32,847 nucleotides of DNA, from IMG/VR virus record IMGVR_UViG_3300027747_001500, positions 1 to 32,847 of that record. One strand, 5' to 3'. Shown one piece after another: positions 1-32,847 of the stretch. Origin of the DNA: a virus. Both the position numbers and the translations under genes were made by a program. A model generated the notes under the pieces. It was not told the origin of the DNA, searched no databases, and saw nothing but the letters and a program-made list of their open reading frames with translations. Each line of letters begins with the position of its first letter. Within the stretch, counting starts at the first letter, position 1.

Positions 1-875
1 TGGCTGACTTTTTCATTGCAGGCCATGTACTAGACAGAGCCGATGCCTATTACGAACTGCATCACCAGTGCTACGCAATCAATTTAAAAATGTATGCAAC
101 ATTGGGATATCCTACTATTGGTAAATTTGAGCCCGGTAGACAACATACTGAATTCGAACCGTTGCGTAGTCAAGAAACATTCCATGATGCACACACTCCA
201 TTCTGGGTCAAACCTGGTACTAAAGAAAAATTGTATCAGCATTGCTGTCATGGCTGGAACATATTACGAACAGCATTTGAAAACAACTTGCCTGTAATAG
301 TATTTGATACGCCTATTAGAAATTCTAAGAAACATTTTTATCCAGAAAATTTACAAGAGTTTTACAAACATTTGCCCTGGGCATATAAGCGACAAGACTT
401 TTGTCAAAATGAATTTATACACACTGAAAGCACAGATACTGCTTTGCCCAAGTTGACAAATATTTTGCAAGTGTTTACTCCCGCAAGTGGCACAGCATGG
501 ACAGAAATAATTCATAAGACAGAACCTGTTAGTGTAGTATTTTATGACTACAGCGACAAAGCATTAGAATACTGGAAATCGCATGCTCCGCAGTTAGATA
601 ACGTTACATATTCATTTGCTAAAATAAATCTGTTACACGATGAGCTAGTGCTGTCTAGATATCTCGATACTAGCATCAAAGAAACATTTATTAATTTGAC
701 AAATGTATTTGCATACGAAGGCACTGCTTTTTTTAATAGTTTAGGTTATAGGACCATTCGAGAAAAACAATTAATAGATAATATTAAACAAGTTTTACCT
801 GATGCTGTTATCTATCAGTCAGTTACAGCTAGTACAGGATTTGACAACACTCCACCGTGGCATACATATGATTGA
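1..875 (+). CDS. Hypothetical phage protein, 5' end cut by window edge
   Basis: The reading frame is open from base 3 to the stop at 873-875. The first ATG at 90 is therefore probably internal, because in-frame coding-like residues precede it. About 291 codons are visible. I do not recognise a family with certainty. The N-terminal half is rich in aromatic residues and His/Cys (HCCHGWN just after the middle of the first third). The C-terminal half, with VVFYDYSDKALEYWK followed by a stretch ending in NVFAYEGTAFF, has an alternating strand/helix look that could be a degenerate class I methyltransferase fold; this is a weak inference. It overlaps the next gene by 8 bases, so it is probably translationally coupled to the oxygenase downstream and belongs to the same accessory operon. 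Confidence 0.75.
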   Translation, partial: ADFFIAGHVLDRADAYYELHHQCYAINLKMYATLGYPTIGKFEPGRQHTEFEPLRSQETFHDAHTPFWVKPGTKEKLYQHCCHGWNILRTAFENNLPVIVFDTPIRNSKKHFYPENLQEFYKHLPWAYKRQDFCQNEFIHTESTDTALPKLTNILQVFTPASGTAWTEIIHKTEPVSVVFYDYSDKALEYWKSHAPQLDNVTYSFAKINLLHDELVLSRYLDTSIKETFINLTNVFAYEGTAFFNSLGYRTIREKQLIDNIKQVLPDAVIYQSVTASTGFDNTPPWHTYD

Positions 876-1608
876 TCAAGAAACATTAGACTTTTATAAC
901 CGCAACAAAAATCTCATTTGGGAGTTGCCGCCTATTCCATATAATCTTACAACTGATTACGAAATAGCCTATTGGGCTATGCACAATCCTAAAATAGGAT
1001 GGATTGAACTAGATTTAAATTTAGACTTACCGGCCTGGAAAGCAGACTGTCGAGTAGCCAATGACTATTTTGTAGATCATCGAGGTCTAGATCACCCCGG
1101 ATGGAATAGCTGTTGCATACACGGGATAGATGTAGATAAAACAGGTAGCTACGATACATACGGTTATACTGATGAATCGCAAGTAAATTATCACTGGACA
1201 GAACTAGCAGACAAAGTGCCAACTATTGCAAATTTCTGGCGCAACTTTCCAGTAGAGCAATATCGTAGAATACGCTTTATGGAGTTAGAGCCTAGAGGAT
1301 ATATTGCGCCACACAGTGACAACCCAGGCAACGTTGATGCACTAGAGCACGGCGCACCCTTAAACATAGCAGTTATTCACCCTAGTAATTGTCACATGGT
1401 TTTGGAAGGATTTGGAACTGTTCCTTGGGCAGAAGGGAAAGCGTTTATTGTTAATATTAGAAATCGTCATAGCGTGATAAATTTTAGCAATCAGCAACGT
1501 ATACACGTTATAGGGCATGGAAAATACGGTAGTAGGCTAGCTGATTTTTGCAGTCTAGTAGCAAATAATTACAAGAAAAACTTTGATAAATACCATGATA
1601 GGAGTTGA
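868..1608 (+). CDS. Aspartyl/asparaginyl beta-hydroxylase-like Fe(II)/2OG oxygenase
   Basis: This 246-residue protein carries the double-stranded beta-helix iron site of the aspartyl/asparaginyl hydroxylase (AspH) group. His149-Ser-Asp151 (in APHSDNPGN) is the HxD motif, His201 (RHSVINFSN) is the distal ligand, and Arg211, ten residues later, is the expected 2-oxoglutarate-binding Arg. The segment WAEGKAFIVNIRNRHSVINFSN matches the AspH pattern in which W..Gk leads into the distal His. Family members hydroxylate Asp/Asn residues or small molecules using O2 and 2-oxoglutarate; the substrate here is unknown. I start it at ATG 868, overlapping the previous stop by 8 bases, rather than at in-frame codons near 802 that lie deep in the previous gene. 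It is the first of eight such oxygenases in the island. Confidence 0.85.
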   Translation: MIDQETLDFYNRNKNLIWELPPIPYNLTTDYEIAYWAMHNPKIGWIELDLNLDLPAWKADCRVANDYFVDHRGLDHPGWNSCCIHGIDVDKTGSYDTYGYTDESQVNYHWTELADKVPTIANFWRNFPVEQYRRIRFMELEPRGYIAPHSDNPGNVDALEHGAPLNIAVIHPSNCHMVLEGFGTVPWAEGKAFIVNIRNRHSVINFSNQQRIHVIGHGKYGSRLADFCSLVANNYKKNFDKYHDRS

Positions 1609-1610
1609 AC

Positions 1611-2303
1611 ATGACAACATTTACTGAAACAGATATTAAAAAAGCTATTATAAAAAGCCAGCATTGCCAGCGTAATTGGGATTTAACTAAAGAAATTCCC
1701 GAAGAACATTTAGAGTTACTAAAGACCTCAGTTACACAAGCCCCAAGTTTGCAGAATGTAGCATTTTATAGAGTACACTGGATTCAGGATCGTGAAACTA
1801 TTGAGAAAGTTCACGCTTGTACACACGGTGCTCCTTACAAAAATACCGAGAAGGGCAAAATGGTTGATCCACATCCTAGAGAAGATGATCATCTTTACGA
1901 AATGGGAGATACTACCCAACCACAGACACTTGCTAATTTAGTAGTAGTGTTTGAAAAATATTTCAACCCAGAAGAATATTTTAAAGAAAAAAGAATCTTT
2001 AATACATCGTATGGCAGAACAGTAGAACATGGCGGAGAAGACTTTGATACAGTAACAGCACTAGGAATCGCATCTGGATACCTTAATTTAGTTTCTAGTT
2101 TATTGGGATATAAAACAGGATGCTGTATTAGCTTTAAACATTCTGAATTAAAAGAAGCATTAAACTTAGAAGGTGAACCATTACTTATTATGGGTGTAGG
2201 ATTTAAAGATCCCGAAGTAAATCGTCGCTTACATCAAACTGACCACGATATAGTGTTCCCAACAAACCCAAGGCAAGAGGTTCCGGTTGTTGAGTACAAA
2301 TAA
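1611..2303 (+). CDS. Nitroreductase-family flavoprotein
   Basis: The 230-residue protein resembles the FMN-dependent nitroreductase family. It has an N-terminal Arg in a helix-strand context (CQRNWDL, about residues 19-25), a segment of the APS..N type (QAPSLQNVAFYRV, about 43-55), and a C-terminal part with GIASGYLNLVSSLLGYKTGCC and LLIMGVGF, resembling the family's Gly-rich strand that contacts flavin. Such enzymes reduce nitro groups, quinones or other small molecules with NAD(P)H; some act as dehydratases or dehydrogenases in natural-product pathways. AGGAG at 1600-1604 lies six bases before ATG 1611, favouring this start over TTG 1605. The gene follows the AspH-like oxygenase by two bases and overlaps the next oxygenase by 17, so it is part of the same operon. 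The substrate is not predictable from sequence. Confidence 0.75.
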   Translation: MTTFTETDIKKAIIKSQHCQRNWDLTKEIPEEHLELLKTSVTQAPSLQNVAFYRVHWIQDRETIEKVHACTHGAPYKNTEKGKMVDPHPREDDHLYEMGDTTQPQTLANLVVVFEKYFNPEEYFKEKRIFNTSYGRTVEHGGEDFDTVTALGIASGYLNLVSSLLGYKTGCCISFKHSELKEALNLEGEPLLIMGVGFKDPEVNRRLHQTDHDIVFPTNPRQEVPVVEYK

Positions 2304-2871
2304 GTCTTATCACTCTCTAAATTTAAAAAACTGGGATAAGATAAAACAAAGATACTCGTCATACATTGCAGACGACATAACCGGTCAAGAGCTCATTATT
2401 TTTCAACAAGGTAATGAGGAACTTGACTGGTTAGAAGACAACATACTAGAAGATATCTGTAACTACACAGGTAAAGAACATAAAATAAAATTTGCCGCGC
2501 TTGGCGGCCTATGTGCTAACAATACTCTCAAAGAGCATATAGATGGTTTTTACCCTCCTCGACTAGGTTCGTCAAAATGGTCATTAAACATACCAATTAA
2601 AAATTACGACAATTTTGAAATGCTCTGGTATGATGGTGACTATGAACATCAAGAAAGAACAGACCCCCCTGATTTAACTTCACCGTTAAAAGCAGATGAA
2701 ATGCAGGTTATTAGGCCAAAATGGATTGGTGCCAAAAATCTTAAAGATTCCAGACTCATTAAAGGACCAACGATTGTCCAAATAAATATCCCACACGTAG
2801 TACACAACTATAGCGATAGCACAAGGGTAGTACTTGCTGTAAGGTTTACACCCGACGTAGAAATAAAATGA
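2287..2871 (+). CDS. Fe(II)/2OG-type oxygenase, jelly-roll fold
   Basis: This 194-residue protein has the iron-site arrangement of 2-oxoglutarate oxygenases: His84-Ile-Asp86 (KEHIDGF), distal His170 (NIPHVVHNYS) and Arg180 ten residues later (STRVVLAVRF). The stretch WSLNIPIKNYDNFEMLWYDG, just after HxD, fits the strand that usually carries 2OG or substrate contacts. The start is a TTG at 2287, six bases after AAGAGG (2275-2280); no ATG lies near the beginning of the conserved region, so the TTG is accepted with some doubt, TTG 2290 being the alternative. It is not obviously related in sequence to the five tandem paralogues downstream and may have a different substrate. It overlaps its neighbours by 17 and 4 bases. 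Confidence 0.75.
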   Translation: MLSTNKSYHSLNLKNWDKIKQRYSSYIADDITGQELIIFQQGNEELDWLEDNILEDICNYTGKEHKIKFAALGGLCANNTLKEHIDGFYPPRLGSSKWSLNIPIKNYDNFEMLWYDGDYEHQERTDPPDLTSPLKADEMQVIRPKWIGAKNLKDSRLIKGPTIVQINIPHVVHNYSDSTRVVLAVRFTPDVEIK

Positions 2872-3632
2872 AAACACTTTGGATATTTGGAGATTCTTTT
2901 AGCACTAGTAGAGACCCTGACGAACATGTTGCTTGGTCTAATCTTCTTTCCAACAAATTAAACGCACAAGTTAAAATCATAGCCGAAGGTGGTAGCTCTA
3001 TTGGATGGTTAATGTATCAATCATTTTTAATGAAAGATCAATTTAAAAAAGATGATTATGTTATCTTTCAAACGTCGACGCTAGTTAGAGCGTTCCTTAA
3101 TAAAAATAAACCAGGAATGACAGAGTTTTGGAAAGATTGTCCTTATTGGAACTCCTTGAGCAAAAGAGAAAAAGACGGGTATGCCTTTCATGTGACAAAT
3201 ATTCACGATGAAGAAATATTGCAACAACAAATACAGCTCTGGATATGGGGGATGGCACACTACACCTCTCATTTAATTACTAAGCCTGTATTATCTAGAG
3301 GATGGGATATTGGCCCGTTAGAAGTGCCGGAAGACTGGACATTAAGCCAAGGATTCTTATTAGATGCTAGCCTTGACGAATTTGATAAATCAAGAGATGA
3401 AAGCATAGACTGGATGTTGCGTGTAGGAGGTGATCCAAGGAACAATCACCTTAGCGAGGTCAATCATTACATACTTGCAGAAATGTATTATGATGCGCTG
3501 GTAAACAACTCTGTTCCAGATTTTAAAAAATTAAAAACAAAACTGTACAAGACATATTCTGAATTAGGAAATGAAAATCAAATACGTAATGATATAGAAG
3601 ATGAAAGTTTTGGTAAACGTTGGATAGCATGA
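2868..3632 (+). CDS. SGNH/GDSL-like hydrolase domain protein
   Basis: The 254-residue protein begins MKTLWIFGDSFS, so Gly8-Asp9-Ser10 forms SGNH block I with Ser10 as candidate nucleophile. A Gly lies in AEGGSSIGW (about residues 40-48). A later segment with DDYVIFQTS matches the strand leading to the Asn block, although the Asn itself is replaced by Thr/Ser. NNHLSEVNHYILAEMYYDAL near residue 195 supplies the His of block V. SGNH proteins are esterases or acyl-transfer enzymes acting on lipids, acetylated sugars or thioesters. Because the Asn block is weak, activity is uncertain and the substrate is unknown. The ATG overlaps the previous stop (ATGA) and its own stop overlaps the next ATG the same way, so it is embedded in the oxygenase operon. 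Confidence 0.7.
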   Translation: MKTLWIFGDSFSTSRDPDEHVAWSNLLSNKLNAQVKIIAEGGSSIGWLMYQSFLMKDQFKKDDYVIFQTSTLVRAFLNKNKPGMTEFWKDCPYWNSLSKREKDGYAFHVTNIHDEEILQQQIQLWIWGMAHYTSHLITKPVLSRGWDIGPLEVPEDWTLSQGFLLDASLDEFDKSRDESIDWMLRVGGDPRNNHLSEVNHYILAEMYYDALVNNSVPDFKKLKTKLYKTYSELGNENQIRNDIEDESFGKRWIA

Positions 3633-4336
3633 TAAAATACATTGGAAATTTTAAAGACTGGATCAAACCCGAGTGGATTGAGGAAGTCATGTCCAAACCG
3701 GGGTTTGATATGCCTAAACACGGTCTTAGAAATGAAGCAAGATTTAATCCAATACTATTTGACTACCTAGGCGGAGATGTAACTCGAGTACACACTAAAG
3801 AAGAATACTTGCAATTTGTCAAAGAACTGTCAGAGATGGATGAAATTGATCCTGTTGTAAAACATGCTAGAACACACGTTGCATATTTAGATCCAGACTT
3901 TCCAGTCGATGATGAATATAACATGTATAGAAATTCAGGATACGACATATGGGGTGTGTATTTTAGATTGCTAGAAAAATTTGATGTTAGTTTTGATATA
4001 CTAAAAGATCCACCACCATTCTTAGATTATAAAGACAAACACATAACATGGTGGTTTAGTAAAATGAATCCTGGACAACGTATGCCAGTCCACGTTGATA
4101 GAGCTAAGCCGGAAATAGAGATACACAAGTACTGGATGCCGTGGACCGATTACCAGCCCGGGCATATTTTTACCATAGGTGATAAAGTTATAACTGACTA
4201 CAAACAAGGTGATGTATATGAATTTGACTATGCTGGCGAATGGCATGGAGCATGCAACATAGGTCATACACCGAGAGTTGTGTTACAAATAACTGACTAC
4301 AAACCATCGAGAAATATAAATGAAACTTCTAGCTAA
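3629..4336 (+). CDS. Fe(II)/2OG-type oxygenase, tandem paralogue 1 of 5
   Basis: This 235-residue protein is the longest member of a five-gene paralogous array. The shared N-terminal signature (YIGNFKDWIKPEWIEEV, residues 4-20) is followed by a variable middle. A conserved C-terminal core contains PVHVD (His155, Asp157), GHIF (178-181), a Y-K-x-GD segment (191-195), distal His206 (WHGACNIG) and Arg216. The HxD...H...R spacing, with Arg ten residues after the distal His, is that of 2-oxoglutarate oxygenases. ATG 3629 overlaps the upstream stop as ATGA; TTG 3620 is an unlikely alternative, since the paralogues also begin M-x-Y/F/L just before the GN motif. It carries about 50 extra residues (near 45-100) that the other copies lack. 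The substrate is unknown. Confidence 0.8.
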   Translation: MIKYIGNFKDWIKPEWIEEVMSKPGFDMPKHGLRNEARFNPILFDYLGGDVTRVHTKEEYLQFVKELSEMDEIDPVVKHARTHVAYLDPDFPVDDEYNMYRNSGYDIWGVYFRLLEKFDVSFDILKDPPPFLDYKDKHITWWFSKMNPGQRMPVHVDRAKPEIEIHKYWMPWTDYQPGHIFTIGDKVITDYKQGDVYEFDYAGEWHGACNIGHTPRVVLQITDYKPSRNINETSS

Positions 4337-4859
4337 TTATAAAGATTGGATTAAGCCTAAGTGGGTTGAGGAAGCCCTTGCATTAGATGGCTATAAAGTC
4401 CCACACGATTTTTTTAAAGATAATAAACTTACGCTTGAAGAACAAGCAGGATTGCGAGAAGCAATGGATCCTTCAGAACGTGAGATATATGATGTGTACG
4501 GTACTGATGGAGTGTTTTTTCATTTGCTTGAAAGCAGTTTGTTTAGCTTCGAAGTTGATCAACCACCATGGATTGCGCCCAGTGAAACATTCTGTTGGGA
4601 AGTAATAAAAATGCACACTGGAGAATTTATTCCAGTACACAGAGATATACTAAAACATCAAGATCCTAACTCAAAAAGATTTTGGGTTCCAATGCTAGAT
4701 TGGAAGGAAGGACATATTTTTATGTACGAAGACCTTTATGTACATAACTATAAAGCAGGTGATGTGTTTTTGTATGACGACCCTCGAGCATTACACAGCG
4801 CAATTAATATTGGAGCAGATATTAGGTTAATTATGCAAGTAACAACTTACAAGGAATGA
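4320..4859 (+). CDS. Fe(II)/2OG-type oxygenase, tandem paralogue 2 of 5
   Basis: This 179-residue copy has the family signature LLANYKDWIKPKWVEEAL at residues 3-20; the usual Gly before Asn is Ala here. The iron-site residues are His107 and Asp109 (PVHRD), the distal ligand is His159 (LHSAINIG) and the presumed 2OG-binding Arg is Arg169. GHIFMYED and YKAGDVF are nearly identical to the corresponding parts of paralogue 3, so these two copies look like the closest pair. The ATG lies inside the end of paralogue 1 (17-base overlap), implying coupled translation. All apparent catalytic residues are kept, so it is probably an active enzyme rather than a decaying duplicate. Reaction and substrate are unknown. 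Confidence 0.8.
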   Translation: MKLLANYKDWIKPKWVEEALALDGYKVPHDFFKDNKLTLEEQAGLREAMDPSEREIYDVYGTDGVFFHLLESSLFSFEVDQPPWIAPSETFCWEVIKMHTGEFIPVHRDILKHQDPNSKRFWVPMLDWKEGHIFMYEDLYVHNYKAGDVFLYDDPRALHSAINIGADIRLIMQVTTYKE

Positions 4860-4861
4860 TC

Positions 4862-5380
4862 ATGGAGTATGTGGGAAATTTAAAAGACTTGATAGATACA
4901 AGTTGGGTGGAACCTTTATTAAAAGAAGTGTTAGGTAAGACTGGAATCTTAAGACCTAAAGAGGGAGGTAAACCTGACGGAGCAGAAGGCAATGCAGAAT
5001 GGCAGAAAGCTATTGATGCTGGGTACAGTCCCGATGCTGTGTATTTCCAAATGTTTAATCAATCTAATCTAACTACAGAAATACCCGAGTTTCATACTTG
5101 CGGAAGAGCAAGGCACTGGTGGATTACAAAAATGATGCCAGGGGATTTTATGCCCATGCACATTGACCCGCATACTAAACAAGAAAAAAATGTAGATCGT
5201 TTTTGGATTCCATTACAAGATTGGGAACAAGGACATATTTTTATGTACGAGGACGATGTTGTGACTAACTATAAAGCAGGTGACGTTTACAAGTATTCGT
5301 CTGCACAAGCATTACATGGTGCGGCAAACATAGGACTAGTTCCTAGATTAGTTTTGCAAGTAACCCTTTACGAGGAATAA
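4862..5380 (+). CDS. Fe(II)/2OG-type oxygenase, tandem paralogue 3 of 5
   Basis: This 172-residue copy begins MEYVGNLKDLIDTSWVE, a variant of the array signature. Iron ligands are His100 and Asp102 (PMHID) with distal His152 (LHGAANIG); Arg162 is the predicted 2OG contact. RHWWITKMMPGDFMP before HxD corresponds to the W-x-x-K-x-x-PG strand seen in the other copies. I choose ATG 4862 because AGGA at 4852-4855 is six bases away and the protein then starts like its paralogues. ATG 4856 (overlapping the previous stop as ATGA) would add only Met-Ile. A Gly/Lys-rich insert (KEGGKPDGAEGN, about 33-44) differs from the other copies and may form part of a substrate lid. Confidence 0.8.
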   Translation: MEYVGNLKDLIDTSWVEPLLKEVLGKTGILRPKEGGKPDGAEGNAEWQKAIDAGYSPDAVYFQMFNQSNLTTEIPEFHTCGRARHWWITKMMPGDFMPMHIDPHTKQEKNVDRFWIPLQDWEQGHIFMYEDDVVTNYKAGDVYKYSSAQALHGAANIGLVPRLVLQVTLYEE

Positions 5381-5382
5381 AA

Positions 5383-5937
5383 ATGGAATTTATAGGAAAC
5401 TACAAAGAATGGTTGAAGCCAGAGTGGGTTGAATATGTTCTAAATAATGATGGCTATGAAATGCCTAAATGGGAGTTTGAACAGAACGGAATACTTGAAG
5501 CCATCGAGCGAGGTGATCGCGCAGAGTTTTGTGAGTTTCAAAAGAAGTATGAAGAAGTAGGATTCAAACACAATTCTCTACTTTACTATTTGTTTGAGGA
5601 AGATAATTTTCCGTTTGAAGTGCCCTTGCCCCCTTTTATAAATTTAAAAGAAGGGCAAGGATATTATTGGAATTTATTTAAATACAAACCAGGAAACTTA
5701 CTACCAGTGCATAGTGACCGAGTAACTAAGTTTGAAAAAAATTGTAAACGTTACTGGATGAGTTGGCTTGACTGGCAGGACGGCCATATTTTAATTTACG
5801 AAAATCAAATGATTGCACCGTATAAGGCTGCTGATACTTACATCTTTACTAATCCATTCGGAACACACGGCGCCGCTAACATTGGCTTAACACCAAGAAT
5901 ATCATTTCAGATTACTATCTACGATGAGCAACATTAA
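5383..5937 (+). CDS. Fe(II)/2OG-type oxygenase, tandem paralogue 4 of 5
   Basis: The 184-residue protein starts MEFIGNYKEWLKPEWVE, close to the array consensus. Iron-site residues are His110 and Asp112 (PVHSD) and His162 (THGAANIG), with Arg172 ten residues later. The GHIF element reads GHILIYE, and the usual GD of YKAGD is YKAAD, so this copy is slightly diverged in the core while keeping the metal and 2OG residues. GAGGA with AATAAAA leads into ATG 5383, two bases after the previous stop. The 3' end overlaps the next gene (SGNH-like) by 14 bases. The operon layout suggests it is expressed with its paralogues. Substrate unknown. Confidence 0.8.
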   Translation: MEFIGNYKEWLKPEWVEYVLNNDGYEMPKWEFEQNGILEAIERGDRAEFCEFQKKYEEVGFKHNSLLYYLFEEDNFPFEVPLPPFINLKEGQGYYWNLFKYKPGNLLPVHSDRVTKFEKNCKRYWMSWLDWQDGHILIYENQMIAPYKAADTYIFTNPFGTHGAANIGLTPRISFQITIYDEQH

Positions 5938-6715
5938 AAGAATAGTAGCGTTTGGATGCAGTTACACTGCCGGAGAAGAGTTGTTATACCATCAACTTGG
6001 AGACCTCGACGAATATAGAAAAAGTACATCACACAATCCCCGATTATTTTTTCAAAAACTATCAAAGGATCCTGTTGCACAAGAAACTTTGAAAACCATA
6101 CGATCTGATCAATTGAAATTAGCATGGCCGGCAAAACTTGCCGCATTATTGAATATTGACTATGTCAACTTTGCAGAAGCTGGCAACAGTATGGATAAAA
6201 TACTATGGCAAGTAGAACAGAAGAAATTAGAAAAATTCTTCCAACTCGGAGATGTAATATTTGTAGGTGCCACTAATCCTGATAGGAATATATTCTTTAA
6301 GGACACTGGTCCTATGTCGTTTCAATTACCATCATTACATTGGGCGTCTGAAGAATCGCTAATAGGTGTTGATAGTGTCGGCAACATCGATGTTGTTATA
6401 AGCAAAAATGCAGATAAAGAGTTACTCAACTGGTTTACTGATGATCGAATTGTTTGGGATTATCTTAAATCGTTAAGGTCGTTAGCATCTCTGGGTGCTG
6501 CCATTGTAAATGCTATGTCGTGCGATATAAATTTAAATGTGCAATCATATAATGTTGAACTATTTAAAAACATAAAAGATAGCATACAATATCTTCAAAG
6601 TAATGATATGGATTCGTTCGCAGGAAAAGATGATTACTTGGCATGGGGTCACCCTAATGAGCAAGTGCATCAACGATTTGCGGAAAGCATATATGAAATA
6701 CTGCGGAAATTATAA
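5924..6715 (+). CDS. SGNH/GDSL-like hydrolase domain protein
   Basis: The 263-residue protein opens with KRIVAFGCSYTAGEE, which fits SGNH block I with Ser13 as candidate nucleophile (GCS in place of GDS). NFAEAGNSMDKILWQV (from about residue 83) resembles block II with a conserved Gly and Asn. WGHPNEQVHQRFAESIYEIL near the C-terminus supplies the block V His (about residue 243). Phage proteins with this GCSYTxG opening are common near tail and decoration genes, but their substrates are not established. It lies between paralogues 4 and 5 of the oxygenase array, overlapping both (14 and 23 bases), so it was either inserted into the array or duplicated along with it. It is only distantly similar to the SGNH-like gene at 2868. 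Confidence 0.7.
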   Translation: MSNIKRIVAFGCSYTAGEELLYHQLGDLDEYRKSTSHNPRLFFQKLSKDPVAQETLKTIRSDQLKLAWPAKLAALLNIDYVNFAEAGNSMDKILWQVEQKKLEKFFQLGDVIFVGATNPDRNIFFKDTGPMSFQLPSLHWASEESLIGVDSVGNIDVVISKNADKELLNWFTDDRIVWDYLKSLRSLASLGAAIVNAMSCDINLNVQSYNVELFKNIKDSIQYLQSNDMDSFAGKDDYLAWGHPNEQVHQRFAESIYEILRKL

Positions 6716-7247
6716 ACACTTAATCAATCCAGAATGGATAGAGTTATTGTTATCAACAAAAGGTATCCCTATCAGCCCTTGGAAAGATCATAAAGTAGAC
6801 GAGGTTAAAGAAGAAATTGATTTTGATCAATTGTTGACATCTACACAAGATGAACGAGATTTGTTTGTGACTGGACCGTATGGGGAAAGTCTCATCATGG
6901 CTGAGATGTTCACTGAAGAGAATATACCGTTTGTACTAGATTTCAAAGAAGTTCAACATCTATTTGCAGGTGACTGGTGGATCATAAAACAACTGCCAGG
7001 GCAGTATATGCCGATACATAGAGATACTGCATTATTCTACCAAGAAAATAATAGAATATGGATGCCGCTTATAGACTATCAACAAGGTCACATTTTTATT
7101 CATGAAGGTAATTTTATAAAAGATTACAAGGCCGGTGACATGTTTAAATATTTCAAAGATAACGATTTGCATGGTAGTATAAATTTAAGCTCGACCCCCA
7201 GAATTGTTTTGCAAATAAGCCAGAAACCTATACCATATGATCGTTAA
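6693..7247 (+). CDS. Fe(II)/2OG-type oxygenase, tandem paralogue 5 of 5
   Basis: This 184-residue copy starts MKYCGNYKHLINPEWIE, matching the array signature at ATG 6693, which lies 23 bases inside the preceding SGNH-like gene. An open frame reaches back to 6603, but those residues have no counterpart in the paralogues. His109 and Asp111 (PIHRD), His160 (LHGSINLS) and Arg170 form the expected metal and 2OG site; GHIFIHE and YKAGDMF are the shared core motifs. The NIG segment after the distal His is NLS here, a small divergence. It ends 11 bases inside the SDR-like gene that follows, so the operon continues. Confidence 0.8.
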   Translation: MKYCGNYKHLINPEWIELLLSTKGIPISPWKDHKVDEVKEEIDFDQLLTSTQDERDLFVTGPYGESLIMAEMFTEENIPFVLDFKEVQHLFAGDWWIIKQLPGQYMPIHRDTALFYQENNRIWMPLIDYQQGHIFIHEGNFIKDYKAGDMFKYFKDNDLHGSINLSSTPRIVLQISQKPIPYDR

Positions 7248-7746
7248 TAATTTAAAAGTTGCTATAACAGGGCATACCGGAGAGGTAGGTTCTGCGTTAT
7301 CTAAAGTGTTTACCGATGCTGGACATAGTATAGTCGGCATATCAAGATCTACTGGGTTTGATTTAAACAACAATGAAAACTACAAAGATATTATTTCCAC
7401 AATTGATCAATGCGATGTGTTTATCAATTGTTGTCAAATAGGTCAAGATGCACTACTACGGAATGTTTGGAATTTATGGCAGGGCTGTGAATACAAACGG
7501 ATTATCAACATCAGTGCAATCAGCGCATCTGACCCTGCTGAGAATAAAGAGTATTATCAAAATAAAAGAAACTTAGAATCAACGTTCTGGGAATTACTTA
7601 AAATAAATCAGTTCCCACCTATGACTATCGTTAGAGCAGGCCTAAGAGAACATGACCCTAGTTACGATAACTGGGCAAAGTTCTTAATGAAATTGCTAAA
7701 TGAACCTGAATATCATTTTTTAGAAGTGAGTTATTTTAAATTATGA
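7237..7746 (+). CDS. Short NAD(P)-binding SDR-like protein
   Basis: The protein has 169 residues, shorter than the usual 230-300 for short-chain dehydrogenase/reductases. It starts with a Rossmann beta strand and Gly motif, VAITGHTGEVGSAL (about residues 8-21), matching the TGxxGxxG cofactor site. DVFINCCQIG is the position of the NNAG strand, IINISAISA the Ser strand, and YYQNK the YxxxK catalytic pair. After IVRAGLREHD the protein stops, so the C-terminal substrate-binding part is minimal. It may oxidise, reduce or epimerise a small molecule or nucleotide sugar made in this island. It overlaps the previous gene by 11 bases and the next by 4. Confidence 0.75.
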   Translation: MIVNNLKVAITGHTGEVGSALSKVFTDAGHSIVGISRSTGFDLNNNENYKDIISTIDQCDVFINCCQIGQDALLRNVWNLWQGCEYKRIINISAISASDPAENKEYYQNKRNLESTFWELLKINQFPPMTIVRAGLREHDPSYDNWAKFLMKLLNEPEYHFLEVSYFKL

Positions 7747-8528
7747 TTACTAATTTAAAACTTATACTCGAAAATAAATGTGCAACATTTGAAAGTTGGA
7801 CCAATACGTTTGACAATTTTATAAACCATCAACCGAGAGATTCCGATAGTGTACTAGAAAAATATAAAAATTCTCCTGATTTCTGTACTTGGGAAATAGA
7901 CGAAGACATTACAACTATTAGCTATCGTTATGTACATAGATTATGCAGTAATGGGGACATGCATTGTTTACAATCATACACTGAAGAAAAATATCAATCG
8001 TTAATAAATTACAAAACATTAGGTCTAGAACTTCCTATTTTAGAAATAATGTCTGTTGAGAATGATTTGTTGTATACAAAATTTACCAGCCCCACTGGGG
8101 ACTTAGGATATCCACCACCCTATGTGTTATTGAACATAATGTATAACAGCAGTAATGTTATAGAGGAATTCCGTAACTATATTACTGTTATAATTGATAA
8201 TTATATAGAATTAACTAAGAAATGTATACAACACAATATACCATTTTTTAGCCCGGCTCGGACTATGACTAGCCATTACTTTGATAATATGTTTTATTTT
8301 AAAGATACTGTATTCTTTTCTAGCAACAAAGAGCTAACGGTTGAAGATATAGCAGATATCATTAGTAGTAACATTGACGGGTTTAGAAGAGCAAAAGGAA
8401 TAATATCAGCATATCAAGGCAGAGCTGATTCACATCCGGATACTGTTGATTTGATTTATAAAGAAATAGAAAATCTAAAAAGTTATGCGAGGACGCAATG
8501 TCTAAATTTAAAGAATGTAACTCTGTAA
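7743..8528 (+). CDS. Hypothetical protein
   Basis: The 261-residue product is not recognised. It is rich in Asn, Tyr and Ile, has no signal peptide and no clear membrane segment. The middle holds a Pro/Gly-rich loop (SPTGDLGYPPPY) followed by predicted helices, and C-terminal SYARTQCLNLKNVTL contains a single Cys. The ATG overlaps the previous stop by four bases and the end overlaps the next short gene by 31, so it is the penultimate plus-strand gene of this operon before the converging tail-fibre gene. A function linked to the oxygenase cluster is only inferred from position. Confidence 0.65.
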   Translation: MITNLKLILENKCATFESWTNTFDNFINHQPRDSDSVLEKYKNSPDFCTWEIDEDITTISYRYVHRLCSNGDMHCLQSYTEEKYQSLINYKTLGLELPILEIMSVENDLLYTKFTSPTGDLGYPPPYVLLNIMYNSSNVIEEFRNYITVIIDNYIELTKKCIQHNIPFFSPARTMTSHYFDNMFYFKDTVFFSSNKELTVEDIADIISSNIDGFRRAKGIISAYQGRADSHPDTVDLIYKEIENLKSYARTQCLNLKNVTL

Positions 8529-8698
8529 TAGCACACTACAAACACAATAAAAAATACATAGAGCTTGTTACTAGCCTATATGTATTTTCTGAAGCACAAT
8601 CTACAGGGTCACCTACCCATTACGATGCAACTACTTGGCAATGGGGTGACAAAACTATTTTAATTCAAGAAGTAGGAATTCATCCTGAGATTGAATAA
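8498..8698 (+). CDS. Small hypothetical protein
   Basis: This 66-residue protein follows from ATG 8498, overlapping the end of the 261-residue gene by 31 bases. Its stop lies inside the 3' end of the minus-strand tail-fibre gene (19-base convergent overlap). It is not recognised: a Lys/Tyr-rich N-terminal helix (HYKHNKKYIELVTSLYVF) is followed by HYDATTWQWGDKTILIQEVG. The composition is protein-like and the frame is clean, but a gene this short rests mainly on position. Confidence 0.5.
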   Translation: MSKFKECNSVIAHYKHNKKYIELVTSLYVFSEAQSTGSPTHYDATTWQWGDKTILIQEVGIHPEIE

Positions 8699-9651
8699 GA
8701 AGGTATAGCTCTAGTTTGTCCGTTAATTGTAACTTTGATATATTTGACATCGTCAAAATTTACATTTTCTTTGCCTACTTCTTCTAACTCTAATTCTAGA
8801 GTCGATGAAATCTTAGCACCATAGTAAGCATACAGTTTTCCGCTATTGGAAATCTTAACTCTTACCTCTGGCATAGCACCCGGGGTAGTACGTGTCACCC
8901 AATTCATTGCAGTTGGTAGGAATTCCTCAGTCGGATTACCGTCAACTGTAGCTGTCTGAGCCATGCCCCATTCCCATGGATCGTCACCGGCTTTACCTAA
9001 CCAATCAAACGCATATATAAAATCGCCATCTTGCAATGGTAACGGATTTTCTGGGGTTCCTCTAAATCTGTTAAACGCCGTCCAACCTGCTTTATAAGGA
9101 TTATTATCATAGCTGTCAAATCTCAATGCTGGCTGTTTAAAATTACCTTGCTGAGTGATTAATATACCTGTTGATTTTGTATCAATTGTAAGAGGCACTG
9201 GGTAATCAAATCTACATCCGCCCGACATCCACCAATCTTGCGATTTGTCTCGATCTTCAACAGCATTGTTATTGTTTACAATCTTTATACCTTTGGCAGA
9301 TAAAACTCCTCTAGAGTCGATAGATACATACTCTTCTGTAAAGATTCCCTTAGTTGCTCCCAATATCAAACTAGCGTCTACGACGTCTTGACCATCAACA
9401 ACATCTTGTGTTACAATAGCACTTACAAATGCCGCATTAACATATGACGAATCGTTACCGCCTTTAGAGTATGCAGTAAATTTGAGCACACCGAGCTGAT
9501 CCCCATTTTGGCAATTCTCAGGGGCATCAAGTGTTCCCCTTGAACTACCAATTTTAAGGCTAGGTTGGTTCTTTTTGAAGCCGCCGGTTATTCCACGAAT
9601 GAATAGTGGAGTATCGAAGCCGTCTGTTTCAAGTATTTTCTCGTTGTTCAT
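8680..9651 (-). CDS. Tail-fibre-like virion structural protein
   Basis: The 323-residue product, starting MNNEKILETDGFDTPL, looks like a phage tail-fibre or minor tail protein. A motif found in such proteins, R-G-T-x-x-x-P followed by a GD and a hydrophobic strand, occurs twice: near the N-terminus (SRGTLDAPENCQNGDQLGVL) and again in RFRGTPENPLPLQDGDFIY. The second copy is followed by a Trp-rich segment. The C-terminus is beta-rich with VKISNSGKLYAYYG. The start at 9651 is chosen because upstream in-frame sequence runs antisense through the halogenase gene and because a TATAAATA late promoter lies 20-27 bases before it. It is the only clear virion gene in the window and is transcribed against the surrounding enzyme genes, which makes it a candidate substrate for them; this last point is inference. 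Confidence 0.75.
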   Translation of the reverse strand: MNNEKILETDGFDTPLFIRGITGGFKKNQPSLKIGSSRGTLDAPENCQNGDQLGVLKFTAYSKGGNDSSYVNAAFVSAIVTQDVVDGQDVVDASLILGATKGIFTEEYVSIDSRGVLSAKGIKIVNNNNAVEDRDKSQDWWMSGGCRFDYPVPLTIDTKSTGILITQQGNFKQPALRFDSYDNNPYKAGWTAFNRFRGTPENPLPLQDGDFIYAFDWLGKAGDDPWEWGMAQTATVDGNPTEEFLPTAMNWVTRTTPGAMPEVRVKISNSGKLYAYYGAKISSTLELELEEVGKENVNFDDVKYIKVTINGQTRAIPSYSISG

Positions 9652-9670
9652 AGTATAAGTAATGTAAGCA

Positions 9671-9678
9671 TATTTATA
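9671..9678 (-). promoter_or_regulatory. T4-type late promoter (TATAAATA) for the tail-fibre-like gene
   Basis: Read on the minus strand, bases 9678-9671 are exactly TATAAATA, the late promoter word of T4-like phages recognised by the sigma-like gp55 and gp33. The gene's ATG is about 20 bases downstream, leaving a short leader. It lies in the 40-base divergent gap before the plus-strand halogenase-like gene. The second exact copy in the window (29955) has the same geometry, which supports function. Confidence 0.7.
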
Positions 9679-9691
9679 GTGGAAATTAATA

Positions 9692-11260
9692 ATGAAAATT
9701 TTAATCATCGGTGGTGGAACAGCAGGATGGATGACTGCCGGATATTTGGCCAAATATCGGGGCGGTGAAAATATTACACTTGTAGAGTCAGCAACTATAC
9801 CTAAAATTGGTGTTGGGGAAAGTGTAACTCCGCACGTTTGTAACTTTTTTAAAGAAATCGGAATTGACGAATTTGACTGGATGAAAGTTACAGGTGCTGT
9901 ACACAAATATGCCAATAAATTTGTCAATTGGCAGGGCACCGGTGATGAACAATATTTCAGTTTCAACTACACAGTACCTACCGAAAACTTTTATAAAGAT
10001 ATACCAGTGAACAAAACGCAAGAAGATTTCACTAGAGTTGTTGATGCCCCTAGGAGCATTGACACAGTTAGCGAACTTTGCCAATCTAAAATTTTTAATA
10101 GATTTGACAAATATTTTAATCCACAGTTTCACTACATGGAACAAAATGTAATGCCCTATAAAGATGGTCAAGATTTGTTGAACCAGCCATTTAGCCATGC
10201 GCACCATATCAATGCAGAATTAGCAGGCCCTTACATTAAAGATAAAATAGCAATACCTGCAGGTGTAAAACACGTTGTCAACGATGTTGTTAAAGTAAAT
10301 ATTGAAGGTAATCGCATAACATCAGTTTTGTTAGGTGATGGTACAGAATTAACCGCAGACTTGTACATAGACTGTTCTGGTTTTGCACGAGTACTTTCAA
10401 ATGCGCTTGGGTGGAAATTAGTAGAAAAAAATACACCAATTGACCGTGCATGGGTCTGTCAAACAGAGTATGTCGATCCAGAGACTGAGATGGTTAACTA
10501 TACTCAAAGCATTGCTGAACCCTATGGCTGGCGATTTAAAATAGGTGTGTATCATCGTATGGGTAATGGCTATTGCTTTAGCAGTAAGCACACCACTGAA
10601 GAAGAAGCACTAGATCACTTTATAAAACAAATTGGTCCGCAACGTAGACCACCTCGATTGATTAAATGGACTCCAACTAGATTAGAAAAATTCGGAGATG
10701 GTAACTGTGCGGCTATCGGACTAAGTTGCGGATTCACTGAGCCGTTAGAAGCCAATGCACTCTACACTATTATTACAAGCATACGTAGGCTGAATAATGT
10801 ACTAGATGAAAGTACGTTAGATTTCAGTACCTACAATGAAAAAATGGCGTATACTATTGACGACATATCAGATTTTATTCTAGTACACTATACATTGAGC
10901 AATAGATCAGATACTAAATTTTGGACTGACATGCAAGAATTAGGTAAAAAATTAAAACATCGAGAACTAGTTGTTAAAAAGATATACGAAGAAAAAAACA
11001 CAATGAAATCAGCTGTTGAAGGCTACACAATGTTTCCGGACTATATGTGGGCACAATTAGCAGTATCATGGGGAATACCCTTTGACACGAAGTCAACAAG
11101 TGCTATAGAAAAAGAATTGTCTAAACAATATTTTGAATACAGCGAACACAAGCACCGGCTAGTATCTTCAATATGCAAAAATAATTATCAATGGCATAAA
11201 GAAAATATCTTTAATAACATGCCAAACACTGAATGGGAGAAACAATGGATTTCGAAATAA
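9692..11260 (+). CDS. Flavin-dependent tryptophan-halogenase-like protein
   Basis: The 522-residue protein belongs to the tryptophan-halogenase flavoprotein family, which uses reduced FAD to make hypohalous acid that a lysine carries to the substrate. FAD-binding GGGTAGWMTA is at residues 7-16, GVGES at 40-44, and NKFVNW (Lys76) lies where the catalytic Lys region of PrnA-type enzymes is. LSCGFTEPLEA near 345-354 has the expected Glu (Glu353). The WxWxIP signature that keeps halogenases from acting as monooxygenases is altered: residues 280-285 read W-R-F-K-I-G. It may therefore be a monooxygenase or act on a different substrate. Homologues are known in marine T4-like phages, but their reaction is not established. 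It heads a plus-strand operon (9692-13260), overlapping the next oxygenase gene. Confidence 0.9.
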   Translation: MKILIIGGGTAGWMTAGYLAKYRGGENITLVESATIPKIGVGESVTPHVCNFFKEIGIDEFDWMKVTGAVHKYANKFVNWQGTGDEQYFSFNYTVPTENFYKDIPVNKTQEDFTRVVDAPRSIDTVSELCQSKIFNRFDKYFNPQFHYMEQNVMPYKDGQDLLNQPFSHAHHINAELAGPYIKDKIAIPAGVKHVVNDVVKVNIEGNRITSVLLGDGTELTADLYIDCSGFARVLSNALGWKLVEKNTPIDRAWVCQTEYVDPETEMVNYTQSIAEPYGWRFKIGVYHRMGNGYCFSSKHTTEEEALDHFIKQIGPQRRPPRLIKWTPTRLEKFGDGNCAAIGLSCGFTEPLEANALYTIITSIRRLNNVLDESTLDFSTYNEKMAYTIDDISDFILVHYTLSNRSDTKFWTDMQELGKKLKHRELVVKKIYEEKNTMKSAVEGYTMFPDYMWAQLAVSWGIPFDTKSTSAIEKELSKQYFEYSEHKHRLVSSICKNNYQWHKENIFNNMPNTEWEKQWISK

Positions 11261-11853
11261 TCAAAGTCCGTAACAACTTATGTAAAATTAAGTTAACGAC
11301 ACCGTATAGTTACGCACAGTTGTTAGCCGAATTTGAAAAAGAAGAATGGGTTAACCATGCTGACTATGAAGAACGTGCTGGTGATCCACACCTGTGCAGG
11401 TCGGCACTTCCTTATCCTAAAAGTATTATCTTACAGGAAATTGTAAACTACTTGTCGTCAGACGAAGTTAAAAGAAAGATCATAGACACTATGTATGAGC
11501 TATTTCCAGGAATACAAAATATGTGGGATGGTTGGTCGAACAATAAAATGTTTAATTCAACGCTTTGGGGAGGACAATTTCTCAAAGACGAACCTGGTTT
11601 TATAATTGAACCGCATATTGATACTAGACTACAAATATTAACATCACTAGTCTATTTTATAGAAGACAACGATCCTAAACAAGCAACTGTGTTTTACACA
11701 GACAAGAATCGTTCCGATCCGTGGACAGCTGAAACAGGTGTTGGGGTGGGGACTTTGCATATTAACGATTATGATGTATGGCACGAAGGTTCTAACAGAT
11801 CGGATAAAGATCGATACCTCATGAGCTTAGGACTAATTGTAAATGTTAAATGA
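11245..11853 (+). CDS. Fe(II)/2OG-type oxygenase
   Basis: This 202-residue protein has HxD at His124-Ile-Asp126 (EPHIDTRL), distal His180 (DVWHEGSNRS) and Arg190 ten residues on, the 2-oxoglutarate oxygenase pattern. LTSLVYFIEDNDPKQATVFY after HxD is the typical strand pair of this fold. I start at ATG 11245, preceded by GGGAGA (11235-11240) at five bases. ATG 11233 would add four residues but lies further inside the halogenase gene. Pairing of a halogenase-like flavoprotein with this type of oxygenase suggests sequential oxidative tailoring of one substrate; this is inferred from the overlap only. It is not closely similar to the tandem paralogues upstream. Confidence 0.8.
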   Translation: MDFEIIKVRNNLCKIKLTTPYSYAQLLAEFEKEEWVNHADYEERAGDPHLCRSALPYPKSIILQEIVNYLSSDEVKRKIIDTMYELFPGIQNMWDGWSNNKMFNSTLWGGQFLKDEPGFIIEPHIDTRLQILTSLVYFIEDNDPKQATVFYTDKNRSDPWTAETGVGVGTLHINDYDVWHEGSNRSDKDRYLMSLGLIVNVK

Positions 11854-12259
11854 ATGGATATCTAGAATTTCAACACCTAAGGAAGAACTAGGTGGAATGA
11901 GTGTGTGTCCTTATGCTAAAAGTGCAGAGTATGAATTAATCGAAACTGACGGTAGTGATATAAATCCCCCACCCTGGGACTTTGAACTTATTGTATATAA
12001 ACTACCCGATAGTTATTCTATAGAAGAGCTCAACGATATAGCAGTAGAATACAATAACTTATTTCCGGAGATGGTGTTTTTGCCCGATCATAAAGATAAA
12101 GCAACATTTATAAACGGCATTCCTACTAACAACGGTGTATATAATCTTATGCTATGTCAATGGCGTGATAATTTATCAAAGGCTCGAGAAAAATTATCTA
12201 ATACTGCCTATTATACCTACTGGGCAGAAGACTATTTGAAAGAAATATTAAACACATGA
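11843..12259 (+). CDS. Hypothetical protein with CPYAK motif
   Basis: The 138-residue product is not assigned to a family. Near the N-terminus it has GGMSVCPYAKSAEY, with Cys22-Pro-Tyr-Ala-Lys26, reminiscent of small proteins with a CPFA/CPYA element, and the remainder is acidic and likely alpha/beta. Cys22 and a second Cys (about residue 105, MLCQWRD) could be redox-active or metal-binding. The gene overlaps the oxygenase upstream by 11 bases and the amidinotransferase downstream by 4, so it is firmly within this operon and may be an accessory or carrier for the pathway. No function is claimed. Confidence 0.65.
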   Translation: MLNEWISRISTPKEELGGMSVCPYAKSAEYELIETDGSDINPPPWDFELIVYKLPDSYSIEELNDIAVEYNNLFPEMVFLPDHKDKATFINGIPTNNGVYNLMLCQWRDNLSKAREKLSNTAYYTYWAEDYLKEILNT

Positions 12260-13260
12260 TCTGGACTGAATGGGATCCTTTAGAGTCAATTATTGTCGGT
12301 GACTGTTTTACCGATAGCGACCATCCTGGATTAAAAACGATCTTAAAAGAAACTAAAGAAGATCTAAATACTCTAGCAAATTACTTAACTAGTTTAGGTA
12401 TAAAAGTCTATCGACCTAACGTTGCGCATAACTCTGCAATGGCTCCTATTGTTCCAAGAGATCAATACCTAGTGTATGGCGAAACAATATATCAAACATA
12501 CACATCAATGCCTGATAGATTCAATGATAGTTTAAACTACTTAGGCATATTTAGAGAGCTATTTCAACAAGGTCATAACTGGATCAGTCAACCGCCGCCT
12601 GTGCTTGCACCTTTAAACTCTACAGACAAGTGGTGGAATGATGGTAAGCACATCTATCACGATCTAAACAAAGATAAAATACTGTGGCATACTGCCACCA
12701 TGTTTAAATGTGGAGATGCATTAATAACTAACAAACAAGGTCCAGGAACGCTACTTGGACTAGAATGGATGAAGCGTAACTTGCCCGGTACACGTATTAT
12801 TGAAAACAATAAGTGGGGCCACATTGATCACGGGTTTTTTATGATTGACGATGATACTGTTATTTGTATCAACCAGTCTTGGGTTCCCGAAGTGTTACAA
12901 TCTAAAACACTTATTGAAATTGAAGAATATATTGAAGTTTTAGATTATAGTAAAATTGTAGAATCTTTTTCTACTACCAGTGGTACACTAAGTCAAGAGT
13001 GGATAGACAAATGGCTCAACGAGTGGAAGGGGTATGTGCAAGATGTTGCGTTTGACAGTAATGTGCTGGTAATAGATTCTAAGAATATCTTGTTCTCTAG
13101 TGAACAACCTAAGCTGTTTAATTTTTTAAAACAAAAAGGTATTACATGCCACGTAGTAAACATGCGTCATAGCATGTTTTGGGAAGGCGGAATACATTGC
13201 CTAACACTAGATGTTAGTCGACGTGGAGAGAAGCGGCGAGTCGTTCCTGTAACTTTGTAA
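12256..13260 (+). CDS. Amidinotransferase (arginine:glycine amidinotransferase-like pentein)
   Basis: The 334-residue protein carries the guanidine-modifying (pentein) active site: VPRD (66-69), CGDA with Asp154, His189 in HID (189-191) and the nucleophile Cys315 in GGIHCLTLDVSRRG. The GGxHC-x-T-x-D-x-RRG ending matches arginine:glycine and related amidinotransferases better than deiminases. The known reaction moves the amidino group from arginine to an amine, releasing ornithine. The acceptor here is unknown: glycine, a polyamine, an amino group on a phage product, or a peptide. It overlaps the previous gene by 4 bases and converges on the class III aminotransferase gene with a 47-base 3' overlap. 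Arginine-derived chemistry is echoed by the SpeD-like enzyme at 17455. Confidence 0.85.
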   Translation: MIWTEWDPLESIIVGDCFTDSDHPGLKTILKETKEDLNTLANYLTSLGIKVYRPNVAHNSAMAPIVPRDQYLVYGETIYQTYTSMPDRFNDSLNYLGIFRELFQQGHNWISQPPPVLAPLNSTDKWWNDGKHIYHDLNKDKILWHTATMFKCGDALITNKQGPGTLLGLEWMKRNLPGTRIIENNKWGHIDHGFFMIDDDTVICINQSWVPEVLQSKTLIEIEEYIEVLDYSKIVESFSTTSGTLSQEWIDKWLNEWKGYVQDVAFDSNVLVIDSKNILFSSEQPKLFNFLKQKGITCHVVNMRHSMFWEGGIHCLTLDVSRRGEKRRVVPVTL

Positions 13261-14368
13261 AATATTCTGTATCAGCAATCAAAGGCAGTACTAACATAAG
13301 GTTATCCTGCCCATTATTCCATACTCCTATATGCAAACCGTTGTCATAGAATGTTTGTTCAGGAGTTGACTTAATATCTATATCAAACATTAATCCGTAG
13401 TTTCTAAAAGTTAACCCCATACTAGTAAAAAGTCTGGTCGCAGTATCGACAGTTGCAGTGTATTGATTTAATAAATCTTCTGTTTCTAATATTTCTAAAT
13501 ATTTTAAAGTTGAATAAATTCCACTTAATGAAAATGTATAGGTGAACCCGTGTCCCAAAAACTCATGCTTTACTACTTCGTTAACACGATCGCTTACTAG
13601 CGTAGCACTTAAAGGAAAGTATCCCCCAGTCAATGCCTTGCCCATGGTAAAAATATCAGGATCCAACTCAGTATCGAATCCAACAAACTTACCTGTCTTG
13701 CCACCACACATGGCAATATCATCTAAAATAAAAATCACATCGTGATCTCTGCATGTTTGTCTAAGTTCTCGCCAAAAATCTTTAGTATACTGTTTAAGAC
13801 CCTTATTCCACGAGCATGTTTCCATAACTAGGCAACAGGCTGTTTTAGTTTTAACAGCGTCTATTAATTCTTCTTGATTCAAAGCAATACAATTTTCAAC
13901 AGGATGTTTGGTCATATACTCTAATTGGCCGATGCCGGATGTTAGGTAAGTACTTCCGTGGTAAGAATTTTTAACACCGAGTATAGTGTGCCTAGGGTTA
14001 CCTTTAGCTTCGTGATATATTTTGGCTAATTTAATTGCACCCTCGACTGCGTCACTTCCACTTAGGGCAAATATACTTCTATAACCACCAGTGATATCAT
14101 ATAGTTTATTTGTTAGATCTATAACTGCCTGATTAGTGGTCATGTATTCGCCGCCAGCGAATGGATTGTCTAACATTTTATCAGCAACATAGTGTATAAT
14201 GTCTTTACGATCAAATCCTAGTAAAAAACAGCCGCAGGATCCTAGACTTAAATCTATTAAATCTTTGCCGTTTTCTACAAATCCAAATCTTGTATAATTA
14301 TCAATCTTTCTTGCGTTAGAATGATCGTAGTTGTAGTTAAAAGGGAACAAGAGCTTTAAATTTTTCAT
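13214..14368 (-). CDS. Class III PLP-dependent aminotransferase
   Basis: The 384-residue protein fits the class III aminotransferase family (ornithine, diaminobutyrate, GABA or glutamate-semialdehyde aminotransferases). SGSDAVEGAIKLA (103-115) is the phosphate-binding region, YHG (136-138) stacks on PLP, ILDDI has Asp216 for the pyridine nitrogen, and MGKALTGG carries Schiff-base Lys244. The family normally has about 400-450 residues, so this is slightly short. The specificity is not readable. With an amidinotransferase (which makes ornithine) and a SpeD-like enzyme nearby, an amino group on a basic chain is a plausible substrate. Minus strand, ATG at 14368, only 29 bases from the divergent radical SAM gene. 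Confidence 0.88.
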   Translation of the reverse strand: MKNLKLLFPFNYNYDHSNARKIDNYTRFGFVENGKDLIDLSLGSCGCFLLGFDRKDIIHYVADKMLDNPFAGGEYMTTNQAVIDLTNKLYDITGGYRSIFALSGSDAVEGAIKLAKIYHEAKGNPRHTILGVKNSYHGSTYLTSGIGQLEYMTKHPVENCIALNQEELIDAVKTKTACCLVMETCSWNKGLKQYTKDFWRELRQTCRDHDVIFILDDIAMCGGKTGKFVGFDTELDPDIFTMGKALTGGYFPLSATLVSDRVNEVVKHEFLGHGFTYTFSLSGIYSTLKYLEILETEDLLNQYTATVDTATRLFTSMGLTFRNYGLMFDIDIKSTPEQTFYDNGLHIGVWNNGQDNLMLVLPLIADTEYFTKLQERLAASLHVD

Positions 14369-14397
14369 ACAGTATTTAACAAGGTAAATATGGTGTC

Positions 14398-16314
14398 ATG
14401 AAAAATGTCTATCTTATACAAACTGAAATTACTTCCGGACCCTCTAATGAGCACTACCTACCATTCAGTGTAGGATGTATTTGGGCCTATGCAAACCAAT
14501 TTGATTATGTGAAAAATAACTATAAATTGCAAGATGTTATTTGGCGGAGAGATAGACAAAAAAATGTAATTGAAAAGATCATCGACCCTAGTATCATTGG
14601 ATTTAGTTGCTACGTATGGAATCATAAATGGAATCTAACCTTAGCTAAGAAATTAAAAGAACGTTTTCCAAACTGTCTAATAGTGTTTGGTGGTCCTAGT
14701 GTTAATGAAGAATGGCTCAAATACGATTTTATCGATGTTGCAATGTTTGGCGAGGGAGAAGTTGCATGGGCTAATCTTTTAAAGATGAATCTTAATAACG
14801 AGACTATTCCGAGATATTGGAATAACCCGAGACAAACAGATATTGAAAATTATCCTAGCCCTTACACTACAGGGTTCTTTGATAAAATTATTGCAGACAA
14901 TCCAGATATTAGTTGGTTTATGATGCTAGAAACTAACAGAGGATGTCCTTATCACTGTACGTTTTGCGGCTGGGGAGCCGACTATCTTAACAAACTAAAA
15001 AACTTTAACCTACATAGGGTTGAGGAAGAAATCAAATGGGCTATAACACATAACATACATTGGATGTTTGTGATCGATGCTAACTCAGGTATAATGAAAG
15101 AACGTGATGTCGAAGTAGCGTGGATGATCCGCAGAGCTATAGAAGCACCCAACAGCAAAATTAGACGTGTAACCTTTAACCATGCTAAAAATTTAAATGA
15201 GCATTGTTTTGAAATGGAAAAGATTATTCAAGCATGGACTTACGGTTTAGAAATGGCTATACAAAGCATGCACCAGCCCACACTAGATGCTGTGAAAAGA
15301 ATTAACATGGGTATGAACAATTTAGAACGTGCTTATGCCTTATGCCGTAAACACGGTATTAGATACTACACAGAGATGGTTTTAGGTTTACCTTTAGAAA
15401 CCAAGGACACTTATATTAATGGCCTAATGAGATTAATGGAATTAGGACAACACGACAGCGTTAAAACTTATCCTGCTACTGTTATTCCTAATAGTGAAAT
15501 GGACAGTGAAGAGTATAGAAACAAATACGGAATTAAGTTGATATATCCTAAAGATATGTATCGTAGTCCCGAAGAACGCATATGGGACGACGAAGATAGT
15601 AGTCATGAAAATATTGCCATGGTGTCGAGCACAAATACTGCTACCAGCCAAGATATTGCAGATTCATTAGCGTACAGTTGGATGATGAGTCAATTTCATT
15701 ATTTAGGAATAACACAACTTACTTCACGGTACTTGTATGAAATGCATAATGTTCCATACCGTCAATATTATGATGCATTATACAACGCAATTAAGAACGA
15801 CATTATAGGCGGTCCTATACTAAATGATGTAGAAGAAATATTTGTAAATTATTTCACTTACGGTGAAATGCCTGTAGGTGAAAAATGGAAGAACGTAGTT
15901 GCATTGACTATGCCCGAAAGTTACGGTATGGACGATATATTTGAAAACAAGAATCATTTTATAGACCTCGGAGTTACCGTTGGAAACTTATTTCATACTA
16001 TAGATCCAAGTGTCATAGAATTACAGTATGCTTTTATGTTGGATGAAAGCAAATCATATCCATTCATTCTAGAATCAGATATAGATATTGATAGATGGGA
16101 ACGTTTATCATGCTCATATTCGGTTAATAGGCGTTACATGGTTAGTCACATGCATGACCAAATGTATCAAAAATATTTGCTTAAAACTGATATTGCAAAT
16201 ATTAATAATCCTTATGTTGAAACCGACATAGAAGATTCATATAAAGGCAATAAGATCTCAGTCATTCCTATTTTACCTATACCTACAACTACCGCTAGTG
16301 GGAGAGTTATGTAA
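14398..16314 (+). CDS. B12-binding-type radical SAM protein
   Basis: The 638-residue protein has an N-terminal alpha/beta region of cobalamin-binding type (about 60-128: IIGFSCYVWNHKW, LIVFGGPSVNEE, DVAMFGEGE). A radical SAM domain follows, with the CxxxCxxC iron-sulfur motif at Cys183, Cys187, Cys190 (RGCPYHCTFCGWG). No DxHxxG is seen, as in class B radical SAM methylases where the domain binds cobalamin without that His. GLEMAIQSMHQPTLDAVKRIN and EMVLGLPLET are the usual barrel strands. After about residue 400 there is a long unassigned C-terminal domain. Family members methylate unactivated carbons or do ring rearrangements and couplings. It is joined to the next radical SAM gene by TAATG. 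Confidence 0.88.
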   Translation: MKNVYLIQTEITSGPSNEHYLPFSVGCIWAYANQFDYVKNNYKLQDVIWRRDRQKNVIEKIIDPSIIGFSCYVWNHKWNLTLAKKLKERFPNCLIVFGGPSVNEEWLKYDFIDVAMFGEGEVAWANLLKMNLNNETIPRYWNNPRQTDIENYPSPYTTGFFDKIIADNPDISWFMMLETNRGCPYHCTFCGWGADYLNKLKNFNLHRVEEEIKWAITHNIHWMFVIDANSGIMKERDVEVAWMIRRAIEAPNSKIRRVTFNHAKNLNEHCFEMEKIIQAWTYGLEMAIQSMHQPTLDAVKRINMGMNNLERAYALCRKHGIRYYTEMVLGLPLETKDTYINGLMRLMELGQHDSVKTYPATVIPNSEMDSEEYRNKYGIKLIYPKDMYRSPEERIWDDEDSSHENIAMVSSTNTATSQDIADSLAYSWMMSQFHYLGITQLTSRYLYEMHNVPYRQYYDALYNAIKNDIIGGPILNDVEEIFVNYFTYGEMPVGEKWKNVVALTMPESYGMDDIFENKNHFIDLGVTVGNLFHTIDPSVIELQYAFMLDESKSYPFILESDIDIDRWERLSCSYSVNRRYMVSHMHDQMYQKYLLKTDIANINNPYVETDIEDSYKGNKISVIPILPIPTTTASGRVM

Positions 16315-17474
16315 TGTTAATGGGCTTTAATCAAACTAACATAGACCGATTACTAGCAAGTATAAATGGTACAGTTTTAGATCCAACAGTAAGCCTATGC
16401 CATCATTGCCATAGACATATACCAGCATGGCGCTACCATAAAGATAATCAGGTGTTTATAGCCAAGTCATGTCCCATACATGGTATTAGCCATCATATGA
16501 TCGAATCTGACTATGAGTTTTATGCTAATCTATATTACACCCAGGATAATCCAGATTTTAATTTTAATGGCGGAGTACTTATCGAAGGTAGTGACCGCTG
16601 TAATTTAGAATGCCCACATTGTTACCATTTACCAGAAAACGATGCCCGCGACCCTTCTATAGAAGAATTGCTCGATCAAATACGAGATATGCCGGTAGGC
16701 GAGGATGGAGTACATAGAATCATCCTCGCCGGTGCTGAAAGTACCTTACGCAAAGACTTTCCAGAATTGATAACAGCTATCCGTGAGTTAGATCCCGAAA
16801 TGGATGTTAGTGTAATGACTAATGGCATACGTTTCAATGACAGCGATTTTATTCATAAATGTGTTGAAGCTGGACTTGCAGGTGTTAACATTGGGCTTAA
16901 TCATCCAAGTTACATCGATCACGAAACTGTAAGACGTAAACAAGTTAGTGCTATTGAAAACATGCACCGTGAAGATATCAAGATAGGTTACATTAGTTAT
17001 ACTATGGTAGACTTCAGTGAGCTTGATTACATACTAACTGAGATTACTAGTAATCCTTGGACTCCTAAAAATTTCCGCATACGTAATGGTGCAGAAATAG
17101 GACGTAATGCCAGCACCGAACAACCGTTTGTTAGCAACTTATACAAACGTGCGGAGCAATGGTGCAAGGATCATAGTAAACAGTTTGAACGAATCATAGA
17201 AGCAGACAATAATATCTATCATGTTATGGTTAAGATTGAAGATAAAATTGTGCGATTAATCAGCTGGTGCGATGAAACCAATATTGATATGGAAGAATTG
17301 CGTAGCGGACCTTGGTGTAACTTTGTACCCGACGGTATTACAAACTTCTTACATCAGATTATACGCAGAGATGTGTTTAAAAATAAAGGACTAGCCTTAC
17401 CGGATAGCCCTCCTAGTCGATATAAATTTAATCGCACACCCGATAAGTCAAAACTTAATTTGCTAAATCTATAA
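16314..17474 (+). CDS. Radical SAM protein of the MJ0619/tetraether-lipid-synthase type
   Basis: The 386-residue protein has the N-terminal zinc-ribbon-like element typical of COG1964 radical SAM proteins: SLCHHCHRHIPAWR (Cys29, Cys32) and KSCPIHG (Cys53, His56). The radical SAM CxxxCxxC follows at Cys96, Cys100, Cys103 (DRCNLECPHCYH). That family includes MJ0619, which methylates a pterin carbon using a methylene donor, and Tes, which couples lipid chains in archaea; both form C-C bonds at unactivated carbons. It is short relative to those (about 500 residues) and the C-terminal auxiliary cluster site is reduced (single Cys in WCKD, WCDE and PWCN). The ATG overlaps the previous stop by one base (TAATG), so the two radical SAM proteins are probably co-translated. 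Confidence 0.88.
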   Translation: MLMGFNQTNIDRLLASINGTVLDPTVSLCHHCHRHIPAWRYHKDNQVFIAKSCPIHGISHHMIESDYEFYANLYYTQDNPDFNFNGGVLIEGSDRCNLECPHCYHLPENDARDPSIEELLDQIRDMPVGEDGVHRIILAGAESTLRKDFPELITAIRELDPEMDVSVMTNGIRFNDSDFIHKCVEAGLAGVNIGLNHPSYIDHETVRRKQVSAIENMHREDIKIGYISYTMVDFSELDYILTEITSNPWTPKNFRIRNGAEIGRNASTEQPFVSNLYKRAEQWCKDHSKQFERIIEADNNIYHVMVKIEDKIVRLISWCDETNIDMEELRSGPWCNFVPDGITNFLHQIIRRDVFKNKGLALPDSPPSRYKFNRTPDKSKLNLLNL

Positions 17475-17811
17475 AGCCATTTGACCTATCAAGGAATTTA
17501 GTTTTAATATTTAAAATATTAAACTTATTCAAAACTTTAACAACATCTGGTACATTAAATTTTTTACAACTATAAACATCTAGTTGTATTAGACCAGTAT
17601 CCCAAGTGTGCATGACAATATGACTAGTAGTTATAGCCATGAGTGCTGTGTATCCTTCGTTATCTAAAACTTCTGATCTATAGACATATGGCCCTCCTAG
17701 TATTTCCATGTCAATAGTTGATACAATATCTAGTAGAATGTTTTTAACATCTAATTCAGACAATTGTGTTTCAGCAGTACCTTGTATTAATAGGTGCAAA
17801 TGATCTAACAC
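17455..17811 (-). CDS. speD: S-adenosylmethionine decarboxylase-like protein (SpeD family)
   Basis: The 118-residue protein matches bacterial class 1b AdoMetDC. The segment TTSHIVMHTWDTGLIQLDVYSC aligns with its active site: Ser63 (becomes the pyruvoyl group after self-cleavage), His68 and Cys82. Residue 62 is Thr instead of the usual Glu before the cleavage Ser. AdoMetDC supplies decarboxylated SAM for spermidine; some phage homologues are known to act on ornithine or arginine instead, so specificity is open. The start is GTG 17811 with AAGGAAG six bases upstream, and it abuts the methyltransferase stop (TAA-GTG). It ends in a 20-base convergent overlap with the radical SAM gene at 16314. 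A partner spermidine synthase is not visible. Confidence 0.85.
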   Translation of the reverse strand: MLDHLHLLIQGTAETQLSELDVKNILLDIVSTIDMEILGGPYVYRSEVLDNEGYTALMAITTSHIVMHTWDTGLIQLDVYSCKKFNVPDVVKVLNKFNILNIKTKFLDRSNGFIDLAN

Positions 17812-18405
17812 TTAAGGCTTCCTTCCTATGATCATGTAACGTGTGTACAGGGGTAATTTCATTTCGCCGCCCCAAAGAAAATGTAATCCACAAGTTTCCT
17901 TAAATTCATCAAATGATTTATGCCACCGCACATGCTCGGGGATATTATAATCATTACTTTGGATAATAATCAAACTACCGTTAGGCATTCTATCCAACCA
18001 TTTATCGTATTGTGCTTGTGTTAAGTGTTCACAGCTAGTATTAATAATAATATCTGCAACAGAAATTACATCGCACATATCTGCCGTATACGCTTTGAAC
18101 CGACCTTCAATTTCTTCACCCTTGTTCATTAGCGTAGCAATAGGTTCGCAGGTTGGATCAATGTCAATACTGCGAATAGTAGTAATGGGAATGTTGCTCT
18201 GAAATAACATGCTGGCAAGTGTACCAACCCAGCCGCCGAAGATGTCTATGCTAGATGCAAAATGCACATGCTCATCTAGACAATCAATCAACCATTCTTT
18301 GCTTTTTAATTGCCCCGACCAAAAGGCATCCATAGTACGCATAGGGTCCGGGCTTTGACGGATGGCCTGCATCCAATGGTGTAAATGGTTTGTATCTATC
18401 TGCAT
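17812..18405 (-). CDS. Class I SAM-dependent methyltransferase-like protein
   Basis: The 197-residue protein looks like a Rossmann-fold methyltransferase. SIDIFGGWVGTLASMLF (about 52-68) is motif I, with the SAM-binding Gly loop; IRSIDIDPTCEPIA (about 77-90) is motif II with the acidic residue; and DIIINTSCEHL is motif IV. The C-terminal half GLHFLWGGEMKLPLYTRYMIIGRK is a typical final strand pair. The substrate is unknown. It lies between the third radical SAM gene (10-base overlap) and the SpeD-like gene (adjacent codons), so the three are one minus-strand operon. All three use SAM, although for different chemistry. Confidence 0.8.
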   Translation of the reverse strand: MQIDTNHLHHWMQAIRQSPDPMRTMDAFWSGQLKSKEWLIDCLDEHVHFASSIDIFGGWVGTLASMLFQSNIPITTIRSIDIDPTCEPIATLMNKGEEIEGRFKAYTADMCDVISVADIIINTSCEHLTQAQYDKWLDRMPNGSLIIIQSNDYNIPEHVRWHKSFDEFKETCGLHFLWGGEMKLPLYTRYMIIGRKP

Positions 18406-19352
18406 TTTGGTATCTTGCTGTCCGCACTACTAACACATCTAGTAGTCACGCATTTTTGTGGCACAGAAAACAAAGTAAATTTTTCTATCGTGCCCAGTGC
18501 GGCTTCGTGGCAACTGTAAGCACGTTTGACTTCCGTACCTTTTATTATAACACTCTGATAACCTGCATTACAAGTCCAATTGGCAAATTGATTAAACCCC
18601 AGTGCATTAAACCGTTCTGCTTGATCTATAAAATAATTTTTATCACCATCCATTAAACGGATTTGATAACCTTCCTGCTGTTCAAAATCGTTTTGCATTA
18701 TATCAACCATCTCAGCTGTGTAGCCTTCCACTATGGCGGTGGCACTGTCATTGCTTTGTGGTTTAAGTGTTACATTAATTCCACGAGCTCGAAATCGTTC
18801 ACAGCGTTCTAGTGTTTCAAAGAACAGTTCTGGCACCATAACTTGATTAACAGTTACATGAACCCGCTCGTTCATTAACTGTAAACACTTGTCACCGAAC
18901 TCGTGCTCCTTGGCGAACTCTGCATGAAAGCTGGCTGTAATACTGCGGCGCTGTAGACAATCAGTGATGCTACACCAGTTTTTCCACCAGCTGGGTCCCG
19001 GACTCAAATTGGTAGTCATATGTATACTTTGGTAGGGACTTTCTAATTCATCTATATGTTTGATCAATTCGGGCAACTGTTTGTACGCAGTAGGTTCACC
19101 TCCTGAGAAGCTCCAGTGAAATTGGGTGAATCCGTTCAAACGAGCTTGACGTTTTATCTCGTCGACTGTAGTCTTATAGACTTCTAAACTTTGGTAATCC
19201 AAATTGTCGCTTCGGGCATAGGGCCAACAATAGCTACATTTGTAATTACAAAATCTACCTAGGATCCAACTTATGTTAAATAATGGGCGATCCAACATTG
19301 TTTGTTGCCCAAAATGCGTTATGTCTTTGAAAGGAATGATTGCGAAGTTCAT
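18396..19352 (-). CDS. Radical SAM protein with Cys-rich C-terminus (SPASM/twitch-like)
   Basis: The 318-residue protein has the radical SAM motif at Cys35, Cys39, Cys42 (GRFCNYKCSYCWPYA), a GGEPT element (FSGGEPTAYK, about residues 83-92) characteristic of the SAM-binding part, and a Cys-rich tail (WTCNAG, YSCHEA, QKCVTTRC, PKC). Such tails bind auxiliary iron-sulfur clusters in SPASM or twitch enzymes, many of which modify peptides. This makes a ribosomal or virion protein substrate possible, though no precursor peptide was identified. It begins the minus-strand operon followed by the methyltransferase and SpeD-like gene. Its start codon sits on the -35 box of the opposite-strand promoter. 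Confidence 0.88.
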   Translation of the reverse strand: MNFAIIPFKDITHFGQQTMLDRPLFNISWILGRFCNYKCSYCWPYARSDNLDYQSLEVYKTTVDEIKRQARLNGFTQFHWSFSGGEPTAYKQLPELIKHIDELESPYQSIHMTTNLSPGPSWWKNWCSITDCLQRRSITASFHAEFAKEHEFGDKCLQLMNERVHVTVNQVMVPELFFETLERCERFRARGINVTLKPQSNDSATAIVEGYTAEMVDIMQNDFEQQEGYQIRLMDGDKNYFIDQAERFNALGFNQFANWTCNAGYQSVIIKGTEVKRAYSCHEAALGTIEKFTLFSVPQKCVTTRCVSSADSKIPKCR

Positions 19353-19380
19353 TGACAGTATTTACAAATGATAGTATAAT
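19352..19380 (+). promoter_or_regulatory. Consensus sigma70-type promoter for the tRNA-like gene
   Basis: TTGACA at 19352-19357 and TATAAT at 19375-19380 are separated by exactly 17 bases, a perfect host housekeeping promoter. The expected start, about seven bases after the -10 box, is near 19387, the first base of the tRNA-like gene, so the RNA may need no 5' trimming. It overlaps the start codon of the minus-strand radical SAM gene and probably also feeds the genes from 19515 onward. Confidence 0.8.
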
Positions 19381-19386
19381 ATACAT

Positions 19387-19482
19387 GTAGACGTGAGTGG
19401 AACTTGGTATACCTCCAGCTTGCTGGGACTGGGCCTGGCCCTTAGGGTGGCTTTGTAGGTTCGAATCCTACCGTCTACACCA
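19387..19482 (+). tRNA. tRNA-like gene, long variable region, anticodon not resolved
   Basis: A perfect 7-bp acceptor stem (GTAGACG 19387-19393 with CGTCTAC 19472-19478), a perfect 5-bp T stem with TTCGAAT loop (19455-19471), a discriminator A and encoded CCA (19480-19482) identify a tRNA. The total of 96 bases means a class II type (Leu, Ser or Tyr-like) or an insertion. The D region has TTGGTAT, compatible with a D loop. I could not fold a standard 5-bp/7-base anticodon arm: the middle (19412-19454) instead contains overlapping alternatives such as CCAGC/GCTGG, GGGC/GCCC and CCC-TTA-GGG. Identity is therefore left open; it may be an unusual or non-decoding tRNA. Confidence 0.7.
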
Positions 19483-19514
19483 TTTTACAACTTAGGCAAA
19501 GAAAGAGGCAAGTG

Positions 19515-19847
19515 ATGAAGAAAGTACTTTTTATGTTGTTGTTAGCGGCATCTAGTGCTCAGGCAGAATATCGTGATGAGCCATTCAAAGAGTTCGATGC
19601 CACACGCAACCAAGTTAACCAGGCAACGATCATTTGGCGTCAAGAAGCCAATGTGACAGCGGCATGTGATTTTGAAAGCAAGCGCCGTGGTAACAGCGGA
19701 TTTGGTTTCAACGTTTTGGGTTGTGAATTTCATTATGATGTGAACAAGACAAGAGTCTGTACTATAATTACACCACTAAACACCACTTTGACCAATCTAG
19801 GACACGAAGTGCGACACTGCTTCCAGGGAAGCTGGCACGGCTTTTAA
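19515..19847 (+). CDS. Small exported HExxH protein
   Basis: The 110-residue protein has a clear signal peptide (MKKVLFMLLLAASSAQA, likely cut after residue 17), so it would go to the periplasm. Near the C-terminus LGHEVRHCFQGSWH has His97-Glu98-x-x-His101, a zinc metallopeptidase-type motif, with a further His108. It has four Cys that may form disulfides. Function is unknown; a small envelope peptidase or zinc-binding protein is possible. ATG 19515 has AGAGG six bases upstream; GTG 19512 is a possible alternative start. First protein gene after the tRNA-like gene and its promoter. Confidence 0.75.
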   Translation: MKKVLFMLLLAASSAQAEYRDEPFKEFDATRNQVNQATIIWRQEANVTAACDFESKRRGNSGFGFNVLGCEFHYDVNKTRVCTIITPLNTTLTNLGHEVRHCFQGSWHGF

Positions 19848-19848
19848 T

Positions 19849-20406
19849 ATGAATAAACCAGTAGCAAGTAGCCCTGATCGACATACCTTTCAAAAGGAAC
19901 GTAGCATCAAACGGGCAGAAGAAGCGGGCGAAGAGCCTAATCAAGCATACATCGAAATGTGGGAACAGGTTAAAATTGATGATGCCAACAAGATCCACGA
20001 TCCAGTTTGGCAACGAAACAATATGGAATACGATTTGCGCTCTAGTAAAGAACTATGCGATAAAGTCAAAGCCAGTGACAACTATGCTCAAAACTTATAC
20101 GCCGCAATGTGCAACATGACTTGGCAAAGCAGAGAGTTTTGGCAAGAGCTAAAAGGTGAAACTTGGAGTTGCAGTTGGCGTCACAGTGGTGGTATAATTG
20201 CTGATATGCGTGAACAAGGTGACTACATTGATTGGTACTGTAGCGGCATTGGTAATGCAGAATTGGGCAACGGATTAGACGGTACTGTGCCAGACACCAC
20301 TGATGGTCGAGACTATGTACCAGAAGGTGTAGTGACTGAAGAAATTGAACTGGATCTAAATCGATTGGGTTGGCGTCCAGTTCCTTGGAGTGATGATGAA
20401 GATTGA
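19849..20406 (+). CDS. Conserved-type phage hypothetical protein
   Basis: This 185-residue protein starts one base after the previous stop. It is rich in Trp and acidic residues. The core ETWSCSWRHSGGIIADM (about 104-120) and DYIDWYCSGIG (125-135) contain two Cys that could pair or bind metal. A helical, charged N-terminal part (10-65) precedes the core, and an acidic tail ends in WSDDED. It gives the impression of a conserved T4-like phage family of unknown function, but I cannot name it. No signal peptide or membrane segment is seen. Confidence 0.7.
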   Translation: MNKPVASSPDRHTFQKERSIKRAEEAGEEPNQAYIEMWEQVKIDDANKIHDPVWQRNNMEYDLRSSKELCDKVKASDNYAQNLYAAMCNMTWQSREFWQELKGETWSCSWRHSGGIIADMREQGDYIDWYCSGIGNAELGNGLDGTVPDTTDGRDYVPEGVVTEEIELDLNRLGWRPVPWSDDED

Positions 20407-20420
20407 GATTAAATAGAATT

Positions 20421-20591
20421 ATGACACATTGGACTATAACAGTTGAAGAAGCAGATGACGGTAGCGGAGATCTAGTTCTCCCACTGCCGCAGGAGATGTT
20501 GGATTTGCAAGGATGGAAAGAAGGAGACACATTGGAATGGAACGATCTAGGTGACGGCTCGTGGACCATTTCAAAGGCAACAAATGGCTAA
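20421..20591 (+). CDS. Small AbrB-like conserved phage protein
   Basis: The 56-residue product (MTHWTITVEE...) has the form of a small swapped-hairpin (AbrB/SpoVT-like) fold: a Trp-containing strand, GDLVLPLPQEML, GWKEGDTLEW and GDGSWTISK. Similar short proteins occur widely in T4-like phages. AbrB-type domains bind DNA, often as antitoxins or regulators, but this assignment is by pattern only. ATG 20421 is preferred over TTG 20403 because the conserved part begins there. The gene overlaps the start of the IF-1 gene by 8 bases, so its translation may be coupled to it. Confidence 0.65.
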   Translation: MTHWTITVEEADDGSGDLVLPLPQEMLDLQGWKEGDTLEWNDLGDGSWTISKATNG

Positions 20592-20802
20592 AGACGATAT
20601 TATAGAATTGACAGGTTCAGTAGAAGAAGTATTGCCAGGCAACATGTTTAGAGTTAAAGTTGAGAACATGCCCAACCCGTTGCTGTGTTACATGGGTGGC
20701 AAATTGAAGCAAAACAAAATTAGGATCATTCTGGGTGACAACGTTCGTTTAGAAGTTAGTCCATATGATCTTACCAAGGGCAGAGTAACGTATAGGTTGT
20801 AA
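20584..20802 (+). CDS. infA: Translation initiation factor IF-1
   Basis: The 72-residue product aligns along its length with bacterial IF-1: MAKDDIIELTGSVEEVLPG, MFRVKVEN, GGKLKQNKIRIILGDNV and SPYDLTKGRVTYRL match the OB-fold strands and the characteristic SPYDL-x-KGR ending of the host factor. IF-1 occupies the ribosomal A site during initiation and aids IF-2 and IF-3. A phage copy could adjust initiation on phage mRNAs. ATG 20584 gives the standard length; the in-frame extension to 20551 lies inside the AbrB-like gene. Phage-borne initiation factors have been reported in very large phages but remain uncommon. Confidence 0.93.
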   Translation: MAKDDIIELTGSVEEVLPGNMFRVKVENMPNPLLCYMGGKLKQNKIRIILGDNVRLEVSPYDLTKGRVTYRL

Positions 20803-20804
20803 AT

Positions 20805-21467
20805 ATGAACATCATTCTCGAACGTGTGTATAATGTATGTAAAAAAGTTCGAGAAGATAGTCCCGAACAGACCAATTTTAGAAACCTTATAGGTCGCACC
20901 CGCAACACATTCAAATTGCACAATTTTGATATTGCAATCAAAAGTAAAAAAGATAAAACTCTAGATCCAGACAAATGGTATGTTGTGGCTTACTATGACA
21001 GTGAGAACGACTTCAATATGGACACTGCTATTGAAGTTGTGGTACAACACAATCTGCAAGGTACTGAACTATTTGGCCCACATCAAGTAACCAGTTTCCT
21101 CACTGAAATATTTGATGCCACAGTGCATGAGTTCCGACATCAGTATCAAAGTATGCGCAGAGATCATAATCAGTACGGTGAGCATTTTGATACACCATAT
21201 GAACTGTACCTTGCCGACGATGATGAGTTAGATGCGTATGCGTTTAGCATAGCCATTGAACTGCTACGTACTATGGATGCTGAACGTGCCAAACGGCGTT
21301 TATCCAAAATCAGTGTGTTAAGTAAAATGCGTACAGGCGCCCAATATTCTAGCCCGCAGTTGAGAGCCTACATCGGACATTTTGGGCTCAGCACTCTAAC
21401 TAAAAAGTTAGCCAAAAAGGTCTATTTGCACCTACAAACTATTGACAAGCGATTTGTTTTCATGTAA
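20805..21467 (+). CDS. HExxH metallopeptidase-like phage protein
   Basis: The 220-residue protein has ATVHEFRHQYQ, giving zinc motif His108-Glu109-x-x-His112, and an acidic downstream segment DDDELDAYAFSIAIELL (138-154) that could supply a third ligand. The same layout, HExxH followed by D-E-x-x-A-x-A-F, occurs in the 241-residue protein at 29983, so the two look like paralogues. Target and role are unknown; predicted peptidases in T4-like phages can serve virion maturation or host takeover. The end overlaps a promoter (21442-21470), whose -10 box contains the stop codon. Confidence 0.75.
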   Translation: MNIILERVYNVCKKVREDSPEQTNFRNLIGRTRNTFKLHNFDIAIKSKKDKTLDPDKWYVVAYYDSENDFNMDTAIEVVVQHNLQGTELFGPHQVTSFLTEIFDATVHEFRHQYQSMRRDHNQYGEHFDTPYELYLADDDELDAYAFSIAIELLRTMDAERAKRRLSKISVLSKMRTGAQYSSPQLRAYIGHFGLSTLTKKLAKKVYLHLQTIDKRFVFM

Positions 21468-21470
21468 AAT
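21442..21470 (+). promoter_or_regulatory. Near-consensus sigma70-type promoter
   Basis: TTGACA at 21442-21447 and TAAAAT at 21465-21470 are 17 bases apart. The stop codon TAA of the preceding gene (21465-21467) is part of the -10 box. Transcription should begin near 21477, giving a leader of about 20 bases with GAAAGG before ATG 21497. It probably drives 21497 through the following tightly packed genes. Confidence 0.7.
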
Positions 21471-21496
21471 AACTGTACAATGAAAGGGCGACCACT

Positions 21497-21748
21497 ATGA
21501 GTAAAGCGAAACATATTCCCAAACTATTTATTGACGGTGAAACTGCTGATCGTATTACAAGTTTAACGTTGAGAGACTACCGTGCGTATCTCAAGAAAGA
21601 ATTAAAGCAGTGGAAGAAGAATCCCAAAAGTGATTCAAACCCAGACGGTTATTGGTTACATCCACACGATGTGGGACTCAATGTGCAAACCATTGCCGCA
21701 TTGGATTTGATTATCAGTCATTATGCAGAAGTACCGGAGATCAACTGA
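21497..21748 (+). CDS. Small conserved-type phage protein
   Basis: The 83-residue protein begins MSKAKHIPKLFIDGETAD, is Lys-rich in its first half and has LHPHDVGLNVQTIAALDLII near the end. No domain is recognised. It is soluble and basic. GAAAGG lies before ATG 21497, and it is the first gene behind the promoter at 21442. Its stop overlaps the next ATG (TGATG). It appears to be a short early-type phage gene. Confidence 0.65.
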   Translation: MSKAKHIPKLFIDGETADRITSLTLRDYRAYLKKELKQWKKNPKSDSNPDGYWLHPHDVGLNVQTIAALDLIISHYAEVPEIN

Positions 21749-21969
21749 TGTACAAAACAATTTACACCGAAGTAGAAGTTGATGTTGACTTGAGTGAGTT
21801 TGATACAGATGATTTGATTGAAGAATTAGAGTCACGTGGGTCTGGTGTTATGGACTATGGTGACGGCAAGGAAGTGCTACAGTCCATATACGAAAAACGC
21901 AGGTTAGGGCAGGACTATCAACTAGAATTAGAAACATTGATCTATTTGGGATTAGGACGTATCATATGA
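21748..21969 (+). CDS. Small acidic hypothetical protein
   Basis: The product has 73 residues and is strongly acidic: MYKTIYTEVEVDVDLSEFD, DDLIEELESRG and a Leu-rich end. ATG 21748 shares its A with the previous stop. In-frame codons back to 21652 lie inside the preceding gene and are rejected. Small acidic phage proteins sometimes mimic DNA or bind host enzymes, but nothing specific supports that here. It overlaps the next ATG by 4 bases. Confidence 0.6.
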   Translation: MYKTIYTEVEVDVDLSEFDTDDLIEELESRGSGVMDYGDGKEVLQSIYEKRRLGQDYQLELETLIYLGLGRII

Positions 21970-22181
21970 ATCAATGGATCCTGATCATTGCAATGTACAG
22001 CCCCGGCGGAGACTTTATAGACAAAAACACTATTGAGTTTAGATCTAAAAAAGATTGTGAAGCAGTAAAAGTACAGTTGGTGCAATTGGATAGTCCAATG
22101 CGTGTAAAGCATAAAGGGCTGTGTGTGACACGAGATCATTGGGAAGGCAAAAAGAAAATGCCCGGTGTTGATTACGATTAA
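21966..22181 (+). CDS. Small hypothetical protein
   Basis: This 71-residue protein has a hydrophobic beginning (MNQWILIIAMYSPGG) that is too short and mixed to be a confident signal peptide. Charged segments with two Cys follow (RSKKDCEAVKV and KGLCVTRDHW). It is not recognised beyond a general look of short T4-like phage proteins. The ATGA overlap with the preceding gene and the eight-base gap before the next place it in the same operon. Confidence 0.6.
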   Translation: MNQWILIIAMYSPGGDFIDKNTIEFRSKKDCEAVKVQLVQLDSPMRVKHKGLCVTRDHWEGKKKMPGVDYD

Positions 22182-22189
22182 GGAACGAT

Positions 22190-22795
22190 ATGAAACAAGA
22201 AAACGACGAGTACCTGTGCAAGGTTTACCCAAAGATGATGGTGAACCGCAACCGGGATATGAAAGAAACTTGCATGTGTTGGGGGTTTGAATGTGGTGAT
22301 GGCTGGTTCCAAATCCTAAATCAACTTATGGGTAATATTCAGCATCACATTGATTGGAAGATTAGACAGCGTGAAGTCGCTATCAAATTTAATCAGATGG
22401 CTGAACAACTCAAAGCTGGTGACTCTACACTGTTCGATGAAGATATGAAAGACATGCTAAATCGAGATTACGTAGAAAAACGCAAGCAAGAACTTATTGA
22501 AGATCCCCTGCGTGAAATTCCTGCAGAGATTCCGCAAGTAACATTGGATCAGGTTAAAGAGAAGTTTGGTACGCTACGCTTCTACTACACAGGTGGTGAT
22601 GAATATATCTCTGGGCTGGTTAGCATGGCAGAATCTATGTCAGGTGTAACATGTGAAGAGTGTGGCAAGCCTGGCACACAGACTTCAGGTGGATGGATCA
22701 AGACAGTGTGCAAAGAGCACGGTGGTGTAGATTATGACACTCCGGAAGATGAACTGACAGAAGACCAATTAATTAAACAAGGATTTGAACAATGA
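22190..22795 (+). CDS. Zinc-ribbon-containing conserved-type phage protein
   Basis: The 201-residue protein has an N-terminal ECGDGWFQIL motif (34-43) and a C-terminal CEECGKPG...WIKTVCKEHG, with Cys155, Cys158, Cys174 and His177 spaced as a zinc knuckle. Just before it, VKEKFGTLRFYY (122-133) is a strongly patterned stretch that I associate with a widespread phage protein family of unknown role. Binding of nucleic acid or a host protein is possible through the zinc site. The middle is helical and charged. AAGGA lies just before ATG 22190; the end overlaps the next gene by 4 bases. Confidence 0.7.
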   Translation: MKQENDEYLCKVYPKMMVNRNRDMKETCMCWGFECGDGWFQILNQLMGNIQHHIDWKIRQREVAIKFNQMAEQLKAGDSTLFDEDMKDMLNRDYVEKRKQELIEDPLREIPAEIPQVTLDQVKEKFGTLRFYYTGGDEYISGLVSMAESMSGVTCEECGKPGTQTSGGWIKTVCKEHGGVDYDTPEDELTEDQLIKQGFEQ

Positions 22796-23424
22796 TTACA
22801 CTTAAAGAATGGATGGAACTAGTCGACTATAAGATTACCGAAGGTAGTGATTATGGTTGGGGTTGCTATGGCCCAAACAGCTTTACACTAGATTCATGGA
22901 ATGGCGTTCATGGCAAAGGTGGATACAGTTTCAGTATTGTATTCTCAACCAAAAGCCAAAAGATTTATGAAGTCACTATGTGCGACTATACCAACGACCG
23001 TGCGTACAGAATGATCAATCCCAAGTTCCAAGAAAAACATCGCAAAGAAGCAGAGACTCGCGGTGTCAATCTGAACGAAGCATGGGATAGTGTTGACTAC
23101 GTTGATTTGGATGTGTTAGACGACTTTGTCCAAAAAGCCCTAGCCATTCGGGCAGGGGAATCTTATGATACCCGTGTGCAAGTACAGGTTGACTTTTCGG
23201 ATGAAGATCTGTTACAATATATGAAACTGGCACATGAACGTGACGTTACTTTCAATCAATTGATTGAAGAAGCACTGCGCAATGCTATTGAAGAAGTTGA
23301 GGCAGGACAGCTTACCAAAGAAGATGCCAAAAATTGGTTAGCAAGAAACGACTTGCCAAAATTTCCAACCGACTATAAAATAGTAGACTACAAGATAGTA
23401 GACGACGATTCAACAGAGGACTAA
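22792..23424 (+). CDS. Hypothetical protein with ribbon-helix-helix-like C-terminal segment
   Basis: The 210-residue protein begins with an aromatic, Gly-rich region (GSDYGWGCYGPNSF...GGYSFSIVF). Around residues 126-165 the pattern VQVDFSDEDLLQYMKLAHERDVTFNQLIEEALRNAI resembles the strand and two helices of ribbon-helix-helix regulators (MetJ/Arc type), which bind DNA as dimers. A repeat of DYKIVD appears near the end. It could be a regulator of the operon, but the N-terminal domain is unassigned. It sits directly against the metallophosphoesterase gene. Confidence 0.65.
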   Translation: MITLKEWMELVDYKITEGSDYGWGCYGPNSFTLDSWNGVHGKGGYSFSIVFSTKSQKIYEVTMCDYTNDRAYRMINPKFQEKHRKEAETRGVNLNEAWDSVDYVDLDVLDDFVQKALAIRAGESYDTRVQVQVDFSDEDLLQYMKLAHERDVTFNQLIEEALRNAIEEVEAGQLTKEDAKNWLARNDLPKFPTDYKIVDYKIVDDDSTED

Positions 23425-24285
23425 ATGAAAATTAAATTGGTGTCAGATCTCCATTTAGAGTTTGACGACATTAACATTCAAAATGATCAAGACTATGATG
23501 TGTTGATCCTAGGTGGCGATATTATGATCGCCCAGGATCTTCACGATAGACCAGAGTCAACTAATACTAGTGATCAAGCGGCAATTGCCAACGGTACTGG
23601 CTTGGGCAAGCGTCAGCAACGAGCACAGCGATTCCGTGATTTTTTCAAGCGTTGTAGTTTTCAATTTCCTCATGTGATCTACATCATGGGCAATCACGAA
23701 TTTTACAATGGCAAGTTCTACGCCAGCGTTGATCATATGCGTGAAGAATGTGCCAAGCATCCCAACGTGTATATGTTGGAACAAGATACAAAGATCATCG
23801 ATGATGTTGTGTTTGTAGGCGGAACACTTTGGACCAACATGAACCGGCGTGATCCGCTGACCATGCATGCCATTGAAGGTATGATGAACGACTTCCGTAT
23901 CATCCGCAACGACTTTAGAAGTTATGCTACTATGAGTGCGTTGGATGTGGCTATCCGCCACGACAAAACTTTGGCTTACATCAAGCACATTATCCAAGAA
24001 CACAAGGACAAGAAGTGCGTTGTGGTGGGACATCATAGTCCCAGTTTCCAAAGTGTACACCCAATGTATGCTCACGAAACTTTGATGAACGGTGGATATC
24101 ACAGCGACTTGAGTGAGTTCATTTTAGATCACCCACAGATTAAATTGTGGACACATGGTCACACGCATCATCCGTTTGATTATCAAATCGGTGAAACAAG
24201 AGTTGTATGTAACCCACGTGGTTACGAAAGTCCAGGCTACAGTGAAGACACTGGCTGGAACCCTAACATTTTATTGGAGATTTAA
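23425..24285 (+). CDS. Calcineurin-like metallophosphoesterase
   Basis: The 286-residue protein has all metallophosphoesterase blocks: SDLHLEF (Asp8, His10), GGDI (Asp32), GNHEF (Asn90, His91), VVGHHSP (202-204) and HGHTHHP (245-249). These bind two metal ions for phosphoester hydrolysis. The family includes phosphodiesterases, nucleotidases and protein phosphatases; the substrate here is not readable. The insert between blocks 2 and 3 (ATNTSDQAAIANGTGLGKRQQRAQ region) is flexible. Cytoplasmic, with no signal peptide. It follows the previous stop without a gap and is followed by a 57-residue gene. Confidence 0.85.
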   Translation: MKIKLVSDLHLEFDDINIQNDQDYDVLILGGDIMIAQDLHDRPESTNTSDQAAIANGTGLGKRQQRAQRFRDFFKRCSFQFPHVIYIMGNHEFYNGKFYASVDHMREECAKHPNVYMLEQDTKIIDDVVFVGGTLWTNMNRRDPLTMHAIEGMMNDFRIIRNDFRSYATMSALDVAIRHDKTLAYIKHIIQEHKDKKCVVVGHHSPSFQSVHPMYAHETLMNGGYHSDLSEFILDHPQIKLWTHGHTHHPFDYQIGETRVVCNPRGYESPGYSEDTGWNPNILLEI

Positions 24286-24459
24286 ATGACTGAAGAACTT
24301 AAAAACACAGTAACCGTTGCAGAAATGCTACGAACCACTGGCAAAAACACAGCCGAGTTTATGGAACAAGTGGCTTCCCATATTGAGAAATTAGAGGAAG
24401 GCATTGTACAGTTGCAGGCTCGAGTGTCTGGATTAGAGAACGCATCCAAATCAGAATGA
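24286..24459 (+). CDS. Short coiled-coil protein (57 aa)
   Basis: This short frame starts at ATG 24286, directly after the phosphoesterase stop, and ends at 24459, overlapping the next ATG as ATGA. The product starts MTEELKNTVTVAEMLRTTG and has a heptad-like second half (EQVASHIEKLEEGIVQLQ), so it is probably a small coiled coil. Tight fit between its neighbours and a clean acidic composition support a real gene, though there is no recognisable family. Confidence 0.6.
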   Translation: MTEELKNTVTVAEMLRTTGKNTAEFMEQVASHIEKLEEGIVQLQARVSGLENASKSE

Positions 24460-24866
24460 AGTTCTTTGAACCTCTTCGTGACGATCTGATGGTGCAACAA
24501 CAGATCAACAATGCCTGGGAACATATGGTGGGTGTCATCATGCTTAACCAAACTGGTCGCAAACCAGTCAAGATGACCTTACCAGAATTCCTTTATTGGT
24601 TTCCTACCCCGCAGGCCTTGCTCAACGCTGACGAGGACTTTGTCAAAACGATTTTGGCTCCTTTGGGCATGCTGAATGTGCGTTATCAAAGATTGATTGG
24701 AATGAGTCGAGATTACTTGACTTGGGACGGAGAAGATGCTACAATGTTGTATGGCATTGGCAAGTACGGCAGTGACAGTTATGAAATATTTTTTAAACGC
24801 AACTATGCGGTCGAGCCCAAAGACAAAGAGCTTGTCCGTTATCTACGGGAGGAAGTAAATGTTTGA
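24456..24866 (+). CDS. HhH-GPD DNA glycosylase-like protein (MBD4/EndoIII type)
   Basis: The 136-residue protein resembles the HhH-GPD glycosylase fold. VIMLNQTGRKPV (28-39) matches the conserved Asn-Gln-x-x entry, FPTPQALLNADEDFVKTILAPLG the second helical block, and LYGIGKYGSDSYEIF (98-112) is the helix-hairpin-helix with the catalytic-type Asp107, strikingly like vertebrate MBD4, which removes T or U from G mispairs. There is no iron-sulfur Cys cluster, also as in MBD4. At 136 residues it lacks extra domains. Base excision of deaminated or modified bases in phage or host DNA is likely; the exact base is unknown. Confidence 0.8.
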   Translation: MKFFEPLRDDLMVQQQINNAWEHMVGVIMLNQTGRKPVKMTLPEFLYWFPTPQALLNADEDFVKTILAPLGMLNVRYQRLIGMSRDYLTWDGEDATMLYGIGKYGSDSYEIFFKRNYAVEPKDKELVRYLREEVNV

Positions 24867-25260
24867 CTGTTTAATTGTAGGAGATAGTATTGGAGTTGGC
24901 GTTGCCAACATTCGCAAAGAATGTGTAGCCTATGTTAAAGGTGGAATCAATTCTAAGCAGTGGTTGGATAAGAATATCCAAAATACTCCGCTGATTGCTA
25001 GCCATGTGATCATATCGCTTGGCTCAAATGATCATCAGTATATTAAAACTGAACAAGAGTTACGCACTATTAGACAGCTGACCAAAGCTGATCGAGTTTA
25101 CTGGGTTATGCCCAGTAACAAGTTTCCAGTACAGCGTGATGCTATTTGGCGAATCGCAAATGAATATCACGATACCGTACTTAAAACTGAACGTATGCAA
25201 GCAGACAACGTTCATCCAAGTTGGGCAGGTTATAAAGAAATTGCAGAGGCATCAAAATGA
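24859..25260 (+). CDS. SGNH hydrolase
   Basis: The 133-residue protein is a compact SGNH hydrolase: LIVGDSIGVGVA (Gly8-Asp9-Ser10, nucleophile Ser10), a Gly at YVKGGINS, VIISLGSNDH (block III with the Asn), and ADNVHPSWAGYKEIAEA (block V with the catalytic Asp and His). All four blocks are present, unlike the two larger SGNH-like proteins at 2868 and 5924. The short length suggests an esterase domain alone, acting on acetylated or acylated substrates, perhaps peptidoglycan or polysaccharide. It overlaps its neighbours by 8 and 4 bases in the operon. Confidence 0.8.
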   Translation: MFDCLIVGDSIGVGVANIRKECVAYVKGGINSKQWLDKNIQNTPLIASHVIISLGSNDHQYIKTEQELRTIRQLTKADRVYWVMPSNKFPVQRDAIWRIANEYHDTVLKTERMQADNVHPSWAGYKEIAEASK

Positions 25261-25697
25261 AAATCGGACTAAGTTATAGTCGTTGTGTTCGAGATATTGT
25301 AGACGGCAAGGTAGACATCGACGATGTGCTAGTCTTAATTACTCGTACGGATTTTGATCCGCACGATGACGAACAATGGTCGGGCATTTGGATTGGATAC
25401 GGTGGCGGTACTGACAATGCTTACAGTAGCGGCTTCTTTAGCCAATCCAATCCAGAATGGGCAGGTTACCACGACGAGGATCAATTCCGTAGTGTCAGCA
25501 TTGAACTTTGGGAGTCTGGCAAGATGCATCAGCCCCGTAAGTTTGGCGCACACCCAAAACGCCGTCCAGAAATTTGGCTAGAAGCTGTGTTGCCCAGCAG
25601 TGAATTGGCAAACAATCCTGCCGCAAAGACCGCTTGGGATAAATTCCAAACAGTGGCAGGCCTCACTAATGTAGAACTTAATGACAAATACCAATGA
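25257..25697 (+). CDS. Conserved-type phage hypothetical protein
   Basis: The 146-residue protein has no recognised domain. Notable are an N-terminal KIGLSYSRCVRDIVDGKVDIDDVLVLITRTDFD, a Gly/Trp-rich centre (WIGYGGGTDNAYSSGFF) and PKRRPEIWLEAVLPSSEL. It has no signal peptide. The style resembles short conserved genes that T4-like phages carry near their nucleotide and DNA enzymes. It overlaps the SGNH gene and the lipoprotein gene by 4 bases each. Confidence 0.65.
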   Translation: MKIGLSYSRCVRDIVDGKVDIDDVLVLITRTDFDPHDDEQWSGIWIGYGGGTDNAYSSGFFSQSNPEWAGYHDEDQFRSVSIELWESGKMHQPRKFGAHPKRRPEIWLEAVLPSSELANNPAAKTAWDKFQTVAGLTNVELNDKYQ

Positions 25698-26098
25698 AAC
25701 TTTTACCTGCACTTTTGGTTATCTTGCTGGCGGGTTGCAATAACTCGCCCATTCCTGTGGCTACAGCAGAGCCCATTCAAGAAGCACGGGTAGACAAGCC
25801 GCAAGGTTGCGTTATAGATACCAGCACTCGTTTGGTTACTCAACACCGAGTTGGCAACATCACAAACTTAACCAAAGAAGAAGTAGCCAACGGTTGGGAA
25901 AACTCATGCACTGTGCATTTTGATATAGAAGTCAATGGTGTTGTGCATCATTTGGACGAAACCGAAAAGGGACTTGAACAAATGGCCAGTATCTGCTACT
26001 ATGCCAAACAAAAGGCAAGAGAGAATCTATTGCTGGGATTGGGTGGTGAATTCAAGAGTGAAGCCAAAATCGATTGTGTTATTAAAGATCGAGGTTGA
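25694..26098 (+). CDS. Lipoprotein, unknown function
   Basis: The 134-residue protein begins MKLLPALLVILLAGC, a lipoprotein signal peptide with lipobox L-A-G-Cys15, so it should be lipidated and anchored in the host envelope. Asn16-Asn17 at +2/+3 does not give the Asp that would keep it in the inner membrane. The mature part contains NSCTVHFDIEVNGVVHHLDETE and several Cys. It is the first of three lipoproteins (with 26287 and 26433). The stop codon lies inside the -35 box of the next promoter. Confidence 0.78.
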   Translation: MKLLPALLVILLAGCNNSPIPVATAEPIQEARVDKPQGCVIDTSTRLVTQHRVGNITNLTKEEVANGWENSCTVHFDIEVNGVVHHLDETEKGLEQMASICYYAKQKARENLLLGLGGEFKSEAKIDCVIKDRG

Positions 26099-26123
26099 CA
26101 TTCCAGTCTAACTGCTGTATAAT
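26095..26123 (+). promoter_or_regulatory. Consensus sigma70-type promoter for the membrane/lipoprotein block
   Basis: TTGACA at 26095-26100 and TATAAT at 26118-26123 with a 17-base spacer form a perfect promoter. The spacer holds the small inverted repeat CAGT-CTA-ACTG (26105-26115), which might be an operator. The bases around the -10 box, GCTGTATAATA, are identical to those of the promoter at 30697. A leader of about 30 bases carries AGAAAGG before ATG 26162. Unit driven: 26162 onward, through the membrane and lipoprotein genes. Confidence 0.8.
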
Positions 26124-26161
26124 AGTAACATGTTCAACAAACACACACAGAAAGGTTTAAT

Positions 26162-26290
26162 ATGTTGAAGTACATTGTGGTTTTTATCGCAGGCGGTATT
26201 TTCTTTACAGTTGGGTTTGGCGGTGTTGCTCGCATGCTGGACAAAGGCGTAGACACAGTTAAAACACAATCAGTGGAGTTGGCAAAATGA
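26162..26290 (+). CDS. Small single-pass membrane protein (42 aa)
   Basis: This short gene lies between the promoter at 26095 and the entericidin-like gene. The 42-residue product MLKYIVVFIAGGIFFTVGFG has one membrane segment (residues 4-22) followed by a charged helix (MLDKGVDTVKTQSVELAK). AGAAAGG before ATG 26162 and the ATGA overlap with the next gene support translation. Function unknown; small phage membrane proteins can act in lysis timing or superinfection exclusion, but nothing here shows which. Confidence 0.65.
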   Translation: MLKYIVVFIAGGIFFTVGFGGVARMLDKGVDTVKTQSVELAK

Positions 26291-26436
26291 ACCAATACAG
26301 AATCAAAAATATCATGTGGACAGTTATCATTATGACATTCTTGATGCTGTTCCTACTCAGTGGTTGTAGCACAGTTTCAGGTATTGGCAAAGACATTTCG
26401 TCAACTGCCGAATGGACTAAGGAAAAAATGAAATGA
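26287..26436 (+). CDS. Entericidin-like small lipoprotein (49 aa)
   Basis: The 49-residue product has a signal segment ending in lipobox L-S-G-Cys27, then STVSGIGKDISSTAEWTKEKMK. This pattern, Cys followed by T-V/x-x-G-x-G-K-D-I and a short amphipathic helix, is that of entericidin A/B, the small envelope lipoproteins of proteobacteria linked to programmed cell lysis. The match is short, so it is probable rather than certain. It overlaps both neighbours by 4 bases, so it is co-translated with the membrane protein and the larger lipoprotein. Confidence 0.7.
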   Translation: MNQYRIKNIMWTVIIMTFLMLFLLSGCSTVSGIGKDISSTAEWTKEKMK

Positions 26437-26984
26437 AAAAGACTCTATTACTATTACCCATTGTTGCTGTCTTAGCCGCTTGTGGTACAACTGATGTGTA
26501 TCAAAAACGTGCTGATCAAGAACGTGAACGCCAAGAACGATATGTTGAACGTGCTATCGACAAGGCTCCGGATTGGATGACCAAAGTTCCATTGAGTAAC
26601 AGTGCAGTGTTTGAAGCTGGCTCTGCGGTAAGTGGAGACTTTAGCATGGCAGACATCAAAGCCAAAGCAGATGCCTATGGCAAGATCTGTATGCTGGCAG
26701 GTGGTACTGCAACGCAACAAACCAAGATCTATCGTACAGACTCGGCCGTTGCCAGCACTGAAATGAGCGAAATGGCTCTGCGTACAAACTGCAAGGAAGT
26801 TGACCTTACTGGTGTAGAAGTACGTGACATCAAGCGCATCGCAGAAGGTGGACGCTTTCGTGTGTTCGTTCTAGTTGCTTTGCCCACAGGTGATGCCAAT
26901 CTTTTGAAGAAGGCCAAACTGGCACAGGCTCAACAAGATTTTGCTACTAAACGTGCTCCGGAAGCATTTAAAGAACTTAACTAA
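26433..26984 (+). CDS. Lipoprotein, LPP20-like
   Basis: The 183-residue protein starts MKKTLLLLPIVAVLAAC, with lipobox Cys17. After a charged, helical spacer (KRADQERERQERYVERAI) the segment PDWMTKVPLSNSAVFEAGSAVSGDFSMADIKAKADAYGKIC and the later GGRFRVFVLVALP resemble the LPP20 lipoprotein domain, known from outer-membrane lipoproteins of several Gram-negative bacteria. The role in a phage is unknown; it may alter the host envelope. It is the third lipoprotein of the block and is followed after 11 bases by the Bax-inhibitor-1 gene. Confidence 0.75.
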   Translation: MKKTLLLLPIVAVLAACGTTDVYQKRADQERERQERYVERAIDKAPDWMTKVPLSNSAVFEAGSAVSGDFSMADIKAKADAYGKICMLAGGTATQQTKIYRTDSAVASTEMSEMALRTNCKEVDLTGVEVRDIKRIAEGGRFRVFVLVALPTGDANLLKKAKLAQAQQDFATKRAPEAFKELN

Positions 26985-26995
26985 AAGGAAAAAAT

Positions 26996-27694
26996 ATGTT
27001 TGGAACAAATTATTCAGCTGACGGAATCGTTAGTTATCGTTCGGCAGGCGAAGTCAATCAAGCTATGGGCCGTGTGTACGGTTACATGGGGCTTGCCACA
27101 CTGGTAAGTATGCTGGTCAGTTTCTTCGTAGGAACTGATCCAGAACTTGTGAAGTTTTTCTTTACAGGTGCAATGCATTGGGTAGTAATTTTTGCCCCAC
27201 TAGTTGCTGTATTTGGAATTAGCATTGCACTCAACGCTAATCCTCCAAAAGAAACTGCTGTACTATTGTTGGCAGGCTTTGCGGCCATTATGGGATTGAG
27301 CTTTGCTGTAATCTTTGCTGTCTATACTATGGCTAGTATCTTTAGTGCGTTCATGGGTGCCAGTGTGTTGTTTGGAACTATGAGCTTCTATGGATACTTT
27401 ACCAAGAAAGATTTGGACAGTCTAGGTAAGTTTATGTTTGTGGGATTGATTGCTATTATCATTGCCAGCATTATCAATATCTTTATCGGTAGCTCAGTAA
27501 TGCAGATGGTTATCTCAGCCCTGGCTATCGTAATCTTCATGGGTCTAACTGCTTACGACACACAGCAGATTCGTGAAATGGTCAGTACCGATTCTAGCCC
27601 TGCCGCAGAAGTGATAGGTGCGTTAACTCTGTACTTGGATTTTATCAATATCTTCCTCAGTTTGCTACAGTTGTTCGGAGACAAGAAAGACTAA
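26996..27694 (+). CDS. Bax inhibitor-1 (YccA/YbhL) family membrane protein
   Basis: The 232-residue protein has about seven hydrophobic helices (residues 28-46, 58-78, 87-106, 108-130, 147-167, 168-185, 207-226). It carries the family marks AYDTQQI (186-192) and LYLDFINIFLSLLQLFG near the end, with Asp188 and Asp215 at positions of the pH-sensing pair in bacterial homologues. Host YccA is a substrate and modulator of the FtsH protease, and BI-1 proteins can conduct calcium. A phage copy may occupy FtsH or stabilise the membrane; this is inference. It lies downstream of three lipoproteins and directly before another membrane protein gene. Confidence 0.9.
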   Translation: MFGTNYSADGIVSYRSAGEVNQAMGRVYGYMGLATLVSMLVSFFVGTDPELVKFFFTGAMHWVVIFAPLVAVFGISIALNANPPKETAVLLLAGFAAIMGLSFAVIFAVYTMASIFSAFMGASVLFGTMSFYGYFTKKDLDSLGKFMFVGLIAIIIASIINIFIGSSVMQMVISALAIVIFMGLTAYDTQQIREMVSTDSSPAAEVIGALTLYLDFINIFLSLLQLFGDKKD

Positions 27695-27695
27695 T

Positions 27696-28148
27696 ATGAA
27701 GTTGTTTGAACGCTCAGGCGGGTATTGGTTGTTTTGGTGGAGTGCTGTTTACTTCATCATTGGCATGCTAGATCTCTTTGTGCTCAAAACAGATTTGTTT
27801 CCATTGACACAGTTAGCATGGTTATGTATAATTGCATTACCGTTGGTTTGTAATCCGCTGGCTCGCTGGCTCAATATGAAAGAAAATACCATGTTTGATT
27901 TGTTTAAGAAAAATAAAATGCCAAAAAATGTAGTACCGTTTCCTGCTCCTCGAGCCGTAGCACCAGTTGAACCGCCTGCTCCTAAAGAAAAGGATCCAAC
28001 TACATACTACGAAATTGGGCATACCTCTGACAACCGTGTATCTCTAAAAATGGGTTATACCACACTTACTATGAACTATCAAGGTGTTCAAAATCTTATA
28101 GATCAGCTGGAGTTATATCAAAGCCAATTACACCAGGAAACAGAATGA
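27696..28148 (+). CDS. Membrane protein, possible fusion of two small phage proteins
   Basis: The 150-residue protein has two membrane helices at the N-terminus (about 8-27 and 35-55), then a cytoplasmic part from about residue 65. That part begins with MFDLFKKNKMPKNVVPFPAP, a Pro-rich linker, and ends in YYEIGHTSDNRVSLKMGYTTLTM...IDQLELYQSQL. The second part looks complete by itself and starts with Met, so the gene may be a fusion, or an internal start (27891) may make a second product. Function unknown. It starts one base after the Bax-inhibitor stop and overlaps the next gene by 4 bases. Confidence 0.65.
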   Translation: MKLFERSGGYWLFWWSAVYFIIGMLDLFVLKTDLFPLTQLAWLCIIALPLVCNPLARWLNMKENTMFDLFKKNKMPKNVVPFPAPRAVAPVEPPAPKEKDPTTYYEIGHTSDNRVSLKMGYTTLTMNYQGVQNLIDQLELYQSQLHQETE

Positions 28149-28432
28149 AATTTAGAAAAAAACCCGTAGTGATCGAAGCAGTTCGATTTATCTATGATGA
28201 ACAGGGAATGATTGCTGTCAAATCTTTTTGTGGCACAGCATTGGGTAATGTGAGCAAGGATCGTCATCCTAGCGCACTAGCAGAAGCAGAAATTGGAACA
28301 TTGGAAGATGGTGTTCATTTGACTGTGAAACACATTGCCACAGAAGGGGATTGGATTATCAAAGGTGTGCAGGGCGAGTTCTATGCTTGCAAGCCAGACA
28401 TCTTTGAACAAACATACGAGCCAGCAGAATGA
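28145..28432 (+). CDS. Conserved phage protein (KKPVVIEA...GDWIIKG type)
   Basis: The 95-residue protein MKFRKKPVVIEAVRF ... TEGDWIIKGVQGEFYACKPDIFEQTYEP belongs to a very common small phage and prophage family recognised by its KKPVVIEA start and GDWIIKG-x-x-GEFY-x-CKPDIF-x-x-TYE ending. The function is not established. It is expected to be cytoplasmic and soluble. It overlaps its neighbours by 4 bases on each side. Confidence 0.8.
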   Translation: MKFRKKPVVIEAVRFIYDEQGMIAVKSFCGTALGNVSKDRHPSALAEAEIGTLEDGVHLTVKHIATEGDWIIKGVQGEFYACKPDIFEQTYEPAE

Positions 28433-28806
28433 CCAATCCATTTAGAGATCAAGAAAAGTTTATGAAAGCCTGTGATCAAGTCGCAGGTGGTGAGTTTAAT
28501 CGAGATCAGTTTGCAATGTATCTCAGACTCATTGAAGAAGAATACAAAGAGCTTTGGGAAGCTGTCAACAACAATAATCAGTTAGAAACGTTAGATGCAC
28601 TTATAGATATTCTAGTAGTCACTATCGGTGCCATTCATAGTACAGGTAGCGATGCCGAGGGTGCATGGAAAGAAGTTATGCGCACTAACTTTGCCAAGAT
28701 CGATCACGAAACAGGCAAGGTGCGCAAGCGTGAAGACGGCAAGGTTCTAAAGCCAATTGGCTGGACTCCGCCAGAATTAAAACAATTTATTAAGGAACAA
28801 TTATGA
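28429..28806 (+). CDS. MazG-like nucleotide pyrophosphohydrolase
   Basis: The 125-residue protein fits the all-alpha NTP pyrophosphatase superfamily (MazG/PRA-PH-like). LIEEEYKELWEAV (34-46) supplies the Glu metal ligands (E-E-x-x-E) and LDALIDILVVTIGAI (55-69) the D-x-x-x-D partner, followed by the characteristic KVRKREDGKVLKPIGWTPPEL ending. Such enzymes hydrolyse dNTPs or related nucleotides. In phages, MazG homologues are often proposed to alter nucleotide pools or alarmone levels, which is not proven here. It overlaps both neighbours by 4 bases. Confidence 0.8.
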   Translation: MTNPFRDQEKFMKACDQVAGGEFNRDQFAMYLRLIEEEYKELWEAVNNNNQLETLDALIDILVVTIGAIHSTGSDAEGAWKEVMRTNFAKIDHETGKVRKREDGKVLKPIGWTPPELKQFIKEQL

Positions 28807-29330
28807 CACAACTAGTACCAAATGTAACATTTGCATTTCGCCAAGGCGATCTAGCACCCGAGGGCGGTGGTTGCCCAATCGGTGGAGAATTTGTATTCAA
28901 GACTACAGCAGAGCTGTTTGACAACAAGCGAGTAGTGGTATTCAGCTTGCCGGGAGCATTTACCCCAACTTGTTCAACATACCAACTACCCGGCTTTGAA
29001 GAGCAGTATGAAGACTTTAGAGCACAAGGTATTGATGATATCTATTGTGTCAGTGTTAATGATGCGTTCGTTATGAACGAGTGGGCTCGTAGTTTGAACA
29101 TTCAAAATGTACATCCTATTCCAGACGGAGCAGGAGTGTTTACAGAAGGTATGGGCATGTTGATAGATATGAGTGCAATTGGTTTTGGAAAACGCAGTCG
29201 CCGTTATGCGGCCATCATCGATAATGGGCAAGTACAGCACATGTTCATCGAACCCGAAGCTAGCGACACTGATCCAGATCCCTACGGCGTATCAAGCCCA
29301 GAAAACGTAATGAAGCATCTTAAAGGATAA
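28803..29330 (+). CDS. Peroxiredoxin (PrxV/AhpC-TSA-like)
   Basis: The 175-residue protein is a Prx5-type peroxiredoxin. [19 protein letters not shown] (48-66) has the T-P-T-Cys active site (peroxidatic Cys57), followed by [17 protein letters not shown] and the C-terminal [16 protein letters not shown]. It reduces peroxides at the expense of thiols. Other Cys (24 and about 87) leave open a 1-Cys or atypical 2-Cys mechanism. A phage copy could protect the infected cell from oxidative damage. It lies immediately before clpP with a two-base gap. Confidence 0.92.
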
Positions 29331-29332
29331 AA

Positions 29333-29923
29333 ATGCCAAACCTAGTACCAATGGTGATCGAGCAAGAAGCTCGTGGAGAACGTAGTTATGATATTTACAG
29401 TCGCTTGCTCAAGGACCGTATTGTTATGCTGGACACAGATGTTAATGAACATTCGGCAAGTTTGCTGGTAGCACAGCTACTATTTTTAGAAAGTCAAGGA
29501 AATGAAGACATTACTTTTTTCATCAATAGTCCTGGGGGTGTGGTTACTGCCGGCATGGCTATCTATGACACAATGCAATTTATTAAACCAGACGTCTGTA
29601 CCGTCGTTATGGGTCAGGCTTGCAGTATGGGTTCCTTGCTCGCTACTGCTGGGGCTCCTGGCAAACGCAAAATGCTTCCAAACGCTCGCCACATGATTCA
29701 CCAGCCAAGCGGTGGTGCAGGTGGACAAGCTACAGACATGGAAATCCAAGTAAACGAAATCATTAAAATGAAAAAGAACTTGACCCAAATTTATGTAGAC
29801 CATAACAGCAAGGGCAAGACGTTTGAGCAGTTCCACTCTGCTATGGAACGTGATAACTTTATGAGTGCGCAAGAAGCACTAGATTTTGGATTAATTGACG
29901 AGATCATAACAAAACGCCCATAA
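29333..29923 (+). CDS. clpP: ClpP serine protease subunit
   Basis: The 196-residue protein is a full-length ClpP. It has catalytic Ser98 ([11 protein letters not shown]), His123 (MIHQPSGG) and Asp174 (MERDNF), plus INSPGG (65-70) and the hydrophobic DFGLIDEII end. The nucleophile neighbourhood has Cys97 where host ClpP usually has Ala. ClpP forms a 14-subunit barrel with ClpA/ClpX-type unfoldases from the host, so the phage subunit could redirect degradation. It ends 32 bases before a late-promoter word and is the last gene of the block driven from 26095. Confidence 0.95.
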
Positions 29924-29954
29924 AGTGCGTATATAATTGGTTGCTGTAGTAAAC

Positions 29955-29962
29955 TATAAATA
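29955..29962 (+). promoter_or_regulatory. T4-type late promoter (TATAAATA)
   Basis: Exact TATAAATA lies at 29955-29962, 20 bases before ATG 29983, with a TAGGAG ribosome site at 29971-29976 between. The geometry is the same as at 9671. It suggests that the HExxH protein downstream is made late, in contrast to most genes of this region. Confidence 0.7.
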
Positions 29963-29982
29963 GCTATGTCTAGGAGTTTACT

Positions 29983-30708
29983 ATGGCCCAACTACCATTC
30001 GATTGGTCGGAATTAACCCGCAGTAATCTGTACTCTATGTTCTATTCGCTCAACAGCGAAATAGTGGGCAAAGAGCTATCTCCCAGTCAAATCCAAAAAC
30101 GCATTATTCGCCACATTAAGGCGCACCTGCCTGTTAAACTCAAAAAGTGTTTGTATGCTCCTACTACACCTGGATTTGTATTCATGGGCGGAGTTTACTA
30201 CAGCGATTTGGATCACAAAGGCAAGCCTGCGATTGAAGTCAATTTCAACTACAATCCAAACGATCGAAAGTTACGATTAACCAATCATCGTTTTAAACGT
30301 ATGGCTATCCGATTTGCTGATGTAGTACTGCATGAAATTGTACATCAGCGCCAATTCCGTGCCCGTAACTTTAAAAACATTCCCGGATACGAAAGCACTG
30401 CCTATTATGCTACTGATCGTAAAAAGCAAGAGTACTATGGTGACAGAGACGAAATGGGCGCACATGCGTTCAATTGTGCCTGTGAATTGATTGATCGATT
30501 TGGATACGATCCTACAACAATTGGACGATACCTAGATTCAAATCAATGCCGTAGACATAAAAATTCAACTTGGAATGATTATTTGAAGTCATTTGATTGG
30601 AATCACAATCATCCAATTATACGCAGAATGCGTAATTTGATCTTGCGCCAATTGGAAAATGCCTATTACGGCAAGCCATTTAAGACCACAAACCACTTGA
30701 CATACTAG
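29983..30708 (+). CDS. HExxH metallopeptidase-like protein, late-expressed
   Basis: The 241-residue protein contains VVLHEIVHQRQF, giving zinc motif His117-Glu118-x-x-His121, and DRDEMGAHAFNCACELI (154-170) as the likely third-ligand region; this layout is shared with the protein at 20805. The C-terminus is basic (FKTTNHLTY after MRNLILRQLENAYYG). It has its own late promoter and TAGGAG site. Late timing would fit a role in virion assembly or lysis, although the target is unknown. The last codons overlap the -35 box of the next promoter. Confidence 0.75.
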   Translation: MAQLPFDWSELTRSNLYSMFYSLNSEIVGKELSPSQIQKRIIRHIKAHLPVKLKKCLYAPTTPGFVFMGGVYYSDLDHKGKPAIEVNFNYNPNDRKLRLTNHRFKRMAIRFADVVLHEIVHQRQFRARNFKNIPGYESTAYYATDRKKQEYYGDRDEMGAHAFNCACELIDRFGYDPTTIGRYLDSNQCRRHKNSTWNDYLKSFDWNHNHPIIRRMRNLILRQLENAYYGKPFKTTNHLTY

Positions 30709-30725
30709 CAGTTAGGCTGTATAAT
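30697..30725 (+). promoter_or_regulatory. Consensus sigma70-type promoter for DNA ligase
   Basis: TTGACA at 30697-30702 and TATAAT at 30720-30725 with a 17-base spacer make a perfect promoter, whose -35 box lies within the last codons of the preceding gene. Transcription should start near 30732. TAGGAG at 30747-30752 precedes ATG 30759 by six bases. The -10 context GCTGTATAATA matches that of the promoter at 26095. Confidence 0.8.
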
Positions 30726-30758
30726 ATAAACTTATACAGCAACTTATAGGAGTCAAAC

Positions 30759-32084
30759 ATGAGCGTTTGTGCCAGTCACATTTGGGCCCTAGAAACCCAT
30801 CCAAGCCGTTTAAACAAAGAAGCCATAATCCTAGCCATAGCTGAAGAAGGCAATAAAGAATTCTTTGAAGGTTGTCGTCTTGCGCTAGATCCAATGATCA
30901 CTTTTGGACTCAAACAGATACCTGAGAAAACAGATGCGGATGGTGCTGGCTTACCTTGGGACAGTTTTACTCTCGCTCTTACTGGTTTTGTTACACGTCA
31001 AGTTACTGGTAATACAGCACGTGATATGATTGCCGCCATGATGAAGTCAGCAACCAAAGCAGAATGGAATGGTTGGTATCGTAGGATTTTAATCAAAGAC
31101 TTGCGCTGTGGTGTAAGCGAAAAAACAATTAACAAAGTAGTGGAGAAGAAGTATGCTGACTATGCTATTCCTGTATTCGGTTGTCAGCTTGCTCATGATA
31201 GTGCTAATCATGAGTCGAAGGTATCGGGCAAAAAACTTATTGAAGTTAAACTCGACGGAGTTAGAGTTATTACTATTGTACGTAGTGACGGTCGGGTGGA
31301 TATGTTCAGTCGCAATGGTAAAGAACTTGCTAACTTTCCTCACATAGCACAACAGATTTCAAACGTGATTCAACTCAAAGGCGCCAGCAAGAGTATGGAC
31401 ATTGTACTGGATGGAGAAATTATGTCCAGCAGTTTCCAAGACTTGATGAAGCAAGTACATCGCAAGGACAATGTAGAAGCGGGTGATGCTGTGCTTAACC
31501 TGTTTGATGTGGTGCCATTGGAAGATTTTGAAAAAGGCATTTACAACAAGGATCAAACTACTCGAAGTAGCATGGTCAAATTTTGGGTTGAACAAAATCA
31601 AGACATGATGCCCAATGTGACTTATGTGGCCAATGAGCTTGTTGATTTGGACACTGAAGCAGGACAAGTTCGCTACAAAGAGATCAATGCAAAAGCGATT
31701 GCAGGCGGATACGAAGGCATCATGCTTAAGGATCCTGCCGCTGGATATGAGTGTAAACGCAGTGTTGCATGGTTGAAGCTCAAGCCATTCATTGAAGTTA
31801 GTCTTACTGTGGTTGCCACAGAAGAAGGTACAGGTCGTAACGTAGGTAAATTAGGTGCATTAGTTTGCGAAGGAGAAGATGATGGAAAAAGTATTAAAGT
31901 TAACGTGGGCAGTGGTTTCAGCGACAGCGACCGCGATAGTTATTGGAGTGGCCGCGATCATGTTGTCGGAACTGTTGTTGAAGTAAGGGCAGACGCTGTA
32001 ACGCAAAATCAAGACGGTACTTATTCGTTGAGATTTCCTAGATTCTTAAAATTTAGAGGATTCGAAGCGGGTGAAAAGATTTAA
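30759..32084 (+). CDS. ATP-dependent DNA ligase
   Basis: The 441-residue protein is an ATP-dependent DNA ligase of T4 type. Nucleotidyltransferase motif I is EVKLDGVR with adenylated Lys164; motif III is FSRNG (183-187), motif IIIa LDGEIM (217-222), motif IV GYEGIMLKDP and motif V WLKLKP, followed by an OB-fold C-terminus (VGKLGALVCEGEDDG, FRGFE). The N-terminal domain (1-140) with ALTGFVTRQ and RILIKDLRCGVSEKT resembles the T4 ligase helical domain. It seals nicks during phage replication. It has its own strong promoter and ribosome site, so it is likely expressed early. Confidence 0.95.
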   Translation: MSVCASHIWALETHPSRLNKEAIILAIAEEGNKEFFEGCRLALDPMITFGLKQIPEKTDADGAGLPWDSFTLALTGFVTRQVTGNTARDMIAAMMKSATKAEWNGWYRRILIKDLRCGVSEKTINKVVEKKYADYAIPVFGCQLAHDSANHESKVSGKKLIEVKLDGVRVITIVRSDGRVDMFSRNGKELANFPHIAQQISNVIQLKGASKSMDIVLDGEIMSSSFQDLMKQVHRKDNVEAGDAVLNLFDVVPLEDFEKGIYNKDQTTRSSMVKFWVEQNQDMMPNVTYVANELVDLDTEAGQVRYKEINAKAIAGGYEGIMLKDPAAGYECKRSVAWLKLKPFIEVSLTVVATEEGTGRNVGKLGALVCEGEDDGKSIKVNVGSGFSDSDRDSYWSGRDHVVGTVVEVRADAVTQNQDGTYSLRFPRFLKFRGFEAGEKI

Positions 32085-32328
32085 GAACACTGTACTGTTT
32101 GTTATATTAACGATACTCATTATGGCCTTGTGGCCATTCCGCAACCTGCTAAGTATTGAGGAAGATGTTCATACACGCAGATTCTGTGCTTATGGACAGG
32201 TGTATGTAGAGTTTGAACATGCAGGTAAGACCTGGGGTACTACTTTTTTAGGTGTAAGTGGTAAACCTGTAGCATGTAATGAAAATGACACACTATCAAC
32301 ACCAGCATTACACAAGGAAATTATATGA
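32071..32328 (+). CDS. Small membrane-anchored hypothetical protein
   Basis: The 85-residue product would start at GTG 32071, within the last codons of the ligase gene, and has one N-terminal membrane segment (LFVILTILIMALWPF, about residues 9-23). A hydrophilic part follows with two Cys (RRFCAYGQVY and KPVACNEND), likely outside the cytoplasm. No family is recognised. GAGGA near 32056 is a rather distant ribosome site, so the exact start is uncertain. It overlaps the next gene as ATGA. Confidence 0.6.
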   Translation: MKRFKNTVLFVILTILIMALWPFRNLLSIEEDVHTRRFCAYGQVYVEFEHAGKTWGTTFLGVSGKPVACNENDTLSTPALHKEII

Positions 32329-32847
32329 GATCACACTATTGGACATGTTCGAAATTTGCAGACTGGTTACGTGGCACACCAAAACCAGGAGCCCAAACCA
32401 GTGAAGGCTGGGATGAGTGGACTGAAAAAGCCAAGTCAGCACATCCTGTTCGTTGGTGGATTGCCGAAGAAGGATTAGATCACCTTCAAAAATTTGTTTA
32501 TTATATTCCGGATCGACTAAATGACATACGCTATTATATTAACAATCGCTGGGTTAGTTACAGCCATGCTCTTACCGCACATCCTCGAGACATACAACCG
32601 GGTAACTGGAGTGATGTTGGCAATCGCTTTCTTCCTTGTATGTTCAATGAGCTTGTGGACTTTGTTGAAATAGAACAAGCATGGCATCACTGCATGTGGA
32701 GTGATGAAGCCAAAACCAAATTTGATGTGCCTTGGTGGCGCAGTGGCTGGCTACGTTTGCGTACATGGCGCAATGCCGAAGCAGGTATGGAATATCTCAA
32801 ATGGGCTAGCGAGCTTGTCGTTGGTGAAGACATGGGTGCTACTCCTG
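32325..32847 (+). CDS. Conserved-type phage protein, 3' end cut by window edge
   Basis: From ATG 32325 a frame runs open to the window edge, about 174 codons, beginning MRSHYWTCSKFADWLRGTPKP. It is strongly enriched in Trp and Arg (WWIAEEGLDHLQ, YYINNRWVSYSHALTAHPRDI, NRFLPCMFNELVDFVEIEQAW, WWRSGWLRLRTWR). This distinctive pattern looks to me like a family widespread in T4-like marine phages, whose function is not known. The ATG overlaps the previous stop by 4 bases. The true length cannot be given. Confidence 0.75.
   Translation, partial: MRSHYWTCSKFADWLRGTPKPGAQTSEGWDEWTEKAKSAHPVRWWIAEEGLDHLQKFVYYIPDRLNDIRYYINNRWVSYSHALTAHPRDIQPGNWSDVGNRFLPCMFNELVDFVEIEQAWHHCMWSDEAKTKFDVPWWRSGWLRLRTWRNAEAGMEYLKWASELVVGEDMGATP

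Follow-up and report, generated by a model that had tools for sequence, protein, structure and literature searches.

The closest described systems are those of the Campylobacter phages CP220 and CPt10, in which five radical SAM genes were reported in 2010 to be clustered with a putative glycine amidinotransferase gene. That report (PMC2853527) portrays a module that keeps its functions with little sequence identity between phages and that is, in the view of its authors, likely non-essential and perhaps metabolic; phages of this type are presented as distant relatives of T4 in a further paper (PMC3322345). The earlier note on the DNA studied here knew of no described phage pathway with this combination of enzymes, a statement that needs correction: a smaller phage module of radical SAM and amidinotransferase genes is already published, and such systems are barely described. 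Our island resembles it in two respects, namely the clustering of radical SAM genes with an amidinotransferase gene in a T4-like phage and the swapping or reshuffling of content between related phages. Moreover, the relative F379 matches the island models for the amidinotransferase, the small radical SAM protein, radical-SAM-363 and the HMPTM protein, and has 11 radical SAM genes compared with nine in the phage record G003. Beyond the Campylobacter phage module, the island has 2OG oxygenases, a halogenase homologue, an aminotransferase, an SDR, the small protein g17 and a SpeD-like enzyme, together with a bordering gene of the Mtd_N type in most members.

The window, that is the whole stretch of 32,847 nucleotides analysed, is 99.985% identical to part of G003, a phage record of 265,680 bases that is T4-like in its sheath, tube, terminase and UvsX; as far as tested, in G003, the phages carrying the island are T4-like. 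Checked gene by gene for families and motifs, nearly everything between 868 and 19352 consists of enzyme genes, as had been proposed from the sequence. These limits were drawn too narrowly, since g01 (before 868) is included and the island of G003 is larger than in the window, lying at about 185-219 kb, with enzyme genes about 14 kb further left. Genes g01 to g24 of the window are listed below with their presence in 15 contigs, which were selected by the occurrence of g17, of g18 (amidinotransferase) or of g21.

g01, 3..875, plus strand: truncated at the start of the window (length in G003 about 380-400 aa); family in 12/15 contigs
g02, 868..1608, plus strand: Asp/Asn hydroxylase-type 2OG oxygenase (PF05118, E 1e-9); 11/15
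g03, 1605..2303, plus strand: nitroreductase-family flavoprotein (PF00881 over cut-off); 3/15
g04, 2287..2871, plus strand: 2OG-type oxygenase, HxD...H...R motif; 3/15
g05, 2868..3632, plus strand: SGNH-like hydrolase by motif only, without Pfam match; G003 alone among the 15
g06-g09, 3620..5937, plus strand: four 2OG oxygenases in tandem, all of the same family, mutual identity 29-39%
g10, 5924..6715, plus strand: SGNH-like hydrolase, weak (Lipase_GDSL, E 0.022, below cut-off); 5/15
g11, 6693..7247, plus strand: 2OG oxygenase of the g06-g09 family, by BLAST and motif
g12, 7237..7746, plus strand: short SDR/epimerase-like protein, 169 aa (PF01370, Epimerase, over cut-off); 14/15
g13, 7743..8528, plus strand: protein without Pfam or meaningful NCBIfam match; 3/15
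g14, 8680..9657, minus strand: fibre-like protein, no family over cut-off
g15, 9692..11260, plus strand: flavin-dependent halogenase homologue (PF04820, E 3e-93)
g16, 11233..11853, plus strand: 2OG-type oxygenase by motif; 6/15
g17, 11843..12259, plus strand: small protein whose CPFAK-type motif has an invariant Cys, 5' of the amidinotransferase gene
g18, 12256..13260, plus strand: L-arginine:amine amidinotransferase, StrB1/HsvA/AGAT-like
g19, 13214..14368, minus strand: class III aminotransferase (PF00202, E 2e-44); 15/15
g20, 14398..16314, plus strand: B12-binding radical SAM protein; 6/15
g21, 16314..17474, plus strand: radical SAM protein with HMPTM Zn-ribbon, Tes/TrsS-like; 14/15
g22, 17455..17811, minus strand: SpeD-like pyruvoyl decarboxylase homologue (PF02675 over cut-off)
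g23, 17812..18405, minus strand: methyltransferase-like, motif only; 15/15
g24, 18396..19352, minus strand: small (twitch) radical SAM protein (PF04055 over cut-off)

Most of the enzyme classes named in the earlier note were borne out. All eight 2OG-type oxygenases (g02, g04, g06, g07, g08, g09, g11 and g16) present the HxD...H...R motif, and among them g02 only passes the Pfam cut-off; the scores of g06, g07 and g11 fall short of it, BLAST relates g08 and g09 to g06/g07, and g04 and g16 are assigned by motif alone. Pfam matches agree with the flavoprotein, SDR, aminotransferase and SpeD-like assignments of g03, g12, g19 and g22, and the three radical SAM proteins correspond to g20, g21 and g24. 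The two SGNH-like hydrolases and the methyltransferase hold less firmly, given the weak match of g10, the motif-only assignment of g05 and the lack of any match for g23 in Pfam, NCBIfam or PHROGs. The tail-fibre likeness of g14, in the middle of the island, is similarly weak, amounting to 38.6% identity over 114 aa with the Mtd_N protein that borders the G003 island. For g01, the predicted structure (AF2 pLDDT 80.5, pTM 0.58) combines an N-terminal part resembling GT-A glycosyltransferases, with structural matches to GT-A domains at Z about 10, and a C-terminal methyltransferase-like part.

Regarding the radical SAM proteins, the nearest NCBIfam model of g20 is KedN5 (E 2e-45, far below the cut-off of that model) and its match to the Pfam family Radical_SAM likewise falls short of the cut-off, while the nearest solved structure to g21 is tetraether lipid synthase. 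Flavin-dependent halogenases have the motif WxWxIP, which is absent from g15, where the sequence reads GWRFKIG. We have consequently dropped the designation of g15 as an outright halogenase and call it a homologue, even if its family keeps, in 14/14 members, the Lys and Glu positions that we take to be catalytic in halogenases; among four other paralogues in G003, two keep WxWxIP and two have a variant of it. The protein matches VirX1 (PDB 6qgm, E 9e-53) and is homologous to tryptophan halogenases of cyanophages and pelagiphages, with 27-34% identity among the 40 matches listed of 77. Unlike our island, the 31-kb stretches around the halogenase genes of P-SSM2 and HTVC008M matched no other island model.

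The 15 contigs contain the same families, with gene order and strand reshuffled. Families outside the selection recur in 15/15 contigs for the aminotransferase, g23, the twitch radical SAM protein (44 members) and the small 2OG family of g06-g09 (50 members), and in 14/15 for the SDR; hence the island is a co-inherited unit, and its recurrence argues against a chance assembly. Several dozen genes for unusual chemistry thus form one reshuffled, co-inherited block in a phage group, and the independent, scattered carriage that would contradict a single cluster was not what we found across the 15 contigs. In G005, for instance, nine genes (SpeD-like, halogenase, g17, amidinotransferase, B12 radical SAM, HMPTM radical SAM, SDR, 2OG and aminotransferase) follow one another on a single strand, spaced or overlapping by a few bases except for one overlap of 67 bases. 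What stands of the earlier idea is that the genes behave as a unit, in their set across contigs and in their late-promoter motifs; one pathway or one product would be a further proposal. Some genes of the window have the character of accessories, namely g03, g04 and g13, present in 3/15 contigs each, and g05, present in G003 only.

The amidinotransferase g18 has no relevant match in Pfam and was corroborated by PDB sequence matches to StrB1 (E 6e-19), HsvA and human AGAT. It is homologous to the StrB1, HsvA, SxtG and AGAT enzymes, with which it shares an Asp, a His and a Cys (Asp154, His189 and Cys315, invariant in 8/8 members) that presumably are the catalytic residues; unlike those enzymes, its gene is accompanied in the phage group by g17. 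The latter was found in 14/15 contigs by clustering and in the fifteenth (G026) by tblastn (L077); it lies upstream of the amidinotransferase gene on the same strand in 13/14, at a distance of at most 60 bases in eight. Its AF2 model (pLDDT 88.6) is structurally closest to AglA (Z 6.2, rmsd 3.8, 130 aligned), the next match outside AglA having a Z of 4.2. AglA is, according to its description (PMC12866846), a YqcI/YcgG thiolate-heme guanidine N-hydroxylase. The sequences of both families contain a C-x-x-A-K-type motif. We tentatively consider that g17 may have the sandwich fold of a thiolate-heme oxygenase, with its Cys22, invariant in 19/19 members, perhaps equivalent as a heme ligand to Cys44 of AglA. 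A sequence-profile relation to AglA and the YqcI/YcgG family was not found, with PF08892 absent from the matches of the 19 members and an hhalign probability of 0.34%; the profile link of g17 is instead with DUF6875/DUF1415, over 28-29 columns. If an oxygenase, g17 could feed or follow the adjoining arginine-using amidinotransferase, yielding a guanidino or hydroxyguanidino group.

The island looks switched on late, as virion genes are, judging from its T4-type late-promoter motifs, two of which lie in the window:

1585..1592, plus strand: late-promoter motif GATAAATA, ahead of g03
9671..9678, minus strand: late-promoter motif TATAAATA, ahead of g14

In G003, GATAAATA, which emerged by unbiased recovery and has 18 copies genome-wide, lies no more than 100 bases ahead of 15 ORFs where 0.86 would be expected, and the late motif precedes the tail sheath, tail tube and island-border fibre genes. 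The motif ATAAATA lies ahead of many island operons: within islands, 30/66 of its copies fall in the 50 bases that precede an ORF of the island, as against 2-17% for 20 permuted motifs. It is not commoner at operon heads in the island (28/169) than at other operon heads (54/330).

Among the 11 contigs that have the ends of the enzyme block in view, eight have next to it a gene with the N-terminus of the tropism determinant, Mtd_N; this gene is absent from G005, G020 and G022, each of which has both ends visible. Pfam Mtd_N is detected in all eight border proteins and in the distant contig G31, over cut-off in 7/9 (G016 and G027 being just below), and the match with Major tropism determinant proteins is confined to this N-terminal domain of 37 residues. 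The border gene is the sole strong fibre match in the 265-kb G003 record, and of 29 more distant stretches tested, which include several short ones, just three (G31, L088 and L090) have such a match. G31 carries the island with its Mtd_N gene: 21/25 of these ORFs have relatives in the 15 contigs versus 2/25 of the next 25 (16/25 and 1/25 with respect to G003 alone), and further out 4 of the last 8 ORFs match the 15 contigs again.

In functional terms, these observations raise a question: On what do the enzymes act? Our preferred answer, which we put at somewhat less than an even chance, is that the island constitutes a co-inherited, late-expressed modification system acting on a product made during virion assembly, with the virion as likeliest target. 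Its enzymes would install hydroxylations, radical-SAM C-H chemistry and amidino groups, with halogenation in some phages, on this target, above all on the Mtd_N-type tail fibre encoded at the island border in most members; the modification would serve in receptor binding, in stability or in evading host defence. We infer such uses, as well as the common pathway and the virion-protein target. Several points weigh against a virion target: three contigs have no Mtd_N gene, G024 has a sub-block of g17, g18, SpeD-like gene and g21 beyond the fibre gene and apart from the main block, distant fibre matches are few, and the motif is equally frequent at other operon heads. Tail-fibre regions gather cargo of many kinds, so the linkage of fibre and island may be positional. 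A bolder version, which we consider unlikely, is that a multistep pathway, carried as a reshuffling cassette that frequently includes a fibre gene of its own, remakes amino-acid side chains of the tail fibre (with hydroxyl, C-methyl, halogen, guanidine or hydroxyguanidine), diversifying the receptor-binding surface chemically and not only genetically. Were the virion the target, phage tail fibres would undergo heavy post-translational modification through radical and oxidative chemistry of enzymes, and host-range evolution would have a layer that sequence alone misses.

A diffusible small molecule made late, and directed against competing phages or bacteria or used for host management, is a rather less probable product; late promoters would fit a secreted product as well. 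The amidinotransferase, class III aminotransferase, SpeD-like decarboxylase, SDR, halogenase homologue and KedN5-nearest radical SAM protein recall antibiotic and toxin pathways, and the g17-amidinotransferase pairing points to arginine-derived chemistry. Two further points tell against a virion target: the aminotransferase, SDR and SpeD-like enzymes are of types commoner in small-molecule pathways, and the 2010 authors viewed their module as perhaps metabolic. However, Pfam recognised no NRPS, PKS or ATP-grasp ligase among g01 to g24 of the window and 10 further genes of G003, no conserved precursor gene of RiPP type was found among island ORFs of at least 50 aa present in at least 4/15 contigs, and the association with an Mtd_N gene seen in the majority of members would be unexpected. 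Such a product would imply an unusually rich natural-product pathway for a phage. Either way, the island supplies a defined set of genes on which to test the radical-SAM, 2OG and halogenase genes of phages, long counted without a substrate.

Decidedly unlikely is an action on glycans or lipids of the host or virion envelope, such as lipopolysaccharide-like material. A fatty-acid desaturase (over the Pfam cut-off in G003) lies near the fibre gene in several phages, the solved structure closest to g21 acts in lipid synthesis, g01 has a predicted GT-A-like fold, genes in G005, G020 and G022 read as glycosyltransferase- and carbamoyltransferase-like without family search, and in S-SCSM2R the amidinotransferase adjoins KdsA/KdsB. 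Yet the desaturase family occurs in just 5/15 contigs, glycosyltransferase-like genes other than g01 lie outside the shared core, and halogenases of the g15 type require an aromatic substrate. A hot spot gathering unrelated auxiliary genes without a common pathway is the least probable explanation: reshuffling is fast, several genes occur in at most 3/15 contigs, and cyanophages and a pelagiphage have the halogenase in tested stretches that contain no other island family, but unselected families recur in 14-15/15 contigs, a core is shared with G31, whose nearest flank is mostly unrelated, and the present data lean towards a core that is kept together.

With regard to the SpeD-like protein, phage SpeD homologues with altered substrate have been published, so that for g22 ornithine or arginine would be alternatives to AdoMet, and the processing residues of SpeD are Ser63, His68 and Cys83 in T. 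maritima numbering, according to PMC10407285. The g22 family keeps these Ser, His and Cys residues in 8/8 members, in all of which the residue preceding the Ser is Thr.

The stretch under study, a virus record of 32,847 bases, is wholly contained in a longer IMG/VR contig, 3300028393_000019 (G003; 265,680 bases), with 99.985% identity and 5 mismatches, a window position p corresponding to p + 199,608 in the longer record. Genes for a tail sheath and a tail tube, a terminase large subunit, UvsX and ribonucleotide reductase lead us to take G003 for a T4-like myovirus. Its amidinotransferase, g18, occurs in identical form in four IMG/VR contigs including G003 itself, and a DNA search (near mode) of known phages with window positions 1-25000 returned no match. 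Very large ORFs of 2,925, 3,701 and 4,416 residues, probably fibre-like, lie at G003 8,307-28,235 and 250,226-263,476.

When tested against Pfam, PHROGs, NCBIfam and PDB sequences, the enzyme types that the earlier note had read from motifs in the island (868-19352) were supported, apart from the SGNH and methyltransferase calls, which depend mainly on motifs; the HxD...H...R pattern is present in all eight of the proposed 2OG-type oxygenases. The island moreover runs on leftward beyond the window edge in G003, where the following are encoded:

sulfotransferase-like protein, below cut-off
fatty-acid desaturase
further 2OG-type proteins, one just under the PF05118 cut-off, the others by motif
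PP-loop-like protein, below cut-off
more radical SAM proteins

Radical SAM domains number 9 in G003, 13 in each of its relatives G020, G028 and G029, and 17 in the distant contig G033; among comparison phages the counts are 11 in F379, a Campylobacter phage related to CP220 and CPt10, 2 in S-SCSM2R, 1 in HTVC008M and 0 in P-SSM2. The GC content of the window is 34-38% across most of the island and 41-44% rightward, with a step near 18000-19500. At the right edge lies the following call:

19387-19482, tRNA-Pro (ggg), 96 bases, possibly a false call

A tRNA integration mark at this edge was considered and discarded, the window tRNA-Pro not being found in the stretches that hold the edge in eight relatives. 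Further right, at 29333-29923, is a ClpP-like protein with matches to families of head maturation proteases; at several more distant loci a homologue is encoded a few kb away from the amidinotransferase.

Do these genes travel together? Relatives were gathered by viral scans with g18, the HMPTM radical SAM g21 and the small Cys protein g17, and ORFs were clustered in 15 contigs (G3, G5, G16, G17 and G19-G29), of which G003 is the longest; three contigs with identical g18 (L002, L003, L005), the shorter fragments L057, L059, L060 and L062-L064, and more distant loci were excluded. The counts for g17, g18 and g21 are ascertained, these genes having served to choose the contigs. All counts come from a simple ORF caller with single-linkage clustering, and a family scored as absent may be missed, split or cut at a contig end: g17 of G026, recovered by a separate search, is one known miss, and the caller dropped g11 and g14 of G003.

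Island families and the number of the 15 contigs in which they were found
small 2OG family, 15/15
twitch radical SAM, 15/15
g24-type radical SAM, 15/15
aminotransferase g19, 15/15
methyltransferase-like g23, 15/15
second 2OG-like family, 14/15
radical SAM-363, 14/15
SDR g12, 14/15
g21, 14/15 (used for choosing contigs)
g17, 14/15 by clustering, 15 with the copy found separately (used for choosing contigs)
2OG-like family f240, 13/15
family f239, 12/15
g01, 12/15
g02, 11/15
PP-loop-like, 10/15
halogenase, 9/15
SpeD-like, 8/15
B12 radical SAM g20, 6/15

For each of the 18 families tested, every contig possessing it, with at most one exception, has its nearest copy no further than 30 kb from g18. 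The island genes are thus co-inherited. Conservation of both gene set and gene order had been put forward as a check: the set does recur near g18, whereas order and strand vary between contigs. Locally, g17 lies upstream of g18 on the same strand in 13 of 14 cases (gap of 60 bases or less in 8), 11 of 15 contigs have g19 no more than 60 bases away from g18, and nine genes of G005, from the SpeD-like to the aminotransferase gene, form a single same-strand run.

An unbiased 8-mer search 5' of G003 ORFs yields GATAAATA and its neighbours, a motif that we take to be the T4-type late promoter. In G003 it precedes the genes for the tail sheath and tail tube as well as several large ones that are fibre-like, and also the Mtd_N gene bordering the island. 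Two copies stand in the window:

1585-1592, late-promoter motif ahead of g03
9671-9678, minus strand, late-promoter motif ahead of the fibre-like g14

ATAAATA is otherwise rare in the window (5 observed, 14 expected). Across the islands of the 15 contigs, both strands considered, 30 of 66 motif copies fall in the 50 bases that precede an island ORF, against 2-17% for 20 permuted motifs, and 23 of these 30 sit at -14 to -10. The raw count (32 of 497 island genes), strong as it appeared against random windows, was set aside because comparable totals arose with permuted AT-rich motifs; the late motif is distinct from them only once normalised to its copies in the island. Its frequency at operon heads is equal inside the island (28/169) and elsewhere (54/330), so the island genes look late-expressed as much of the genome does, and not specially so.

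The enzyme block is flanked by a gene for a protein with an Mtd_N N terminus, the N-terminal domain of the major tropism determinant, in 8 of the 15 contigs, and on that side G19, G21, G23 and G28 break off within the island. All eight border proteins and that of the distant contig G31 match Pfam Mtd_N, above cut-off in 7 of 9, and in the 265-kb G003 record the border gene is the sole strong match, a second one being weak. Against a fibre link count G5, G20 and G22, in which both block ends are visible and neither has an Mtd_N gene. Two kinds of protein without assigned role stand at one of these ends, and we rejected a fibre-like reading of this part because it has no virion family match, its large member in G5 (about 1,450 residues) carrying subtilase and esterase-like domains. 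In G24, a g17-g18-SpeD-g21 group lies past the Mtd_N gene, separate from the main block.

The sharing with distant contigs is what speaks most strongly for a fibre partnership, and also what limits it. In G31, whose amidinotransferase is about 32-34% identical, the first 18.8 kb of the contig comprise such an island plus an Mtd_N gene, with BLAST relatives in the 15 contigs for 21 of 25 ORFs (16 of 25 against G003 alone). Among the 25 ORFs that follow, no more than 2 have relatives in the 15 contigs (1 in G003), and among the 8 ORFs that close the stretch relatives reappear for 4, three matching G25 at 57-67%. Loci L088 and L090 are probably closely related to G31 and have an Mtd_N gene 5.5-6.0 kb from the amidinotransferase. 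A strong Mtd_N match is found in 3 of 29 more distant stretches, several of which are short.

The reading that we tentatively favour, given the gene identities, the co-inheritance, the late-promoter motifs and the partial fibre linkage, is that the island may be a late, often fibre-linked modification system whose most likely target is a virion protein. We infer that its enzymes would share one substrate, that this would be a virion protein and, likewise, whatever purpose the modification would have. A published precedent for the radical SAM and amidinotransferase content is the interchangeable cluster of CP220 and CPt10, in which an amidinotransferase gene accompanies five radical SAM genes (PMC2853527), the sole relevant phage paper recognised in open-licence PubMed Central from mostly titles and abstract openings. 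The earlier note knew of no described phage pathway with this combination; the same literature yielded no description of it either, the CP220 and CPt10 cluster being a related module. The available portion of a review of cyanophage chemistry (PMC10452541) counts halogenase-like and 2OG genes and names no substrate.

What g17 might do is suggested by its predicted structure. The model is confident (pLDDT 88.6), and its best structural neighbour is AglA (Z 6.2, 130 aligned residues, rmsd 3.8; the next reaches 4.2), a thiolate-heme guanidine N-hydroxylase (PMC12866846; family background in PMC10849742). The structure tool warns that a Z below 8 may reflect nothing more than a shared arrangement, and the two families have no link at profile level, so that an AglA-like enzyme is a lead, attractive because the neighbouring g18, which keeps the amidinotransferase triad, uses arginine. 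No Foldseek match to the model reached E 0.001, and a profile search of the PDB gave none below E 0.5; YqcI/YcgG as the family of g17 was dropped after profile comparison showed no link. A pattern scan across 84,980 species genomes of bacteria and archaea, which distant relatives can escape, gave 76 pattern matches and no relative of g17.

For g21, 81 relatives were found in the 84,980 genomes, 80 of them kept, at 21-37% identity mostly over the radical SAM core; it is closest to TrsS/Tes, and g20 to KedN5-type C-methyltransferases. The halogenase homologue g15 retains the flavin-halogenase Lys and Glu but not the WxWxIP motif, which is kept in full by two of four further homologues in G003 (32,553-34,169 and 42,400-46,983, three in tandem). 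The SpeD-like g22 keeps the self-processing Ser, His and Cys; published work (PMC10407285) describes phage relatives of SpeD whose decarboxylation substrate is ornithine or arginine. Finally, g01 (G003 199,281-200,483) is predicted to be a two-domain protein, and the closest structural matches to the GT-A-like half of its model are human lysyl hydroxylase LH3 and glycosyltransferases of viruses.
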